Assembly (NCBI GenBank): GCA_949285255.1
Contig: CASDXV010000011.1
Span: 48,652 to 112,651, forward strand
DNA from: an uncultured bacterium
GTDB lineage: Bacteria > Cyanobacteriota > Vampirovibrionia > Gastranaerophilales > Gastranaerophilaceae
Direction: 5' to 3'
DNA length: 64,000 bases
In this document: piece after piece, positions 1-64,000 of the stretch
How the letters are laid out: every line of letters begins with the position of its first letter
Position numbering within the stretch: the first letter of the stretch is position 1
Made by a program: the position numbers and the translations under genes
Notes under the pieces: generated by a model
Seen by the model: only the letters and a program-made list of their open reading frames with translations
Databases searched by the model: none
What the model was told of the DNA's origin: nothing

Positions 1-1767
1 GGGTATGAGTTGTATCTTAAGATGGTTATAAGATACTCAAAAACAACAGGCATGAGTATTTCTGATTTAATTGCAGAATTTAATAAGAAAAATATAGAAT
101 TTTCAGACTTCATTATTTTAAAAGTAGTTTCTCTTATACCAAATGTTTATTTTGAATTTTTAAAAAACTTAAGTGCGCTCAATCACAGCGTGAGTGTTGA
201 TTTTATAAAATACTACAACTTAGGCGATATAAAGCAGATTGACTATCTTGAGCGTAATTTGCTCATCTCAAGATTTGACAACGATATAATCCTTAGAAAC
301 TACTTTAAACAGTATTTTCTAAATTTACTTTCTATTCAGGAAAAATATTATATATTTTCACGCTTTGTTGATATTTACGAAGAAGAACTCTCAAAAAGCC
401 CGCGTGACAGGCTTTTAAGACTTTCTCGAGAAAGTATAAGAAAACAAATAGAAATGATAAAAGAAAATATCCCTAAACTTGGCACAAGCGCAAGTATTAA
501 ACAAAACAACTTTTCATACATTTCTCTTGCTCAGGGTGGCGCTAACCCTTGGTTTGATAAAAAAGAAATGGACAAAAAACAAAAATATCTTGATAAAAAA
601 AGAGAACTGCAAAACAAAAAACCCTCTGCAAAAAGAGAGCCTCTAAGTCAGGAAGATGCGCTTATTTTAAAAGAATACAGAAGAAAAAAACTCGAGCAGG
701 AACAAGAATATGAATCAAGAGAAGAAACTGTAGAAAACTTTGTACTTGAATTTAGAAAAGCGGATGAACTTGAGCAAAACTATCACTACAGAGAAGCAAA
801 TGAGATTTTATACAGACTGAAAAATAAAGCGCAAGATGAAGAAACAAAAATAGAAATCCTTGAGCACCTTGCTCACAACAGTGAAAAATTGAACAACTTT
901 GAGCATGCTCTTGATTATTACACTCAAATTGGCAGTTTGCATCTTTTAAGAGGCGATTATGAAAAATATTTCAGGACTATACTTGAAATAGCCGTGTTGT
1001 ACAAAAACCTATACAGATTCTCAAGCGCCAAAGAAGAGTATTTAAAAATAGTAAACACCGATAAACCCGTCGCAGATGATATAATATCAAGTGCGTATAG
1101 CGGACTGGGGGATATTTGCGAGAGTGAAAACTCAATCTCTCAAGCACTAAAGTATTACAGATTGGCGTCAGATTATTCTAACCCTCAAAATATCGTTGCA
1201 AATGCTGAAATATTCTACAAAACAGCTATTTTATATGATGATATTCAAGACTTTGACAGCGCCATTGAATTTTATCTAAAAAACATAGACACAAGCAAAG
1301 ACACAACGAAAAACAGATGGCTTTCTCAGTGTTATGTAAATTTAGGACTAATCTATTCTTACAAAAATGAAACCGATGAGGCTAAAAAGTATATAGAACT
1401 TGCGCTTGAAACGGACAGAAACGACAAAAACCCATCAGGCATTTACTTTGCCGCAAGAGAATTATCCAAAATATATGAAACTGAAAACATTGAAATTGCT
1501 ATTGAATATTTAAAAGAAGCCCTAAACTGTGCAAAAGATATGCATGATGAGTTTAAAGAAGCTTTTGCCTACCTTGAGCTTGGGGATTTATATTATAATT
1601 TTAATCAGGATGAACTTGCGCTTATAAGCTTTTTTGAAGCAAAAAAAGCCCTTGGCGAAAACATCCTTGAAGAAAACGAGCAAATCATTAACCAGAGAAT
1701 TGATGACATGAAAATAAAAATGCTCCCCGTAGAGTTTGAGAGAATTGAGTCACAATATGCTGAATGA
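1..1767 (+). CDS. TPR-repeat protein, 5' end outside the window
   Basis: The reading frame is open from base 1, so the true start probably lies upstream; the first in-window start codon is a TTG at 10. The visible protein has an N-terminal mixed region (about 1-150), a charged Lys/Glu-rich linker (about 180-250) and then a run of helical pairs typical of tetratricopeptide repeats to about residue 560. TPR arrays bind other proteins; no catalytic motif or signal peptide is visible and the partner is unknown. Its stop overlaps the start of rsmG, which suggests co-transcription. Confidence 0.75.
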   Translation, partial: GYELYLKMVIRYSKTTGMSISDLIAEFNKKNIEFSDFIILKVVSLIPNVYFEFLKNLSALNHSVSVDFIKYYNLGDIKQIDYLERNLLISRFDNDIILRNYFKQYFLNLLSIQEKYYIFSRFVDIYEEELSKSPRDRLLRLSRESIRKQIEMIKENIPKLGTSASIKQNNFSYISLAQGGANPWFDKKEMDKKQKYLDKKRELQNKKPSAKREPLSQEDALILKEYRRKKLEQEQEYESREETVENFVLEFRKADELEQNYHYREANEILYRLKNKAQDEETKIEILEHLAHNSEKLNNFEHALDYYTQIGSLHLLRGDYEKYFRTILEIAVLYKNLYRFSSAKEEYLKIVNTDKPVADDIISSAYSGLGDICESENSISQALKYYRLASDYSNPQNIVANAEIFYKTAILYDDIQDFDSAIEFYLKNIDTSKDTTKNRWLSQCYVNLGLIYSYKNETDEAKKYIELALETDRNDKNPSGIYFAARELSKIYETENIEIAIEYLKEALNCAKDMHDEFKEAFAYLELGDLYYNFNQDELALISFFEAKKALGENILEENEQIINQRIDDMKIKMLPVEFERIESQYAE

Positions 1768-2386
1768 GAAAAACCTTGAGATTTTAAAAGAAGAATTTAA
1801 TCTGATACCTGACAAAAAAACAATTGAGAGGGTTAATCTTTGGCACAAAATGTTTCTTGAATATAATTCTCATACAAATTTAATGAGCAAAAATGATACT
1901 CAAAAACTTTTTGAAAAGCATGTTTTTGATTCGCTTGCAATTTTAAAATGGAGAGATTTTGACCCTCAAAAAAAACGAAAAATCCTTGACGCAGGTACAG
2001 GCGGCGGGTTTCCATCGGTTATTTTAGCGCTTTTTTTCCCTGAGCTTGAAATTGTTGCAAACGATTCAAGGATGAAAAAAATAAATTTTATAATTGATAT
2101 TAAAGACAAATTAAATGTCGAAAACCTTAAAATATCATATTCAAGAATTGAAGACCTTGAGCCGCTTAACTGCGACATTGTAATATCTCGCGCGGTAGGT
2201 ACGATAAAAAATGTCCTAAGACTTACAAAAAAACACATTAAAGAGGGCGGATACTTTATTATTTACAAATCAAAAACTCTTGAGAGCGAACTTTGTGAGG
2301 TTAATAACATTGAAGCTGAGATTGTAAATTATAAATTGCCTCTAAAAGAAGATTTTGAAAGACATTTAGCGATAATTAAAATGTAA
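1757..2386 (+). CDS. rsmG: 16S rRNA (guanine-527-N7)-methyltransferase RsmG
   Basis: SAM-dependent enzyme that methylates G527 of 16S rRNA in the 530 loop. The protein has the family hallmarks: an N-terminal helical cap (KVNLW-like RVNLWHKMFLEYNSHTNL), a FEKHVFDSL segment, and a Rossmann glycine motif (DAGTGGGFPSV) followed by an ISRAVG segment. About 209 residues is normal for GidB/RsmG. I prefer the ATG at 1757, which overlaps the end of the TPR gene by 11 bases; a TTG at 1736 is the alternative. Translational coupling with the upstream gene is likely because no good ribosome site is present. Confidence 0.93.
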   Translation: MLNEKNLEILKEEFNLIPDKKTIERVNLWHKMFLEYNSHTNLMSKNDTQKLFEKHVFDSLAILKWRDFDPQKKRKILDAGTGGGFPSVILALFFPELEIVANDSRMKKINFIIDIKDKLNVENLKISYSRIEDLEPLNCDIVISRAVGTIKNVLRLTKKHIKEGGYFIIYKSKTLESELCEVNNIEAEIVNYKLPLKEDFERHLAIIKM

Positions 2387-2440
2387 ATTTTTTCTCCAAT
2401 GGAACTAATACAAAAGTCTTGCGTCATCTAATCCATAAAG

Positions 2441-3412
2441 ATGATAAAAGTTAGAGGAGTTAATATTTTGGGTATTAACATTTGTGAGCAAAAAGAAGAT
2501 TTAATACTGGATAACATTTTAATTGAAGATGACAACGAAGAAAAAGAAGAAATAAAAACATTTTCTACAATTGCAAATAAGGATGAGATTTTGCAAATGT
2601 ATTTAAAAGACATAGGGAGAATAAAACTGCTTAACAAAAACTCTGAAATGGCGCTTGGCAGAACAATTAAAGAAGGCAGCAGAAAAGAAGCGCAAATAGC
2701 AAAAAAGAAACTTGTGCAGGCAAATCTAAGACTTGTCGTATCTATTGCAAAAAAATACACAGGTCAGGGAATACTCTTTATGGATTTAGTTCAAGAAGGG
2801 TCTTTAGGTCTTATAAAAGCAGCACAAAGATTTGACTACACAAAGGGTTTTAAGTTTTCAACTTATGCAACTTGGTGGATTAAACAAACGATAATCCGCG
2901 CTATTGCTAATTCTTCACGCTCTATCAGAATCCCTGTACATATGAGCGACAAAATAAGAATGCTTAAAAAAGCAATGGTTAAACTAAATGTAGATAGCGG
3001 CAGAGAGCCCACGGATTATGAGCTTAGCGACTATTTAAAAATGGATGAAAAAAAGATAAAAACAATTAAAAAAGCCATGATAAAAGAACCCGTGAGCCTT
3101 GATACTCCTGTGGCTCAAGACTTATGCCTTGAAGATTACATAGCCGATTGCGAAAGTAAAATGCCTGAAATAAATACGGAGAAAGAATTTTTAAACAAAG
3201 ATATCATAGGAATTTTAGACATTTTAAACCGCAAAGAGAGATTTATTTTAATAAACCGTTTTGGTTTAGGGGGGCGTAAAACAAAGACTCTTGAAGAGTT
3301 GGGGAAGATTTTAGGATTTTCTAAAGAAAGAATAAGGCAAATTGAATGTGAAGCGCTAAAGAAACTAAGACGCTCTCAGGAGGCAAAAAGTCTTAAAGAT
3401 TACTTAACTTAG
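2441..3412 (+). CDS. RNA polymerase sigma-70 factor, RpoD/SigA family (group 1 or 2)
   Basis: Sigma factor that directs core RNA polymerase to -10/-35 promoters. Visible regions in order: 1.2 ([12 protein letters not shown]), 2.1-2.4 ([43 protein letters not shown]), 3.0 (RIPVHM) and 4.2 ([12 protein letters not shown] helix-turn-helix). There is no region 1.1 and only about 50 residues before region 1.2, a short architecture common in cyanobacterial sigma factors. The ATG at 2441 lacks a ribosome site, but AGGAG at 2455-2459 sits 8 nt before an in-frame TTG at 2468, which may be the real start. Whether this is the primary or an alternative sigma cannot be told here. Confidence 0.93.
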
Positions 3413-3450
3413 CAATACACAAGTATAAAACATATGCTACAATTAGCTAG

Positions 3451-4236
3451 GTGATGGAAAATCTTATTGAAATAAAAAACTTATATAAAACTTACAGCGA
3501 TGACACGGGTTTCTTTAGTGCAAAAAAAGAGCCCGTGCATGCACTTAAAGGTATTAACCTTGAAATTAAAAAGGGAGAAATTTTAGCTCTTGTGGGAGAA
3601 TCAGGCTGCGGCAAGTCTACTCTTGGCAACTGCATTTTAAAACTTCTTGATGTTACATCCGGAGAGATTTTATTTGAGGGCGAAAATATTATAAACTACG
3701 ACAAAAAACAGACAAAAGCCTTTAGAAAACAAGCGCAGATGATTTTTCAAAACCCTTATTCAAGTCTGAATCCTAAAATGAAAATAAAAGAAATTCTTGA
3801 AGAGCCCCTTAAAATCCACGGCATTAAAAATAAAAAAGAAACAGTTTATGAAACAATTAAACTTTGCGGTCTAAATCAAAACGACTTAAAAAAATACCCT
3901 CATGAGTTCTCAGGCGGTCAAAGGCAAAGAATTGCAATAGCCAGAGCCCTTGTTCTAAAGCCTAAGTTCATTGTAGCGGATGAACCTATTTCAGCGCTTG
4001 ACGTGAGTATAGCAGCGCAGATTATTAACCTTTTAATAGAATTAAAAAATAAACTGGATTTGACTTTTTTATTTATTTCTCATGACCTAAATATTGTAAA
4101 ATACATAAGCGAGCGCACTGCAGTACTTAACAAGGGCACAATTGTTGAGATAGGTTCAACAGATGAAATATTCAAAAACCCTAAAGACGACTATACAAAA
4201 CTGCTCTTAAATTCAATACCGAAGGTGGATTTTTAA
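3451..4236 (+). CDS. Oligopeptide/dipeptide-type ABC transporter ATPase (OppF/DppF-like)
   Basis: ATP-binding subunit of a peptide/nickel importer. Walker A GESGCGKST, Q-loop FQNPYSSLNP, signature SGGQRQR, Walker B FIVADEPISALD and the H-loop ISHD are all intact. The NPYSSLNP stretch is typical of OppF/DppF. It stands alone: no permease, OppD or binding protein lies beside it, so partners must be elsewhere. A TACAAT box ends 7 nt before the GTG at 3451 and no Shine-Dalgarno is present, so the mRNA may be leaderless; ATG 3454 is the alternative start. Its stop abuts the stop of convergent queE. Confidence 0.9.
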   Translation: MMENLIEIKNLYKTYSDDTGFFSAKKEPVHALKGINLEIKKGEILALVGESGCGKSTLGNCILKLLDVTSGEILFEGENIINYDKKQTKAFRKQAQMIFQNPYSSLNPKMKIKEILEEPLKIHGIKNKKETVYETIKLCGLNQNDLKKYPHEFSGGQRQRIAIARALVLKPKFIVADEPISALDVSIAAQIINLLIELKNKLDLTFLFISHDLNIVKYISERTAVLNKGTIVEIGSTDEIFKNPKDDYTKLLLNSIPKVDF

Positions 4237-4908
4237 CTATCTTATATCTAAAAATTTATGCATCTGGGCTATCAGCCTTGTGTTTTTGTATTTTTTATAG
4301 AACTTTTCAAAAATTTCATAAGGATAAAAGTCCTTGCTTATTGGCATTTTTGGCTGCAAGACAAGTAAAATGCCGTATTTTTTTGCAAAAGATACAGCCT
4401 GTTCAATTTCTTCATCCAAAATGTTTTCATCAAAAATTATTTTTGCAAAAACTTCTTTTTTCTGCGCCACAAGCATAAAATCATCAAAAGTAATTAAGCT
4501 AAAATCCTGTCCTGTAGCGCTTTTTAGCTTTATATCAGTTGCTATAATATCAACATAGTCAATGATTTTTTCTAATCCCTCAGGATGTGTTCCGTTAGTT
4601 TCAAGGTAGATTTTTTTATTCAGCCTGTTTTTATATCTTTTTAAAAACTCGCACAAAAAATCAGCCTCTAAAAGCGGCTCTCCGCCTGTAAAACTAACAA
4701 CATTAGCGTCATAGGATTTCAGTTCTTCAAAAAATTCTTCGTAGTTGTATTCTTTTGAATTTTCATCACATCTAAAATCAGTATCACAATAGCTGCAATT
4801 CAGGTTGCACTTTGTTGTTCTTACAAAAAGGTGTTTTTCTCCAATATAGGGGCCTTCTCCCTGAATTGAGATAAAAATTTCTTTTATCTTTATTTTTTTA
4901 TTATCCAT
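4237..4908 (-). CDS. queE: 7-carboxy-7-deazaguanine synthase QueE
   Basis: Radical SAM enzyme that contracts 6-carboxytetrahydropterin to 7-carboxy-7-deazaguanine on the queuosine pathway. The N-terminal SIQGEGPYIG segment and the CNLNCSYCDTD cluster motif (CxxxCxxC) bind substrate and the 4Fe-4S cluster; TGGEPLL is the SAM-contacting GGE motif. A length of 223 residues fits the family. The start overlaps the 3' end of the upstream DnaJ-like gene by 8 bases, implying one transcript. Other queuosine genes are not in the window. Confidence 0.93.
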   Translation of the reverse strand: MDNKKIKIKEIFISIQGEGPYIGEKHLFVRTTKCNLNCSYCDTDFRCDENSKEYNYEEFFEELKSYDANVVSFTGGEPLLEADFLCEFLKRYKNRLNKKIYLETNGTHPEGLEKIIDYVDIIATDIKLKSATGQDFSLITFDDFMLVAQKKEVFAKIIFDENILDEEIEQAVSFAKKYGILLVLQPKMPISKDFYPYEIFEKFYKKYKNTRLIAQMHKFLDIR

Positions 4909-5893
4909 ATTTTCTGATGTCTTCTCTTAAATCACCCTTGTTAATATCTGAAATCTCACGATAGAGCTCAACTTCTTTATCTCCCAATTGAGGCAAAATG
5001 TCAATTACAACTTTTACCATAAGAGGGTCGCGAGTGTTTGTTTGAGCATTTAAAAAACCGCTCTCCATAAGCTTAAAGACAGTATTAGTCCTTGTTTTTG
5101 GAGGGATTTTTAAAATTTTTGTACCGTTATCGGGTATAGGGATTCTTATCTGCGCACCAAGTACAGCCTCATAGGGGCTTATGGGCACTTCAATAAAAGC
5201 AAGCCCGTCAAGACTTTTAAAAGCTGCGTTTTTTTCAACATGAACTACAAGGTACAAATCTCCGTTTTTACCGCCGAATTTGCCCTCTTCGCCCTCGTTT
5301 TTAACCCTTATTTTAATACCGTCACGAACATTAGGGGGGATTTTTACGTTTATTTTTTTATACTGAGTTTTCTCACCCTTACCGTCGCAAAAAGTACACT
5401 TTGAGCCGTTTATAAACTTGGAACCAAAGCATTTTGGGCATTTTTCACTTGTTAAAATATTTACTTTCCTGCTTGTACCGGATATTGCTTCAGAGCTTGT
5501 GATATTAATGTGGGTTATAATATCCTGACCGTTAATTTTTTTAGGGGTTTTTTGCGGTTTTTCTTTTTTCTTGTTTTTAAAATAAGCATAAAAACTGCTT
5601 GTAAAATCTTCGTATGTTTTTTTCTCTTCTTTTTTTTCAAAAGAGCTGTAAGTTTCTTTTGTTTTATATTCTTTCTTTTTTTGGTTAAAACCGTATGCAA
5701 AATCGTACTGAGAGCGCATAGCATCATCAAGCAGAGTTTTTGCCGCAAGGTTTACCTGCTTAAATAAAATCTCAGCTTCAAGGGTATGATTTACATCGGG
5801 GTGATATTTTCTTGCTTTGGCGCGAAAAGCGGATTTTATTTCATCCCTTGTAGCTTCGGGGGAAATTTCTAAAATATCGTAGTAATTTTTCAT
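4901..5893 (-). CDS. DnaJ/CbpA-like Hsp40 co-chaperone with a reduced zinc module
   Basis: J-domain co-chaperone for DnaK. The J domain (residues 1-70) carries the HPD motif in KYHPDVN. After a Lys-rich linker comes a shortened zinc region with only two CxxCxG-type repeats (CPKCFGSK and CTFCDGKGE) instead of the four in canonical DnaJ, then the C-terminal substrate-binding beta domains (ISPYEAVLGAQIRIPIP). I start at ATG 5893 so the protein begins directly with the J domain; an upstream TTG/ATG at 5938 would add 15 residues without family similarity. No dnaK or grpE is nearby, so it is probably a secondary Hsp40 rather than the main DnaJ. Confidence 0.88.
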   Translation of the reverse strand: MKNYYDILEISPEATRDEIKSAFRAKARKYHPDVNHTLEAEILFKQVNLAAKTLLDDAMRSQYDFAYGFNQKKKEYKTKETYSSFEKKEEKKTYEDFTSSFYAYFKNKKKEKPQKTPKKINGQDIITHINITSSEAISGTSRKVNILTSEKCPKCFGSKFINGSKCTFCDGKGEKTQYKKINVKIPPNVRDGIKIRVKNEGEEGKFGGKNGDLYLVVHVEKNAAFKSLDGLAFIEVPISPYEAVLGAQIRIPIPDNGTKILKIPPKTRTNTVFKLMESGFLNAQTNTRDPLMVKVVIDILPQLGDKEVELYREISDINKGDLREDIRKYG

Positions 5894-5949
5894 TTGATAT
5901 GATTTTAAGGAAATTTTAAAAAAAATCCAATAGTACAACTTAACAAATT

Positions 5950-5980
5950 AAAACCGCCTGTCATATTAAACGGCGGTTTT
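5950..5980 (-). terminator. Rho-independent terminator
   Basis: AAAACCGCC and GGCGGTTTT form a 9-bp stem around a 13-nt loop, just past the stop of the minus-strand nucleotidyltransferase gene. The stem is symmetrical enough to work in both directions. Confidence 0.85.
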
Positions 5981-6010
5981 AATTTATATATCAGCATATC
6001 AATTGCTTAA

Positions 6011-8131
6011 CTATACTGATTTTTCATTAACAGTAATAGCATCGGCAAAGTAATCAATGATTTTCGGGTCAACTTTTACCGCACGTTCAGTTGCCATTAC
6101 CTGACCATTAATATCATATTTACTTTCAACTCTATCTTTTAATTCAGGAGATGTTGCAACAAGACCTGTTTGAGTATTTACGCATTTTAGAACATTGGCT
6201 CTTTCGAAATCTTCCAATTCAAAATCACCTGAAGCAATCTGCATTGTAGTATGGTACAGTTGGTTCAAGCTGCCGCAATCAGCCCAAGGCTCATCTGTAG
6301 GAACTGCAACAATTTTTTGGTCTCCCAAGAGATTTTTTGCAAATAAAATCTCATCCATTGGAATATTTGATTCATTTGTATTAACAATTGAGGCAATTTC
6401 TTTTCTTATGGTAAACGGGTCATCATTTTGTGTCAGTGACATCAAAATAGGAGTTAAGCATTTAGACCAATCTCTTGGTTCCTTACCTTTGCCCGCAGGG
6501 AAATAAGGAGAAAGAATTTCAAGTGCTTTGAATGCTTCTTTGCTCACTGCAAACTGGAATGTATTTACCATACATTTACCCTCAGGTGAAATAAGGTCTT
6601 TGGAAGGATTTTTCGGTTTTTCAACAAACTGTAGTATCTCATTATTTTCACCAAGTTTCATAATACCAAAATTTTTTGCCAAAGACGGGTCAACTTCTTT
6701 TGCTATCATAACCATAGCAGCTTCCCCCGAATCAATAAGTTCTTTTGTTTTGACCATAGCATCAGTAACTCTGGAAATCGGGTCATTTGGCAAAATTAAC
6801 AAGTTTTCTCTGCCTGAGCGTTTCATCTTGTTATACATATCAATTGTAAAACCGCCGTTACCTTTGTTAACCCCTGATTTGTTTAAGTAAAATTTAACAT
6901 TTTTGCCTACTCCAAATACACCTTTTGAACAATCCAAAAGTCCTGCATTGTGAAGTGTAATAAATGTTGTTTCCATAGGAGTTAAACCTGTGGGGGTTCT
7001 GAACACACCCTTAGTAGATTGTGCACCATGTTCAATTTTTTCTTTATCCTTACCGTGAAAAATACCATCAGAAGAGGCATTTGTATATTCTGCACGTGAA
7101 CCAAAACCGCCTGCAAGCATTGCTATCTGTGTTTTATCGGCATCTGGTGCAGCAACAAAAGTATCAAGAACTATCTCTCCATTGTTAATTTTTTCTTCAA
7201 ATTCTACAATACTTTGAATAATTTCCGGAACAAAACGACCGTTTTCCATACCTATTACAATTTCAGTACCCTTACCCACAGAAGCTTCCGGATGTCTTTC
7301 ACGCACTTCTTGTGGTTGTGCTACAAACGGCACAAAGACATTTGCACCTTTTCTGGCATTAACTACAAGTGTTCCGTCAAGAGTATCTTTTTTAACTATT
7401 TTACCGGTATCTGTCATAAGAATATATCTGTCTACGGGGTTAGAAGCAGAATTATCCTCAACTACAGACATTAAGTTGCCTTTTGTGTTCAGTATATAAG
7501 CAAGCTCTTTCATAGGTTCAGATAATTTTGAATCCGGAGTTAATAAGACTCTGATATTTTGCTTCAATGGCAAAGATAAATCAGCACGCATTTTTCTAAC
7601 CGGTTTTGGCTGGCGAACAGCCATTTCGTACAAGAAATCTTCTCCGGCATTTTTAATTTGAGTTCTTGCAATAGTTTCATACGGAACAGTTTTTTCATAC
7701 ACATAATATCTTCCGGTAGAATTGTACTGCTGCTCATGTTTTTCTTTTCTGTCTTCATTTGAAACCACAATGTTTGTTTTAACCGCATCTTCATATTTAG
7801 GTAAAGAATCATGCAGTTCTTCAATGATTTCAGAAACATTTGCCCTGCTTCCTGTCATTTCACCTTTTATACCTGCAGCAGGGTCATCACAAGTAACAAC
7901 TTGCATGTTAAATTTATCAAATACTTCATTTAAAGAAAGACCGCCTGTAAAATTAACTGTTTTTGCAGTTTGAATACCGTTTAGTGCTTGATAAGCGCTA
8001 GCTAGTTTTGCAGCTTGGGTTTTTGAACCTTCAAAATTTACACTTTGTGCTTTTGCAGGTGTAACTGCAACATTTGAACGTAGTGCCTGATTTTTAACAT
8101 TTACAGGACTTAAACTGACTTTGTTTATCAT
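6011..8131 (-). CDS. Sugar-phosphate nucleotidyltransferase-like protein with large lineage-specific N-terminal region
   Basis: A nucleotidyltransferase domain begins near residue 330 (MLAGGFGSRAEY, the LxGGxGxR nucleotide-binding loop), followed by a TPMETTFITLHNAGL segment, LILPNDPIS and VEKPKNPS, all as in GlmU/GalU-like sugar pyrophosphorylases. The first 320 residues match nothing I recognise and carry two short motifs, VNFEG (31-35) and VNFTG (59-63), also seen near the N-termini of other proteins in this window. A ribosome site AAAGGA precedes the ATG. Likely product is an NDP-sugar, but the sugar cannot be inferred; 706 residues is about twice a simple pyrophosphorylase. Confidence 0.8.
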   Translation of the reverse strand: MINKVSLSPVNVKNQALRSNVAVTPAKAQSVNFEGSKTQAAKLASAYQALNGIQTAKTVNFTGGLSLNEVFDKFNMQVVTCDDPAAGIKGEMTGSRANVSEIIEELHDSLPKYEDAVKTNIVVSNEDRKEKHEQQYNSTGRYYVYEKTVPYETIARTQIKNAGEDFLYEMAVRQPKPVRKMRADLSLPLKQNIRVLLTPDSKLSEPMKELAYILNTKGNLMSVVEDNSASNPVDRYILMTDTGKIVKKDTLDGTLVVNARKGANVFVPFVAQPQEVRERHPEASVGKGTEIVIGMENGRFVPEIIQSIVEFEEKINNGEIVLDTFVAAPDADKTQIAMLAGGFGSRAEYTNASSDGIFHGKDKEKIEHGAQSTKGVFRTPTGLTPMETTFITLHNAGLLDCSKGVFGVGKNVKFYLNKSGVNKGNGGFTIDMYNKMKRSGRENLLILPNDPISRVTDAMVKTKELIDSGEAAMVMIAKEVDPSLAKNFGIMKLGENNEILQFVEKPKNPSKDLISPEGKCMVNTFQFAVSKEAFKALEILSPYFPAGKGKEPRDWSKCLTPILMSLTQNDDPFTIRKEIASIVNTNESNIPMDEILFAKNLLGDQKIVAVPTDEPWADCGSLNQLYHTTMQIASGDFELEDFERANVLKCVNTQTGLVATSPELKDRVESKYDINGQVMATERAVKVDPKIIDYFADAITVNEKSV

Positions 8132-8256
8132 TAGGATTTCCTTTCGCTATCCTCTCACAACTAACAACTTTTTGCATATTTAAGTATGCATGGTCTTAAC
8201 AACCGTGAAAAAAATATTTTGTTCTTTTTTTCACATAATTTACAAATATTCACAAT

Positions 8257-8922
8257 TTACTTAACAACACCTAAATCGAGAACCCTTTTAAGTTCTGATT
8301 TTATAATACCGTGGATTTCTTCTTTGCTTTTTGTTCCGTCTATTTCAATAAAGCCATATTCTTTTTCAAGTTTTTTATACTCGTCAAGACATCTTTTTTG
8401 ATAAATCTCAAAACTTTTGTAGATATCTGTTGATAAACCTATATCTCTTCCTGATTCAAAATAATCAAGCCCGCCTGAGGCGATAAGTCTTTTTATCAAA
8501 ATATCAGGAGGCATTTTTAAGTAAAACACCAAATCAGGCTCAGGGGCAAATTCGTAAAGTTTTTTTACCCAGTTAATATCATGACCTCTGACTGAATCTC
8601 GAACAAAGGCGGTGTAGACATATCTGTCCAGGAGCACTACAAAGCCTGCTTTAAGAGCAGGGATGATAACATTTTCCAGCCTGTCTGCGTAATCTGCTGC
8701 ATAAAGAAGAGAAAAAGTTGTGGTATTAAGGAGGTTTTTCTCCTTTGCTTCGTTAATAAGACCTGAGATAAGCCTTGAAGTTTTCCACTCGGAAACTACA
8801 CAGCCATAGCTTAAGCCCTCAACAAAGCCTTTTAGCATATTTACCTGTGTGGATTTTCCTGCCCCGTCAGTACCTTCAATAACAACAAGAAGTCCGTCAT
8901 AACCGTGTTTTTTATAAGTCAT
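8257..8922 (-). CDS. Thymidylate kinase-like protein, second of a tandem pair
   Basis: P-loop kinase of the dTMP kinase family, which phosphorylates dTMP to dTDP. GTDGAGKST (17-25) is the Walker A loop; LLDRYVYTAF corresponds to the DRY motif. It overlaps the upstream paralogue by 11 bases and shares long stretches with it, such as IIPALKAGF and DRYVYTAF, so the two arose by tandem duplication. The DRY segment is followed by TAFVRD where bacterial Tmk normally has a Ser-Ser-xx-Ala-Tyr-Gln stretch, so the substrate site is atypical. It could act on dTMP, on another nucleotide, or as a heterodimer with its neighbour. Confidence 0.82.
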   Translation of the reverse strand: MTYKKHGYDGLLVVIEGTDGAGKSTQVNMLKGFVEGLSYGCVVSEWKTSRLISGLINEAKEKNLLNTTTFSLLYAADYADRLENVIIPALKAGFVVLLDRYVYTAFVRDSVRGHDINWVKKLYEFAPEPDLVFYLKMPPDILIKRLIASGGLDYFESGRDIGLSTDIYKSFEIYQKRCLDEYKKLEKEYGFIEIDGTKSKEEIHGIIKSELKRVLDLGVVK

Positions 8923-9607
8923 TTTCGCCCTCTTTTATCTCAATACCTCTTTTTTTGAGCACATCGCACACAAGGCTTCTGAAGTACTTTTGTTTTTGAT
9001 GAATTGTTTCATTGGCGTCGATTTTAATAAGACCGTATTCATCAATCATATTTTTATACTGTTCAATAACTCTGTTTTGAAAAAGCACATAGCTTTTATA
9101 AGGGTTATTTGAAAGCTTTAAGTCCATGCCTGCTTCATAAAACTTCGGCTGACGATTTGTGCAAATTCTCTCAAGTGAAACCTTGGCACTTACATCAAAA
9201 TAAACGCTTAAATCGGGCTTAATTGCAAAACCGTACATGTTTCTGACCCACTTTGGGTCAACTTCACGTGCAACATCACGCGCAAAGGCAGTGTAGACGT
9301 ATCTGTCGGCAAGAACTATAAAACCTGCTTTAAGAGCGGGGATAATGGTACGCTCCAATCTGTCTGCAAAATCTACCGCATGCAAAATGGAAAACGTACG
9401 CCCCGAGAGGAGGTTTTTCTTTTTTGCACGTTTAGTTGTTTGAGAAATTAACTCAGATGAGTTCCACTGAGTCAAAATGACGTCAAGATTTTTTGACTTT
9501 AGCCAGCTGTACAATAAATCAAGCTGAGTACTTTTACCCGAACCGTCAATGCCTTCAACACAAATCAACACACCTTGCAGTTTATGGTCTTTTGAAAATC
9601 TTAACAT
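8912..9607 (-). CDS. Thymidylate kinase-like protein, first of a tandem pair
   Basis: P-loop kinase of the dTMP kinase family with Walker A GIDGSGKST (19-27) and LADRYVYTAFARD in the DRY region. The QWNSSELIS segment matches EWKTSRLIS in the downstream paralogue, and both lack the usual Tmk AYQ stretch. At 231 residues it is close to normal Tmk length. The gene has its own upstream region, then runs into the second copy with an 11-base overlap. Which of the two is the essential dTMP kinase, or whether both are needed, cannot be decided from sequence. Confidence 0.82.
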   Translation of the reverse strand: MLRFSKDHKLQGVLICVEGIDGSGKSTQLDLLYSWLKSKNLDVILTQWNSSELISQTTKRAKKKNLLSGRTFSILHAVDFADRLERTIIPALKAGFIVLADRYVYTAFARDVAREVDPKWVRNMYGFAIKPDLSVYFDVSAKVSLERICTNRQPKFYEAGMDLKLSNNPYKSYVLFQNRVIEQYKNMIDEYGLIKIDANETIHQKQKYFRSLVCDVLKKRGIEIKEGENDL

Positions 9608-9685
9608 TTTCTGCCTTGTTTTTTTTACCGTTTAACAATAATATCTATATAGTAAATCATAAATTGTAAAAGAGAGCAACAAAAA

Positions 9686-10567
9686 ATGATGTATCAAAGC
9701 GTTAAAAAAAGTATTTCCATAATCATTGATAACCCTGTATTAACACTTAGTTTTGTTATATATTTAATCTTTCTTACTTTTGTTATGCCAAAACTTTTTG
9801 TTTGGCAAAATGTAATTGTCTTTGCACTCATTGTGCTTTTAATACTGCTTTTTACCTCGGCATTTTTTGCAGGCTGGCTGCAAATGGTAAAAACAGCCAT
9901 TGAAAACTCAAAAAAAGAGGAGCGTAACGAGGAAGAGAGAGTAAAAGAATTTATTCAGATGAAAAACGACTTTTTTAGCGCCGTTCCCGTTTATATTTTG
10001 CCGATTTTAGGCGGAATTGTGCTTTATTTTATAATGTTCTTTTTGCTTGTTGCATTTAACATAAAATTTGCAAACCACTTTATCGGCAGGCTTGATTTTA
10101 TAGTAGACACCATAAACTCTATTCCTCAGGATTCTCAGGCGCTGCACGCTTTTGTAAGCAGCTTGCCTCAGGATAAAATAATGATTTTATGGAGCTGGCA
10201 GTTTTTATTTTTGTTTACCATAGGGATTTTTAACTTCCTTATAATGTTTTGGGCATCTGCTCTTTACTACCCCGAAAAGTGCACAACAAGCCCGCTTAGC
10301 GCTCTTAAAAACTCACTCTTTGCGATTTTTAAACACCCTGTAAAATCTTTAGCGCTTTATACTTTTATACTTATTTTAGGTATGCTCTTTAAAATCATAA
10401 GCATTTCTTTTGCCACAAATGTCGTTTTATACTTTATTTTTATGGTTTTAGCGATATATTTCTGGGTATTTGTATTTGTGCTAATATTTGACTATTATGA
10501 GTCAAGATTTTACAATCACGGTGATAACGGGTGCAACCTGCTCGGGAAAAACAAGTCTGTCAATTGA
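9686..10567 (+). CDS. Six-helix integral membrane protein of unknown function
   Basis: I do not recognise the family. Six hydrophobic segments are visible (about residues 10-30, 35-60, 98-125, 170-195, 220-245, 248-270) with a charged cytoplasmic-looking loop KKEERNEEERVKE between helices 2 and 3. The last 20 or so residues are hydrophilic and are encoded inside the first part of miaA in another frame: the overlap is 71 bases, unusually long. The proline-containing N-terminal helix recalls small DUF-type bacterial membrane proteins, but no function can be given. Confidence 0.7.
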   Translation: MMYQSVKKSISIIIDNPVLTLSFVIYLIFLTFVMPKLFVWQNVIVFALIVLLILLFTSAFFAGWLQMVKTAIENSKKEERNEEERVKEFIQMKNDFFSAVPVYILPILGGIVLYFIMFFLLVAFNIKFANHFIGRLDFIVDTINSIPQDSQALHAFVSSLPQDKIMILWSWQFLFLFTIGIFNFLIMFWASALYYPEKCTTSPLSALKNSLFAIFKHPVKSLALYTFILILGMLFKIISISFATNVVLYFIFMVLAIYFWVFVFVLIFDYYESRFYNHGDNGCNLLGKNKSVN

Positions 10568-11369
10568 TTTGGCTAAAAAAATTAACGCAGAGATTATCTG
10601 TGCAGACTCAAGAAGTGTGTACAGGGGTCTTGATATTGTAAGCGCTAAACCCAAAAAAGAAGAAATGCAGGGCGTAAAACACCACCTGCTTGATATTATA
10701 ACGCCTGATTGCGACTTTAGCGCAGGTGATTTTGCAAAAGAGGCGCAGCGAACAATTGAACAAATTAAAAAAGAAGGTAAAAATGTAATTGTAACGGGCG
10801 GCACGTGGTTTTATATAAAATCTCTGCTTGATGATAAAAAACTGCCTCAAGTCGGCATTAACAAAAAACTAAGAGAGGAGCTAAACCCAAAAACGCCTGA
10901 TGAACTCTGGGATATGCTCTATAAACTCGATAGCACAAGGGCGCAGCAAATTCATAAAAACAACAAAGATAAAGTCATCCGCTCAATTGAGATGTGTATC
11001 GGGCTTAATATGCCTATATCAGAGTATATTAGGGAAGATAAAGAGCAATACGACACAAAATGGTTCATGCCAAAAATCGAGCGGGAAGAACTGTATCAAA
11101 GAATAAATAAAAGAGTAGATATTATGGCAGGCGAGGGGCTCTATGACGAGTGGCAAAAAAATAAAACCCTCTACCCCAACTCAAAAGTGCTTGAGAACAC
11201 CATAGGCTACAGGGAATTTTTTGAACTTGAGCGAGGCGAGTATAAAAACTTTGACGAGGCGGTTGATAAGATTAAACAAAGGACAAGAAACTTTGCAAAG
11301 CGCCAGCTTACATATTTTCGCTCAAATAAAGACATAAAAAGTATTGGCGATATTGGGGAAATAATCTAA
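10497..11369 (+). CDS. miaA: tRNA dimethylallyltransferase MiaA
   Basis: Transfers a dimethylallyl group to A37 of tRNAs that read UNN codons. GATCSGKT is the P-loop, DSRSVYRGLDIVSAKP the DSxQ(R)Y substrate region, HHLLDI the conserved catalytic-loop motif, and TGGTWFYIKSLL and RNFAKRQLTYFR are further MiaA signatures. About 290 residues is normal. I take the ATG at 10497 rather than the TTG three codons upstream. The start lies 71 bases inside the upstream membrane-protein gene, so translational coupling is likely. A strong hairpin follows the stop. Confidence 0.95.
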   Translation: MSQDFTITVITGATCSGKTSLSIDLAKKINAEIICADSRSVYRGLDIVSAKPKKEEMQGVKHHLLDIITPDCDFSAGDFAKEAQRTIEQIKKEGKNVIVTGGTWFYIKSLLDDKKLPQVGINKKLREELNPKTPDELWDMLYKLDSTRAQQIHKNNKDKVIRSIEMCIGLNMPISEYIREDKEQYDTKWFMPKIEREELYQRINKRVDIMAGEGLYDEWQKNKTLYPNSKVLENTIGYREFFELERGEYKNFDEAVDKIKQRTRNFAKRQLTYFRSNKDIKSIGDIGEII

Positions 11370-11394
11370 AAACCCCTGCAATTTGCAGGGGTTT
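11370..11394. terminator. Bidirectional terminator between miaA and hpf
   Basis: AAACCCCTGCA and TGCAGGGGTTT form an 11-bp stem with a 3-nt loop, flanked by A and T runs, between two convergent genes. It can serve both. Confidence 0.88.
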
Positions 11395-11427
11395 AATCTG
11401 TTATCTATTAAATTTTTATTGTGCTTA

Positions 11428-11787
11428 TTATTTAGCCGCCTCTTCATCAGCAATAACTTCTGTTCTGATTGAAGGTGAGCCGCTTTTTGCTTTCAAGTAT
11501 TTTTCTTTGTACTTTCTTACTTGTCTGTCCAGTTTGTCGCACACTAAATCGATTGAAGCATACATTGACTCAGCTTTTTCTTCAACTCTTACAGTGTCAC
11601 CCAGTACTTTGCAGTTAATTTCCGCAACGTGAGAGTCTGCAACGGACGGATTTTTAATAACGGTTAAAACAACGTCAATTGCCTGAATTTGGTCATAATG
11701 TGCCGCAACTTTACCGGCTTTTTCTTTAACGTAGGCTTTAATTGCGTCAGTAATTTCTACGTTACGTCCGTTTACGTGAATATGCAT
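11428..11787 (-). CDS. hpf: Ribosome hibernation promoting factor, short form
   Basis: Binds the 30S decoding site and helps park ribosomes when growth slows. MHIHVNGRNVEITDAIKAYVKEK is the standard start of the HPF/YfiA fold, followed by DVVLTV and a YASIDLVCDKLDRQVRKYKEK helix. I place the start at ATG 11787 because GGAG lies 6 nt upstream; an upstream ATG at 11826 would add 13 unmatched residues. At 119 residues it lacks the C-terminal dimerisation domain of long HPF, so it may pair with another factor or act as the short type. Confidence 0.92.
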   Translation of the reverse strand: MHIHVNGRNVEITDAIKAYVKEKAGKVAAHYDQIQAIDVVLTVIKNPSVADSHVAEINCKVLGDTVRVEEKAESMYASIDLVCDKLDRQVRKYKEKYLKAKSGSPSIRTEVIADEEAAK

Positions 11788-11939
11788 AGTTTCTCCGTTT
11801 CTAGCCATATACTCTCTATATAGCAACTTTTCTTATTATACAACATCGAATTGTATTTTTAAAGACACAAATAGTAAAAAATTTAAAATTTGTAGTATAA
11901 TTGGTGACAGACGCAAAAAATCGTGAGAGGAAAAAAATT

Positions 11940-13175
11940 ATGCAGAACTTTAGCAACTACATGGGTACACTTGAAACTTACATCATGTTTCAAATTAAGG
12001 CAAAAATGCTTGCAATGAAAGATGAACTCACGAAAAAAGGCAGAAAGCCCATCGCTCTTTCTATGGGAGCACCTGTTGATATGGTTCCGCAGTTTGTAAT
12101 TGAAAGAACAAAAGAACTTCTTAATGACCCTAAAAACCACACCTACTCTACTCCAAAAGGTGAAGTTCCTTTTCTTGAAGCTGTAGCAAAACGTATGAAA
12201 AACCGCTTTGGTGTTGAACTTGACCCTAAAAGCGAAGTATTTTCTCTAATCGGTTCAAAAGAAGGTATCGCAAACTTTATAAGGGCTCTTATTAACCCCT
12301 CAATGGATAAAAATGAACAAGAAATAATAATGATACCAGACCCCGGGTATGCTTCATACACTGAAATGATTAAAGTTTCAGGCGGCAGAGCATACGGTGT
12401 ACCTTTAACAAAAGAAAATAACTACATGCCTGACTTAGATGAAGTTTGGGAAAAATTCCTAAAAGAAGGTAACAACCCTAAAAAAGTTAAGGCTTTAATT
12501 ATAAACTATCCTAACAACCCTCTTGGCTGCACTTGCGATAAAAAATACCTGCAGCACTGCGTAGATTTCTGTAAAAAACACAATATTATTCTTATGTCAG
12601 ATAATGCATACAGTGAAATTTATTTTGATGAAAACGACAAACCCCACTCGGTACTTGAATGCAACGGTGCTATGGATGTAGCGGTTGAGTTTCACAGTTT
12701 TTCTAAACCCTACGCTATGACAGGCTGGCGTTTAGGCTGGGTATGCGGAAATAAAGACCTTGTATCAACTTTTGGCAAATTAAAATCCAGCCTCGATACA
12801 GGCGTATTTAAAGTACTTCAGTTTGCAGGTGCTGAGCTTCTTAACTCAAAAGAGGGCGATGAGTACATTAAAGAAGCAAATGAAAAATTTAAAAAGAAAA
12901 TAGGTGACTTTGTAGACGGGCTAAACGAGCTGGGCTGGAGTGTAGAAATGCCAAAAGCTACGTTCTACCTATGGATTGACCTGCCTCCAAGATACAAAAA
13001 TGCAAAAGAATTTTGCGATGAACTTCTTGAAAAATCAGGTATAGTAGCAGTGCCGGGGGACGCTTTTGGCGATGAGGGTGCAGGACACTTAAGACTTTCT
13101 ATCGTAGCTGATGAAAAAGAACTAAAAGAAGTTATTCAACGTATGAAAGAAGACGGTCACACTTTTGTCAAATAA
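11940..13175 (+). CDS. Class I/II PLP aminotransferase, LL-diaminopimelate aminotransferase-like
   Basis: Fold-type I aminotransferase. Landmarks: SMGAPVDM near the N-terminus, GSKEGIANF (cofactor phosphate region), NYPNNPLGC, SDNAYSEIYF (Asp/Tyr contacts to PLP), the Schiff-base lysine in HSFSKPYAMTGWRLGW and the carboxylate-binding arginine in LRLSIV. The SKPYAMTGWRLGW and YPNNPLG pattern resembles DapL/aspartate-type enzymes. DapL makes LL-diaminopimelate from tetrahydrodipicolinate for lysine and peptidoglycan. Aspartate aminotransferase remains possible. Start at ATG 11940, after GAGAGGA; the stop overlaps hisH by 11 bases. Confidence 0.85.
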   Translation: MQNFSNYMGTLETYIMFQIKAKMLAMKDELTKKGRKPIALSMGAPVDMVPQFVIERTKELLNDPKNHTYSTPKGEVPFLEAVAKRMKNRFGVELDPKSEVFSLIGSKEGIANFIRALINPSMDKNEQEIIMIPDPGYASYTEMIKVSGGRAYGVPLTKENNYMPDLDEVWEKFLKEGNNPKKVKALIINYPNNPLGCTCDKKYLQHCVDFCKKHNIILMSDNAYSEIYFDENDKPHSVLECNGAMDVAVEFHSFSKPYAMTGWRLGWVCGNKDLVSTFGKLKSSLDTGVFKVLQFAGAELLNSKEGDEYIKEANEKFKKKIGDFVDGLNELGWSVEMPKATFYLWIDLPPRYKNAKEFCDELLEKSGIVAVPGDAFGDEGAGHLRLSIVADEKELKEVIQRMKEDGHTFVK

Positions 13176-13758
13176 AGTTATAATAATAGACTACGGCGCA
13201 GGCAATGTTAAAAGCCTTGGAAATATGCTCGAGTTTTTGGGCGCAGATTATGAAATAACTGAAGATAAAGAAAAAATCCTCAGTGCAAAAAAAATAATCT
13301 TCCCCGGACAAGGGCACTTTGAGCAGGCTATGAAAAAACTAAATGAAAAAAACATGCCTAAAACCATAAAAAAAGCAATATCTAACGGGGCAGATTTCTT
13401 AGGAATTTGCCTCGGTTTACAGGTTCTTTTTGAAAAAAGTGAAGAAGCACCAAATGTAGAGGGGCTTGGAATTTTTAAAGGCGAAGTTAAAAAATTTCAA
13501 ACAGGCAAAACACCTCAAATAGGCTGGAATAATATCAAAACAACAAATGCTGATACATATCTTGAGGATGATTACTTCTACTTTGTAAACTCTTACTACG
13601 TAGTGCCTCAAGATGAGAGCATTATAAGCTCAATAACAAACTATCACATTGACTTTTGCTCATCAGTTCAAAAAGACAATGTCTGCGCGGTGCAATTTCA
13701 CCCCGAGAAAAGCTCAGATGCCGGTGTGAGATTTTTTCAAAAATGGCTTAAGTTATGA
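13165..13758 (+). CDS. hisH: Imidazole glycerol phosphate synthase, glutamine amidotransferase subunit HisH
   Basis: Class I glutaminase that feeds ammonia to HisF in histidine biosynthesis. IIDYGAGNVKSLGNML is the HisH N-terminus, GICLGLQVLF holds the nucleophile Cys82, and QFHPEKSS the catalytic His-Glu pair. The start is a TTG that overlaps the aminotransferase stop by 11 bases, so it is co-translated with it. HisF and other his genes are not in the window. The stop shares TTATGA with the stop of the convergent GGDEF gene (6-base overlap), leaving no room for a terminator. Confidence 0.93.
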   Translation: MSNKVIIIDYGAGNVKSLGNMLEFLGADYEITEDKEKILSAKKIIFPGQGHFEQAMKKLNEKNMPKTIKKAISNGADFLGICLGLQVLFEKSEEAPNVEGLGIFKGEVKKFQTGKTPQIGWNNIKTTNADTYLEDDYFYFVNSYYVVPQDESIISSITNYHIDFCSSVQKDNVCAVQFHPEKSSDAGVRFFQKWLKL

Positions 13759-15669
13759 TATATTATAAAACTCATCAAGCGCGCTTATAAACTCGTTTGT
13801 AAGTTCTTCTGAGTATTTTTTGCCTGCTTGGCGTTTAATTTCTTCAACTGCCTCTTCTTGAGTGTATGCTCTTCTGTAGGGCCTGTCTGATATCATAGCA
13901 AAATAAGAATCTACAATAAGAATAATTTGAGATGTAATAGGAATATCGTCACCCTTTATCTGATTTGGATAACCGCTGCCATCCCAGTTTTCATGGTGGT
14001 GCTCAATAATAGGGATAATATCGGAAATATTTGTAATAGGTTTTAATATCTCGCGCGCTGCTAAAAGCGGGTGCTCACCTACTTTTTCTTTTTCTTCCTG
14101 AGTTAAGGGAGCAGGTTTTTTAAGAATTTCATCAGGCAGCATAGTATTTCCGATGTCATAGAGCAAAATTGCTATTTTTAGCTTGTCAATTTCAGTCTTT
14201 GAAAGCTTAAATTTCTTTGCAACAATTGTAGCAAGCGACATTTTTGCTTTTGTAATGCCTTCTTGATTTGACGGCGCATAAGTTTGGGAAATTGTATCCA
14301 CAACGGAATACAAAAGCTCTTGAGCCGAATTTCCCTTAACATTTTCCTGACGGGTTTGAAGTTTATGAGAAAGCTCGGAAGCCAGTTTTGTGTTAAAAGG
14401 AATTCTGTGTTTTTCAAGTATTTCAACAAAAGCATTAACCGCAACATCTTGCCAAGAAACATTTTGCTGAGGCTGCGCCAGACAAACCCTGTTTCTGCCC
14501 TGAATTTTAGCGTCATACATGGCCTTATCCGCCATTTCAACCAAATCATCAAGGTCAAGAGTATGCTCTATGTATGTTGCTACACCAATACTGGCACTCA
14601 CGTGCCCCAAGCCCTCAACAGGCTCTTTTTCAATAGAAGAGCGAAGTCTTTCAGCTGCTGCCGCACCGCCTTGAGCGTCAATACCGGGAAGAATTATGGA
14701 AAACTCTTCACCGCCTATACGAGAAGCAATATCCACAGAACGCGCATTTCTCATAATAACTCTCGCTACCGTTGCTATCGCCCTATCACCCATAGAGTGC
14801 CCGTAGGTGTCGTTTATTTCTTTTAAGTGGTCTAAATCAAGCCCGATAAGCGTAAAAGGCTGATTTAAGCGCATTGCACGATTTGCCTCACGCTCTATAG
14901 CATCATCAAAAAATCTTCTGTTAAAAAGCCCTGTTAATGGGTCTGTGACGGCTTGTTTTTTAACAGTTTCAAAAAGATTTGCAATTGTTATTGCAAGCTC
15001 AATTTGACGGGCAAAAAGATTTAGAAAATTAAGCTCGTCTTCTTTTGCCTCAGTACGGGGAGAAAACACCGCAAGAAAACCCGTGAATTCTTTTGACGCT
15101 ACAAGAGGCAGGATAATTACAGACTTTGTAAATGTCTTTTTTGCAATATCTTGAGTGGTTTCCTCACTTAATTCAGGAAAAACCTCTGTTAAAATTTCAA
15201 CCAAATCAGTGTAGTGTACTGCGGTCTTATTTTCAATTGCTTCTTGGATTTTGCCGTCTTTTTTAATTTTTAATTTAACATCAAAAATGGATTTACCTAT
15301 AAACTGTTCAAGTCTTTTTGAAAATTCATTTCTCAGATAAGTTCTTAAAGAATAAAAAACTCCGTCCTTATCAAGCTGTTTTTGAACAATACAGCTGTAT
15401 AGATAACCAAACTCGCCATGCAGTGATGATACTATGGTTTCAAGTACGTTTGAAAGAGGGCGAGAAGAGTTCATCATATCCCAAACATGTTCAAGAGTGA
15501 GCAAAGTCTGGTTTGCTTTGTGGAGTTCTTCCGTACGCTGGGCAATTTCGCGCTCCAGAGCTTGGTTTCTTTGATACACTTCAAGATAATCTCTTTTGTG
15601 TTCATAAATCTGGCTCTCAACGCGCTTTAGATTTTCGTTTGATGCTTTTATCCAGTCAAAAAATCCCAT
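13753..15669 (-). CDS. GAF-GGDEF-HD-GYP signalling protein with a degenerate HD site
   Basis: Domains in order: coiled coil (20-60), GAF-like sensor (about 70-235), GGDEF (240-395), HD-GYP (about 410-638). The cyclase site GGEEF (319-323) is intact and the inhibitory RxxD site (R310-SVD) has the canonical five-residue spacing. In the phosphodiesterase half, the metal-binding HD is replaced by YD (LLYDIGN, 502-508), while HP (533-534), HHH (557-559) and DGSGYP (563-568) remain. It therefore probably makes cyclic di-GMP and may no longer degrade it. TATAAT lies 7 nt before the ATG with TTGTAA 18 nt further up: a predicted leaderless start. Confidence 0.9.
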   Translation of the reverse strand: MGFFDWIKASNENLKRVESQIYEHKRDYLEVYQRNQALEREIAQRTEELHKANQTLLTLEHVWDMMNSSRPLSNVLETIVSSLHGEFGYLYSCIVQKQLDKDGVFYSLRTYLRNEFSKRLEQFIGKSIFDVKLKIKKDGKIQEAIENKTAVHYTDLVEILTEVFPELSEETTQDIAKKTFTKSVIILPLVASKEFTGFLAVFSPRTEAKEDELNFLNLFARQIELAITIANLFETVKKQAVTDPLTGLFNRRFFDDAIEREANRAMRLNQPFTLIGLDLDHLKEINDTYGHSMGDRAIATVARVIMRNARSVDIASRIGGEEFSIILPGIDAQGGAAAAERLRSSIEKEPVEGLGHVSASIGVATYIEHTLDLDDLVEMADKAMYDAKIQGRNRVCLAQPQQNVSWQDVAVNAFVEILEKHRIPFNTKLASELSHKLQTRQENVKGNSAQELLYSVVDTISQTYAPSNQEGITKAKMSLATIVAKKFKLSKTEIDKLKIAILLYDIGNTMLPDEILKKPAPLTQEEKEKVGEHPLLAAREILKPITNISDIIPIIEHHHENWDGSGYPNQIKGDDIPITSQIILIVDSYFAMISDRPYRRAYTQEEAVEEIKRQAGKKYSEELTNEFISALDEFYNIS

Positions 15670-15751
15670 GTGAGTTATTATACAACTTTATTTATATATT
15701 TTACAATACCACGTTTTTATGATGTGTAATCAATACACTTAACAATATTAA

Positions 15752-16483
15752 TTAAACGTCTTTAACCCAGTATTTATCAAGCCACTTGACAGGTTTAATG
15801 TATCTGAAACCAAACTTGCCAAAGTAGCCTTTATACGCTTGTTTTGGATTAGGTTTACCGTGGAAGATAACAATTTTTGCCTCTTGCGGGTCACGTGCAA
15901 CTTTAAAATAACACGTAGGAAATTTATAAAGGCAGCACCTTTTAAAGCTTACGCACCAGTCGGAATTCCAGTATTTAAGCACACCTTTTTCAAACATTTC
16001 ATAGGTCAAAAACGCCTGTTCATTTTTAAAGTGTTTTCTTATAGCCGTTCCAAGACCATAAAAATGCTCCAGTACCTCGGGGTGTTTTCCTATCTCAAAA
16101 CGAAAAACAGAAGAGTTACCTATAATATCATCAGGAAAATCCCAATCTTTAATGATTAAAAACTCGCCCTCTTCTTCAAAAAACGGGTCAAGGCTCTGTC
16201 TTATTATAATATCCAAATCTAAAAATAAAGCAGTACCTTTAAGGTCATAGAGCTCTTTATTAAATACGGTAAGCTTTTTCCACATTCTATCGGGGATACC
16301 GTCCTCTTTTAGCGGAGGAATAGGGAAAGTTTCAATTTTTGGATTAATGCCTTGCGGGTTATCCGTAAAACATACAAAGCGATGAGGTATGGTGATATTT
16401 TTTTCAACCATTTCATAGAGGCGATTTACATAACCTGCGTCAAACTTTTCGCCCCATTTCATGCATATTATATTTTTATCCAT
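15752..16483 (-). CDS. Glycosyltransferase-like protein with GT-A DxD motif
   Basis: The protein starts ICMKWGEKFDAGYVNRLYEMV and has FVCFTDNP, then LFLDLDIII, which looks like the DxD metal/nucleotide-sugar motif of GT-A glycosyltransferases (compare GT8-like enzymes). A late FHGKPNP segment is also typical of such families. No membrane segment or signal is seen, so it is likely cytoplasmic and may act on a cell-surface glycan precursor. Start at ATG 16483, with GGAGA 6 nt upstream, rather than 16510. Donor and acceptor cannot be inferred. Confidence 0.72.
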   Translation of the reverse strand: MDKNIICMKWGEKFDAGYVNRLYEMVEKNITIPHRFVCFTDNPQGINPKIETFPIPPLKEDGIPDRMWKKLTVFNKELYDLKGTALFLDLDIIIRQSLDPFFEEEGEFLIIKDWDFPDDIIGNSSVFRFEIGKHPEVLEHFYGLGTAIRKHFKNEQAFLTYEMFEKGVLKYWNSDWCVSFKRCCLYKFPTCYFKVARDPQEAKIVIFHGKPNPKQAYKGYFGKFGFRYIKPVKWLDKYWVKDV

Positions 16484-16559
16484 TTTAACTCTCCGATGAT
16501 ATCTTCGCATAAATGCAGGCGGCGTTATTAGCGTCGCCTGCGTATTTTATAAATAAAAC

Positions 16560-16871
16560 TTAAATTTCTTCCTCAATGTCACCCATTGACTCAAGCTGTT
16601 TCTTTTTAAGATTGTGCACAACGGCATCAACAAGTAACTCGTAAGATTTTGCATCTTTAATCTTTGCAGAAAATTCTTTGACAAGAGTTTCTCTTACCAT
16701 TTTTTCAAGATTATCGTTATCAAACCCCGGGGATTTTTGTTCATCGGGAATAAGATAATCAATGTATTTTGAGCCTATTTTATAGTCTTGAAGACTTTTG
16801 AACATAAACCACTTGAGTTTTGGGCTTATGTTGGCAAGTTTTCTGACTATTTTGAAATTTTTAAAATTCAT
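16560..16871 (-). CDS. Small basic protein of unknown function
   Basis: About 103 residues from ATG 16871, which follows GAGG at a good distance; an upstream ATG at 16952 would add a run without obvious conservation. The sequence is helical and charged, with FKIVRKLANISPKLKWFMFKS at the front and a C-terminal DAVVHNLKKKQLESMGDIEEEI. No motif, membrane segment or signal is recognised. It follows the glycosyltransferase on the same strand upstream and may be transcribed with it. Confidence 0.55.
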   Translation of the reverse strand: MNFKNFKIVRKLANISPKLKWFMFKSLQDYKIGSKYIDYLIPDEQKSPGFDNDNLEKMVRETLVKEFSAKIKDAKSYELLVDAVVHNLKKKQLESMGDIEEEI

Positions 16872-17002
16872 CCTAACCTCAGATGTTGTGCTTTCTCTTC
16901 TTTTAAGTGCCCTGAATAAAAAAAGTGACAATTTTTTGTATTTTATTAACAAAAGTTTACTTAATTGTATAACATTTTAGTGCATTTGAAAAGCTGTATA
17001 TT

Positions 17003-17023
17003 TTTGTAAACTTTCTTTACAAA
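17003..17023. repeat. Short inverted repeat in intergenic region
   Basis: TTTGTAAA and TTTACAAA are perfect 8-nt arms with a 5-nt loop, between two divergently read genes. It could be an operator; it has no T tract for termination. Confidence 0.4.
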
Positions 17024-17111
17024 CAAACAAAAATCATTAAAGTTTAAAGGTCAAAATTACGATGACAATTGTACAAGGATAGACTCTTGAAATAAGGAGA
17101 CAAAAGGCGAT

Positions 17112-17369
17112 ATGTCCACAAACTTTAATGTAAAATCTTTCGGTTTAAATGTTATACCTGACCTAAGACAGGGCAAACAAGCGGCTCATACCGTTGAAAA
17201 AGCCATAGGGGACATGTGGGAGCCTGTGCTTGATTATCTTGCGACAAATGACAATGTCTTTAGCGGAGAGGTTGCTCAAGAAATTAACAAAATAAATCTG
17301 CAAACAATGCAATTGGGCACAATTGTAAACGGCGATAGAGAAGTAAGAAACCTTGATACAAATATGTAG
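17112..17369 (+). CDS. Small conserved-looking protein of unknown function
   Basis: 85 residues with no family that I recognise. The N-terminus reads MSTNFNVKSFGLNVIP, which holds an SFG-type motif near residue 9, loosely like the F-x-G motif of other proteins in this window. The rest is soluble and mixed in charge (AHTVEKAIGDMWEPVLDYL). AAAGGCG lies before the ATG. The stop is 5 bases from the stop of the convergent GGDEF gene. Confidence 0.55.
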   Translation: MSTNFNVKSFGLNVIPDLRQGKQAAHTVEKAIGDMWEPVLDYLATNDNVFSGEVAQEINKINLQTMQLGTIVNGDREVRNLDTNM

Positions 17370-17374
17370 AAAAG

Positions 17375-18985
17375 CTAGATAATCTCAGTTCTTTCTATCA
17401 AGCTGCAGCCGTCTTTAGAAAATGTTGAAACAACATTTTTACCGTTGTTTTTAGAGTGATAAAGGGCTGTGTCGGCTGAGTTTATAAGTGTTTTTGGGTC
17501 AATGCCGTCATATGGATACTGCGCAACACCTATACTTGTTGTAGGTGAAATTGTAGTAACCTCATTTGCGGCAACCGTGATTTTTGAGATATTTTTCCTC
17601 AAGCGCTCTGCAATCACCACAGCATCTTCTTTGCTTGTTTCAGGCAATATTACAACAAATTCTTCACCGCCGTAGCGGGCAGGAATATCAATTTTTCTTA
17701 CAGTTTCCGCTATTACTCTTGATAACTCCCTTAAAATCTGGTCGCCTATTAAGTGACCGTAAGTATCATTTACGTTTTTAAAATTATCTATGTCAAGCAT
17801 AAGCAGCGACATATCACGCTTATAGCGAGAGCAGCGGCGAATTTCATTTTCAAGAAGAGTGTAGAAATGCCTGTAGATGTAGAGTTTTGTAAGACCGTCT
17901 TTTGTGGCAAGTTCGTACAATTTTGCGTTATCTATTGCAATAGCAGCCTGATTTGCAAGAGATGTCATAAACTCTAAATCCTTTTGGTTAAAGAGTTTTC
18001 CGTGTTTTTTGTTTGTAATATTTATAACACCAATCGCCTCACCCTTTGCAATCAGAGGTACACAAAGAAGCGAGTGAGTATTTGTTAAAATATCTTTTAC
18101 TATAAAACGAGGGTCAGATGAGCCGAGATTTGTGATAATCGGTTTTCTCTCCAAAAACACCATGCCTGCAACACCCTCACCTGCTTTTATTTTTGAGCAT
18201 TGGATTATGCCGTTGTTGATGCCTTCTTCAACTTTTTTATCTTGCAAACCGTAGACTACTCTAACCTGAAGAGAGTTTTGAGAATAGTCATAGAGCATTA
18301 AAGAGCCCTTTTCGGCATCAAGAGTATCAATAGCTTTTGATAAAATCACCTGCAGCAAGCGTTTTAAGTCATCAATAAAGTTAACCGCTTGCGAGATATT
18401 GTACAAAATTGAAATATTATACAGTGACTTTTGCAGCTGAGCTATTTCGTGTTCTTTTTTTAAATCGTTTAAATACTTACCGATAATAGGTTCAACATAA
18501 TCAAAAGCCATATTGAGCACTTCGCGCTGATTTTCATCAAGTGCGCTAAAGGTTTCGCTTGTACCTATAAAACAAAAACAAACAGGCACACCGTTTGAGA
18601 AAAACGCTCTTAAATATTTTGTTTTTAATTTTTCAAGCCCATTTTTTTCCCAAAAAGAGCCGAAAAGTACATCGCCGTGCTCGTTTTGAGCATCAATTAT
18701 CTTACCTTCGTTAATGGCAGTTAAAAATGCCTCGTTATCCTGCTCGGATTCAAAACACTCATCAGCCCTGACGTTTTGCATACTGATAACATTTTTAAAC
18801 ACCTGTCCGTCAAGCACATAAAAAGAAACATTTTCATTGTGAATAAGATTTACAATGTAATCTGAAAGTTTCTTTAATAAATCAGTAACATTTCCTGCCT
18901 GATTTGCAATTGTGCTTATATCAAACATCCTGTTAAGATGTACTACGTTATTTTCTATATTTGAAAAATCTTCTTGATTTGACAT
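17375..18985 (-). CDS. Tandem-GAF diguanylate cyclase
   Basis: Probably two GAF-like sensor domains (about 15-165, less clear, and 195-355, clear: KAGEGVAGMVFLERKPIITNLGSSDPRF) followed by GGDEF (about 365-520). The active site GGEEF (439-443), the DIDNFKNVNDTYGH metal/substrate region and an RxxD inhibitory site (RKID, 430-433) five residues before it are all intact, so cyclic di-GMP synthesis with product inhibition is expected. No membrane segment is present; the signal should be cytoplasmic. It is the second GGDEF protein within 4 kb. Confidence 0.92.
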   Translation of the reverse strand: MSNQEDFSNIENNVVHLNRMFDISTIANQAGNVTDLLKKLSDYIVNLIHNENVSFYVLDGQVFKNVISMQNVRADECFESEQDNEAFLTAINEGKIIDAQNEHGDVLFGSFWEKNGLEKLKTKYLRAFFSNGVPVCFCFIGTSETFSALDENQREVLNMAFDYVEPIIGKYLNDLKKEHEIAQLQKSLYNISILYNISQAVNFIDDLKRLLQVILSKAIDTLDAEKGSLMLYDYSQNSLQVRVVYGLQDKKVEEGINNGIIQCSKIKAGEGVAGMVFLERKPIITNLGSSDPRFIVKDILTNTHSLLCVPLIAKGEAIGVINITNKKHGKLFNQKDLEFMTSLANQAAIAIDNAKLYELATKDGLTKLYIYRHFYTLLENEIRRCSRYKRDMSLLMLDIDNFKNVNDTYGHLIGDQILRELSRVIAETVRKIDIPARYGGEEFVVILPETSKEDAVVIAERLRKNISKITVAANEVTTISPTTSIGVAQYPYDGIDPKTLINSADTALYHSKNNGKNVVSTFSKDGCSLIERTEII

Positions 18986-19078
18986 ATTGCCCAGACTTAC
19001 TCTTTGGTAATATTATAAGATAATATATGGTAAAATACAATTTTAGAGAATACTAAAATACACAATTCGGAGGAGATA

Positions 19079-19945
19079 TTGAGCGATATTTGCAAAAACT
19101 GGACACAATGGCTTAAACAGACCCGCTTTTCACATATGAGCGAAGTTCAGATACAACAGACTTTTAACTGGCTTTTTGCGGTAAGGAATATAGTTATTGA
19201 AAAAGCAAACATAAAAGCCGGTGATAAAATTATTGATATAGGCTGCGGCACGGGGCTTTTAAGCTTTGGAGTACTTGAAAAATTCCAAGACAGTGTTGAG
19301 CTTATTTTCTCCGATAAGTTTGAAGATTGTCTTTTAGAGTGCAAAAAACTCCTTGAAGAGTCAAATATTAAACACAATGCAACTTTTCTTCAAAGTGACT
19401 GCCTTGATATTAAACTGCCTGATTTTAGTGTAGATAAAGCTCTTACCCGTTCGGTTTTAGTACACATTGTAGATAAGCAAAAAGCAATAAATGAAATTTA
19501 TAGAATATTAAAAAAAGGCGCTACGTACTGTGCTTTTGAACCCATTATAAAATCAAACACAAGGTATCACGAGCTTACTTCACCTGATGAAATAACAGAC
19601 TGGAGAGCATTTAAGGAGGCTGAGGATGACTTTATGTCCGACCCCAATGACCCTCTGACAAATTTTGATGCTCAATCTATAGCGCAGAACCTTGATTTAG
19701 CAGGCTTTTCAGACGGAGATATTGATGTTCAGGACACTCCATCCAGCTACGTTGCAACAAGAGAAGCAATTAAACAGTGGTTTGAAAGCGCTCCAAGCCC
19801 TGACAGACCGACATCAAAAGAAAGGTTCCTTAAATATTTTGATGAAGATAAAGTCAATAACTACATTTGTGAAGTACAAAACGCACTTCACAACAAAATG
19901 ATTAGCGTAAATTCAAAGACTATTTTTATAAGAGCAACAAAATGA
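19079..19945 (+). CDS. Class I SAM-dependent methyltransferase
   Basis: A Rossmann methyltransferase: IIDIGCGTGLLSFG is motif I, LIFSDKFEDCL the acidic loop after beta 2, and SDCLDIKLPDFSVDKAL and LVHIVDKQKAINEIYRILKKG the later motifs, similar to UbiE/small-molecule enzymes. The substrate is unknown. The start is a TTG at 19079, five bases after GGAGG; an internal ATG at 19136 is a weaker option. The stop overlaps ylxR by 4 bases (ATGA). Confidence 0.85.
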   Translation: MSDICKNWTQWLKQTRFSHMSEVQIQQTFNWLFAVRNIVIEKANIKAGDKIIDIGCGTGLLSFGVLEKFQDSVELIFSDKFEDCLLECKKLLEESNIKHNATFLQSDCLDIKLPDFSVDKALTRSVLVHIVDKQKAINEIYRILKKGATYCAFEPIIKSNTRYHELTSPDEITDWRAFKEAEDDFMSDPNDPLTNFDAQSIAQNLDLAGFSDGDIDVQDTPSSYVATREAIKQWFESAPSPDRPTSKERFLKYFDEDKVNNYICEVQNALHNKMISVNSKTIFIRATK

Positions 19946-20199
19946 AAAAACAAAGAAAATGCCAAGGGTGTAAAAAAACCCTTGACGCTGATTTGATGCA
20001 CAAAATTACCCTTGAGAAAAAAAGCGGGAAAATATTTTTTAACCCGAGTTCAAAAATTCTGGGCAGAAGCACTTATGTGTGCAAAAACAAAGACTGTATA
20101 AAAGCCCTTCTTAAAAAAAGAACGCTAAAAAATGCTCTTAAAACAACTGAAACAAAAGAAATAGAAGAGCTATTGCAAAATCTCATTATTGAGAGTTAA
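19942..20199 (+). CDS. YlxR/DUF448-family RNA-binding protein
   Basis: Small nucleic-acid-binding protein: an N-terminal CQGC, a GRSTYVC segment (family GRGAYVC) and a basic KALLKKRTLKNAL helix are the hallmarks of YlxR, normally encoded between nusA and infB. Here it is detached and follows a methyltransferase with an ATGA overlap. In other bacteria YlxR is linked to transcription/translation and RNase P function; that role is inferred. Its last 30 bases overlap the end of the convergent GH57 gene. Confidence 0.82.
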   Translation: MKKQRKCQGCKKTLDADLMHKITLEKKSGKIFFNPSSKILGRSTYVCKNKDCIKALLKKRTLKNALKTTETKEIEELLQNLIIES

Positions 20200-22443
20200 A
20201 AGTACATCTTGAGGGTAAACCTCATTTATTACTTCATTTGTCGCACCCACAACGCAGAACTCTACAGGGGTGTTTTCTTCAAGTCCTAAGTCTTTGTAGG
20301 ATATTTTAAGCTCAATTACTTCTTTATAAGCATACTCATCATGCTTCATAAGAACCATTTTCCACAAGCCTCCGGGCATTGATACGCTAAGTATCGGCGG
20401 CAGAAGGTCTTTTTTGTTAAAAGAGAACATAATTTCATGAGAAAAACTGTTTTTAAGTGTCGGGTATATGTTATTTGTCCTTGAAATTATTCTCACGGGA
20501 GATAAAGAGCCCTGAATTGCACTTCTTACATAAATATGAATTTGATTTTTTAGAAAATGATTGCTCTTTGATACGGTTTGTTGATTTATTTCAAATTTAA
20601 AATAAAGATTTTCACTGTCACAACCGTAATATATGCCCCTTATGGCTTTCATTTTTGAAAATGTAGGTGAATCGGGCAAAAATATGTAGCCTGCATTTTC
20701 CCACTCGTCAAACATTTCATCCTGCGTACCGTCAATTATAGGGCTTATATGTCCTACAGCCTGTCTTATAGGCTTTCCGACCATAGAAATTAAGGGAATA
20801 TTTAAGTAATCGGGAATTTGTGCATAGAAAATTCTATAGACATTTCTTAATCGTTCTCTAAAAAGATAATCAAAAATAATATCGCTGCCTGACTCGTTTG
20901 GCTCACCATACCACCAGAACCAGTCTGAACCCTCGGCGATGAATATTTCTTCCCTTGCTTCATAAATTGTCTTATTTGCCTTTGCCTTGTCGATATTTGT
21001 TTTGGCTTTGCTCAAAAGCTCTTTTGACATTTTTTCAAAATCTTGTTTTGTCTGGTTAAGGTAGCGCCAAGCAACATTTTTTGTAGGCTCACCCACCCAG
21101 AGTTCAAAGTTTCTGTTAATCCAAGAACCTGAGGCAATTTTATTGAGCTCTTCAGGAGTTGATTTGTCAATAAAATCACTTACAAGAGTGGTGCTTAAAG
21201 TATCATCCTTTTCAATTAGTCCATAAAGAGTGTTTAAAAATTCTTCACCGTCGTTTTGATAACTTTCCCAACAGTTCTCACCATCCATTGCAATAGTTAA
21301 GAGGTGATTTTCTTTAGGTGAATTTTGAAGTTTATTTTGTATGGTTTTAATTTTTTCATACAGGTCATTTGCCGCAACTTCGCTGTCATAGCTGCCATAT
21401 CCAAAACCGACTAAATTTGCGAAAAATGAATCCGCAAAGATTAAATTTGTCTTATTTTTGTCTTTTTTAAGTGCATAATTAACACAAAGCCCAAAGGGGT
21501 CTTCAAGATTTCCCTCAAAGTCCCTTGCAAATTCCCTGCCTATACTGTTTGATAAAATTCCCTCATCAAGAACCGTCCAGTCAATATTAAAGTAAGAAAG
21601 CAGATTAAGAGTCTTTTTGCTCACGCATTGCTCGGAAAGCCACATGCCCCTCGGGCGTTTGCCAAAGAGTTTTTCAAATTTGTCTAGTGCTCTTGCTACT
21701 TGTTCTTTAGCATCTTTGATGCCACCTTCAAGCACATCGGGCAAATTTTCACTGTATGGATAGTTGTTTTCATGTATATTTATCAAAAGCGGCAAAATCG
21801 GGTGATAATAAGGGTTTGTAGATATTTCAATCCTGCCCTCGTCTTGATACTTCCTGTATGTTGGTAGAATATCTTTAATTATCTGCAATTGAATTTCATA
21901 TATTTTTTGTCTGTCTTCAAGCGTAAAATCTTTTTCTTTGTTTAAAAGGTAATCCAAGCCCTCGTAGCGGTATCTAAACCTTTTATCTATCCAGCAAAGA
22001 GTAAAATTAGCCATAATATCGGCATAATCCTGCTCGCTAAAACTGTCTATTAGAGAAGTTTTAGAATCACAATGCACCCTTATGTCATTAAGATGAGCGT
22101 AGTGAGGACGGGACATGAGCATATTTGAATAATTTACGTCAAAGAAATTTTCTAAAATAAAAAGCTTATCGTCACGGTCTAAATCTTTTATATCGCACAA
22201 AAGAAGCTTTAAATGTATGTCTTTTGCGCCGTTTATGTATTTTTCAATTGAATCAATCAAAACAGGGGAAATATCGAAATTTAGTTTAATATTTTTAAAA
22301 TCTTCAAGCCTTATAAGCATATCAAGGTAGTCTTTTGTAGCATGCAGACGCACCCATGGCATTAAGAAATCACCGTTTGAATTTTCCTGATAAGAGGGTT
22401 GGTGAAAGTGCCAAATAAATGCTATATTAAGCTTTTTAGTCAT
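20170..22443 (-). CDS. Glycoside hydrolase family 57 protein (alpha-glucan-active)
   Basis: Cytoplasmic alpha-glucan enzyme of the amylopullulanase/glucanotransferase/branching type. The barrel starts with IAFIWHFHQPSYQ; the nucleophile region is RGMWLSEQCVS and the acid/base region is TIAMDGENCWESYQNDGE. After about residue 520 comes a C-terminal beta-rich domain (DSENLYFKFEI, HIYVRSAIQG) resembling a carbohydrate-binding/DOMON-like module. No signal peptide is present. The exact activity cannot be fixed, but glycogen or starch-like polymer handling is likely alongside the phosphohexomutase and GalE found elsewhere here. Confidence 0.9.
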   Translation of the reverse strand: MTKKLNIAFIWHFHQPSYQENSNGDFLMPWVRLHATKDYLDMLIRLEDFKNIKLNFDISPVLIDSIEKYINGAKDIHLKLLLCDIKDLDRDDKLFILENFFDVNYSNMLMSRPHYAHLNDIRVHCDSKTSLIDSFSEQDYADIMANFTLCWIDKRFRYRYEGLDYLLNKEKDFTLEDRQKIYEIQLQIIKDILPTYRKYQDEGRIEISTNPYYHPILPLLINIHENNYPYSENLPDVLEGGIKDAKEQVARALDKFEKLFGKRPRGMWLSEQCVSKKTLNLLSYFNIDWTVLDEGILSNSIGREFARDFEGNLEDPFGLCVNYALKKDKNKTNLIFADSFFANLVGFGYGSYDSEVAANDLYEKIKTIQNKLQNSPKENHLLTIAMDGENCWESYQNDGEEFLNTLYGLIEKDDTLSTTLVSDFIDKSTPEELNKIASGSWINRNFELWVGEPTKNVAWRYLNQTKQDFEKMSKELLSKAKTNIDKAKANKTIYEAREEIFIAEGSDWFWWYGEPNESGSDIIFDYLFRERLRNVYRIFYAQIPDYLNIPLISMVGKPIRQAVGHISPIIDGTQDEMFDEWENAGYIFLPDSPTFSKMKAIRGIYYGCDSENLYFKFEINQQTVSKSNHFLKNQIHIYVRSAIQGSLSPVRIISRTNNIYPTLKNSFSHEIMFSFNKKDLLPPILSVSMPGGLWKMVLMKHDEYAYKEVIELKISYKDLGLEENTPVEFCVVGATNEVINEVYPQDVLLTLNNEILQ

Positions 22444-22490
22444 AAAATTTCACTCTTAAATAAACCGTAACATCTACTTATTATACTAAC

Positions 22491-22520
22491 TAAAAAGCCC
22501 ATAGGTAATGGGCTTTTTAG
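22491..22520 (-). terminator. Rho-independent terminator
   Basis: AAAAAGCCCAT and ATGGGCTTTTT form an 11-bp stem with a 5-nt loop, placed just after the stop of the 172-residue minus-strand gene and in front of the GH57 gene. Confidence 0.85.
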
Positions 22521-22545
22521 TTGATTTATTTGTATTTAACAAATA

Positions 22546-23064
22546 TTATCTTTCGGGGTTTGATTTTGTTACGATATCGTAAATTTCTTTTATTGCAAAT
22601 CCGCCTGCAACAACGGCAGTAAGAGCTGCAGCGGCAAGTTTAACACCTTTTGCACCTTTGTGTTCTTTAGCAAATTTTACAATACCGTCTTTTGCGCCTT
22701 TAAGTGTTTCAACAACTTTTGCTTTTGCACCCTTAAGAGCATCAAGCGCTTTTGCGCCGAATTTTTTATTTGCTTCTACTGTTTGTTCCACTTGTTCTGC
22801 TTTAGGAGCTTTTTTAAAGCGAGCAACTATACCGCCAAAGAAATTAGGAACAGTTTCTTTAAAGAATTTAGGCAGTGTTTCTTTAAAGAAAGTAGCTACT
22901 TTTGAACCAATTGTTTTAAATACTTTTGGAAGAGCAACTTTTCCTTTTTTAGCACCTTCTTGAGCAGTTTCAGCTACGGGAACAGCGTTACCAAAAGAAA
23001 CAGAATTTCTTGGAACTTGTGGTCTGTTTAGCGATGAACCTGCGTTAATTGCACTGATATTCAT
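22546..23064 (-). CDS. Ala/Lys-rich helical protein with N-terminal SFG motif
   Basis: No family is recognised. N-terminus MNISAINAGSS leads to VSFGN at 22-26. Then come a short internal repeat (FFKETLPKFFKETVPNFF, about 58-75), a Lys/Ala-rich amphipathic stretch with repeated KGAK units (106-144) and one hydrophobic segment near 145-160 (KLAAAALTAVVAGGFAI). The composition suggests a membrane- or nucleic-acid-associated protein. It lies next to another unknown with the same type of N-terminus, separated by 35 bases, probably one operon. Confidence 0.65.
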   Translation of the reverse strand: MNISAINAGSSLNRPQVPRNSVSFGNAVPVAETAQEGAKKGKVALPKVFKTIGSKVATFFKETLPKFFKETVPNFFGGIVARFKKAPKAEQVEQTVEANKKFGAKALDALKGAKAKVVETLKGAKDGIVKFAKEHKGAKGVKLAAAALTAVVAGGFAIKEIYDIVTKSNPER

Positions 23065-23099
23065 TATACTTTCCTTTCAATTATTACTTTCAAATAAAC

Positions 23100-23747
23100 C
23101 TATACAGCATCACCTAAACCTAAAGCACCGGCAACTTTTGCCAAGTCTTTAAAGGTATCTTTAAGGGTTGCCTCTTTTTGTGTCTCATCAGCAATGTCGC
23201 CAACTTCTCGACCTGCAAGAGTTGCAGCACCGACTGCTATTGCAGTATCAGCAACATCTCCGCCTGTTTTAATGCCTATTTTATCAAGACCATTCATAAC
23301 AGAATCTGCATTTTTACCAAATAATTTAGTTATACCCTTTTTAAGCAATGTTCCATCGCCCTTAGCTGATAATTTTGAGGTATTTTCTGCCATATCTTTT
23401 GCTACATCGGATATTGTATCATTTTTTACCTTAGCTCCGACATTACCGATTTTACCTGCCACTTTTGAAGTTGCGGCAGCAATACCGTGTCTTAACTTTG
23501 GAGCAACTTTTCTGAATGATAAAGCTGCTGCCGAAAAACCTGCAACCGATGCCAGCGTATTAACTAACTTTCTGCCGGTTTCAGTCTTTTTTAACTTTCC
23601 GTCTAAAACATCAGCAACAACATCAGGATTAAAGTCTTTATCAATATCAAAATCGCCTCTTTCAAGAGCTTCAGCACGAGCTTCCAGAACCTCGGGAGTG
23701 AGTCTTGATGATGAAAAATTAACACCTGTAACATTTTGTATTTGCAT
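23100..23747 (-). CDS. Unknown helical protein with N-terminal VNF motif
   Basis: 215 residues, family not recognised. MQIQNVTG leads into VNFSS at 9-13, the same position and type of motif as in four other proteins here. The middle has small-residue-rich segments (VNTLASVAGFSAAALSF, TAIAVGAATLAGREVGDIA) that could be weak membrane helices. A TATAAT near 23868 suggests a promoter about 115 bases upstream and hence a long leader. First gene of a probable two-gene operon with the SFG protein. Confidence 0.6.
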   Translation of the reverse strand: MQIQNVTGVNFSSSRLTPEVLEARAEALERGDFDIDKDFNPDVVADVLDGKLKKTETGRKLVNTLASVAGFSAAALSFRKVAPKLRHGIAAATSKVAGKIGNVGAKVKNDTISDVAKDMAENTSKLSAKGDGTLLKKGITKLFGKNADSVMNGLDKIGIKTGGDVADTAIAVGAATLAGREVGDIADETQKEATLKDTFKDLAKVAGALGLGDAV

Positions 23748-23885
23748 TTTTATGCTCCTAACCTTGCACCCATGGAAAGTCTGTAAAGATTTTTTTTTGC
23801 TCTATTATCGATATTTATTTAAAAAATTTTACAAAACTTAACACCTGACAACAAAGCATTTTTTAAATTATACACCAATTTAAGC

Positions 23886-25106
23886 TTAAGTAAAATACTT
23901 TTTATCCCCCAACTCATCAGGTAAAAATCTCTGATAAACATCAGGCGCATCGTGAGTGTATATATAACCTTCTCCAAAGCCGTATTTTGCGGCGTCTTTG
24001 TAGTGAGCATCTCTTAAATGAAGAGGAGGTTTAAAATCAAGACCGTTTTTAATATCAGAGATTGCACTATCTACAGCACAAATCGCACGATTAGATTTTT
24101 TAGCACGTGCAACAAATTCTGTTGCCTGAGCAAGTGCAATTCTGCCTTCCGGCATACCAAGGTGCTCAACCGCCCTCAATGCAGCCTCTGCCACAAGCAA
24201 AGCTCTAAAATCGGCATTACCTACATCTTCTGAAGCTACAACGAGTAATCTTCTTGCGATAAATCTGGGGTCTTCACCGGATACAAGCATTTTTGCAAGG
24301 TAATAAATCGCAGCGTCAGCGTCAGAGCCCCGAAGTGATTTTTGATAAGCGCTTGCAAGGTCATAATGCTCATCTATGCCGTATTTTGCAGTCCTTTTTT
24401 GTAAAAGATTTTCTATCAAATCTTTATTTACTTCGCCTTTTGCGGCAAAGTATGAATTTTCAACAGTATTAAGGGCAAATCTTGCGTCCCCTCTTGCAAG
24501 TTTAACAATAGTTTCAACTGCTTCATCATTTATTTTAACATTTTGCGAGGGGTAATTTTTAAATAAATAATCATATCCCTTTTGAACAATTTTTCTGATA
24601 CTTAAATCGTCAATAGGATTTAGAATAATCACCTGAGCGCGCGATAAAAGTGCCGGAATTACCTGAAAAGAGGGGTTTTCCGTAGTTGAACCCATAAGGT
24701 GAAAAGTCCCGTTTTCAATGTGTGGCAAAAGCGCATCCTGCTGAGTTTTTGAGTATCTGTGAATTTCATCTATAAAAACAATTGTTCTAATACCCGAGCG
24801 AAGATTTTCTTTTGCGGATACTACTGCGTCTTTAACATCTTTCACACCTGATGTAACAGCTGATAATTCAATAAAATTTGCATTATGATAATTTGCTATA
24901 AGCCTTGCAAGAGTAGTCTTGCCGCAACCGGGAGGCCCCCAGAGAATAAAAGAAAAAAGCCTTTTTGCTTTTATTAAATTATACACGGGCGAATTTTCGC
25001 TTATGACATTTGTCTGTCCCAGATACTCATCAAGGCTTTTTGGCCTAAGCAGCTGAGCAAGAGGCATTTGTTTGTTATTATCTTCTAGCGCGTCAAATAA
25101 ATTCAT
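23886..25106 (-). CDS. rarA: Replication-associated recombination protein RarA (MgsA)
   Basis: AAA+ clamp-loader-like ATPase acting at stalled replication forks. PLAQLLRPKSLDEYLGQ is the typical start; WGPPGCGKTTLARLIA is Walker A, VFIDEIHRYSKTQQDALLP Walker B, STTENPSF sensor I. The C-terminal YHLASAYQKSLRGSDADAAIYYLA-type helical region (here YDLASAYQ...) is diagnostic. 406 residues is typical. The start codon lies only 14 bases from the divergent solute-binding gene; a TAGAAT box lies 6 nt upstream, predicting a leaderless mRNA. Confidence 0.95.
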   Translation of the reverse strand: MNLFDALEDNNKQMPLAQLLRPKSLDEYLGQTNVISENSPVYNLIKAKRLFSFILWGPPGCGKTTLARLIANYHNANFIELSAVTSGVKDVKDAVVSAKENLRSGIRTIVFIDEIHRYSKTQQDALLPHIENGTFHLMGSTTENPSFQVIPALLSRAQVIILNPIDDLSIRKIVQKGYDYLFKNYPSQNVKINDEAVETIVKLARGDARFALNTVENSYFAAKGEVNKDLIENLLQKRTAKYGIDEHYDLASAYQKSLRGSDADAAIYYLAKMLVSGEDPRFIARRLLVVASEDVGNADFRALLVAEAALRAVEHLGMPEGRIALAQATEFVARAKKSNRAICAVDSAISDIKNGLDFKPPLHLRDAHYKDAAKYGFGEGYIYTHDAPDVYQRFLPDELGDKKYFT

Positions 25107-25120
25107 AGTATAATTCTATC

Positions 25121-26362
25121 ATGCTAAAAAAGTTTTTTTTAACGGCATTATTAATATTAATCTGCGTGGCAGGAGCTTTATTTTACATTAAAAATAAAGA
25201 CCCCAGAGAAGAGTTTACCCTCTGGACTATACAGTTAAAACCCGTTGCAACACAGGTGATTGAAGATACAATAAGAGAATTCGAAACAAACCACCCTGAA
25301 ATTAATGTTACATGGGTTGATATACCTATTTCAGAAGCTCAAAAAAGAACTCTTGCATCAATTTTAGGCGGCAATCCTCCGGATTTAATTAATTTAAACC
25401 CTGATTTTTCGGTAATTTTGGCTCAAAGAGGCGCGCTTGACTACTTTAGCGAAGAAGAAGCCAAAAAACTAAGCAAAAGCGCCACAGATATGCTTCGCTA
25501 TGAAGATAAAATCTTTGCCCTGCCTTTTTATGCGACAAGTTCTGTTACCTTATATAACGCTCAAACATACAATGCTTGCGGATATAGCGAAGTACCGAAA
25601 ACCTATGAAGAGCTCTACAATATAGCCCCACAATTGAAAAATTGCTCCAACATCTACCCGCTTGCAATTAACCTGAATGAAAACGATTCTCTTGCAAAAA
25701 TCTTAAACAAATACGGTATAAACACTTTTGAAACTGAAGAAGAAATACAAAAAGCGATTTTTGTATATGAAATGTTTAATGACATGTACAAAAAAAATCT
25801 AATCTCAAAAGACACTCTTAACATAAACCACAGAGAAATGGCGGAAAAATACATGTCAAACAACGCCTCTTTTGTTGTTTTGGGGTCAAATTTTTTAAAC
25901 ATGGTAAAAGAAAACGCACCTGAAATATACGCTAAATCAAATATCAGCACTCAACTGACATCAAAAGGCGGCAAATACGACATCGCCCTTATGAATTTAA
26001 TAATACCAAAATACGCTAAACATAAGGCCCTAGCACATGAGTTTGCAGCACTTTTAACGGATAAAAAAGCTCAAATTGAACTTGCAAAATTAACTAATGT
26101 TATCCCAATAAATGAAGATACGCTAAATGACGACTACTTTAGTAAATGTAATACGGATATAATAGCTAAAGCCCGCTGCGAGAGCATTAAGCAGCTTTCT
26201 AACTCAGGTAATAAGGACTTCGGCTCAAAAAACAAAAAAGAAATTAACGACGCCATAAATAAAACTGCAGAAACAATTCTTTTAAATAACTCAATTACAA
26301 AAACTCAAATAGAAAAAGAAGTAAGAACTCTGGCAAAAAGAGTCAATGAGCTTAGACAGTAG
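25121..26362 (+). CDS. Extracellular solute-binding protein, sugar ABC type (family 1-like)
   Basis: The N-terminal hydrophobic helix (about 4-24) lacks a proper lipobox, since Ile sits at the -1 position before Cys, so it is probably membrane-anchored or periplasmic. FTLWTIQLKPVATQVIEDTIREFETNHPEINVTWVDIP and LPFYATSSVTLYNAQTYNACG match the MalE-like sugar-binding family. No permease or ATPase is adjacent. TATAAT lies 6 nt before the ATG, predicting a leaderless mRNA; the upstream gene rarA is only 14 bases away. The stop overlaps the next convergent gene by 11 bases. Confidence 0.85.
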   Translation: MLKKFFLTALLILICVAGALFYIKNKDPREEFTLWTIQLKPVATQVIEDTIREFETNHPEINVTWVDIPISEAQKRTLASILGGNPPDLINLNPDFSVILAQRGALDYFSEEEAKKLSKSATDMLRYEDKIFALPFYATSSVTLYNAQTYNACGYSEVPKTYEELYNIAPQLKNCSNIYPLAINLNENDSLAKILNKYGINTFETEEEIQKAIFVYEMFNDMYKKNLISKDTLNINHREMAEKYMSNNASFVVLGSNFLNMVKENAPEIYAKSNISTQLTSKGGKYDIALMNLIIPKYAKHKALAHEFAALLTDKKAQIELAKLTNVIPINEDTLNDDYFSKCNTDIIAKARCESIKQLSNSGNKDFGSKNKKEINDAINKTAETILLNNSITKTQIEKEVRTLAKRVNELRQ

Positions 26363-27056
26363 CGCTTTCACCTTTTTTTATTTTCTCAAGAGTTTTGCTT
26401 GAGCCTTCTTGCTCTTTAGAGAGTTCAAGTACAAAATCTATAGCCTCGCTATCACGCCTTATTGCCTCTTTTAATGCCATAATCTGTGCATAGCTAAGCT
26501 CTTGAACTTTTTTAGGGTCAGCAAATTCAAAAACTCTTTTAAAGTTTTCCTGAGTAGTTTCATCATACCCCGGCAGTTTCATTTTATACGAATACCACTT
26601 GTGGAACTGATGAGACATTACATAGATATTTAAAGGTAAATCCCTTAAAACAAACATCTCAGGAGTCTTAAAAGATACTTTTTTATTTAAAACCAAATTA
26701 AGATACAGTGCCTCAAAACCGCTCTTTGGAGTGATAAAGCCCTCTTGTTCTTTTACATAAGATAAAATCTTATCCGCATGAGCGATTTTTATAACTCTTG
26801 TACCTGATTTTTCAACATATTCAAGAAGTTTTTCAGGGGTTTTAATATTCTTTTTAACAATTTTTTTAACAACACTTTTAAGCTTTTGCATTTTTTCCTT
26901 TGTTTTTATATCAAAAGAAACCGTCGCAAAAGAAGTTATATGCGAGCTTGATAAACCGTTTGAATATGAATACATATTCTTATCAGGCAATTTTGGCGCA
27001 TTTTTTTCCTGCATTGATAAAATCTGATTTAATAATAATCTTAATAATTTCCTCAT
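26352..27056 (-). CDS. Protein of unknown function
   Basis: About 234 residues. I take the ATG at 27056 (MRKLLRLLLNQIL), but no ribosome site supports any start; an ATG at 27161 would add a Phe/Lys-rich stretch. The basic middle (KLKSVVKKIVKKN, about 80-95) and a later YVMSHQFHKWYSYKMKLPGY segment are the only distinctive features. No domain is recognised. It ends 11 bases inside the solute-binding gene on the other strand and is divergent from the F-x-G trio starting at 27162. Confidence 0.6.
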   Translation of the reverse strand: MRKLLRLLLNQILSMQEKNAPKLPDKNMYSYSNGLSSSHITSFATVSFDIKTKEKMQKLKSVVKKIVKKNIKTPEKLLEYVEKSGTRVIKIAHADKILSYVKEQEGFITPKSGFEALYLNLVLNKKVSFKTPEMFVLRDLPLNIYVMSHQFHKWYSYKMKLPGYDETTQENFKRVFEFADPKKVQELSYAQIMALKEAIRRDSEAIDFVLELSKEQEGSSKTLEKIKKGESATV

Positions 27057-27161
27057 AACTATATAAAAACTTATCTTAACAAAAAATTGCTTGAAAAAAA
27101 TTTTTTGTGAGAAAATAAAAATCTTGAGAGGGTTTTTATAACCGAAAGCCGAATCCATCAC

Positions 27162-27920
27162 ATGAAAATAAACAGTTTAGAAAAAGCAAATTTTAAAGGT
27201 TATTCAAGCGCTATAAAAAGAGCGCAATATGCCGCTGCGGATAAATTTGCAAAAATAGATAAAATAGGAGAGGGCACAAATATTGCTCTTGATTTTATAG
27301 GTAAAGCCGTTCTTGTACCGGCGACAATTATGGTGGCATCAAAAGAACCAAAAGAAAAAAAGGAATACTCAGCTCTTAAAAACCCTGTAGCTGCAGCATT
27401 TCAGTTAATGATGGAAGCGCCGATTTTGATGCTTGGTTCAAATTTTATAGAAAAACTTGCAAACAAAGGCAAGCTTGATAAAGAGGGCAGCAATTTTTCA
27501 TACAATGAAAAATTATACAAAGATAAATTTGTTGAAAGTGTAAAATCCGCAGCAAAAGAAGATAAAAATTTTGAAAGTATAAGCGGCGAGCTTTTGGAAA
27601 AATTAGACAAAAAAGGGCTTGGCAGAAATCTTAAAGAGAATTTCTACGACGCTATAGAAAACAGCACAATAAGCACAAAAGAAACTCTTAAAAAATCTCT
27701 TAAGGAATTTGATTCAACGCACAAAAGACTATACCACCTGCAAAACAGAGTCTGCTTTGTTGCAGCAATAGCTCTAACCCCGATTTTATGCAAAGCGGAA
27801 GATTATTTCTTCCCCAAAATTATGAATCTCATAAAACACCCCCAGGAAAATAAAAAGCCCAAAATGAGAATCTCGCTTTATCATTTTAAAGCACAAAGTG
27901 CAAAAGGAGGTATAAAATGA
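27162..27920 (+). CDS. Unknown membrane-associated protein with N-terminal NFKG motif
   Basis: 252 residues, family not recognised. MKINSLEKANFKGYSS carries the F-x-G motif at 10-13. Hydrophobic stretches occur near 42-60 (IALDFIGKAVLVPATIMVA), 80-95 (AAAFQLMMEAPILMLG) and 200-212 (VCFVAAIALTPIL), so it likely contacts a membrane. It is first of three closely spaced genes; the next begins inside its last codons (4-base overlap). Confidence 0.65.
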   Translation: MKINSLEKANFKGYSSAIKRAQYAAADKFAKIDKIGEGTNIALDFIGKAVLVPATIMVASKEPKEKKEYSALKNPVAAAFQLMMEAPILMLGSNFIEKLANKGKLDKEGSNFSYNEKLYKDKFVESVKSAAKEDKNFESISGELLEKLDKKGLGRNLKENFYDAIENSTISTKETLKKSLKEFDSTHKRLYHLQNRVCFVAAIALTPILCKAEDYFFPKIMNLIKHPQENKKPKMRISLYHFKAQSAKGGIK

Positions 27921-28408
27921 TAAAACCTGTAGAAAAAAGCTTAAACAAATTTGCAAATTCTCCTTTTGTTAAAAAGCATATTGATAAGTGCATTAAAAAC
28001 CCTGAATTTTTAACAAAAACCCTTTTAGTTACTAGCGTTTCAAAAGATGTTTTTGCGTACGCTCTTAGGGTACATAACACCATGAAAAACAATGAAATAC
28101 CCGAGGATAAAAAATCTTTTGTTGCAAAAATGGACGCTACAACAGGCTTTATAACAGCAATAGTACAAATCTCAGCAGGTCTTGCCCTTGCAAACAAAAA
28201 AGTTCAAAGTGCAATGTGTAAAAAATTATTCTCGGTACTTGATGAAAACTCTAAACAATTCAAACAGGCAAGTGCTGGTTTTGGTGCGGTTTCAACTCTT
28301 GTAGGCGCAACAGTTTTAGCAAAAAGAATACTTGTCCCTCTAATATCAGCCCCTATTGCAGGATATCTTGAAAACAAACATATAAATAACAACAAAAAAG
28401 CAATTTAA
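27917..28408 (+). CDS. Unknown membrane protein, second of a trio
   Basis: 163 residues with three hydrophobic stretches (about 65-85 around TTGFITAIVQISAGLALA, 108-125, 132-148) and charged ends. AAAGGAGG sits 6 nt before the ATG inside the upstream gene, so it is translated with it. No family recognised. It shares with its neighbour a membrane-associated character but no clear sequence similarity that I can see. Confidence 0.6.
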   Translation: MIKPVEKSLNKFANSPFVKKHIDKCIKNPEFLTKTLLVTSVSKDVFAYALRVHNTMKNNEIPEDKKSFVAKMDATTGFITAIVQISAGLALANKKVQSAMCKKLFSVLDENSKQFKQASAGFGAVSTLVGATVLAKRILVPLISAPIAGYLENKHINNNKKAI

Positions 28409-28433
28409 AAGTCCGTTTTGTTTTATTAAAAGT

Positions 28434-28700
28434 ATGACAAGTCCTATTAATAACACTAATACTCAAATGACTTTTACGCCTCCAAAGGTAGGTGTTGTAC
28501 CAACGCCGCCAAAAACAGGAGGCATTTCAAAGGACACGCTTGAAATTACAAATGCAAAAGCACCGCAAGAGCTAAAAACAGCGGGTATTAAAAAGAAAAA
28601 AAGCCCGATAAATATAGTTAACTACCTATGGCTTGGAGTAGGGCTCATATCATCAGCTATTGCAGGCAGCGAATTTTTAAAACTCATAAAAAAACATTAA
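28434..28700 (+). CDS. Small C-terminally anchored protein, third of a trio
   Basis: 88 residues: a Thr/Pro-rich, disordered-looking N-terminal half (TPPKVGVVPTPPKTGG) and one C-terminal hydrophobic helix (IVNYLWLGVGLISSAIAGSEFL) ending in KKH. This layout suggests a tail-anchored protein facing the cytoplasm. It follows the second trio gene by 25 bases. No clear ribosome site precedes the ATG. No family recognised. Confidence 0.5.
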   Translation: MTSPINNTNTQMTFTPPKVGVVPTPPKTGGISKDTLEITNAKAPQELKTAGIKKKKSPINIVNYLWLGVGLISSAIAGSEFLKLIKKH

Positions 28701-28761
28701 TTTAATTGCAATATTTATAATCCGCCCATATAATATTCTTGTAGTATTAAAAGGTGGATTT

Positions 28762-29421
28762 ATGAAAACAAAACAGGGTTTTACACTTGCAGAGGTACTC
28801 ATCACCCTAACTATTATTGGTGTTGTGGCATCAATGACAATACCCTCCCTTATTATGAATATTGATTTGGATAGAAAACAGGCAGAAGCTGAAGTTAAAA
28901 AAGTATACACCGCAGTAAATGACGCAACAAAACAAATAGTTATGTTAGAAACCACATCTCACAGTATGGCAAAAGTCAATTGCGCAAATAACGACTGCAT
29001 AAGAGATTTGTACGCTAAATATATGCAATTTGTAAAAACTTGCTCTTCAGGCTCGCAAACCGCTTGTCTTGACGGGGCAACAGCAACATCAAACGATACA
29101 ACAAGTTTCTACCCTAGCGCAGCATACGCTGCAGACCCGACATCGACCGGGGTAGATTTTACCGACAAATCTCTTGCGGTATTAGCTGATGGCGCACTTT
29201 TAGGCTTTAAATACGACAATACGTGTTCTCTCACAACAAAAACTGTTATTACATATGAAGAAGAACCAATAGATGTAACAGGGGCATGCGTTGAAATAGC
29301 GGTTGATGTAAACGGAGCAAAAAAACCAAATAAAACAGCCAAAGACAGATACCAATTTCCTGTCGGAAAACTTGGTGTAAAAATGATACCAAAAAATAAT
29401 GCCGCAACAACCACTCCTTAA
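28762..29421 (+). CDS. Type IV pilin/pseudopilin-like prepilin
   Basis: The N-terminus has the prepilin peptidase site and methylation helix: a short KTKQG leader, then FTLAEVLITLTIIGVVAS. After cleavage at G/F the helix would assemble into a pilus or type II secretion pseudopilus. The rest is soluble with Cys residues (NCANNDCIRDL, TCSSGSQTACL) that could form disulfides, and an FPVGKLGVKMIP end. A ribosome site AAGGTGG precedes the ATG. A strong terminator follows. Single gene; no pilus machinery in the window. Confidence 0.88.
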   Translation: MKTKQGFTLAEVLITLTIIGVVASMTIPSLIMNIDLDRKQAEAEVKKVYTAVNDATKQIVMLETTSHSMAKVNCANNDCIRDLYAKYMQFVKTCSSGSQTACLDGATATSNDTTSFYPSAAYAADPTSTGVDFTDKSLAVLADGALLGFKYDNTCSLTTKTVITYEEEPIDVTGACVEIAVDVNGAKKPNKTAKDRYQFPVGKLGVKMIPKNNAATTTP

Positions 29422-29436
29422 AAAATATTAAAATAA

Positions 29437-29464
29437 AATCGGGGGTCTAAGCCCCCGATTTTTT
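29437..29464. terminator. Terminator after the prepilin gene
   Basis: AATCGGGGG and CCCCCGATT pair across a 6-nt loop and are followed by a T run; it sits between convergent genes and may serve both. Confidence 0.9.
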
Positions 29465-29476
29465 ATGAACAAAATC

Positions 29477-30694
29477 TTATGCCATAGGTTTCATAGATTC
29501 TTTATATATTGCTTCAACCCTTTCTTTTGTAGCCTCATTTGGTGCTATTGCAAGCAGACCGTCAAGCGATGGTGTTGTAAAGGCGAGATTTGTGAGCTTT
29601 TCTACATCAGGGTCACAATAGCCCATATCTTCAAGTTTTTCTTTAACACCTATTTCAAAGAGCCATTTTTCAACTCCAAGTGCTGCTTTTTTGGCGTCAG
29701 CTGCTTCAGCTTTTAAGTCAGGTACAATAGGCTCTAAAATATCAGCCAATGTTGCGGCTTTATCGGGATAAATTGTTTTAATTACCGCAGGTAACAGTAT
29801 TGCAAGTCCAAGACCGTGAGAGAGGTCATGTTTTACCGCGCTTAGCGGATGCTCAAGAGCGTGAGTATAATGTAAAAGTCCGTTATCAAAGCATATACCG
29901 CCTAATAGTGCAGCATACATTAAGAAATACCTTGCTTCCATATCTTCAGGATTTTTAAGCGCAAGAGGCAGATATTTTGCAACAAGTCTTATTGTTTCTT
30001 TTGCAATTGAAATAGTGTAGGGCGATGCAACTTTACTTGTTGCAGCCTCCACAACGTGATTTATAGCATCAATTGATGTATACATTGTTTGTTTAGGGCT
30101 TAATTTAACACAAACCTTAGGGTCATCTATTGAATATGACGGATAAATACAATCATAAGCAATAGCGGGCTTGAAGTCTTTTTTAACAACCGTTGCTACC
30201 GCAAAGCGGTTTGCCTCAGTTCCTGTACCGTGAGTTAAATTAACCGCTACAACAGGTACTGCACTATCAGGTGCAAATTTGTATTCATAAAGTTCATCCG
30301 CTGTTTTATCCTGATATTTTTTATCCATTAAAACAGCAACACTTTTACCTGTATCGATTGGAGAGCCGCCGCCTATTGCAATTACCGCTTTTGCACCAAA
30401 ATCAAGTGCGATTTTTTTAGCTTCATCTATACCATCTGTTGTAGGGTTTGGAGTAACTTTATCGTAATTTACATAACCTATTGAGTTATCTTTTAATGAC
30501 TTTTCTATAATATCCCAGGCTCCTGTTGCCTTATAAGCGTTTCTGCCTGATATAACAATAACTTTATCTACACCTTTTGTTTTTAGGTCTTTAAGTATGT
30601 CATCAATTTTGTGCATAGCGCCAACGCCAAAGTACACCTTAGCGCGCGAGATAATTTCTTTTACCTCGTTAATGTTAATGTCTTTTTCCCACAT
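29477..30694 (-). CDS. Iron-containing alcohol dehydrogenase
   Basis: Fe-ADH (type III) family: cofactor loop AVIAIGGGSPIDTGK, metal ligands in SIDAINHVVEAA, LHYTHALEHPLSA and KHDLSHGLG, and THGTGTEANRFAVAT. Such enzymes reduce aldehydes or oxidise alcohols with NAD(P), often in fermentation, which suits an anaerobic gut organism. I place the start at ATG 30694 because AAGGAG lies 6 nt upstream; a start at 30772 would add 26 residues. 405 residues is a normal length. Substrate unknown (butanol, lactaldehyde or others). Confidence 0.93.
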   Translation of the reverse strand: MWEKDININEVKEIISRAKVYFGVGAMHKIDDILKDLKTKGVDKVIVISGRNAYKATGAWDIIEKSLKDNSIGYVNYDKVTPNPTTDGIDEAKKIALDFGAKAVIAIGGGSPIDTGKSVAVLMDKKYQDKTADELYEYKFAPDSAVPVVAVNLTHGTGTEANRFAVATVVKKDFKPAIAYDCIYPSYSIDDPKVCVKLSPKQTMYTSIDAINHVVEAATSKVASPYTISIAKETIRLVAKYLPLALKNPEDMEARYFLMYAALLGGICFDNGLLHYTHALEHPLSAVKHDLSHGLGLAILLPAVIKTIYPDKAATLADILEPIVPDLKAEAADAKKAALGVEKWLFEIGVKEKLEDMGYCDPDVEKLTNLAFTTPSLDGLLAIAPNEATKERVEAIYKESMKPMA

Positions 30695-30841
30695 AAGTAA
30701 CTCCTTTTTTGTAAAATATTTACAAGACAAGTATAGCATTTTTTTAAACTTTTGTAACAAATATTTTATCAAAATAAATTTTCCTGTATAAAAAAAATAT
30801 TCACAAGACTATAAATAGCATAGATTCTTTAGGAAGTTAAA

Positions 30842-33478
30842 ATGAAAATACCCAGCATTAACAATATTAAAAATTATACAAATTTTTCGGGCAAAAATGA
30901 AAAAAAACCTAAAATAGACCAACCAAATTATGCTTATCTCCCGATAACCGCAGAACAAAGATTATTCAACGACAGAATAACAAGACAAATTGAAAAAATT
31001 AAACAAGAAATTGAAAAAAAAGAAAATCCTTGGGCAAATGACCCGATAATACAAAACCGCCAACAAATACAAGAACAAAGAGAGCTAAATCCTGACCCGT
31101 TTTTGCTAAGAGCTCAAAGTTTAAGAAAAAATCAGGCAAAAGCTCTTGATATGGAAAAAATAAAATCCATAATTCTCCCTTCAAGTCAATCATTAGAACT
31201 GCGCTCATTTGAAGATTCAGATAAAAAATACACTCTTGACAGATACCAAAAAGAGGCGGTTGACGCTTTTATATCAGGAAAAAATACAATCGTTACAGCA
31301 CCAACGGGCACAGGTAAAACCTTAATTGCAGAATACGGTATAGAAGACGCACTAAAAAGGGGTGAGAGAATAATCTACCTTTCTCCTCTTAAAGCCCTGA
31401 GTAATGAAAAATTTGTTAAATTTTCGGAACTGTTTGGCAAATACGACAAAGACGGAAATTTCATTCACTCTGATGACGTAGGTATTATAACAGGCGATGT
31501 TACAATTAACCCTGACGCGCAGCTTCTTGTTATGACAACAGAAATTTATCGCAACATGGTTAATATGTCTGAACCTGATGAAACCGCTGAAATATTTAGA
31601 GATTTTTCAGGGGTTATTTATGATGAATTTCACTACCTTAAAGACCCTGACAGAGGAACAGTCTGGGAAGAGTCAGTTATGCAGACTCCAAAACATATGC
31701 GCCAGATGATGTTATCAGCAACCGCCTCAAATGCGGCAGAAATATCAAAATGGCTTAATAAAGTAAGCCCTGATAACGGAACTAAACTTATAGATGTGCC
31801 TGAAGATGAAAGGTATGTACCGCTTAAAGAATACGTGTTCGGTTACAAATACCCTATGGGATACACAATAGAGCAAGCATATAACAGAAAAATAGATTTA
31901 GGCTACCTTGAAAATCCTAAAGGCGACAGAGTAATTGAAACAATTCAAGAACTTGAAGACTTATATGAGGGCAAAAATTATCTTGATATATTAAAAAGTT
32001 ACTCCGATGGCAGCAATATAATTGATGCAGAGAGGTTTTCAGGTATATTAACTTCGCAAAAAGGCGTAAATCACGAAAAAGCACAACAAATCGCCTATGT
32101 TTTATCAAACCCGAATAAGACAAAAAGAACGGATGTTAAGTTAAACTATGCACCAAAAAATCCCCCCATACCGCCTCTTGTAAAACTTCTTAATGACAAA
32201 GACAAGACTCCTGCACTTTTCTTCTTATTTTCCAAGAAAAAATGCAAAAAAGCGCTTGATGAAACATCTTTAAAACTTGGAACGCTGCTTACCCCCGAAC
32301 AGTCAAAAAGAGTGCTTGATATAGTTCAAGAGGCAAAAGAAAAAGGTATCTATCTTGGTGATGATTTTGAAAGCGATTATCTGCCAAAACTTTTAATGGG
32401 TTATGCCGTACACCATGCCGGTATGCTGCCTGCGTATAAAAGTCTTGTAGAAAAACTCTCAAGAGAAGGACTTATTAAAGCCTGCTTTGCAACTGAAACT
32501 CTGCTTGCAGGTATCAATATGCCCTTTAAAACAACGGTATTTACCTCAATTGAAAAATTTGACGGCAGAAAAATGGTAGAAATTCCTCCCACAAACTACA
32601 AACAAGGTGCGGGAAGAGCCGGCAGAAGAGGAATAGACGACCTTGGAAATGTCATTATCTGCCCTACTTCAGATAGAGAACTCTCAAGATTTAGAACAAT
32701 AATAGAATCCGATGATACAAAAATTTCAAGCTCTTTTAATCTGTCATACGCTACACTTCTTCAAAACTCAACCATAAATAATCTGGATGAATTTTTAAAA
32801 GACAGTTTCTTTGCTCATCAAGCAGGTTCTACTCAAAAAATCAAAAAAGAAGCGCGCAGAAAACTTGCTTACTTAAGGGACAAAGACTACATTTACTACG
32901 AAGATGGCAAAAATCATCTGACATACAAAGGTGAAATGGCAAAAAATGTTTATGGAATAAACCAAGTATTATTCTGTGAAATTATGAAAAATCCAAAATA
33001 CACTCAAGACCTTACGCCTCAAGAACTTGCAGCTCTTATGGTAATGTTTGCCGATGTTAAAGACGATAAACCAAGAGATACATTTGACGACGATTTGGCA
33101 GATGTAGCGCAAAAATTAAGCCCTGCAATAGATTTAGCTAAACAAATCCAAAAAGAACAGTCTGAAAAGAAAATTGATGAGCCCATAAAAATGAGTACAA
33201 ATCTTGTTCCTGCAATTTTAAAATTTGCCTATTCACCATATTACAGCGATGAAGAATGTTTGGAACAATGGCAGAACATATTTAATGACTTAAAATCAAA
33301 ATATATAATAATGCATGAAGGCGACTTAATGAGAGTATTTAACGGTACAATTGATTTGCTCAGAACAATTGCCGAGGTAACTGATGACCCCATACTTGAG
33401 AAAAAAGCGGATAATGCTATAAAATGCCTCAAAAAACCGCCTGTGACAGATATTTTAAAATACGAATTGGATATTTAA
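30842..33478 (+). CDS. Ski2/Mtr4-like DExH-box RNA helicase with N-terminal NFSG motif
   Basis: Superfamily 2 helicase. After about 130 lineage-specific residues containing NFSG (14-17), motif I is APTGTGKT, motif Ia YLSPLKALSNEKF, motif II DEFH (VIYDEFHYLKD), motif III LSATASNA, then an AVHHAGMLP segment, ETLLAGINMP and QGAGRAGRRG (motif VI). This order is that of Ski2/Mtr4-like helicases, which remodel RNA for decay; a role in RNA turnover is inferred. AGGAAG precedes the ATG. A terminator follows. Confidence 0.9.
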   Translation: MKIPSINNIKNYTNFSGKNEKKPKIDQPNYAYLPITAEQRLFNDRITRQIEKIKQEIEKKENPWANDPIIQNRQQIQEQRELNPDPFLLRAQSLRKNQAKALDMEKIKSIILPSSQSLELRSFEDSDKKYTLDRYQKEAVDAFISGKNTIVTAPTGTGKTLIAEYGIEDALKRGERIIYLSPLKALSNEKFVKFSELFGKYDKDGNFIHSDDVGIITGDVTINPDAQLLVMTTEIYRNMVNMSEPDETAEIFRDFSGVIYDEFHYLKDPDRGTVWEESVMQTPKHMRQMMLSATASNAAEISKWLNKVSPDNGTKLIDVPEDERYVPLKEYVFGYKYPMGYTIEQAYNRKIDLGYLENPKGDRVIETIQELEDLYEGKNYLDILKSYSDGSNIIDAERFSGILTSQKGVNHEKAQQIAYVLSNPNKTKRTDVKLNYAPKNPPIPPLVKLLNDKDKTPALFFLFSKKKCKKALDETSLKLGTLLTPEQSKRVLDIVQEAKEKGIYLGDDFESDYLPKLLMGYAVHHAGMLPAYKSLVEKLSREGLIKACFATETLLAGINMPFKTTVFTSIEKFDGRKMVEIPPTNYKQGAGRAGRRGIDDLGNVIICPTSDRELSRFRTIIESDDTKISSSFNLSYATLLQNSTINNLDEFLKDSFFAHQAGSTQKIKKEARRKLAYLRDKDYIYYEDGKNHLTYKGEMAKNVYGINQVLFCEIMKNPKYTQDLTPQELAALMVMFADVKDDKPRDTFDDDLADVAQKLSPAIDLAKQIQKEQSEKKIDEPIKMSTNLVPAILKFAYSPYYSDEECLEQWQNIFNDLKSKYIIMHEGDLMRVFNGTIDLLRTIAEVTDDPILEKKADNAIKCLKKPPVTDILKYELDI

Positions 33479-33481
33479 GAG

Positions 33482-33510
33482 AAAAAACTCCCGACTTTCG
33501 GGAGTTTTTT
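33482..33510. terminator. Bidirectional terminator between helicase and ferritin genes
   Basis: AAAAAACTCCCGA and TCGGGAGTTTTTT form a 13-bp stem with a 3-nt loop between two convergent genes. Confidence 0.92.
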
Positions 33511-33516
33511 TAAATC

Positions 33517-34026
33517 TTAACCTATAACAGGTGCGACAAAAGTCCTTGTTGCAAGTTCTCTATCAAGTAACAAAAGTGCTCTCGGGTCATTTTGAGCAAG
33601 TTTTAAATTGCCTAAAACATTTGAAACATTTGCTTCTTCTTCAACCTGTTCTTTTATGTACCATTGAAGAAGAGAAATTGCCGCTCTGTCTTTAACTTCT
33701 TCTGCTACTGAAGTTAGTTCGTTAATCAGGCTTGTTACATATTCTTCATGTTCTAAAACTTTTTCAAATACGCTCAAAGGTGAATTCCAGCTATCCTCGG
33801 GCTTATCTACACTCATTAGGGTAACTTTGCCGCCGCGCTCTAAAACGTAATTATACATACCCATAGCATGAGCCAGCTCTTCTTGTACTTGAACTGCCAT
33901 CCAGTTAGCAAACCCGTCAAGATTCATATCTTTAAAATAAGTCTGCATAGCAAGGTACAAATAAGCGCTGTAGAGCTCTTTGTTTATTTGCACACAAAAA
34001 GCATGTTCCAACTTTTCATTAATCAT
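33517..34026 (-). CDS. Bacterial non-haem ferritin
   Basis: Iron storage cage protein. A four-helix bundle with ferroxidase ligands is visible: LYSAYLYLAMQTYF (helix A), VQEELAHAMGMYNYV (EExxH, helix B), VLEHEEYVTSLINELTSVA (helix C) and LLQWYIKEQVEEEANV (helix D). 169 residues fits FtnA. GGAGG lies 7 nt before the ATG. It should oxidise Fe(II) and store it, protecting a probably anaerobic cell during oxygen exposure; physiology is inferred. Confidence 0.94.
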   Translation of the reverse strand: MINEKLEHAFCVQINKELYSAYLYLAMQTYFKDMNLDGFANWMAVQVQEELAHAMGMYNYVLERGGKVTLMSVDKPEDSWNSPLSVFEKVLEHEEYVTSLINELTSVAEEVKDRAAISLLQWYIKEQVEEEANVSNVLGNLKLAQNDPRALLLLDRELATRTFVAPVIG

Positions 34027-34168
34027 TTTTCATCCTCCAAAATAATTTTTGCAACTAATATTTTAGCATAAATTTTAAATGATACCTTAGCATAAAAACC
34101 ATAAACATTGCAAAATAAGACTATCAAAGCTATATTAATACAAAAGACCATTTTGAAAGACACGCAAA

Positions 34169-34744
34169 ATGTTTGAAACACTTGATGAAGCAAGGGAAGC
34201 CTGCAAAAACTGCACAAAGTGCAAACTGCATAGAACAAGGACGAACACGGTCTTTGGAGAGGGCGTTGTAAACAATAAAATAATTCTTATAGGGGAGGCT
34301 CCGGGGTTTTGGGAAGATAAACAGGGCAGACCTTTTGTGGGCAAAGCCGGAATACTTTTGGATAAAATACTTGCCAGTGTTGATTTTTCGCGCGATAAAA
34401 ATATCTACATTTGTAACACCATAAAATGTCGACCGCCCGAGAACCGTGACCCTGAGGAAGATGAAAAACAAGCTTGCAGAGAGTATTTAGATACTCAAAT
34501 TAATATCATGCGCCCAAAAATCATTCTCATTTGCGGCAGAGTGGCGCTTGAGAGCTTGTTTAACAAAAAAATGAGCATAACGCGCGTTCGCGGTCAGTGG
34601 TTTGACGGCCCCAACGGGTCAAAGATGATGCCGATTTTTCACCCGTCATATCTTTTAAGAAATGACTCAAGAGAAAAAGGCAGCCCAAAATGGCTTATGT
34701 GGCAAGATATTAAAGAAGTAAAAAGACTCTACGACACACTTTAA
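34169..34744 (+). CDS. Family 4 uracil-DNA glycosylase (4Fe-4S)
   Basis: Removes uracil from DNA at the start of base excision repair. GEAPGFWEDKQGRPFVGKAG is the family 4 active-site motif, HPSYLLR the late catalytic loop. Cysteines in ACKNCTKC (12, 15, 18) and in ICNTIKCRPPENRDP plus a distal Cys in KQACREYL can hold the 4Fe-4S cluster. 191 residues is typical. The stop overlaps that of the EamA permease by 4 bases (TTAA). Confidence 0.93.
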   Translation: MFETLDEAREACKNCTKCKLHRTRTNTVFGEGVVNNKIILIGEAPGFWEDKQGRPFVGKAGILLDKILASVDFSRDKNIYICNTIKCRPPENRDPEEDEKQACREYLDTQINIMRPKIILICGRVALESLFNKKMSITRVRGQWFDGPNGSKMMPIFHPSYLLRNDSREKGSPKWLMWQDIKEVKRLYDTL

Positions 34745-35607
34745 AATAAAATTACAACCGCTGCGCCAAAAACCATAATAAACGCTCCAAAAAGCTTTTT
34801 TAAAATATTTTTTTCTTTAAAATATTTCCATCCTAAAACCACACTTACAAGAGATGAAAGTTGAAAAAGCGCAAGGGCATACGAGACATTTATGTGCTCA
34901 AAAACAATATTTGTTGAAAACTGCATCAAAAACATTGAAAAACTCAAAAGCAAAAAGTAAAGCGGGTATCTTTTTATGCTTAAATAAAACTCCTGTTTGA
35001 TTTTATTTTTAGCAAAAAGCATTAACACAAAAGAAAAAATAGCACTTGAAACACACCAGAGAATAAAAGATACCAAAACATCAGACATTACAATTATCTT
35101 TTTTATAAAAACAGCCTCAAGAGCGGTTAAAATAAGGGCAAAAATCCTGTATCTTATGTCTTTTCTAAGAAAAATTTTAAAACTAAAACCCCCTGATACA
35201 CTGTCAAAAACAAAATAAGAGCCCAAAACTATTAAAAATATGCCAAAAAGCCCCACTAGAGAAGGTATTTCATGTAATATAAAAAAGGCAAAAACTATAC
35301 TTACAACAGACTTGTAGGAATTTATAGGCCCAAGGACAGAAAGCTCGCCGTATTTTATGGCTTCCGTTAAAAACCAATTGCCTAAAGCACCTATTAACCC
35401 TGAAATTATAACGTATTTCCAAAAAACAGGCTCAAAAGCAGACCAGTCAACAAAAAAGGCGGGAAATATTACAAAAATGCTCAGTAAAAAATAAGAAAAA
35501 AAACTTATCCATAAAGGCTTAAAACCCCTTAAAGAAAGCTTCTTTTGAACTACATTAGAGTAGGGGTTTGATAAAATTCTTACAACAAGCGCCAATATTC
35601 CTGTCAT
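34741..35607 (-). CDS. EamA/DMT-family permease
   Basis: About ten hydrophobic helices in two EamA repeats; GNWFLTEAIKYGELSVLGPINSYKSVVSIVF and the later INVSYALALFQLSSLVSVVLGWKYFKEK are typical of drug/metabolite transporters. Substrate unknown. I start at ATG 35607 because TACAAT lies exactly 6 nt before it, a leaderless pattern; the upstream ATG at 35625 has no support. Its start codon is 42 bases from the divergent exonuclease gene, also predicted leaderless. Confidence 0.88.
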   Translation of the reverse strand: MTGILALVVRILSNPYSNVVQKKLSLRGFKPLWISFFSYFLLSIFVIFPAFFVDWSAFEPVFWKYVIISGLIGALGNWFLTEAIKYGELSVLGPINSYKSVVSIVFAFFILHEIPSLVGLFGIFLIVLGSYFVFDSVSGGFSFKIFLRKDIRYRIFALILTALEAVFIKKIIVMSDVLVSFILWCVSSAIFSFVLMLFAKNKIKQEFYLSIKRYPLYFLLLSFSMFLMQFSTNIVFEHINVSYALALFQLSSLVSVVLGWKYFKEKNILKKLFGAFIMVFGAAVVILF

Positions 35608-35649
35608 TTTTTTATTGTAAGGCAAAAATAATCATTTTATAATTAAACT

Positions 35650-36240
35650 ATGCAGCTCAATTTATCTTTTAGAGAAAACATACAAATTCCAAAACCGCCC
35701 GCACCAAAAAAGCCTAAAGGCAAGGTGGTTGATATTATGCCAAGTGACTTTTGTGTTGTTGATATTGAGACAACAGGCTTTAGTGCAGGCTATGATGAGA
35801 TTATAGAAATTAGCGCCATAAGAGTAAGAGGGCTCAAAAGAGTGGCTGATTTTTCCATGCTTATTAAACCAAAGCGCGCTCCAAACAGCTTTATTGTAAA
35901 TTTAACAGGCATTAGCCCAAGTATGCTAAGCAATCAACCCGACATAAAAACAGTGCTCAAAAGCTTTAGGGAATTTGTACAAAATGACATTATTGTAGGG
36001 CACAACGTGAAGTTTGATGCGAATTTTTTGCACAGAGAGATGAAAACAAACTTTGATGAAAATCTCTCAAACGACCTTGTAGACACAGTTACGCTGGCTA
36101 AAAGAACATATAAACTTGAAAGCTATAAGCTCTCAAACATTGCAAAACACTTAAATATCGATACAAAAGGCGCTCACAGAGGGCTTAAAGACTGCGAGAT
36201 GACATATCTTATATATTTGGATATGAAAAACAGGGTTTAA
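35650..36240 (+). CDS. DEDDh 3'-5' exonuclease, PolC/DnaQ epsilon-like
   Basis: CVVDIETTGFSAGYDEIIEI is ExoI (DxE), NDIIVGHNVKFDANFL ExoII and HRGLKDCEMT ExoIII (H...D), all acidic and His residues present. The LTGISPSML motif is typical of epsilon-like proofreading domains. It has no polymerase domain; a short basic N-terminal tail (PKPPAPKKPKGK) precedes the fold. Role may be proofreading, repair or RNA maturation. TTGTAA-17 nt-TATAAT-6 nt-ATG predicts a leaderless start. Confidence 0.88.
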   Translation: MQLNLSFRENIQIPKPPAPKKPKGKVVDIMPSDFCVVDIETTGFSAGYDEIIEISAIRVRGLKRVADFSMLIKPKRAPNSFIVNLTGISPSMLSNQPDIKTVLKSFREFVQNDIIVGHNVKFDANFLHREMKTNFDENLSNDLVDTVTLAKRTYKLESYKLSNIAKHLNIDTKGAHRGLKDCEMTYLIYLDMKNRV

Positions 36241-37199
36241 TTTTTTTGTTCTTGTTTTAACTTTTCTTCAAGAGCTTTTTGTTCTTCTTTAAGTCTTTTT
36301 TGTTTGGCTTTTTCAATACTCTTGAGGGCTTTTTGCTCTTGTTTAAGCTCTTTTTCTTTTAGTTTTTCCTGCTTTTTGTAGTAAGCCTTTTGATATTTTT
36401 CGTATTTCTTTTTTCTTTTTTCTTCAAGTTTAGAAAATTTCTTCTGATGAGAGATTAATTTTTCAGGGTTTTCTTTTCTTTCTTCAAGTATATCCTCATA
36501 ATAGCTCATAAATATGGCAAAACTCTCTGTATCATAGCCCTCTTCAATATATTTAGGATACGTGTGGGCTATGTAGTCATAAACATAGACGGTTCTTTTT
36601 TCTCCCGACGGGTGGGTAGAAAAAAAGTCTAAATAGGCCTCATCATTGATTTTTTCTAAAACAGATACCATTGCAAGAGGGTTATAACCCGCCCCCACAA
36701 GCAAATCTACCGCCGTGGCGTCAGCCTCGTATTCTTCTGATCTTGACCACTTTCTAAAAGAAAGTTTATACAAAAGTGCCGCAGGCAAAGCGACAATGGG
36801 GACTTCTCTAGCGACATTTAATGAAATATTTGCAATGTTATTTACAACATTTATTTTAACAACATGAGAATTTACAATGTGCCCGAGCTCATGAGCTATA
36901 ATGCCCGCAAGCTCTTCGTCGTTGTCACACAATCTTACAAGGGCGCTATAGACAACAATGTCTTTATACAAATTGGCATAAGCGTTTACTTTGCTTGTTT
37001 TTTTCAGTTTAAACCTAACATTTGCCTCAATTTTATTCCTCTCAAGCAGCCTGTTGCCGATTTTGTTAATGCGCCCTGTCATAGTTTCGGGGTAGGTTTT
37101 TGATACTTTTGCTTTTTTAACAGGTGAAGCACTTGCCCCATAGGCGCACGGGGAGAGGAGAATTGAGAAAATAATCAAAAGAGAGAAGAGCTTTTTCAT
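36237..37199 (-). CDS. Secreted M48-family metalloprotease with coiled tail
   Basis: Signal peptide (MKKLFSLLIIFSILLSPCAYGAS), then the zinc site AGIIAHELGHIVNSHV and the third ligand region SEEYEADATAVDLLVGAGYNP; SDxxAVDLL-type alpha helix and THPSGEKR also fit M48/BepA-like periplasmic proteases. The last 75 residues are almost entirely Lys/Glu/Gln coiled coil. It should act in the cell envelope, perhaps on outer-membrane or surface proteins. Start ATG 37199 chosen so the signal peptide is N-terminal. Stop overlaps the exonuclease stop by 4 bases. Confidence 0.88.
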   Translation of the reverse strand: MKKLFSLLIIFSILLSPCAYGASASPVKKAKVSKTYPETMTGRINKIGNRLLERNKIEANVRFKLKKTSKVNAYANLYKDIVVYSALVRLCDNDEELAGIIAHELGHIVNSHVVKINVVNNIANISLNVAREVPIVALPAALLYKLSFRKWSRSEEYEADATAVDLLVGAGYNPLAMVSVLEKINDEAYLDFFSTHPSGEKRTVYVYDYIAHTYPKYIEEGYDTESFAIFMSYYEDILEERKENPEKLISHQKKFSKLEEKRKKKYEKYQKAYYKKQEKLKEKELKQEQKALKSIEKAKQKRLKEEQKALEEKLKQEQKN

Positions 37200-37288
37200 A
37201 CCACCTGCAAAAAATATTGTCAGGTTTAATTTTAACATTGTTGAGGGTTTTGCTCAAGGAGATTATTCAAAGTCAAATTTAGAACAGG

Positions 37289-37317
37289 TTGAAAAATGAT
37301 TAAAAGTTATTTATAAT
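37289..37317 (+). promoter_or_regulatory. Sigma-70 promoter for the structured RNA
   Basis: TTGAAA (37289-37294), 17-nt spacer, TATAAT (37312-37317). Transcription should start near 37322-37325, exactly where the structured RNA candidate begins. Confidence 0.75.
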
Positions 37318-37321
37318 ATAA

Positions 37322-37548
37322 GCACAGGGTGATAGTTTAGCAGACTATCAAGAACTCTGTAGAGGTCTAACGGTTCTTATCTTTTAAGATGAGAACCGTT
37401 TTTAATATGGACAAAATCAAAAAGATTAAAAATAAACTCAAATTGAAATCGCTCATATCGCCCCCTTTCTAGTCGGGAACCAACCCGAGGTCTACAGTAT
37501 AGTTGGTGGTCAGTTTCCTATAAAAAAGAGCTCTTCTTTACCCTGTGC
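37322..37548 (+). ncRNA. Candidate structured non-coding RNA (about 227 nt)
   Basis: No ORF fits here, but a strong promoter reads in. The ends pair: GCACAGGGT (37322-37330) with ACCCTGTGC (37540-37548). Inside are hairpins GATAGT/ACTATC (37331-37349), AACGGTTCT/AGAACCGTT (37369-37400, with a T tract after it that could terminate), TCGGG/CCCGA (37473-37488), TATAG/CTATA, a self-complementary AAGAGCTCTT, and a long-range CTGTAGA/TCTACAG pairing (37357-37363 with 37491-37497). The closed-ends layout recalls 6S RNA, but I see no diagnostic 6S sequence; it is not RNase P, tmRNA or SRP RNA. An alternative is a short 84-nt RNA ending at the internal terminator. Confidence 0.6.
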
Positions 37549-37642
37549 ACAATTTACAATGTTCAAATTGATTAGTATGAAATATTATAGCAGTTTTTGC
37601 ACATTTTTATAATAAAAAGACCCCTTGATAGGAGTCTTTTTA

Positions 37643-37719
37643 TGGGGCGGGTGATGGGGTTCGAACCCACGAATATCGGAACCACAATCCGAGGCCTTAA
37701 CCACTTGGCGACACCCGCC
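37643..37719 (-). tRNA. tRNA-His (anticodon GTG), CCA encoded
   Basis: Reading the minus strand gives a full cloverleaf: acceptor GGCGGGTG paired with CACCCGCC including the extra G-1:C73 pair of tRNA-His, anticodon loop TTGTGGT, T-loop GTTCGAA(C) and an encoded CCA end. Confidence 0.95.
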
Positions 37720-37860
37720 ATAAACTTATTCAATTGTCACTTTAATATCGGAACTATAATCCCTCAGGGCCGGGTAACCACCTTTGGCGACACCCGCCAT
37801 AAATGGCGACACCCGCCATAAACTTATTTAATTGTCACTTTAATATCGGAATTAATCTCC
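37707..37860. repeat. Degenerate partial copies of tRNA-His and its 5' flank
   Basis: A 46-base unit covering the tRNA-His 5' end and its upstream flank (37707-37752) recurs almost identically at 37805-37850, one mismatch apart. Between them is a decayed tRNA half (37743-37803) with altered anticodon arm, and an 18-base piece repeated in tandem (37786-37803 and 37805-37822). A third partial start follows at 37844. None of the extra copies can fold as a full tRNA. Confidence 0.8.
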
Positions 37861-37952
37861 CGACACCAAGCCGCCACTTTTAACTAAAGTGCCATATACC
37901 CTAATATATTTCAAACAAAAACATAATTCAAGATTTTTGATATAATAAAAAA

Positions 37953-38819
37953 ATGAACAACTACACATCCACCTACAACCCTGCGCAGGTGCAAAAATAC
38001 AAAGACATTTTTAAAAACGAAAACGCAAGCTTTTCTGCACCTCAATATATGCTCTTTCAAGCCAGAGGCGAGGGTTTTATTGCTTCATTTTATCAAAGCG
38101 GCAAATTTGTAATACAGGGCAAAAACACTCAAACAATTCTTGAAAAATATTTTAACCAACCGCAGCAAACAAAACAAAACCCAAGCGACATCCCCTATCC
38201 GCACATAGGAATTGACGAATCCGGCAAGGGAGATTTCTTTGGCCCGCTTGTTGTTGCAGGGGCATATTTAACACAAGATAATGCAAAAAAACTCCAAGAG
38301 CTCGGCGTTTGCGACTCAAAAAAACTCAGCGATAAAAAAATCCTTGAACTTGAGGGCAAAATAAAAGCCCTTGCGATATATGACGTTATAGTAATCAACC
38401 CCAAAAAATACAACGAACTCTACTCAAGTTTCAAAAACCTAAACCGCCTGCTTGCTTGGGGACACTCGAGCGTGCTTGAAAATATCCTAAAAAAAACAGA
38501 CGCAAAAATCGCTATATCAGACAAATTTGCCTCAAGCGAAAGCGTTATACAATCTGCGCTTAAAGAAAAAGGCAAAAGTATAAAGTTAATTCAGCAAGCA
38601 AAAGCCGAATCAGACACCGCAGTAGCGGCAGCGTCAATACTGGCAAGGGCAGAGTTTGTGAGAAGAATTTCTAACCTGAGCGCAAATTATGAAATTAACC
38701 TGCCAAAAGGTGCATCGGGACTTGTTTTAGAGCAAGCGAAAAAATTCAGCGCCCGCTTTGGCAAAGAAGAGCTTAAAAACATCGCAAAACTACATTTTAA
38801 GACGTATGAGAGCGTATAA
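37953..38819 (+). CDS. rnhC: Ribonuclease HIII
   Basis: Cleaves the RNA strand of RNA-DNA hybrids. An N-terminal TBP-like substrate-binding domain (about 1-80) precedes the catalytic domain with IGIDESGKGDFFGPLVVAGAY, VCDSKKLSD, and AESDTAVAAASILARAEF holding the acidic residues; the GKGDFFGPLVVA form is diagnostic of HIII rather than HII. TATAAT lies 6 nt before the ATG without a ribosome site (leaderless). The 3' end overlaps the convergent phosphohexomutase by 23 bases. Confidence 0.95.
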   Translation: MNNYTSTYNPAQVQKYKDIFKNENASFSAPQYMLFQARGEGFIASFYQSGKFVIQGKNTQTILEKYFNQPQQTKQNPSDIPYPHIGIDESGKGDFFGPLVVAGAYLTQDNAKKLQELGVCDSKKLSDKKILELEGKIKALAIYDVIVINPKKYNELYSSFKNLNRLLAWGHSSVLENILKKTDAKIAISDKFASSESVIQSALKEKGKSIKLIQQAKAESDTAVAAASILARAEFVRRISNLSANYEINLPKGASGLVLEQAKKFSARFGKEELKNIAKLHFKTYESV

Positions 38820-40185
38820 AATCTTTTATTTTATCTAAAGTTTCAATACTGTCCGATTCTATATAAAACCTTAAAAGCGGCTCAGTGCCTGACGGACGCA
38901 TTAAAACCCAGCTGAGTTTTTCTTCACCCAGATAAAACTTAGCGCCGTCAATTTTTAAAACATCATAAATATGAAGTCCTGCTATATCAAACATCTGCAA
39001 GAATTTCTGCTGCAGCTCATACATTTTCTCTTTATCTTCTAATTTTACATCCACCCTGTCACAAAAAAAGTTCACACCCGCAAAGTCAAGCAGCTCTTTT
39101 CTCAGTTCGCAAAGAGGTTTTTGCAAAACGCTTACCATTTCTAAAATCAAAAGATTAGCGTAAATACCGTCTTTTTCAGGTATATGCACGCCGCATGACA
39201 AACCGCCCGAGTCCTCACCTGCTAAAATTGTATCATTTTCTCTCATTTTTTCGCTTAACCATTTAAAGCCTACAGGGGTTGTAATAGTCTCTACATCAAG
39301 CTTTTTTGCCACTACATCAACAAGAGCGCTAACGCCTGTGGTTTTTATCATTTTGCCTTTCATACCTTTATTTTCAACAAGGTATTTAAGCAAAACCGCA
39401 AGTATCTCATTTGGACTCACCCACTGTCCGCACTCATCTATTACCCCGTAGCGGTCGGCATCTCCGTCATTTGCAAACGTCAAAAAGCCGTTTTTCTTAT
39501 GGTGCATAAATTTTTCTTTAGGCTCTGGCAAAAACCCGCCAAAATTAGGGTCATAACAGTTGTTTACAACTTCATAATTTATCCCATGCCTGTTTAAAAT
39601 CTCATCAAAAGTCCCTACAGATGCGCTAAAAAGCCCATCATATATGAATTTTACGTTTGATTTTTTAATAGCGCCAAAGTCTATTAAACTTTCTATATGA
39701 GAAAAATAAACCTCTCTAAAGTCCGACTCTATTATCTTTCCGCCCTCTTGAGGCTCGGCTGTGTAGTTTTGTTCTATGTTTTGAACAATAACATCCGTTA
39801 TTCCCTTTGTTGCAGGGCCGCCGTAGTTTGGAATAAACTTCATACCCAGGTAATTTTTGGGATTATGAGAGGCGGTAAACATAACCGCACCTGCGGAATT
39901 TTTTGCAACTGTAGCAGCGTAAGCTAAAACAGGCGTCGGGCAAACACAGTTTGAGAGCATAACGCTAAAGCCTGATTTTACAAAAATTTCTGCACAAAAC
40001 CTTGCAAACTCATCTGCCATAAACCTCGGGTCATAGCCTATAAGGACGGATTTTTTATCACTGACGTTGTCTTTTAGATATTTTATTATCCCGTGTGTGA
40101 TTTTCTCTACATTTTCAAAGGTAAAATCTCCGGCTATTATGCCTCTAAAGCCGTCTGTTCCGAATTCTATTTTTTTTGTTGCCAT
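38797..40185 (-). CDS. Phosphoglucomutase/phosphomannomutase (alpha-D-phosphohexomutase)
   Basis: Interconverts hexose 1- and 6-phosphates. FGTDGFRGIIAGDFT is the N-terminal motif, MFTASHNPKNYLGMK holds the phosphoserine, TFANDGDADRYGVID the Mg-binding DGDxDR loop, LAGEDSGGLS the sugar-binding loop and RPSGTEPLLRFYIE the C-terminal phosphate loop. Substrate (glucose or mannose) is not certain; glucose-1-P would feed the nucleotidyltransferase/GalE route. Start at ATG 40185; an upstream ATG at 40200 is possible. It is divergent from pheA with only 29 bases between starts. Confidence 0.93.
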   Translation of the reverse strand: MATKKIEFGTDGFRGIIAGDFTFENVEKITHGIIKYLKDNVSDKKSVLIGYDPRFMADEFARFCAEIFVKSGFSVMLSNCVCPTPVLAYAATVAKNSAGAVMFTASHNPKNYLGMKFIPNYGGPATKGITDVIVQNIEQNYTAEPQEGGKIIESDFREVYFSHIESLIDFGAIKKSNVKFIYDGLFSASVGTFDEILNRHGINYEVVNNCYDPNFGGFLPEPKEKFMHHKKNGFLTFANDGDADRYGVIDECGQWVSPNEILAVLLKYLVENKGMKGKMIKTTGVSALVDVVAKKLDVETITTPVGFKWLSEKMRENDTILAGEDSGGLSCGVHIPEKDGIYANLLILEMVSVLQKPLCELRKELLDFAGVNFFCDRVDVKLEDKEKMYELQQKFLQMFDIAGLHIYDVLKIDGAKFYLGEEKLSWVLMRPSGTEPLLRFYIESDSIETLDKIKDFIRSHTS

Positions 40186-40214
40186 ATTAATTCCAATCAT
40201 AATAAAATATCTAT

Positions 40215-41048
40215 ATGAATAATTCTATCAAAAAAATACTTTTCCTTGGGCCAAAAGGAACATACAGTGACTTCGCCTGTGAAAAATTCAGAGAAAAACT
40301 CGACCTAAAAGCGGATTTTGAGCCTGTTTCAACCATTACAAAAATAATTGAAACAATTGATGATGATTGTACTCTTGCTGCAATTTTACCAATGGAAAAC
40401 TCTATAGAGGGCATTGTAAGACCGACACTTGACGGGATTTTCAGTACAAAAAATGATGTTAAAATTCAAGCTCAGACTCAAATTAACATCGAAAATTGCC
40501 TTATTTCATATTCAAAAAAAGAAGAAATAACCCATATAATATCCCACCCTCAGCCGCTTTCACAGTGCCAAAAGTACATAAGTGCAAACTTTGGAAAAGA
40601 CATAATCCTTGAGGGTGCTTCATCTACTGCTGCTGCAACAGCTATGTTAAAGGACAAAGGCAAGGGCTATGCCTCTATCGGAAATGAGCTTTGCGCCAAA
40701 ATGCACAATGTGCCTACAATAGAGAAAAACATAAACGATAATAAGGACAATCAAACCCGCTTTGTGCTTGTTTCAAGGGAAGATTTTAATTTTGATAAAA
40801 AAATAAGAACATCTCTTGTATTTTCAACAAAACAAGAACCCGGCGCACTTGCAAATGCTCTTGAGGTGTTTAAAAAGCACGATATTAACCTTATCTACAT
40901 TGAATCTCGCCCGTCAAAAAGGGTTTTAGGGGAGTATAATTTCTTTGTTGATTTGGATAAAGATATAGAAAATCTTAAAACAACACTTGATGAGTTAGCT
41001 GATTATACCCAGTATTACAAGATTTTAGGCAGTTATCCGGTTGTGTAG
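40215..41048 (+). CDS. pheA: Prephenate dehydratase with ACT domain
   Basis: Converts prephenate to phenylpyruvate in phenylalanine synthesis. LFLGPKGTYSDFACEKF, PMENSIEGIVRPTLDGI and the NQTRFVLVSRE segment are PDT hallmarks; the ACT domain (about 198-277) has GALANALEVFKKHDINLIYIESRPSK, where phenylalanine normally binds for feedback inhibition. No chorismate mutase domain is fused. TTGCCA-18 nt-TAAAAT-6 nt-ATG predicts a leaderless mRNA. Confidence 0.94.
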   Translation: MNNSIKKILFLGPKGTYSDFACEKFREKLDLKADFEPVSTITKIIETIDDDCTLAAILPMENSIEGIVRPTLDGIFSTKNDVKIQAQTQINIENCLISYSKKEEITHIISHPQPLSQCQKYISANFGKDIILEGASSTAAATAMLKDKGKGYASIGNELCAKMHNVPTIEKNINDNKDNQTRFVLVSREDFNFDKKIRTSLVFSTKQEPGALANALEVFKKHDINLIYIESRPSKRVLGEYNFFVDLDKDIENLKTTLDELADYTQYYKILGSYPVV

Positions 41049-41087
41049 AATTTATAACAATTGCATAACGGTTGTTATATGTCAACC

Positions 41088-41115
41088 TTGAAATCGCTTA
41101 AAACAGTGATATAAT
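41088..41115 (+). promoter_or_regulatory. ssrA promoter
   Basis: TTGAAA (41088-41093), 16-nt spacer, TATAAT (41110-41115), about 30 bases before the mature tmRNA 5' end. Confidence 0.75.
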
Positions 41116-41145
41116 CATAAATACAGAACTTTGAAATTTTAATAT

Positions 41146-41540
41146 GGGGACGTTGTGGTTTTGACAGGGTGCTTTATCAACCGTGATGCAGGCCGCGCGG
41201 ATGTTGCGCGTTACCAACAATCAAAAAAATAAACGCTAATAACGTTGTAAAAGCTGACTTTGCTCCCAGAGCAATCGCTGCATAGTTTGCGCGACAGCCA
41301 CTCTATCTTGCCAGCTTGCCGCAATTTAGGGTCAATTATGCAAGCCTTGACGTTTGTAGCTTGAGGCGCAGGCGTTTAAGTATTTAGCCTTGAGGGGTTG
41401 TCTTTCCTTATAAAAAAGACTTTGGCGCTTAATTTGGTTGAAGACATCTTTCCGATTTTGCGTTGAGATAAAAAGATTCTAAGCTTGTAGATTCGCGCTT
41501 GTTATCATTTTGGACGCGGGTTCGACTCCCGCCGTCTCCA
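41146..41540 (+). ncRNA. ssrA: Transfer-messenger RNA (one-piece tmRNA)
   Basis: Rescues stalled ribosomes and tags incomplete proteins. The ends form the tRNA-like acceptor GGGGACG/CGTCTCC, with a T-arm GGTTCGACTCCC. The tag reading frame starts at GCT 41235 and stops at TAG 41283, giving ANNVVKADFAPRAIAA. The 3' CCA is not encoded. It is a single-piece molecule with non-permuted order. Confidence 0.97.
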
Positions 41541-41879
41541 TACTTTTGAAGTTTGAGCCATACTCCGACGGAGTAGGTGAAAACGAAAAAGCATACGGAT
41601 GTGAGTCCGTGACGGCGAAACGATGAGTTTCGGCGGACAGGACGAAACTGGACAAAGGCGACGTAGAAATCTTTGATTTCACAGGAGCATAGTTCAATTT
41701 TACGGACATTATCTCCAGTAATATTTTAATAAATTGAAGTCGTTGGAGTCGAACCCGCGTAGCGGGTGAGAATCCTCCGACAAATCCGAAATCTTTGATT
41801 TCGTGATTTGACGGATGCAGTTAGCGTAAAATTTCAAGGGCAAAGCCCGTAGAAATTGAGCGTCTGCCGCCGTCTCCAT
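41529..41879. repeat. att-like direct repeat of the ssrA 3' end enclosing a mini-hairpin array
   Basis: The last bases of tmRNA, CCGCCGTCTCCAT, occur at 41529-41541 and again at 41867-41879. The 325 bases between hold no gene but many small hairpins: ACTCCG/CGGAGT (41562-41574), CCCGC/GCGGG (41754-41766), GAAATCTTTGATTTC twice (41666-41680, 41788-41802) and GGGCAAAGCCC (41838-41848). ssrA 3' ends are classic integrase targets, so this looks like an integration footprint; no integrase gene is present. From 41880 to 42016 I see nothing but a ribosome site for the next gene. Confidence 0.65.
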
Positions 41880-42016
41880 TTTTACCTGTTGTAGCATGTC
41901 ATATAATAAAAAGAGTCTTTTTAAAACCATCATTACTCAAGTAATTTTGGTGATGTGCACTTGTATTTAATTTGCTAACATATAAATATCGCATACTGGC
42001 AAATGGAGGATTTAAT

Positions 42017-43231
42017 ATGAGTGCAAAAGATGTACATGTAAAAAGTTACACACGTGATGGAGAAAAAGTAAGAGAGCATTGGCGTTCTCATCCTGATACA
42101 GGTATAGATGATGTTGTATCTTCAGCAGTTAAACAAGCAGTTTTAAGGGGTGGAGTTGAACATACCGACATATCTCTTGATTCAGTTGTTGATGTAATAC
42201 GCGATATTGCAAACAAAGGAAAAGATGCTTGGAATAAAATACCAAAACCTATAAAAGCAGTTTTAACGCAGGCTTTAATGCAGTCTGTTTTGTATAATCC
42301 ATCAAATGCTGCAAATGCAAAAGTTGTTTCCGGTGGGCAAAGATTGCGCAATGTGGCAACTAATAACGATTTATCAGCCACTAAGTTAAGAAATAGAGTA
42401 GCATTTAAAGATTACGCGCAAAAAGAAAAAAGTAATAACGAACATTACAATTTAACTGATAAAGAAATGTATATAAAAAATTCTTCTCAAGATTTAATAA
42501 AACAACATGAGCAAATAGAGAATAATTGCAAAATTAGAGACAATTTTGATAACTTGCCAAAAGATTTATTGAATTATTTTTCCACAAATAGTGATAAAGA
42601 AAAAATGAGTTTAAGATTTAAGCATTACCAGCCATTTATAGATAATAATCCTGAGCTGGCAAGAACTATTTTGTGGAATATTGGGGAATTTGCCAGATAT
42701 ACCGACAATACGTTGACCCCTTCATCAGAGCTCCTTATGGCATGTTTAAATTTTTCAAAATATGCCCCAAAAATTAAAGACAGTATAATTGTAAAAAGTT
42801 ATAAGAAAACGGGCGCATTAAGCGAATTTGTAAAAGAAAAACTGGAAAGCCAAAATATGGACCCGGAGACAACTCCCGGAATTATCCATGGGTTTCAAAG
42901 CAGAATGTCTCAAGAAATAGCAAATAGTGCAGAGGTGAAAAAATTTGCCAAAAATTATAGAAAAGCACTCATTGAAAAACAACTGATTTCAACAAGTATA
43001 ACGTTTAATTCAACTAGGGATTTATACACAGGCATCAATAATGCCGATATTTTATTTGCATATATTAATGAAGATAACGGCAATCTAATTATGTGCGTTC
43101 TTGATACGTATGATTTTAACAAGTCAGATGTGAGTTCACTTGTAAGGAATGGTTATTCAGCTCAAAATGCCGGATTGCTTGATCTATATTTTAATATATT
43201 TTTTGTAGAGATACCTCAATACAAATTATAA
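42017..43231 (+). CDS. Unknown large protein of the ssrA-linked island, toxin-like
   Basis: 404 residues from ATG 42017, which has GGAGGA 6 nt upstream. I recognise no named family. Near the N-terminus (about 5-27) lies a motif of the type V-x-x-YTRDGxxVRxHxRSHPD that I have seen at the ends of phage- and toxin-like proteins. The middle is helical (residues 140-330); the C-terminal domain (about 330-404) reads ADILFAYINEDNGNLIMCVLDTYDF and ends FVEIPQYKL, like a compact effector domain. The very AT-rich codon use and its position in the island suggest acquisition. A toxin role is inferred from architecture and from the membrane-protein neighbour. Confidence 0.6.
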   Translation: MSAKDVHVKSYTRDGEKVREHWRSHPDTGIDDVVSSAVKQAVLRGGVEHTDISLDSVVDVIRDIANKGKDAWNKIPKPIKAVLTQALMQSVLYNPSNAANAKVVSGGQRLRNVATNNDLSATKLRNRVAFKDYAQKEKSNNEHYNLTDKEMYIKNSSQDLIKQHEQIENNCKIRDNFDNLPKDLLNYFSTNSDKEKMSLRFKHYQPFIDNNPELARTILWNIGEFARYTDNTLTPSSELLMACLNFSKYAPKIKDSIIVKSYKKTGALSEFVKEKLESQNMDPETTPGIIHGFQSRMSQEIANSAEVKKFAKNYRKALIEKQLISTSITFNSTRDLYTGINNADILFAYINEDNGNLIMCVLDTYDFNKSDVSSLVRNGYSAQNAGLLDLYFNIFFVEIPQYKL

Positions 43232-43253
43232 TTTTATTATTAACAAGCCTTGC

Positions 43254-43293
43254 AGTATAGTAATTGACAAATATATTTGCCAATTACTATACT
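43254..43293. promoter_or_regulatory. 40-bp near-perfect palindrome containing a complete promoter
   Basis: Arms AGTATAGTAATTG (43254-43266) and CAATTACTATACT (43281-43293) flank a palindromic CAAATATATTTG core, with one A/C mismatch overall. On the plus strand it holds TTGACA (43264-43269), 18 nt, TATACT (43288-43293), and 7 nt later the next ATG. By symmetry the minus strand reads TTGGCA-18 nt-TATACT. It is a promoter and a likely operator at once. Confidence 0.75.
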
Positions 43294-43300
43294 AAATTAT

Positions 43301-43777
43301 ATGAAATTTAAGCTTCCTGATTGGGAAATAGTATTATTTATATTTGCAAATTTAATTTGCGCTGTAAGCTACATATTACCTGTTTTACTTATTGCAGGTT
43401 TATTTATGCTTGCGGATTTAGCAACAATACCCGGTAATAGCATTAGAGTGTTTAACTTTATTTATTTTCTTTTTACACTGGTTTATCTGTTGGGCAAAAA
43501 CTTTGTCATATGGTTTGCAATTTTTATCATCTGTAAATTTGGTTGTGAAAAATACAAATCAATAGCACAAAATTTTAAAACTCCAACAAAAATATGGGTA
43601 TTTATCTTGGCAATTACTGTTATTATTGATATCCTAACATTGCTTTACCTGAAAAATATGGCATTTGCAATTATTTTGAGTTTATCAGGTTTTACATTTG
43701 CTTATTTAACGGCATTTATATTGTTTATAATTGAAAATACAATAAAAACACTAAAAACAAAGAAAAAATCAAATTGA
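43301..43777 (+). CDS. Small polytopic membrane protein, possible immunity partner
   Basis: 158 residues with about five hydrophobic helices and a charged Lys-rich C-terminal tail. No family recognised. The ATG at 43301 follows a TATACT box by 7 nt and has no ribosome site, so the message would be leaderless and its promoter lies fully within the palindrome just upstream. Small membrane proteins right after toxin-like genes are often immunity proteins, which is the inference here; it could equally be an unrelated island gene. Confidence 0.6.
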   Translation: MKFKLPDWEIVLFIFANLICAVSYILPVLLIAGLFMLADLATIPGNSIRVFNFIYFLFTLVYLLGKNFVIWFAIFIICKFGCEKYKSIAQNFKTPTKIWVFILAITVIIDILTLLYLKNMAFAIILSLSGFTFAYLTAFILFIIENTIKTLKTKKKSN

Positions 43778-43936
43778 CGACAGGCTTTTAAATTTATCTA
43801 AAATCATAATTTAATATTACGGTAATATAAAAATAAATTGAACCGCTAAGAGCTCAAAATCTCATTTGAAAAACATTTTTTAAGATGTATAATTGCCCAT
43901 GTGATAGAGCCTTATACAACCACTCTTGGAGGCAAA

Positions 43937-44776
43937 ATGAATGAAATATGGACACTAATTGAAGCAACAGCACTCGCTGGCATTGGCGGAACAGGCCTTG
44001 GCGGAGTTATTGGAGCATTATTCAAAAAAGATTCAAAAAAAACCGTCAGTCTGCTGCTTAGCTTTGCAGGCGGAGTAATGACGGCGATTGTTTGTTTTGA
44101 CCTCATTGTAAGCGCGCTTGAAACTAAGACAAATATTTTTATAGTATCTGCAGGAATATGCTTTGGTGTACTTATTGTTTATCTTCTAAACTTTTTTATA
44201 GACAGAGCAACAAACCATGAGGTAGGTCACATCAATCAGCATCACCCCCAAACCGCTGATGACTTAGATGAAATCATTCACTCAAATCACTTAAGTGCCC
44301 ACATAGAAAAGAAAGACACTGCCTTTTCGCTCTTTGTAGCAGGACTTATTATGGCATGCGCCATTGCTCTGCACAATGTACCTGAGGGCATGACAATAGG
44401 AGCTTCCTTTGCCAATATGGACGGAGTATTGAAAGGCTCTGCTCTTGTACTTGCAATATTAATCGGTCTGCACAATATCCCTGAGGGTATGGCAATTTCC
44501 GTACCGCTTATAAATGGCGGCATAAGCAAGCGCCGCGCGGTTTTCTTAACAGCACTTACGGGTGCTCCCACTATTATAGGCGCTATTATAGGTTATCTGA
44601 TAGGCGACATTGGCGCTCTGGGTCTTGCTTTGAGCTTAAGCTTTGCCTCTGGAGCTATGTTATATGTAACTTTTGGAGAAATTCTTCCGCAGTCGATTTT
44701 GATGTATAGGAGCAAACTGCCGGCATTCTTTGTTATAATAGGCATTTTAGTAGGGCTGATTGTAATTTATATTTAA
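43937..44776 (+). CDS. ZIP-family divalent metal transporter
   Basis: Imports Zn/Fe/Mn-type ions. About eight helices; the metal-path motifs HNVPEGMTIG and GLHNIPEGMAIS are intact in the two central helices, and a His-rich loop (HINQHHPQTADDLDEIIHSNH, about 107-128) lies between helices 3 and 4. Start ATG 43937, with GGAGG close upstream, rather than GTG 43901. 279 residues is typical. It follows the island and may mark its right edge. Metal specificity unknown. Confidence 0.93.
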   Translation: MNEIWTLIEATALAGIGGTGLGGVIGALFKKDSKKTVSLLLSFAGGVMTAIVCFDLIVSALETKTNIFIVSAGICFGVLIVYLLNFFIDRATNHEVGHINQHHPQTADDLDEIIHSNHLSAHIEKKDTAFSLFVAGLIMACAIALHNVPEGMTIGASFANMDGVLKGSALVLAILIGLHNIPEGMAISVPLINGGISKRRAVFLTALTGAPTIIGAIIGYLIGDIGALGLALSLSFASGAMLYVTFGEILPQSILMYRSKLPAFFVIIGILVGLIVIYI

Positions 44777-44897
44777 AAACCATATTTATAAAGTTTATAA
44801 AATTGTAAATTTATGTAAACTATATATATATTTTATATAAATTTTTTACCTCACTTCTTTTTAATTTATATAAGCACATAAATTAAAAAGAGGAATT

Positions 44898-45710
44898 ATG
44901 AATTATAAGATTAAGAGCGGGGATACTTTATCTCAAATAGTGAAGGATAAGTATGGCGTAACAGGTAATGACATAAAAAAATACTACACAGAAATTGCCA
45001 AAATAAACAACATAGAAAACCCTAATTTAATCTACAGTGGTGACACTATTAACCTTCCGGATAATATTTTCCAAACAGAAAAAACAACTTCTACGGCTGA
45101 TGATTTCAATAATTGGCTGGACACAAATAACAATAAACTTGACAAAATAGCGGAAGAAAACAGTGGAAATGCGACAAGATATTCAGATGAAGACATTTTA
45201 AACATGTCTGCCGAAGAATTAGCCAACGCTCAACAAACCATTAGCAATTCAATTAAAAGCATTAATGAACAATTAGAAGAAGTAAACTCATCAGAATTTA
45301 CAATGTTTGAAACCAAAGGTATGATGAAAGATGGCGGCACAATAGATTCAAAAATGTACGTCGAAGCAGGGGCAAAATTTGCTCAATCAATATATGACAA
45401 CTGGGAAAAAGACTCTGAAGATGGCATAGATTACGAAGAATACTTTGAAGCCGAAAAAGCACGCATGGGCGATATGGAAATAACTTCTGAAGTTGAAAAA
45501 CTCACCCAAAAAGCTTTTGAAATGATGGATATTGATAATGACGGATTAATTGACGCCAGTGAAATCCAAGCTATATTCTCAACAATAGATATGGCCGATA
45601 ACAATCCTGATGGCAAATTTAGTTTTGAAACTTACGGAAACGCACTAACTGCAGCAGATACAATAAAAGAAAACGCACAAATATTTCACCAAAAATATCT
45701 TGAAAAGTAA
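44898..45710 (+). CDS. LysM and EF-hand protein
   Basis: N-terminal LysM domain (1-53: YKIKSGDTLSQIVKDKYG ... IYSGDTINLP) that normally binds peptidoglycan or chitin-type glycans, an acidic helical middle, and near the C-terminus an EF-hand loop MDIDNDGLIDASEI (about 210) followed by a looser second loop NNPDGKFSFETYG. No signal peptide is visible, so export by another route or a cytoplasmic role is open. AGAGGA precedes the ATG. Calcium binding is inferred from the loop. Confidence 0.82.
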   Translation: MNYKIKSGDTLSQIVKDKYGVTGNDIKKYYTEIAKINNIENPNLIYSGDTINLPDNIFQTEKTTSTADDFNNWLDTNNNKLDKIAEENSGNATRYSDEDILNMSAEELANAQQTISNSIKSINEQLEEVNSSEFTMFETKGMMKDGGTIDSKMYVEAGAKFAQSIYDNWEKDSEDGIDYEEYFEAEKARMGDMEITSEVEKLTQKAFEMMDIDNDGLIDASEIQAIFSTIDMADNNPDGKFSFETYGNALTAADTIKENAQIFHQKYLEK

Positions 45711-45790
45711 TATTTATAGTATATCAACAACCATATAAATCCTTTACATTGTTCCATTTGTGATACAATACTATTAAAAAAGGAGTGAAC

Positions 45791-46780
45791 ATGGCTGTTT
45801 TAATACTTGGAGGCGCAGGATACATAGGCTCGCACACAGTTTATGAGTTTCTTGACAGAAATTTAGACGTTATTGTGGCAGATAACCTGCAAAGCGGTCA
45901 TATAGAAGCACTTCACCCCGATGCAAGATTTTATCAGGGCGATATTCGAGATAAAGATTTTCTGGATAATCTTTTTAAAAAAGAAAATATTGACTCTATT
46001 ATCCATTTTGCTGCAAATTCTCTTGTGGGCGAAAGTATGCAAGACCCGCTTAAATACTACGATAATAACCTATATGGCACTATGGTGCTCCTAAAATCCA
46101 TGGTTGAAAACAATGTAAAAAAAATAGTTTTCTCATCCACCGCGGCAACTTACGGAGAGCCTGAGAATATACCGATTTTAGAAACAGATAACACAAACCC
46201 TACAAACACATACGGAGAAACCAAACTCTCCATGGAAAAAATGTTTAAATGGGTGTCTTTGGCGCACGGGGTTAATTTTGTTTCACTTCGCTACTTTAAT
46301 GCTTGCGGGGCGCACAAAAACGGCAAAATAGGCGAAGACCACAGCCCTGAAACTCACCTTATACCTATAGTTTTACAGGTTGCAAACAAAAAAAGACAAA
46401 GTGTAAATATTTTTGGTGATGACTATCAAACTCCTGACGGTACTTGCATTAGAGATTATATTCACGTAAGTGACTTAGCTAATGCTCATTATTTAGCGCT
46501 TGAATATCTAAATAAAGGCGGCAAAAGTGATATCTTTAACCTTGGCAACGGTTTAGGTTTTTCGGTTAAAGAAGTAATAGAAGCTTCAAGAGAAGTAACG
46601 GGAGATAAAATCCCTGCTATTGTATCCAAAAGAAGAGAAGGCGACCCTAAAACACTTATCGCATCATCTGATAAGGCAAGAAATATTTTAGGCTGGCAGC
46701 CAAAGTATACGGATTTAAAAGAAATAATACAAACAGCTTGGATGTGGCACAAAAATCATCCGGAGGGATATAAATCGTGA
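45791..46780 (+). CDS. galE: UDP-glucose 4-epimerase GalE
   Basis: Interconverts UDP-glucose and UDP-galactose. Extended SDR fold: GGAGYIGSHTVY NAD loop, SSTAATYGEP, the catalytic NTYGETK (YxxxK), and a GTCIRDYIHVSDLA segment. I start at ATG 45791, five bases after AGGAG; the GTG at 45785 overlaps that site. The end overlaps the efflux pump gene by 4 bases (GTGA), an operon whose logic (sugar nucleotide with exporter) is not obvious. Confidence 0.94.
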   Translation: MAVLILGGAGYIGSHTVYEFLDRNLDVIVADNLQSGHIEALHPDARFYQGDIRDKDFLDNLFKKENIDSIIHFAANSLVGESMQDPLKYYDNNLYGTMVLLKSMVENNVKKIVFSSTAATYGEPENIPILETDNTNPTNTYGETKLSMEKMFKWVSLAHGVNFVSLRYFNACGAHKNGKIGEDHSPETHLIPIVLQVANKKRQSVNIFGDDYQTPDGTCIRDYIHVSDLANAHYLALEYLNKGGKSDIFNLGNGLGFSVKEVIEASREVTGDKIPAIVSKRREGDPKTLIASSDKARNILGWQPKYTDLKEIIQTAWMWHKNHPEGYKS

Positions 46781-48342
46781 GTGAAGCAGTAATTGAAGAG
46801 CAAGAGTGGAAACCCTCTATAAACCCTTGGATTGGGGTAATTCCCGTTATGCTTGCAATTTTTATGTTTGTTCTGGATGAAACCATCTCAAACGTGGCTC
46901 TTATATACATTGCAGGCTCGATGTCAGTAAGCCATAACGAATCCACCTGGGTTTTAACAAGCTATCTTATAGCCTCAGGTATAGCAATTCCTCTTGCCGG
47001 TATGATGGCAAAAGTTCTTGGCAGGAAGAATTATTTTATTGTTTCAATCATCATCTTTACCATATCTTCATTTTTGTGTGCAGTGGCTCGAAGTATGCCC
47101 GAAATTGTAATATTCAGGTTTATTCAAGGACTTGGAGGCGGAGGACTCCTGCCCTTGGGTCAATCAATTATGCTTGAAAATTTCTCGGGCAAAGACAGGC
47201 CAAAATCTATGGCTATGTTTGGTATGGTAATCGTTTTTGCGCCGCTTTTAGGGCCTGTGCTTGGCGGCTGGATTACCGAAAACTGGTCGTGGCCTTGGAT
47301 ATATTTAATTAACATACCCATAGGTATACTCTGCGTTATTCTTTCCAAAAAACTCCTTGAAGACCCGCCGTATGCAAAAAAACAAGTCGGCATAAAAATA
47401 GACGTAAAAGGGCTTACTTTCTTATCCCTTTGGCTTATAAGCCTGCAAATTGTACTTGATAAGGGTAACGACGCAGACTGGTTCGGTGCAGCATGGATAT
47501 GCTGGCTAAGCGCGTTTTCGCTCATTTGCGCTATTCTTTTCTTTGTATCTCAATTTAAAAACAAAGAATACCCGCTGCTTGATTTAAGTATTTTAAAAAA
47601 CAGAACATATTTCTTTGGCACACTCATTCAAGTAATACTGATGGCTGTCTTTTTAGCGTCAGCAGCACTTTTACCATCAATGTTGCAGACACTTTTAGGC
47701 TATAGTGCTTATTTAAGCGGTCTTTCTATGGGCTCAAGGGGTATAGGCAGTATCTCAGGGGTTGTAACATACCTTATATTGTCAAAACATATGGGAGATA
47801 GAAGAATAACCATGATAGGGCTTACACTGCTTGGCTTTGGAAGTTTATTCTTTGGTATGATTAACTTGCAGATAAACCTAAACATCATAGCCGTGCCAAA
47901 TATCCTCTACGGGCTTGGAATATTCTTGGCTCTAACGCCTCTTGTACCGCTTTCTTGCTCAACTGTAAGCAACAAAGATATGGCAAATGCGTCATGTTTA
48001 CAAAACCTTGTAAAAAACATAGGCGGTGCTATTGGTACATCAATAGGTACTACTATGGTTTCTCGTTTTGCACAGGCTCACCAACATATGATGTCAGGAC
48101 ATCTTAACTTTTCAAATGATGCTTATGTGGCAAAGCTGGCGTCTATGACACAAGGCTTTATGCAAGCAACCGCAGATACCGTAACCGCGCAGTCAATGGC
48201 TATGGCGAGCATTTATCAGGAACTTTTGCAGCAGGCAAGACTGTGGGGCTATGTTGATACGTTCAGATGGTTTGCTTTTGCTACGTTTTTATTAATACCT
48301 ATGCTTGTGCTTGTTAAAAAGACAAAAGGAGTGCAGGAATAA
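46777..48342 (+). CDS. DHA2-family MFS multidrug efflux transporter (EmrB/QacA-like)
   Basis: About 14 helices, 521 residues. Motifs: LDETISNVALIYIAGSM (helix 1, in place of D-x-TIVNVALP), SYLIASGIAIPLAGMMAKVLGRK (motif A region), FRFIQGLGGGGLLPLG and GPVLGGWITENWSWPWIYLINIP (motif C of exporters). It should expel drugs or other amphiphiles by proton antiport. Starts with GTG overlapping the galE stop. An EmrA-like adaptor is not adjacent. Confidence 0.92.
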   Translation: MSEAVIEEQEWKPSINPWIGVIPVMLAIFMFVLDETISNVALIYIAGSMSVSHNESTWVLTSYLIASGIAIPLAGMMAKVLGRKNYFIVSIIIFTISSFLCAVARSMPEIVIFRFIQGLGGGGLLPLGQSIMLENFSGKDRPKSMAMFGMVIVFAPLLGPVLGGWITENWSWPWIYLINIPIGILCVILSKKLLEDPPYAKKQVGIKIDVKGLTFLSLWLISLQIVLDKGNDADWFGAAWICWLSAFSLICAILFFVSQFKNKEYPLLDLSILKNRTYFFGTLIQVILMAVFLASAALLPSMLQTLLGYSAYLSGLSMGSRGIGSISGVVTYLILSKHMGDRRITMIGLTLLGFGSLFFGMINLQINLNIIAVPNILYGLGIFLALTPLVPLSCSTVSNKDMANASCLQNLVKNIGGAIGTSIGTTMVSRFAQAHQHMMSGHLNFSNDAYVAKLASMTQGFMQATADTVTAQSMAMASIYQELLQQARLWGYVDTFRWFAFATFLLIPMLVLVKKTKGVQE

Positions 48343-48346
48343 AACA

Positions 48347-48367
48347 AAACTCCCTAAAAGGGAGTTT
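48347..48367 (+). terminator. Terminator after the efflux gene
   Basis: AAACTCCC and GGGAGTTT form an 8-bp stem with a 5-nt loop right after the stop. Confidence 0.8.
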
Positions 48368-48373
48368 AAAAAT

Positions 48374-48462
48374 CGGAGAAAGAGGGATTCGAACCCTCGA
48401 TGCAGAATTCTCCACATAACACCTTAGCAGGGTGCCGCCTTCAGCCACTCGGCCATTTCTCC
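48374..48462 (-). tRNA. tRNA-Ser (anticodon GCT)
   Basis: Minus-strand type II tRNA: acceptor GGAGAAA/TTTCTCC, anticodon loop CTGCTAA, a long variable arm and GGTTCGAATC in the T-arm. Discriminator G; CCA not encoded. Confidence 0.95.
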
Positions 48463-48756
48463 AAATATTAAATTTTCAATAATAAAATCGTATCAAAAAG
48501 TCTTAAAACAATCAAGAATTTTAAAATTTTAATCTAAAATATAACAATATTCTACACCCGTAGCAATAGCGCTATTTAGCTTGTAGCAAGGGTTTTTAGC
48601 ATTGCGCCCGTTTGCGGGGGGTTGCAAAATTTAATTTTTAGTGTATAGTATTGTTGAAACTAGGGTTATGTCGGTTTCGCGAAAGATAATGTGTAGTAAG
48701 TAAGCAAAACTCGATTTTTACCCTGTTTAAAAAAAAGAGAATAAGAGGATGAAACC
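48463..48756. other. Intergenic region with GC-rich mini-palindromes
   Basis: No gene. The left part is AT-rich; around 48555-48625 it holds AATAGCGCTATT, GTAGC-type repeats and a GC-rich stretch (TTGCGCCCGTTTGCGGGGGG) that can fold back. The right end carries the leader of the transglycosylase gene. No clear promoter is identified. Confidence 0.5.
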
Positions 48757-49257
48757 ATGACGAAAAAGCTAATGGCAACTTTGCTGCTGTGCTTTTGCTT
48801 AGCAATCGGCACCACAGACAAAGCTCACGCAGCCCAATCGCCACAAGAAGTTCAAAAAGCAATAGCCCAAACAGCGCTAAAAATGGGTGTTGACCCCTTT
48901 GTAGCACTAAGCATTGCAAAACTTGAATCTAATTTCAACCCTAATAAGAAAAACCCCTCGGGCGCTGTAGGTTTATTTCAGCTAATGCCCGATACAGCAC
49001 GCAGATTGGGCGTAAATCCGCACGTACAAAATGAAAACATCAAAGGCGGAATTATGTACTATCAAATGATGTACAAAAAATACGGCTCTATGGACCTTGC
49101 TCTTGCAGCATATAATGCAGGCCCAGGGAACGTAGCAAGATACAAAGGCGTACCGCCTTTTAAAGAAACAAGAGCTTTCATCTCAAGAATTAAGCAAGAG
49201 TATAACACTCTTAAAGCTGACCCCGAGATAAAAAGCGTAGTTTCAGGAACTCTATAA
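48757..49257 (+). CDS. Secreted SLT-type lytic transglycosylase
   Basis: Cleaves peptidoglycan glycan strands. A signal peptide (cleavage about AHA-AQ, residue 25) is followed by the catalytic SIAKLESNFNP (catalytic Glu), GAVGLFQLMPDTAR and LALAAYNAGPGNVARYKG motifs. 166 residues is a minimal SLT enzyme. AGAGGATG lies before the ATG. It should act in the periplasm on wall remodelling or machine insertion. A terminator follows. Confidence 0.93.
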   Translation: MTKKLMATLLLCFCLAIGTTDKAHAAQSPQEVQKAIAQTALKMGVDPFVALSIAKLESNFNPNKKNPSGAVGLFQLMPDTARRLGVNPHVQNENIKGGIMYYQMMYKKYGSMDLALAAYNAGPGNVARYKGVPPFKETRAFISRIKQEYNTLKADPEIKSVVSGTL

Positions 49258-49263
49258 AAGTTT

Positions 49264-49289
49264 AACCGCCCCAAAAGGGCGGTTTTTTA
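49264..49289. terminator. Terminator after the transglycosylase gene
   Basis: AACCGCCC and GGGCGGTT with a 5-nt loop and a T run. Confidence 0.88.
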
Positions 49290-49293
49290 ATAT

Positions 49294-49460
49294 CAAAACC
49301 CCAAAATACAACACTAAACAAATAGTGTAAGTATTTTGGATACCAGTCCAGTTACGGGCTAACGGCAAGGCTCCTCGCCTTCCCGTACGCCCTTACATCC
49401 TTTTGCCAAAACCCCAAAATACAACACTAAACAAATAGTGTAAGTATTTTGGGGTTTTGG
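49294..49460. repeat. Two identical 46-bp hairpin repeats around a GC-rich hairpin, downstream of rnpB
   Basis: A 46-bp unit occurs at 49294-49339 and 49407-49452 without mismatch. Each unit folds on itself (CCAAAATAC with GTATTTTGG; ACACT with AGTGT). The right copy is extended by GGTTTTGG, making 17-bp arms, and probably terminates rnpB. Between them GGGC/GCCC, ACGG/CCGT and AAGGC/GCCTT stack into one hairpin (49356-49392). Two copies, no array: not a CRISPR. Confidence 0.8.
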
Positions 49461-49811
49461 TGGAAAGCCTGCAATAAGCCGGATTCTGTCTTTAAGATAA
49501 TCATCTGTCTAATGCGTTTTTTTATGCAATTTTTGTCAAAAACAAAACGAGAAAAGGCACTCTTCTTGCAAATTCAAACTTGCATCCGATTGGGGTTTAC
49601 CATGCCTGAAGCCTCACGGCCCCAGCGGTGGGCTCTTACCCCGCCGTTGCACAATCGCTCTATACCCACTTAAGGTCGAGCATTCTACTTTTCTGTGGCA
49701 CTGTCCTCACGCTCACGCGCACTTGGCTTTCCCAAGCAACCTGCCTTTTTGGATGTCCGGACTTTCCTCACAAAGCCAAAAAGCCTTGCGCGATTATCAG
49801 CCTGCTTTCCA
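49461..49811 (-). ncRNA. rnpB: RNase P RNA
   Basis: Catalytic RNA that trims tRNA 5' leaders. On the minus strand the conserved GAGGAAAGTCCGGACATCC core (written here from 49770 downward) and the 3' CAGAATCCGGCTTATTGCAGGC are both present, and the ends pair as TGGAAAGC/GCTTTCCA (P1). About 351 nt, a type A-like layout. Boundaries set from P1. Confidence 0.95.
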
Positions 49812-49854
49812 TAAAATATTATACACCAAATCCAATTTCTGATATTATATACCT

Positions 49855-50604
49855 ATGATAATTGACACTCATGCACACCTTGATATGTTAGATGACCCAA
49901 AGCGCGCAATTGAAGAAGCGCTTGAGGCTAATGTTAAAAAAATAATCATCCCATCAGTTGAACCTGAAACTTTTAGCAAGGTTATTGACCTTGCAAACAC
50001 ATATGAAAATGTCTATGCTCAAATCGGCGTACACCCAAGCGACGCTCAAAAATTCAACGATGATGTTGCAAAAAAGATGATAGAACTTGCAAAAAACAAA
50101 AAAGTCGTAGCAGTAGGCGAAATAGGGCTTGATTACTACTGGGACAAGACTTTTGTTGATGTTCAAAAGAAAGTATTTAAAACACAAATTGAAATTGCAA
50201 ACATTCTAAATCTGCCCGTTGTTGTACACGATAGAGAAGCGCACGGGGATACTTACGAAATACTTGAGCAAATGGGTGCCAAAAAAGTCCTTATGCACTG
50301 TTTTTCTGGTTCTGTTGAATTTGCAAAAAGATGTATTGATAAAGGCTACTACATTGCTCTTGGCGGAGTTGTAACCTTTAAAAACGCTAAAAAAGTGCGC
50401 CAAGTAGCAAAAGAAATACCCCTTGATTATATAATGCTTGAAACGGACACCCCCTACCTTGCTCCGCACCCCTACAGAGGGCAGCAAAATGAGCCTAAGT
50501 ACATTGTCTTTAGCGCAAAAGAAATAGCCGCCATCAAAGACACTGCGCTAAGTGAAGTTGAGAGCATTACAACAAAAAACGCACAGGAATTTTTCAATAT
50601 ATAA
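49855..50604 (+). CDS. TatD-family metal-dependent hydrolase/DNase
   Basis: TIM-barrel hydrolase: IIDTHAHLDM (HxH metal ligands), VAVGEIGLDYYWD, PVVVHDREAH, LMHCFSGS and MLETDTPYLAPHPYRG all match TatD/YcfH. Members act as 3'-5' exonucleases or deoxyribonucleases in repair or quality control. TATTAT lies 6 nt before the ATG and no ribosome site is seen, so a leaderless start is likely. First of four closely spaced genes. Confidence 0.93.
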   Translation: MIIDTHAHLDMLDDPKRAIEEALEANVKKIIIPSVEPETFSKVIDLANTYENVYAQIGVHPSDAQKFNDDVAKKMIELAKNKKVVAVGEIGLDYYWDKTFVDVQKKVFKTQIEIANILNLPVVVHDREAHGDTYEILEQMGAKKVLMHCFSGSVEFAKRCIDKGYYIALGGVVTFKNAKKVRQVAKEIPLDYIMLETDTPYLAPHPYRGQQNEPKYIVFSAKEIAAIKDTALSEVESITTKNAQEFFNI

Positions 50605-50617
50605 AGGAGAAAAAAGG

Positions 50618-50869
50618 ATGACACAACAGTATAACGCCTCAAATATCAAAATAAAAACTGCCGTGCTTGTTTTTTTAAAAAACTTAAGCGCACCTTTAGT
50701 TTTATACTTTGATAACCCGCAAGAAGTATACAGTGAATTAAGAGAAGTTGTAAATACTCCTGTTAGCAAGGTTTATGAATTTGAGCCAAACGGCCCTATT
50801 AAAAAAGTGTGCATTCAAGCCTCTCAAATCTCAGGCGTTGCACTTCAGGAAGAACAATACTTTGCATAA
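50618..50869 (+). CDS. Small protein of unknown function between tatD and tlyA
   Basis: 83 residues from ATG 50618, preceded by a purine run with AAAGGAG/AAAAAGG. No family recognised: KTAVLVFLKNLSAPLVLYFDNPQEVYSELREVV suggests a small alpha/beta fold. Its placement 13 bases after tatD and 3 before tlyA shows co-transcription. Earlier in-frame starts within tatD are not supported. Confidence 0.65.
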   Translation: MTQQYNASNIKIKTAVLVFLKNLSAPLVLYFDNPQEVYSELREVVNTPVSKVYEFEPNGPIKKVCIQASQISGVALQEEQYFA

Positions 50870-50872
50870 ACT

Positions 50873-51649
50873 ATGAAAAAGCGCCTCGATTTAATACTTT
50901 TTGAACATGGTTTTTTTGAAACCAAAAACTCCGCAAGCGCTGCTATTTTAGCGGGAAATGTCAAAATAAACGACACCCCCGTGACAAAAGCAGGGCAGAT
51001 GTTTGACGAGAGTGTACTTTTTAATGAAGAAAAACCCGCAAAAATTGAGGTAAAAACTCTCCCTTACGTTTCTCGAGGCGGCTTAAAGCTAAAAGGGGCA
51101 ATTGACGCATTTAAAATCGATTTAAAAGACAAAATCTGTATAGACATCGGCGCATCTACAGGCGGCTTTACCGACTGTATGCTAAAAGAAGGTGCAAAGA
51201 AAGTCTACTCCGTTGACTGCGGAACAAACCAGCTTGCCTGGAAACTAAGACAAGATGAAAGAGTTGTATCAAAAGAAAACGTAAATGTGAAATCCTGCGC
51301 ATTTGAAGACATTTTCGAAGAAAATTTTAACGGAGATTTGCCCGAGTTTTTGTGTATGGACTTATCTTTTATCTCGATTAAAAAAGTTCTTGAAAACTGC
51401 AAAAATTTTATTTCAAACAAAAGTGAACTTGTAATACTCATTAAACCCCAGTTTGAAGCGCAAAGATGCGATATTTCAAAAGGGGGAGTAGTCAAAGACA
51501 AAAAAATTCATCAAAAAATAATTGATGACATTAAAGAATTTTCTACAAACCTTAACCTTATACCTCAAGGGGTGATTGAAAGTCCTATAACAGGCGCAAA
51601 ACACGGGAATGTAGAGTATTTAATTTATTTAAAACGGGAGGAAAAATAA
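50873..51649 (+). CDS. tlyA: TlyA-family rRNA (cytidine-2'-O)-methyltransferase
   Basis: An N-terminal S4 RNA-binding domain (KKRLDLILFEHGFFETKNSASAAILAGNVKIN) is joined to a Rossmann-type FtsJ-like domain with YVSRGGLKL, CIDIGASTGGFTDCML (SAM motif) and LIKPQFEA. Family members methylate 16S/23S rRNA cytidines; some are haemolysin-like. 258 residues is typical. Third gene of the tatD operon. Confidence 0.92.
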   Translation: MKKRLDLILFEHGFFETKNSASAAILAGNVKINDTPVTKAGQMFDESVLFNEEKPAKIEVKTLPYVSRGGLKLKGAIDAFKIDLKDKICIDIGASTGGFTDCMLKEGAKKVYSVDCGTNQLAWKLRQDERVVSKENVNVKSCAFEDIFEENFNGDLPEFLCMDLSFISIKKVLENCKNFISNKSELVILIKPQFEAQRCDISKGGVVKDKKIHQKIIDDIKEFSTNLNLIPQGVIESPITGAKHGNVEYLIYLKREEK

Positions 51650-52915
51650 ATGCCGCTCAATGTTGTGGATAAACTAAACACACTGTCAAACGAGATGGAA
51701 TCTCTGCTTGATTTTATAGCAACAGATAGCGAGCTTGGAGAGGATTTTCAAACTTGCGTAAGCGAAAACAACATCACAATAGAAAAACAATCCCAGCTTA
51801 ATATAGCGCTTATTGAGTACTTGCTTGACGGCAAAATGCAAGATGGCACAAAGGTTTTAGATTATTATGTAAATAAAAATGCCTATAAAAACAAAGACAT
51901 TGTAAATTCTCTTAAAAACAGCACCACATCGGTTTTTGAGATAAAAAAAGTATTAAAAAACGCCTATGATACTTATTCTCTCACCGCTGAGAGAGATTTT
52001 TGCCTCATCCCTCTTGTAAAAATGGTTAATTTAAGAGGAATTGCAAAAGGGGACTTTATCCGCGCAAGAGTGATTGAATCGGAAAATGAATTTTACCTGC
52101 TTGAAATTTATGACGTTATATCCTCTCTTAACTTCTACCGCGCAGCTTCTGAGGCCGTTAAGTGTCTTATTTCAGATTCAAGATGTGCAGTATTTAAAAA
52201 TGAAGAAAAAAACGCCCTGCTAAACTCTTCTCTTGAAAGCTTTAAAACTTCATTTGACCAAGCTTTTTGCGATTATAAAAAATCAGGGGTAATAACCACA
52301 AACAAACAGGTTGATGATTTAATTGAGGCGTTTAATGCAAATGAAGACGTCAAAAAATTCATTACAGAGCCTGATGAGTATAAATTTTTTAATGTAAAAG
52401 AATTTAGCGATAACGATGACTTTATTCAAAACGCCATAGGCGGATTTTCTCGTCATAATTGCTTATATGATGTAGGTTTATACTTTGATGAAAAAGAGGG
52501 GCTCTATATAATCCCGTTTCTTGGCACGTTTTATAAAATCTTTGAAACCTATAGCGATAAAGAATTTAAAATCGAGGGTGCAAAAGAGTGCATAAGAGAT
52601 TTTCTTAAAAACGACAAAGTACCTTTAGGTATAATTGCCTACTGTGCCAAAAAATACACAAACTTCCTTGAAGTTATTAATCTGGCACTTGATACGGATT
52701 TTCAATCAACGGTTGAAATTTTTGAAAAATTTAAAGACCCTGACACCAAAAAGTTCAGCCCCGTGCACACCCTATACAATTCAAAAATATTTTCTGAAAT
52801 TTTAGGTATAAAAGAAGAAACAACGCCTCAAAAAACATATGAAAACATAGGCAGAAACGACCCGTGCCCCTGCGGCAGCGGCAAAAAATACAAAAAATGC
52901 TGCGGGGCAAACTGA
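51650..52915 (+). CDS. SEC-C motif protein of unknown function
   Basis: 421 residues. Only the C-terminal SEC-C zinc motif is clear: [17 protein letters not shown], a module known from SecA tails that binds zinc and helps contact ribosomes or partners. The rest is acidic and helical with no recognisable catalytic site. GGAGG lies 8-9 nt before the ATG. It ends the tatD-tlyA operon; a translation- or secretion-linked role is only a guess. Confidence 0.78.
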
Positions 52916-52973
52916 TATTTGCCTCAAAATAATTTTATGTAGTAAAATAAAATTACAGTTACGGAGAGAAAAA

Positions 52974-53498
52974 ATGAGTGAAGAAAATAAAAAAGAAGAA
53001 AAATGTTATAAAAAACTGCTTATAGCAGGCGTTATATTATCCCTTGTGCTATCGGTTGCATCTTTTGCGATGTCAACTGTAACATTGCTTGCGCAAAACG
53101 GCCATATCCCGTCTTTAGCTGCGGGGCAGGATTTACCTATTTCAAAAAAATATGACAGAGGCCGTTCTCTAAAAAAAGCTCTAAAGAAAAACAAACCCGT
53201 TATCGTTTGGTTTTATGTTGACTGGTGCGGATACTGCCAAAGATTTGCACCGACATTTGATGAAGTTACAAAAAACAAAGACATAAAGAAAAAATTTGCA
53301 GTTGCTTTTGTTAACTGTGATGACCAAAAGAATCAGGCACTTGTTCAAGAGTACCAAATCCACGGTTTTCCAACGGTATATTTACTTAACCCCAAAACAG
53401 GGGAAAAAGTTGTCGCAGATAACTACAAATTCTTTACACCAACCGCTAAAGAAGACTTAATAAGAGAGTTTAAAGAATTTCTAAGACCTAAAGAATAA
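52974..53498 (+). CDS. Membrane-anchored thioredoxin-fold protein
   Basis: One N-terminal membrane helix (about 13-38) anchors a thioredoxin domain facing outward, with the active site WCGYC (C85, C88), VNCDDQKNQALVQEYQIHGFPTVYLL (cis-Pro in FPTV). Likely a periplasmic thiol oxidoreductase, perhaps for disulfide exchange or cytochrome/envelope protein maturation; partner unknown. GGAG precedes the ATG. It converges on the radical SAM gene 1 base away. Confidence 0.88.
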   Translation: MSEENKKEEKCYKKLLIAGVILSLVLSVASFAMSTVTLLAQNGHIPSLAAGQDLPISKKYDRGRSLKKALKKNKPVIVWFYVDWCGYCQRFAPTFDEVTKNKDIKKKFAVAFVNCDDQKNQALVQEYQIHGFPTVYLLNPKTGEKVVADNYKFFTPTAKEDLIREFKEFLRPKE

Positions 53499-53499
53499 T

Positions 53500-54390
53500 C
53501 TAGCAAAAGTCATTTGCTTGGTTTTTGCTAAAGTGTTTAATGCACTTTGCGCATTTCCTTGTGTCTAAAAATGTCCTTTTTGAATAATTGCTCATATCCA
53601 AGCCGCATCTTGCACGAAAATCGTTAGATAAGGCAGGGCATGAGTATACTCCGTTTATGCTTAATATTCTTGAGTTTGAACAGTCGAGTTTTGTTTTATC
53701 ACAATCAAAATCCTCGATGAACTCTTCTCTGTCATCCTTTTCAAAATAGGGCATAACTTTTAGGTTTATATCTTCCATTTCAAAACCGTGCTTTTTAAAT
53801 AACTCATAAAAACCTTTAAAAAGCTCTTCTCTTGATTCGCAAAAATAATTGCACACCGATATTATCGGGTTAAATTCATATTTTGCAAGGTTTAAAATAG
53901 CGCTCATAGCTTTTCTAAAGCTGCCTCGGCCTCTTATTTCATCGTTTTTTAACTCGTCAAAGTGGTCAAGACTAACTCTGTATATTGTTTCGTTAGTGTT
54001 TTCATCATCAATTTTTCTTAAAAAACGGGCTTTTTTGTCATTTATCATTACCCCGTTTGTCATAACCGTGACATTTGAGAATTTTAAACACATTCTCAAA
54101 ATTGTATTAAAATCAGGGTGCATAAGAGGCTCACCGCCAGTAAGGTAAATAGAGCTTAACTTTTCGCCCCTTGTTTGCAAAAGCGCATTTTTGATTTTAT
54201 CAAGAGGTATAAAATCTTTTTCCTGTTTGTAGGGATTTTTCTCTATATAACAGTGCTTGCACTTAAGGTTACAAGCCTTGTAGCACAATTCAAAAAACAA
54301 ATTATTTAACTCTTTTAACTCCACCTGCGGAGCAGACATAAATTTAGACGCAAATAATTTTTGCGATGCCTCATTTTGCGTATTTTGCAC
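53500..54390 (-). CDS. Radical SAM protein with C-terminal Cys-rich region
   Basis: CYKACNLKCKHCYIEKN holds the CxxxCxxC cluster motif; YLTGGEPLMHPD is the GGE motif. A C-terminal set of Cys (LDCSNSRI, YSCPALS, ARCGLDMS, RKCAKCIKHF, NDFC) resembles the SPASM/Twitch extra-cluster region of peptide-modifying enzymes. No precursor peptide gene is visible next to it. Starts with GTG 54390 after AAGGAG. Function unknown. Confidence 0.88.
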   Translation of the reverse strand: MQNTQNEASQKLFASKFMSAPQVELKELNNLFFELCYKACNLKCKHCYIEKNPYKQEKDFIPLDKIKNALLQTRGEKLSSIYLTGGEPLMHPDFNTILRMCLKFSNVTVMTNGVMINDKKARFLRKIDDENTNETIYRVSLDHFDELKNDEIRGRGSFRKAMSAILNLAKYEFNPIISVCNYFCESREELFKGFYELFKKHGFEMEDINLKVMPYFEKDDREEFIEDFDCDKTKLDCSNSRILSINGVYSCPALSNDFRARCGLDMSNYSKRTFLDTRKCAKCIKHFSKNQANDFC

Positions 54391-54479
54391 TTTTTTCTCC
54401 TTCTTAACTTTAATAAAATTTTAGAATTTAAATGCAAAATGAAAATTAGACATTCGGGTATATTTGTTTAAAAAATAAA

Positions 54480-54624
54480 AAACCCTTCCTTTTTTTGGGA
54501 AGGGGAAACTTGGTCATTAATCCTCAAGTTCTTGTGTGGTGTTCTCTCTTTTTCTCTCGTGTGTGGTAGTGTTTTTCTCTCGTGTGTGGTGGTTTTTATG
54601 GTTTTCTCTCTCGTACTTATATAA
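54480..54624 (-). ncRNA. Candidate small RNA or leader with repeated units
   Basis: This 309-base gap between two minus-strand genes holds, on the minus strand, an AT-rich TATATAAG box (about 54617-54624), two copies of ACCACACACGAGAGAAAAA and a third partial CACACGA/GAGAGA element, ending in a terminator CCCTTCC/GGAAGGG (54483-54504) with a T run. No start codon with a ribosome site opens a reading frame here. It may be a small RNA, or a leader/attenuator for the radical SAM gene, or the 3' UTR of the exonuclease gene. Confidence 0.5.
54483..54504 (-). terminator. Terminator between exonuclease and radical SAM genes
   Basis: CCCTTCC and GGAAGGG with an 8-nt loop; on the minus strand a T run follows. 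Confidence 0.8.
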
Positions 54625-54700
54625 AAAATTGCATGCAAAAATTATTGCCTTTTTATATACTAAATAGACAAAAATTATTTACATTTCTTTACAAAAAACT

Positions 54701-55624
54701 CTATTGAGCAGAGTTATCAGGCTTTTTAACTTGCAGGGTGCGGTTTTCGCTAATTGCAATTCGGGCTGATTTTATTTTGTCTTTTGTTTCTTCATCAAGA
54801 GCATTACCCATAACAAGCCTGTCTACAAAAGCGTTATTTAGCCTTACTGCCTTCGGAAGCGCGCCTATTTCATCTAATATATCTTTAATTTGTACAAAAT
54901 CGTATGAAAAAGTTTTCTTTGAATTGTAAGATAATATCTCGCCTGAATTTGCTACTATATCTTCTCCGCCTTTTTCAAAATAAATTTTAAAAATAGACCT
55001 CAAGTCTTGAATTTCAGACTGCATAACGCTTATGGCATTTTGCAGCCTTAAATACCTTTCAAAAAGATAATCAACATTTTGAATTTGCGAAAGCTGCCAA
55101 TCGTACTTTTGAAAATACATTTTCTTTAACGCGGGATAGCATAGCGCAAGCCCCTCAGCATCAGCCATTGCTCTGTGCCGGGTTGAAAAATCGACGTTAA
55201 ATGTATTCATAAGGCACTCTAAACCGCAAGATTCCATTTGAGGATAAACCTCTTTAAACATTTGCTGAGTGTCTATGTAGCGATTTTCAAGAGGCTTTGA
55301 ATAAAGCCTTTTTGATGTGCGATTCAAAAAACTAAAGTCAAAAATCGCATTATGCGCAACAATAGGCGCATCGCCTATAAATTCAAAAACTTTAGGGAAA
55401 ATTTCTTCTTCTTCAGGTGCGCCTTCAAGGTCATCTTCAGATATCCCATGGATTGCCTGAGATGATTTTCTTATGTGCTGATGAGGGTTTACAAGAGTTT
55501 CAAAACGCTCTGTAATTTCACCGTTGACTAATTTTACACCTGCAAATTCTATGATTTTTTCTCTTGTATAATCAAGTCCTGTCGTTTCAACGTCTACAAC
55601 AACTTCAATTAAATTTTCGGGCAT
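54701..55624 (-). CDS. DEDDh exonuclease, DNA polymerase III epsilon-like, with C-terminal extension
   Basis: VVVDVETTGLDYTREKIIEFAG is ExoI, IVAHNAIFDFSFLNR ExoII, HRAMADAEGLA ExoIII. About 190 residues of nuclease are followed by a 115-residue helical extension of unknown role. It resembles the DinG/PolC-type proofreading family more than pure DnaQ. The window also holds a second epsilon-like exonuclease at 35.6 kb. GGAG lies rather far from the ATG. Confidence 0.86.
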   Translation of the reverse strand: MPENLIEVVVDVETTGLDYTREKIIEFAGVKLVNGEITERFETLVNPHQHIRKSSQAIHGISEDDLEGAPEEEEIFPKVFEFIGDAPIVAHNAIFDFSFLNRTSKRLYSKPLENRYIDTQQMFKEVYPQMESCGLECLMNTFNVDFSTRHRAMADAEGLALCYPALKKMYFQKYDWQLSQIQNVDYLFERYLRLQNAISVMQSEIQDLRSIFKIYFEKGGEDIVANSGEILSYNSKKTFSYDFVQIKDILDEIGALPKAVRLNNAFVDRLVMGNALDEETKDKIKSARIAISENRTLQVKKPDNSAQ

Positions 55625-55667
55625 CGGTTTTTATTTCTCCATTCGGGCAAAATAATATCATAAAAAC

Positions 55668-56372
55668 TCAGTTTTTTAAATAAGAGCCTATTTTTTTAGC
55701 ATTCCTGTTGGCTTTATCAAGAGTATTTTCAAGCCTTTTTTCACTTTCTATGACATTTTGCATATTTTTTGTAAATTCTTCATACTTAACTTTGCTCTCA
55801 TCAAGCTGCTTATCTGCCTTATCTACACTTGTTGAGGCACTTGAAACCGCACTAAAGACTTTAAACACTGTATCTTGATTGATTGTATCGACAAAATCTT
55901 TAAGAGAGGCAAAAACCTTGCCAATGTAGGCGTATCCGTCAAATAAATCGGTAAGTCTTAAAGTATCTTTTGAAATAATGCCGATATCTGATAAATTATC
56001 CTTTGGCGGCATAATTTCAATGGATTTTGACCCGGCAATACCTGAAAATTCAACTGCGGCAACTGAACCCTTGGGTATTTTCATGTTTTTCTTTGTAACT
56101 ATTATTTGAACTTCAATATAGTCTTTATGGTAGGTGAGTTTTCTTACATGTCCGCTTACAAGCCCCATAAAGCGCACCGGAGAGCCCTCTATAATACCGT
56201 CAATGTCGCTAAAAACTATTGTATAGAGGTTTGGCTTTATAAATTTATAATAAAAAATCCCGTAACCTACCGTAGCGACAGAGAAAATAACAACTATCCA
56301 GAACACAATTTCTAAAAAAACAGCGTTCTTGAGTTTGTTTTTTAATTCCAGCCATCTTTTTTCTCTGCTCAA
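55668..56372 (-). CDS. MlaD/MCE-domain protein, lipid transport type
   Basis: One N-terminal membrane helix (FLEIVFWIVVIFSVATVGYGIFYY) followed by the MCE beta fold: YTIVFSDIDGIIEGSPVRFMGLVSGHVRKL and AAVEFSGIAGSKSIEIMPP. MCE proteins carry lipids between the two membranes and imply a diderm envelope. The C-terminal part is helical. I start at the TTG 56372, which overlaps the cobO stop (TTGA); an in-frame ATG at 56411 is inside cobO. MlaE/F partners are not adjacent. Confidence 0.87.
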   Translation of the reverse strand: MSREKRWLELKNKLKNAVFLEIVFWIVVIFSVATVGYGIFYYKFIKPNLYTIVFSDIDGIIEGSPVRFMGLVSGHVRKLTYHKDYIEVQIIVTKKNMKIPKGSVAAVEFSGIAGSKSIEIMPPKDNLSDIGIISKDTLRLTDLFDGYAYIGKVFASLKDFVDTINQDTVFKVFSAVSSASTSVDKADKQLDESKVKYEEFTKNMQNVIESEKRLENTLDKANRNAKKIGSYLKN

Positions 56373-56935
56373 TATTCCATGCCCTCTCTTGCACTTACGC
56401 CAATGTCCCAATAGTGCTTAACAGGGACTATTTCAGATACCAGATGAGCCATGTCTATAACTTCTTTTTTTGCATTTCTTCCGGTTAAAACAATCTCCAT
56501 ATCCTCAGGTTTATTTTTTAAAGCGTCCAAAAGTTCATCCAAATCTATAAGCCCTAAGTCAACGGCTATATTAATCTCATCCAGTATAACAAGCTGGTAT
56601 TTATTATTTTTAATAGCATCAAGCGCTATATCCCAGCCTTTTTTTATTTCTTTTTTGTCAATTTCATCTATATTATCTTTGTACACAATCCTATCTGCGC
56701 CTGCGTTAACTATTTTAAAACATTTTTTAATCTCATCGCTTAAATTTGCAAAAGAATAAAGCTCACCGTAGTCTGAGCCGCCTTTTGTAAACATAACAAT
56801 AAGTACGCACCAGCCGCGCCCAAGCGCTCTTAGCGCAAGCCCTAAAGAGGCTGTGGTCTTACCTTTGCCGTTACCCGTATAGACTTGAATATAGCCGTGC
56901 TTATTAAATTTTGGATTATGCAGGTTATTTTCCAT
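56369..56935 (-). CDS. cobO: Cob(I)yrinic acid a,c-diamide adenosyltransferase
   Basis: Corrinoid adenosyltransferase of the CobA/CobO/BtuR type, making adenosylcobalamin. IQVYTGNGKGKTTASLGLALRALG is the P-loop (21-28), VILDEINIAVDLGL a Walker B-like motif and VLTGRNAKKEVIDMAHLVSE the late family motif. 188 residues is typical. TATAAT lies 10 nt before the ATG, so the leader is very short. Other cobalamin genes are not in the window; it may salvage corrinoids in the gut. Confidence 0.93.
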   Translation of the reverse strand: MENNLHNPKFNKHGYIQVYTGNGKGKTTASLGLALRALGRGWCVLIVMFTKGGSDYGELYSFANLSDEIKKCFKIVNAGADRIVYKDNIDEIDKKEIKKGWDIALDAIKNNKYQLVILDEINIAVDLGLIDLDELLDALKNKPEDMEIVLTGRNAKKEVIDMAHLVSEIVPVKHYWDIGVSAREGMEY

Positions 56936-57032
56936 AACAAAAAATATTATACACTACACAAGATTTTCACAAAACCCGTTATTTATTAGCTTAAGCGGGG
57001 AATTAAAAAAATATAAGGCAAAGGCAAGAACT

Positions 57033-57548
57033 ATGAGCATCTCCCCAATAAGTTCAATATCAACATTTACATATATATACAACATGAGCTCCGAAGAAGA
57101 CAAAGTAAAGCAAAAAGACGAGCTTAATCTTTTGTTGCGTCAGTATAATTTAATACCCACGGATGACTATGACAAAGACGTAGAGCGCTTAAGACAGGCA
57201 GTTATTGAAGAGCAGCTTGAAAGACAGGAACAGCAGCAGCAAATAAACGAAACAGAAGGCTTTGAAGAGCGCCCATGGTATGAGATTATGTGGGAGCTTG
57301 GCCTGCATCAAAACGATTCTGTTCAAGAGGACTATGATGATATCATGGACGAGCTTGACAGAAGAATTATGAGTGCTGAAAACGAAGAAGAATTTGAAAA
57401 ATATGACGATATGAGAGTCCGCGCTCAAGAATACTTTGACGAATATGCTCAGGGAACATCAATAAGCTTTGATAATTCACTGTCATCTTCCATGGTAGGG
57501 CTATCTATGCTTGCTACAATGAACCTTGTAGATATAAGCTTTGCTTAG
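57033..57548 (+). CDS. Acidic protein of unknown function
   Basis: 171 residues, strongly acidic with a Gln/Glu-rich helix (RQAVIEEQLERQEQQQQINE) and no recognised domain. The N-terminus MSISPISSIST recalls the M-x-I-x-x-I start of the F-x-G proteins but lacks their Phe-Gly motif. The last 20 residues are mildly hydrophobic. Its stop overlaps that of the convergent gene by 4 bases (TTAG). Confidence 0.6.
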   Translation: MSISPISSISTFTYIYNMSSEEDKVKQKDELNLLLRQYNLIPTDDYDKDVERLRQAVIEEQLERQEQQQQINETEGFEERPWYEIMWELGLHQNDSVQEDYDDIMDELDRRIMSAENEEEFEKYDDMRVRAQEYFDEYAQGTSISFDNSLSSSMVGLSMLATMNLVDISFA

Positions 57549-58039
57549 TAAAACTCTTCGTCCTCTTCCTCTTCGTCTTCATCTGTTATAAGACGCTCGG
57601 GTTCTTTAATTACAATACCCATTTCGCTGAGCACTTCACGAGATTTTGGGCCGTATGCGGTGTCTGAGAAGTTCTCTACAACAGTTTTTAGGCAATCTAT
57701 ACACTCGGCTCTCATGCCTCTTAATTTAAAAAGGTTGCCTAACTTGTAGTAAAGCGGAGCATACACAGGCTCGGGCGTTGTATTCATAATCTCATCGAGT
57801 TGTAATTTTAAATTTATAAGATTATCTGAATCCTCGGGAGAATAAAGCTCGCGAGTGTAGTATTTTCTTGTTAAGAGGTCTATTTTTTGTGTCATCTGGT
57901 TGAGCTGTTCCTCATCAACCTTTGGAGCTTCTTTTTTGTCTTTTACGTTTTTTCTTGCAGCATCGGCAGGCATTGCGTAGTTAATCACACACAAAACCGA
58001 AAACATTACAAGACAAATCAGTGTTATTATTTTTCTCAA
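57545..58039 (-). CDS. Secreted or envelope TPR-like protein
   Basis: Starts at TTG 58039 with AGAGGAG 8 nt upstream; the ATG at 58090 has no site and would put the signal inside. A signal peptide (KIITLICLVMFSVLCVINYAMPADA) is followed by a single helical repeat of TPR type (YAPLYYKLGNLFKLRGMRAECIDCLKTVVENF) and an acidic tail EDEEEEDEEFY. No function is assigned. Confidence 0.65.
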   Translation of the reverse strand: MRKIITLICLVMFSVLCVINYAMPADAARKNVKDKKEAPKVDEEQLNQMTQKIDLLTRKYYTRELYSPEDSDNLINLKLQLDEIMNTTPEPVYAPLYYKLGNLFKLRGMRAECIDCLKTVVENFSDTAYGPKSREVLSEMGIVIKEPERLITDEDEEEEDEEFY

Positions 58040-58133
58040 AATTAAAACTCCTCTCTTATATAGTACAATAACGGATAAAATTCGCCTCAATCCAAAGTAT
58101 GATATTTGTAAAAAAATTATTATATTTTGATAT

Positions 58134-58625
58134 ATGAGAAAAATTTTTATTGCACTAATTTTATTGTTTACGATTAATTGCGCTCAGGCAGAGGTTCTTC
58201 GCGGCACAATTACCAAAGATGAAATCCCTCAGGGATTTTTTGGCACATGGCATGTTACATCTAAAATCGCTGAAACTAACAACAGGGAACTTTTTAACCC
58301 CATAAGCGTCGATATATGGACACTGGGAGGTTACGGTAACACATTAATTTTAGAAAATGTGCAATCTGGAGCAAGTTCCTCCATTCAGGTTGAGTCACAA
58401 AAAAATCTTGACGGTAAGACCCTTAAATTTCAAAGGGTCAAAACAGATACGCGCGGAAATATGAAAATCGTGCAAAGAGAAAGCCCCGAGTTTAAGCTTA
58501 ACGGTAATATTTTTACAGGCTATGACACATACATTATTGAAAGATATGTAAATAATCAACTAATTAAAAAAGATGTAGTAAAATATAAAGTAGTAGGACA
58601 AAAAATATCAGGAGAGGTAGGATAA
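58134..58625 (+). CDS. Secreted protein of unknown function
   Basis: Signal peptide MRKIFIALILLFTINCAQAE, then a beta-rich domain (FFGTWHVTSKIAETNN, DIWTLGGYGNTLILENV, KIVQRESPEFKLNGNIFTGYDTYIIERY). No family recognised, though the order is reminiscent of small lipocalin- or DUF-type envelope proteins. TATATT is 7 nt before the ATG and no ribosome site is seen. The stop overlaps the trxB start by one base (TAATG). Confidence 0.65.
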   Translation: MRKIFIALILLFTINCAQAEVLRGTITKDEIPQGFFGTWHVTSKIAETNNRELFNPISVDIWTLGGYGNTLILENVQSGASSSIQVESQKNLDGKTLKFQRVKTDTRGNMKIVQRESPEFKLNGNIFTGYDTYIIERYVNNQLIKKDVVKYKVVGQKISGEVG

Positions 58626-59563
58626 TGGAAAAGATTTATGACACAATAATCCTTGGCGGCGGCCCTGCAGGCATAAGTGCAGGCGTGTACTGCGCAAGAG
58701 GAAACATCGACTGTGCCATAATTGATACATCCCTTCTTGGCGGACAACCCACAAATTATCTTGAAATTGAAAATTATCTGGGTTTTTCATCTATCGAAGG
58801 CTGGGAATTGAGTGAAAAATTTGAACAACATCTGGATAAATTTAACGTAGAAAAATTCACCATGGAAGAAATTCAAAATGTTGATTTGATTTCTAATCCA
58901 AAAGTAATAAAAACCCTAAAAGGCGAGTACAAGGCGCACAGCGTGATTATTGCAACAGGTGCAAAGTCAACTAAGCTTAATGTATCGGGTGAAAAAGAAT
59001 ACACGGGCAAAGGTGTAAGCTACTGCGCGGTTTGTGACGGAGCTTTTTATAAAGATAAAACCGTTGTAGTGGTAGGCGGAGGAAATGCCGCCGTTGAAGA
59101 GGGCATTTACCTGACTAAATTTGCCTCAAAGGTTTATATTGTTCACCGCCGTGACTCGCTAAGAGCCGATAAAATCGTTCAAGAACGAGCATTTAAGAAC
59201 GAAAAAATCAAGTTTGTATGGGATAGTGTCGTTGAAGAAATAAAAGGCGACAGTAAGGTAGAAAGCGTTGTTTTAAAGAACGTAAAAACAAATAAAACAA
59301 CAGAAATGAAAACTGACGGAGTGTTCCCCTACATCGGCTTTACACCTAACTGCGATAACTTCAACGGTCAACTAAAGCAGGATGAGAAAGGCTTTATTGT
59401 AACTGATGAATACATGCAAACATCAATATCAGGGGTATTTGCGATAGGAGATGTCAGAGTAACGCCTCTAAGACAGGTGATTACAGCGGTTGCAGACGGA
59501 GCGGTTGCAGGCGTGAGCGCGGTAAAATATTTAGAAAAAGTAAAAGAGGAAGTAAGAGTATAG
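58625..59563 (+). CDS. trxB: Thioredoxin reductase
   Basis: NADPH-dependent flavoprotein that keeps thioredoxin reduced. FAD loop LGGGPAGISAGVYCARG, the redox CAVC (C134, C137) and the NADPH loop VVVGGGNAAVEEG are present; a late GVFAIGDV FAD motif closes it. 312 residues is typical. Translationally coupled to the secreted unknown upstream. The membrane-anchored thioredoxin at 53 kb is a possible partner but not adjacent. Confidence 0.95.
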   Translation: MEKIYDTIILGGGPAGISAGVYCARGNIDCAIIDTSLLGGQPTNYLEIENYLGFSSIEGWELSEKFEQHLDKFNVEKFTMEEIQNVDLISNPKVIKTLKGEYKAHSVIIATGAKSTKLNVSGEKEYTGKGVSYCAVCDGAFYKDKTVVVVGGGNAAVEEGIYLTKFASKVYIVHRRDSLRADKIVQERAFKNEKIKFVWDSVVEEIKGDSKVESVVLKNVKTNKTTEMKTDGVFPYIGFTPNCDNFNGQLKQDEKGFIVTDEYMQTSISGVFAIGDVRVTPLRQVITAVADGAVAGVSAVKYLEKVKEEVRV

Positions 59564-59581
59564 TAAGGAATTAAACGGCAG

Positions 59582-60550
59582 ATGAAAGCAGTAGTATTTG
59601 ATGAAGAATTAAAACTTGTTGAAGATTATAAAAAACCCGAACTAAAAAAAGGCGAAGTGCTTATAAAAACAAAAATGTCGGGCATTTGTAATACAGATTT
59701 AGAAATTACCAAAGGCTATATGGGCTATAAAGGCGTCTTGGGTCATGAATTTGTCGGCGATGTTGTTGAAGTTTATGATGATTGCAATAAAAACTGGGTA
59801 GGAAAAAGAGTCGTAGGCGAGATAAACTGCGGCTGCAACAATGACTCATGGTGTGCTAAGGGTCTTGCTCGCCACTGTCCTAACCGCCAAACGCTCGGTA
59901 TTTGGCAAAAAGACGGCTGTTTTAGCGAGTATTTTACACTCCCTGTAGAAAACCTTCTTGAAGTGCCTCAAAGCCTGAGTGATGAGGAGGCGACTTTTGT
60001 TGAACCTGTTGCCGCTGCAATGGAGATAACAGAGCAGTTGCATATTAAACCAAAAGATAAAGTTGCACTGCTTGGCGATGGCAAACTGGGACTTTGCATA
60101 GCACTTGTGCTAAACGCGCTGAATGTTGATTTAGTTCACATCGGCAAACACGAAAACAAGCTTGAAATCTCGCGCAAGGCGGGCGTTAAGACAAAATTGC
60201 TTAAAGATTTAGAGGACTCTAATAACAAATCTTTTGATATAGTAATTGAGGCAACAGGCTCTACAGGCGGCTTTGAGACATCTTTAGCATTAACTAAGCC
60301 AAGAGGGGTATTGGTATTAAAAAGTACAATTGCCGCAAAAGAAGGGTTGAACCTCGCTCCTGTAGTTATTGATGAAATAACAGTCCTTGGCTCTCGCTGC
60401 GGTCAGTTTGGACCGGCTCTAAGGCTTATGGGCGCAAAAAAACTCGACATTAAACCGCTTATAAGTGAAATTTATCCTATAGATAAAGCACTTGAGGCTT
60501 TTGAGAAAAATAAACAAAAAGATATATTGAAAATTTTACTTAAGTTTTAA
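59582..60550 (+). CDS. Zinc-containing MDR alcohol dehydrogenase-like protein
   Basis: Medium-chain dehydrogenase: SGICNTDLEITKGYMGYKGVLGHEFVG (catalytic zinc Cys and GHE motif), CGCNNDSWCAKGLARHC (structural zinc Cys), and KVALLGDGKLGLCIALVL (Rossmann GxGxxG). Likely oxidises sugars or alcohols; substrate unknown. 322 residues is slightly short for the family. It follows trxB by 18 bases; terminator follows. Confidence 0.9.
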   Translation: MKAVVFDEELKLVEDYKKPELKKGEVLIKTKMSGICNTDLEITKGYMGYKGVLGHEFVGDVVEVYDDCNKNWVGKRVVGEINCGCNNDSWCAKGLARHCPNRQTLGIWQKDGCFSEYFTLPVENLLEVPQSLSDEEATFVEPVAAAMEITEQLHIKPKDKVALLGDGKLGLCIALVLNALNVDLVHIGKHENKLEISRKAGVKTKLLKDLEDSNNKSFDIVIEATGSTGGFETSLALTKPRGVLVLKSTIAAKEGLNLAPVVIDEITVLGSRCGQFGPALRLMGAKKLDIKPLISEIYPIDKALEAFEKNKQKDILKILLKF

Positions 60551-60556
60551 AATATT

Positions 60557-60590
60557 GATGCCCGATAGCAAGTTATCGGGCATCTTTTTT
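60557..60590. terminator. Terminator after the dehydrogenase gene
   Basis: GATGCCCGATA and TATCGGGCATC form an 11-bp stem, then TTTTTT. Strong in the plus direction. Confidence 0.92.
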
Positions 60591-60596
60591 CTGGAG

Positions 60597-60917
60597 TTAT
60601 TCACCATAAACTGTTGTTGTAATTTTTTTGAAAAATATAAAAATAGTTTGTTCACGTACATCAATATAACTTATTTCTTTTATACCCGCATTTTTAGCGG
60701 CCTTATCAACACCTGCATCACCAACTTCAACAATCCACAGAACATTAATTGCATCCGACTCACCTTTTTTTAATCTTGATAAATCATCAATTTTTACACC
60801 TGTTGCAGTAACGGGATAATTTGCATCCGTATAAAATAACCCCATAGAGTAACTTTTTGAATTTTGGAATATTAAAATTCCAATAATTAACAAAAATAAA
60901 GCTAAAATTTTTTTCAT
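60597..60917 (-). CDS. TRL-like secreted protein, copy 2
   Basis: Small secreted protein: a signal peptide (LALFLLIIGILIFQ) and the TRL pattern GLFYTDANYPVTATG, KKGESDAINVLWIVEVGDAGVDKAAKNAGIKEISYIDV and TTTVYGE. The family is of unknown function. It lies 12 bases after a second, longer TRL protein, so the two are tandem paralogues in one operon. Confidence 0.82.
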   Translation of the reverse strand: MKKILALFLLIIGILIFQNSKSYSMGLFYTDANYPVTATGVKIDDLSRLKKGESDAINVLWIVEVGDAGVDKAAKNAGIKEISYIDVREQTIFIFFKKITTTVYGE

Positions 60918-60929
60918 CTTCTTGCCTTT

Positions 60930-61316
60930 CTATTCACCATAAACTGTTGTTTCTAGCTTATCTACATAAATTGGTATAAATAACAACGGGACGTAAACTT
61001 TCTGTTTTTTTGTTTCTACATAATGAATTTTTTTAATATTGCCATCTTTTGCAGCCGCCATAATTCCCGCATCTCCTATTTCAACCAGCTTTAGAATGTT
61101 TGTTTTAGAAGATTTGCCTTGCCTGAGAGAAGAATAATTTAAGTTAGAAACATTAACAATATTATTCTCTTTAAACTTTGACGCACTTAAGGGAAGAGTT
61201 ACATTTGTATAAATTAACCCTCCATCAGTATAGTTATAACCACTGCCAAAACCCTCTGCAAAAGCTTGAGTATTAAATAATAACAATGTTGCCATTAATA
61301 AAATTTTTAACTTCAT
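60930..61316 (-). CDS. TRL-like secreted protein, copy 1
   Basis: 128 residues from ATG 61316, with AGGAG 6 nt upstream. Signal peptide then GLIYTNVTLPLSASKFKENNIV, GKSSKTNILKLVEIGDAGIMAAAKDGNIKKIHYVETK and ETTVYGE, the TRL pattern of its neighbour. It lies between a Cys-rich peptide gene and TRL copy 2. Function unknown. Confidence 0.84.
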   Translation of the reverse strand: MKLKILLMATLLLFNTQAFAEGFGSGYNYTDGGLIYTNVTLPLSASKFKENNIVNVSNLNYSSLRQGKSSKTNILKLVEIGDAGIMAAAKDGNIKKIHYVETKKQKVYVPLLFIPIYVDKLETTVYGE

Positions 61317-61325
61317 CACAAACTC

Positions 61326-61520
61326 CTAATAACAACCGCAACTCGGGCTTAATGTGCCATCGCAACACATCGCTCTTCCGCCCGAGCAGCCGCATACTCC
61401 GCCATGATGAGAACAGCACCCGCTTCTTTGAATTTTATCTTGTGAAGCAAATACACTATAAATTGGAAAAATAAGAGATAAGCAAGCAATAAACAACGCT
61501 AACAAGACAATCTTTTTCAT
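61326..61520 (-). CDS. Cys-rich secreted peptide with HHGG-CxC-SPSCGC motif
   Basis: 64 residues: signal peptide (KKIVLLALFIACLSLIFPIYSVFA) and a Cys-rich tail of the type SGCCSHHGGVCGCSGGRAMCC then DGTLSPSCGC. I have seen this motif as a stand-alone or as the tail of nuclease-like proteins; function is unknown, metal binding is possible. AAAGG lies 6-8 nt before ATG 61520. First gene of the operon with two TRL genes. Confidence 0.8.
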   Translation of the reverse strand: MKKIVLLALFIACLSLIFPIYSVFASQDKIQRSGCCSHHGGVCGCSGGRAMCCDGTLSPSCGCY

Positions 61521-61545
61521 AAACAACCTTTCATTTTTACTTTTT

Positions 61546-61569
61546 AAGTAATTAAATCAATAATTACTT
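61546..61569. promoter_or_regulatory. Inverted repeat upstream of the Cys-rich/TRL operon
   Basis: AAGTAATTA and TAATTACTT (9-bp perfect arms, 6-nt spacer), about 26 bases before the Cys-rich gene. Operator candidate. Confidence 0.5.
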
Positions 61570-61638
61570 TACCTAATACATAGCATGATTATAATATAAC
61601 ATAAAAAATAGATTTCAAGCTAATTATATAACCTTAAA

Positions 61639-61674
61639 CAATGTTCAATAATGCCAACATTACATTTAACATTG
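61639..61674. promoter_or_regulatory. Operator-like repeats before the XRE regulator
   Basis: CAATGTT (61639-61645) and AACATTG (61668-61674) are 7-bp inverted arms, with another AACATT in between (61656-61661). They lie just before the gene's ribosome site AGAGG, so autoregulation is plausible. Confidence 0.55.
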
Positions 61675-61689
61675 ACAAAGAGGTTAAAA

Positions 61690-62007
61690 ATGGGTATTAA
61701 AGAACAACTTGGCTCGAGAATTAAAGAGTTAAGATTGAAAAATAATTTAAAACAATCAGAACTTGCAGAAATGGTAAATATAGCCACAAAACATCAAAGT
61801 TGTATTGAAACAGGCAAAAACTACCCTTCTGCAGATTTAATTGAAAAATACGCAAAAGCTTTTAAAGTAGAACCGAGCGAACTTTTATATATAGCGCACA
61901 AAAGGGAACTTGATGATATTTTAAATGAAATTAATTCAATATTAAAAAATGCTGATGAAGAGAAAATAAGATTAATTTATAAAATTATAAAAGCAACTTG
62001 CGAATAA
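61690..62007 (+). CDS. XRE-family DNA-binding regulator
   Basis: 105 residues from ATG 61690 (AGAGG upstream). N-terminal Cro/CI-type helix-turn-helix (LGSRIKELRLKNNLKQSELAEMVNIATKHQSCIETGKNYPSADLIEKYAKAFKVEPSELL is the whole domain, its core being LKQSELAEMVNI). A helical tail may dimerise. It probably controls itself via the AACATT sites and perhaps the Fic gene, whose operator shares TTAACATT. The stop abuts that of the convergent gene. Confidence 0.85.
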   Translation: MGIKEQLGSRIKELRLKNNLKQSELAEMVNIATKHQSCIETGKNYPSADLIEKYAKAFKVEPSELLYIAHKRELDDILNEINSILKNADEEKIRLIYKIIKATCE

Positions 62008-62370
62008 TTACTTTTTTCTCACATAAGGCAGCTCCATAATGTAGGGGGCTGCTTTGTCTTGAGGCTTTTTCTCAATAATTGGCGCGCGGTTTTTAAATTT
62101 TATAAAATACTTGCCTTTATCAACTTCACCAAAAGTACACTCGCCGTTTTGCATAACTTGCGCTCTTTTTAGCTCCTTGCCGTCTGCATCGCATAAAATA
62201 AGCTCAAAATCGCCGCTGCCCTTAACTACATCAAGATTGAGCGCAAAATCTTTGGCAGGAGTGCTTAAAACCACCTCTACCTTTGTATTTTCATCAGGAT
62301 TAACAACACTAAAGGGCTCAAGCGCATAAGTTGGCAGGGCAATTAAAAATAAAGCAAGAAGTTTTTTCAT
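62008..62370 (-). CDS. Secreted protein of unknown function
   Basis: 120 residues: signal peptide MKKLLALFLIALPTYALEP, then a beta-rich domain (VEVVLSTPAKDFALNLDVV, GKYFIKFKN) that looks Ig-like. No family recognised. TAAAAT lies 7 nt before the ATG. Read toward the XRE gene. Confidence 0.6.
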   Translation of the reverse strand: MKKLLALFLIALPTYALEPFSVVNPDENTKVEVVLSTPAKDFALNLDVVKGSGDFELILCDADGKELKRAQVMQNGECTFGEVDKGKYFIKFKNRAPIIEKKPQDKAAPYIMELPYVRKK

Positions 62371-62477
62371 AAGGTTAATTTTACCTGATGAAAAAATAAT
62401 AAAATTACCCGGACGGGTAGATGCTCAAAATCCGTATGAAAAATCAACAAAAAACTTTTTTATTAATTATAAATTTC

Positions 62478-62576
62478 ATTATTAACATTTTTTTAAAAAA
62501 ATGTTAATAATATATTGCATTATTAACATTTTTTTGGTATTTTATTAATAAGATGGATATTTGTTAACATTTTTAA
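62478..62576. promoter_or_regulatory. Fic operator: perfect 34-bp palindrome plus direct half-sites
   Basis: ATTATTAACATTTTTTT (62478-62494) is followed without spacer by its exact reverse complement (62495-62511). The same 17-mer recurs at 62519-62535, and TTAACATTTTT again at 62564-62574, 10 bases before the fic ATG. TTGCAT (62515-62520) with TATTTT 17 nt later is a possible promoter overlapped by the sites. Confidence 0.75.
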
Positions 62577-62583
62577 GGAAAAT

Positions 62584-63711
62584 ATGAAGTATAATTCCGG
62601 GGTCTATAAGCAACAATATAAATATAAAAGTTTTTATCCGACATTAATTAATCAAATGTATAAATGGGAAGACCCCAAAATAAATGTTCTCCTTGAAGAG
62701 GCAAGAGGAGCACTTGGCGAGCTTAATGCATTTTCAAAATTAATTCCGGATATTGACTTCTTCATAACAATGCATATTACAAAAGAGGCAACCGATTCAA
62801 GTAAAATTGAAGGCACACACACCGGAATTGATGAAGCAATGTTGCCTGTAGAAGATATTTTACCCGAACGAAAAGATGATTGGCAAGAAGTTCAAAATTA
62901 TATTTATGCAATGCATGAGGCAATCGATACATTAAAAAAACTACCTATAAGCATGAGACTAATATGTAAAATACACAAATCCTTGTTGGACGGTGTCAGA
63001 GGAGAAAATAAACTCCCCGGAGAAATAAGAAAAAGTCAAAACTGGGTCGGCGGTTCATCAATCATGGACGCCAAGTTTATACCGCCTCATCCGGATGATT
63101 TAGCTGAATTACTTTCCGATTTGGAAAAATTTATAAATAATCCAAATTTAGAAATGCCCGAATTAATTAAAATAGCAATGACTCATTATCAATTTGAAAC
63201 AATACATCCATTTTGTGACGGAAATGGAAGAATGGGGCGTCTATTGATAACATTACAACTGATAGAAAAGGGCTTTTTAGATAAACCGACATTGTATATT
63301 TCCAATTTCTTTGCTAAAAACAAAGAACTTTATTATGGGACATTAAGCTCGGTAAGAGAAACAGGAGATATGGAACATTGGATTAAGTTTTTTCTTAACG
63401 GAGTTTTAGAAACTTCAAAATCTTCTATAGAAAAATTCAAACAAATAATTAGAATTAAGGAAGAATCGGAAAAAAAATTATTAAACCTAGGCGCAAGAGC
63501 AAAATTGGGGAAGGAAGTGCTTAATTTACTATACTCGAGTATAATAATTGATACAAACCTTGTTGCAAAAAAACTAAATCTGACTTATCCAAAAGCCAAT
63601 CGTATCATTAACGACTTTTTAGAATTAAGTATTCTTGAAGAATTAAACAAAGAAAAATTAAGAAATAAGAAATATTTCTTTAAGGAGTACATGACTTTAT
63701 TTATTGATTAA
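62584..63711 (+). CDS. Fic-domain AMP-transferase-like protein with winged helix
   Basis: Fic fold with active-site HPFCDGNGRMGR (208-219; catalytic His208) intact. An inhibitory helix motif S-x-x-x-E-G (S72...E76 G77) lies before the domain, so activity should be auto-inhibited (class II type). The C-terminal 70 residues form a winged helix (LVAKKLNLTYPKANRIINDFLELSIL), giving DNA binding and likely autorepression through the upstream palindrome. The usual reaction is transfer of AMP to a target hydroxyl. AAGGAA precedes the ATG. No antitoxin gene is needed or seen. Confidence 0.9.
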   Translation: MKYNSGVYKQQYKYKSFYPTLINQMYKWEDPKINVLLEEARGALGELNAFSKLIPDIDFFITMHITKEATDSSKIEGTHTGIDEAMLPVEDILPERKDDWQEVQNYIYAMHEAIDTLKKLPISMRLICKIHKSLLDGVRGENKLPGEIRKSQNWVGGSSIMDAKFIPPHPDDLAELLSDLEKFINNPNLEMPELIKIAMTHYQFETIHPFCDGNGRMGRLLITLQLIEKGFLDKPTLYISNFFAKNKELYYGTLSSVRETGDMEHWIKFFLNGVLETSKSSIEKFKQIIRIKEESEKKLLNLGARAKLGKEVLNLLYSSIIIDTNLVAKKLNLTYPKANRIINDFLELSILEELNKEKLRNKKYFFKEYMTLFID

Positions 63712-63726
63712 TTACAAATAACACTT

Positions 63727-63855
63727 GGTCGCGGGGAGGGTATATTTTAGTTTGGCAAGTCACTGGAGTTGACCCTAAACGAACCTTGGTGAGGTTATGC
63801 AGCTTGTCTGCAATTGGGTCGCGGGGAGAGTAAAATTTAGTTTGGGCAGTACTGG
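63727..63855. repeat. Degenerate partial copy of the tRNA-Val flank
   Basis: GGTCGCGGGGAG... through the tRNA 3' end recurs: 63727-63766 and 63817-63855 are similar copies 90 bases apart, the left one carrying a decayed T-arm/acceptor (AAGTCACTGGAGTTGACCC). The middle holds no gene. Confidence 0.65.
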
Positions 63856-63915
63856 ACTCGAACCAGCGACCCCCACAATGTCAATGTGATGCGCTACCAA
63901 CTGCGCTAACCGCCC
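63843..63915 (-). tRNA. tRNA-Val (anticodon GAC)
   Basis: Minus strand: acceptor GGGCGGT/ACTGCCC (one G:U), D-arm GCGCAGTTGGTAGCGC, anticodon loop TTGACAT, T-arm CTGGTTCGAGTCCAG. Discriminator A, no encoded CCA. Confidence 0.95.
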
Positions 63916-64000
63916 AAACTAACAAACCTATTCAATTTTCAACCGTTGGCAGCGCCGCGCTAAATATGAAATATCGCAAGCTTCGCTCACTCAGTGCGCT

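Follow-up and report, generated by a model that had tools for sequence, protein, structure and literature searches.

A two-part N-terminal tag on otherwise dissimilar proteins of a Gastranaerophilales family, and its possible relation to flagellum-derived export

Five genes in a 64,000-nucleotide stretch of DNA (the window, C11:48652-112651 of a 1.6-Mb genome in 43 contigs) encode proteins that begin with similar short sequences and share no other similarity, which raises the question of whether a common module has been placed on their N-termini and, if so, what might read it. Type III secretion signals are generally regarded as having no readable common consensus. A conserved tag, if true, would allow a list of exported or sorted proteins to be drawn up from sequence for uncultured relatives of cyanobacteria in the gut. 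Candidatus Gastranaerophilales, to which the genome belongs, are described in the available portion of one report as non-photosynthetic relatives of cyanobacteria (PMC3787301).

A two-part N-terminal tag occurs beyond chance

All five proteins carry their motifs at the coordinates and residues given in an earlier note (Table 1), and the absence of any other similarity among them, which that note had also claimed, was borne out, as their bodies belong to different families or to none: three of the five had no match in Pfam, the other two being a GlgC-like nucleotidyltransferase and a DEAD/DSHCT helicase. Its claim of extra N-terminal sequence on these two was likewise confirmed by comparison with relatives. 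The helicase domain begins at residue 134 of the 878-aa protein and ordinary GlgC-type proteins of 411 aa start straight at the catalytic domain, as do helicase relatives of ~770 aa at theirs, so that both N-terminal pieces appear to be added modules. A search of the same genome with the NTP_transf_2 profile gave no match. The 172-aa protein has a single membrane-like segment close to its C-terminus, and a 120-aa relative in another genome (G036, L074:2579-2941) begins similarly. With a mean pLDDT of 40.7, structure prediction for the 215-aa protein was of poor quality; it shows no predicted structure at residues 1-17, which is little informative at such pLDDT.

Table 1. Tagged N-termini in the window, with the F motifs they contain.
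Protein	Tag residues	Tag position	Strand	Tag sequence	F motif	
GlgC-like nucleotidyltransferase, 706 aa (6011-8131)	1-63	7943..8131	-		VNFEG (residues 31-35; 8027-8041); VNFTG (residues 59-63; 7943-7957)	
172-aa protein (22546-23064)	1-26	22987..23064	-	MNISAIN...VSFGN	VSFGN (residues 22-26)	
215-aa protein (23100-23747)	1-13	23709..23747	-	MQIQNVTGVNFSS	VNFSS (residues 9-13)	
252-aa protein (27162-27920)	1-13	27162..27200	+	MKINSLEKANFKG	ANFKG (residues 9-13)	
Ski2-like helicase, 878 aa (30842-33478)	1-17	30842..30892	+	MKIPSINNIKNYTNFSG	TNFSG (residues 13-17)	

Two gene arrangements in the window involve overlaps. At 27162-28408, the gene of the tagged 252-aa protein shares 4 bases with one for a 163-aa protein, and a comparable pair occurs in other genomes, where ~480-aa relatives of the 252-aa protein are accompanied by a partner of ~160-207 aa. 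The other is a tandem pair of overlapping kinase-like genes (8257-9607), which by eye resemble thymidylate kinase.

In its full form the tag reads M-[KR]-[IV]-x-x-[IV], followed by a variable polar linker and then by [SNA]-F-x-[GR]-[KR]. The earlier note's proposal turned on whether the motif exceeds background; this holds for the paired form and fails for F-x-G taken alone, which occurs within residues 4-45 of 53 of 393 proteins of the same genome vs 46.2 expected from protein interiors. NF-x-G was found in 6 vs 2.6 expected among the same proteins, and the present motif did not emerge from a search for single enriched gapped patterns. Pairing an M-x-[IV] start with an F motif within 65 residues gave 19 carriers among 697 usable proteins (of 816), vs a mean of 4.4 and a maximum of 11 in 300 shuffles of residues 4-65; an interior control yielded 2 of 52, and comparison with other starts gave a Fisher p of 8e-7. 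A looser paired expression showed a weaker excess in this genome (20 vs 8.95, maximum 17 of 200 shuffles) and none that was significant in G036, G032 and G006, and it picked up 3 carriers vs 0.56 shuffled in the outgroup G159.

To these expressions we added a two-block matrix trained on 84 non-redundant N-termini that came from four families (helicase, 252/480-aa, 215-aa and transferase) and included no sequence of the genome under study. Its first block is M-[KR]-[IV]-x-x-[IV]-[NS] and its second [QNS]-[PIV]-[SNAT]-F-[TSGKR]-G-[RK]-[KR]. At low cut-offs it found 15 carriers vs 6.42 in this genome, and 2 vs 0.28 in the outgroup G147, of which by eye one has a signal-peptide-like and one an ABC-transporter-like start. 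At a combined score of at least 18, 13 of 1,193 proteins from five family genomes qualified, vs 1.09 in shuffles (maximum 5 of 300) and 1.64 in a swapped control (maximum 6). When the training families were left out, 7 carriers remained among 1,184 proteins vs 0.78 expected, and none of 500 shuffles that preserved the composition of residues 8-70 reached 7. The scored sets excluded proteins whose first 65-70 residues contained a hydrophobic run of 9 residues, proteins shorter than 80 aa and genes cut at the start of a stretch. The two-part tag is therefore present beyond chance.

Outside the family, no protein among 560 reached a score of 18, a small sample; it was made up of 316 proteins from four f2 and f34 genomes, which have FlhA and lack flagellin, and 244 from four f31 genomes, which lack FHIPEP. 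Gene starts came from a simple gene caller that called only 32 genes in 100 kb of G175, which makes the outgroup zero soft. Restriction of the tag to this Gastranaerophilales family is thus partly supported: in the earlier note's picture of a lineage-restricted module on unrelated proteins, the module is upheld by the position statistics and the orthologues, and its absence elsewhere was seen in small samples only.

Conservation in orthologues and range of carriers

Comparison of orthologous sequences indicates that both ends of the tag are kept and that the linker between them varies. A strict expression found both parts in 35 of 67 usable helicases, and the F motif in 37 of the 67 vs 4.9 after shuffling (maximum 10 of 200); an interior stretch gave none. 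Scored with the matrix (in sample), block 2 was present in 65 of 75, with F at a median residue of 15 (range 11-59). In a less related set of helicases (P0093-P0137, not sorted by taxon) 29 members were usable, and 18 of these had the F motif; helicases without 90 residues before the P-loop had been dropped from both sets (8 of 75 and 16 of 45). Among homologues of the 252-aa protein, members of the ~480-aa family, an M-x(1,2)-[IV] start occurred in all 24 and the F motif in 18, vs 1.9 in shuffles (maximum 7 of 300).

MalQ (GH77) is a carrier known from relatives' genomes. An expression matched 13 of 16 MalQ orthologues vs 0.15 in shuffles (maximum 2 of 300) and a fuller consensus all 16, with F at residues 12-24, although both were devised post hoc after MalQ starts had been inspected and the start of L214 was taken from its second Met. 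All 16 carry F-x-[RE]-[RK] behind differing linkers, and in the hydrophobic end of each, residue 3 is [IV] and residue 6 is [IVL]. A Sec signal peptide would have a hydrophobic core within its N-terminal 30 residues; no 9-residue hydrophobic run was seen in the MalQ tags inspected; such runs had been excluded from the scored sets.

The earlier note's supposition that the N-terminal segments are conserved in orthologues held, with exceptions in three families. [NS]F[STK]S was present in 12 of 17 homologues of the 215-aa protein. Of four transferase orthologues inspected, two had two F motifs (L118 and L119) and two had none (L120 and L122). Among 13 GlgX loci, a tag-like start was confined to two copies from the genus of the genome under study; two more had extensions with no clear motif. 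The genome itself holds one tag-like and one untagged copy of GlgX, and its two helicase copies, on C33 and C11, are likewise one tagged and the other untagged. The tag has thus been gained and lost gene by gene, in some cases by a second copy.

By eye, 27 of 850 genes sampled from this genome carry the tag, and a hand list over five family genomes, to which no statistic is attached, holds 46. A family scan of 33 carriers or candidates, together with single scans, returned several enzyme families and many proteins without a match. Among the carriers were two AAA proteins, one near proteasome-activating nucleotidase, Cdc48 and FtsH and the other near CdvC, a DEAD/DSHCT helicase, a GlgX-like debranching enzyme, a GlgC-like transferase, an SLT transglycosylase and a subtilase, as well as a protein with a weak ADP-ribosyltransferase-like (PARP) match (E 0.0028). 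Alpha-glucan enzymes are thus tagged in three kinds: GlgC-like, MalQ and, with a weak tag, GlgX. A tagged protein of 1,321 aa on C11 (L065:9864-13829) has no family match. Its assignment as GlgB/TreZ-like was wrong, the weak amylase-type matches belonging to its 589-aa neighbour (L065:13947-15716), which has a block 1 start and no clear F motif. On C6, a gene cluster tagged by eye (L006:3128-16588) comprises two AAA proteins and several functionally uncharacterised ones.

We also compared the membrane-like segments of carriers with those of controls. Cut-offs of 2.1 and 2.2 on hydrophobicity gave p 0.051 and 0.037, but the lower hydrophobicity that these would offer in support of export fails the fairer control of a rank test, by which carrier segments were not less hydrophobic (p 0.40; p 0.92 with at most two segments).

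Export-gate genes in the family

Components of a type III gate are found almost throughout the family. All but one of 146 family genomes, including all 126 of high quality, have an FHIPEP (FlhA-type) match (145 genomes), and in a class sample FHIPEP was present in 52 and FlhB in 51 of 52 family genomes. Two FlhA classes can be told apart among the matches listed, one scoring 847-885 bits in 58 of the 146 genomes and the others from about 736 bits down. Flagellin was found in 1 of the 52, namely the genome under study, a figure that is not descriptive of the whole family since only one of the 52 has the high-scoring FlhA. In three genomes (G045, G259 and G299, two of them 97-99% complete) FHIPEP matched only at the level of a standalone domain, and full FlhA may be absent from them; G045 nonetheless has a weak tag on a 175-aa homologue (L115).

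The genome under study has two FlhA operons. The flagellar gate operon on C21 (L140:10314-15376) has FlhA of the high-scoring kind, and by eye FliPQR are in the flagellar operon. The other lies on C11, 30 kb upstream of the window (L139:8495-16698), and contains FlhA of the lower-scoring class, FliH, FliF, FliE, an SLT gene and, at the position of FliG, a protein without family assignment; its first gene encodes 501 aa and, judged by eye, carries the tag. The tag does not depend on a motile flagellum, since G006 and G145 are tagged and have neither a flagellin match nor high-scoring FlhA.

A further protein, of ~490 aa, is a standalone FlhA cytosolic domain (for example L142:10724-12202 in G006, L145:9710-11170 in G145 and L003:12641-14089 in the genome under study). 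Of 60 family genomes 57 encode it, two with a copy that is cut or broken. It matches FHIPEP 309-653 (E 1.5e-48) and, by sequence, solved structures of the FlhA cytosolic domain such as 3mix. It differs from these in having its own N-terminal part of ~125 residues, lacks the membrane part of FHIPEP, and lies directly upstream of tagged MalQ in 16 of 30 loci, with a gap of 23-76 bases; in the other 14, and in the genome under study, MalQ does not adjoin it. Only 7 of 60 family genomes encode a contractile sheath, the one under study not among them, and contractile injection was accordingly rejected as a family-wide reader of the tag.

Export, docking and other readings of the tag

We tentatively read the tag as an export signal for a flagellum-derived type III apparatus, at a probability of roughly 0.37, and barely prefer this to an intracellular docking tag. 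A cytosolic gate component, be it FlhB, FlhA or the standalone FlhA domain, would bind the F-x-[GR]-[KR] element, after which the hydrophobic end of the tag, M-[KR]-[IV]-x-x-[IV], would pass into the gate; the gate concerned would be one that does not depend on flagellin. Exported cargo would comprise alpha-glucan enzymes, AAA proteins, the subtilase, the RNA helicase and small proteins with membrane-like segments. Export is favoured because the tag exceeds chance and is kept in orthologues, because FlhA-type and FlhB genes are found in nearly all family genomes, because the standalone FlhA domain so often lies just upstream of MalQ, and because GlgX and MalQ have a parallel in Chlamydia. A conserved tag of this kind would explain the gate genes kept in family genomes without flagellar-type FlhA, and would offer a way to study what these gut bacteria do with host or diet glucans.

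According to the available part of one report on Chlamydia trachomatis, heterologous testing showed that the N-terminal 20 residues of GlgA, GlgB, GlgX, GlgP and MalQ act as type III secretion signals, whereas GlgC was not secreted (PMC4829429). GlgX and MalQ, N-terminal signals and a type III gate are common to both systems, whereas that part of the report states no shared consensus (PMC4829429), the GlgX tag is weak here and the apparatus here is of flagellar type. The gut melainabacterium MEL.A1 is described in the accessible text of its report as having a flagellin-less flagellar basal body, interpreted as ongoing genome reduction (PMC3787301), and the available part of a termite-gut genome paper mentions partial flagellar sets in earlier genomes (PMC5877343). 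As in MEL.A1, filament genes are gone here and other flagellar genes kept, but FlhA-type matches persist in all but one of the family genomes though the high-scoring flagellar type is found in only 58, a persistence that speaks for a retained function. Titles and listings of open-licence full texts yielded no paper describing the tag or assigning Gastranaerophilales a type III role.

The gate recognition motif has the pattern F-x-x-x-hydrophobic. Early flagellar subunits such as FlgD combine a hydrophobic N-terminus with this motif, which in FlgD occupies residues 36-40 with the hydrophobic residues at least 27 residues ahead of it, as given in the available portion of the source (PMC8983047). 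The tag resembles such a signal in its short hydrophobic extreme N-terminus, tolerant spacer and second element, and a flagellar-type gate is there in nearly all family genomes. It differs in its shorter spacer, F standing at the residues given above for helicases and MalQ, in the position four residues after F, which is rich in K/R/Q/N within an F-x-[GR]-[KR] element, and in being carried by enzymes instead of rod and hook subunits. Both the spacing of at least 27 residues and the F-x-x-x-hydrophobic pattern failed for the tag, which is therefore not the known early flagellar bipartite signal.

This unlikeness in spacing and F element counts against export, as do several other observations. 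The f2 and f34 outgroups have FlhA and no tag at score 18, so that the apparatus does not imply the tag; conversely, three family genomes may be without full FlhA, one of them still weakly tagged, and matches turned up in the outgroups G159 and G147 under lax rules. The rank tests showed no difference in the hydrophobicity of membrane segments, and in one tagged carrier, an SLT protein (L055:1372-2403), a segment could serve as an anchor that leaves the tag on the cytosolic side. The helicase and AAA proteins would be unusual cargo, chlamydial GlgC was not secreted and yet a GlgC-like protein is tagged here, and MalQ stands apart from the FlhA domain in nearly half of the loci. A broader form of the export reading, which we think rather unlikely, is that a flagellar gate turned into a general second secretion route with a consensus tag, read by the freestanding FlhA domain and exporting duplicate core enzymes of alpha-glucan, RNA and protein processing.

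Glucan enzymes often work together on a granule. In the second reading, which we hold with similar reserve, the tag would dock or localise proteins inside the cell. A cytosolic scaffold would bind it and so bring together, at a granule, a pole or a patch of membrane, a second enzyme set made up of alpha-glucan metabolism, the RNA helicase, AAA proteins and membrane proteins whose tag lies in the cytosol; that scaffold could be the standalone FlhA cytosolic domain, which would then not belong to an exporter. The tag statistics and conservation serve docking equally well, and so would glucan enzymes on a granule, the tag's unlikeness to the known export signal, internal membrane-like segments that could hold the tag of some carriers in the cytosol, and the enzyme paralogues with an untagged partner (helicase, GlgX and, in G036, GlgC). 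Set against these, no scaffold or compartment protein was found, and the subtilase and the weak PARP match among the carriers resemble exported proteins. Even if the tag served docking only, an address on a few percent of sampled genes, family-wide, would point to an undescribed compartment or scaffold.

ClpX recognises N-motifs with Met-basic-hydrophobic starts. Turnover control through an N-terminal degron or unfoldase-adaptor site would suit the M-[KR]-[IV] start and the AAA ATPases among the carriers, but we consider it highly unlikely given that the second element, F-x-[GR]-[KR], is also kept, at a free distance, and is not known to be part of such degrons. Least likely of all is a low-GC start bias, in which M-K-I starts and polar tails rich in N would follow from AT-rich early codons, with F-x-G arising by chance: block 1 alone is indeed common (55 of 718 usable proteins of this genome), F-x-G alone is at background and the lax excess is not significant in three genomes, but the composition-keeping shuffles and the element kept behind differing MalQ linkers refute such a bias for strong carriers, and it may hold for weak ones.

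Elsewhere in the window, a 270-aa protein (44898-45710) has LysM at its N-terminus and an EF-hand at its C-terminus, and two adjoining small paralogues (60597-61319) have signal-peptide-like starts and a TTVYGE end common to both.
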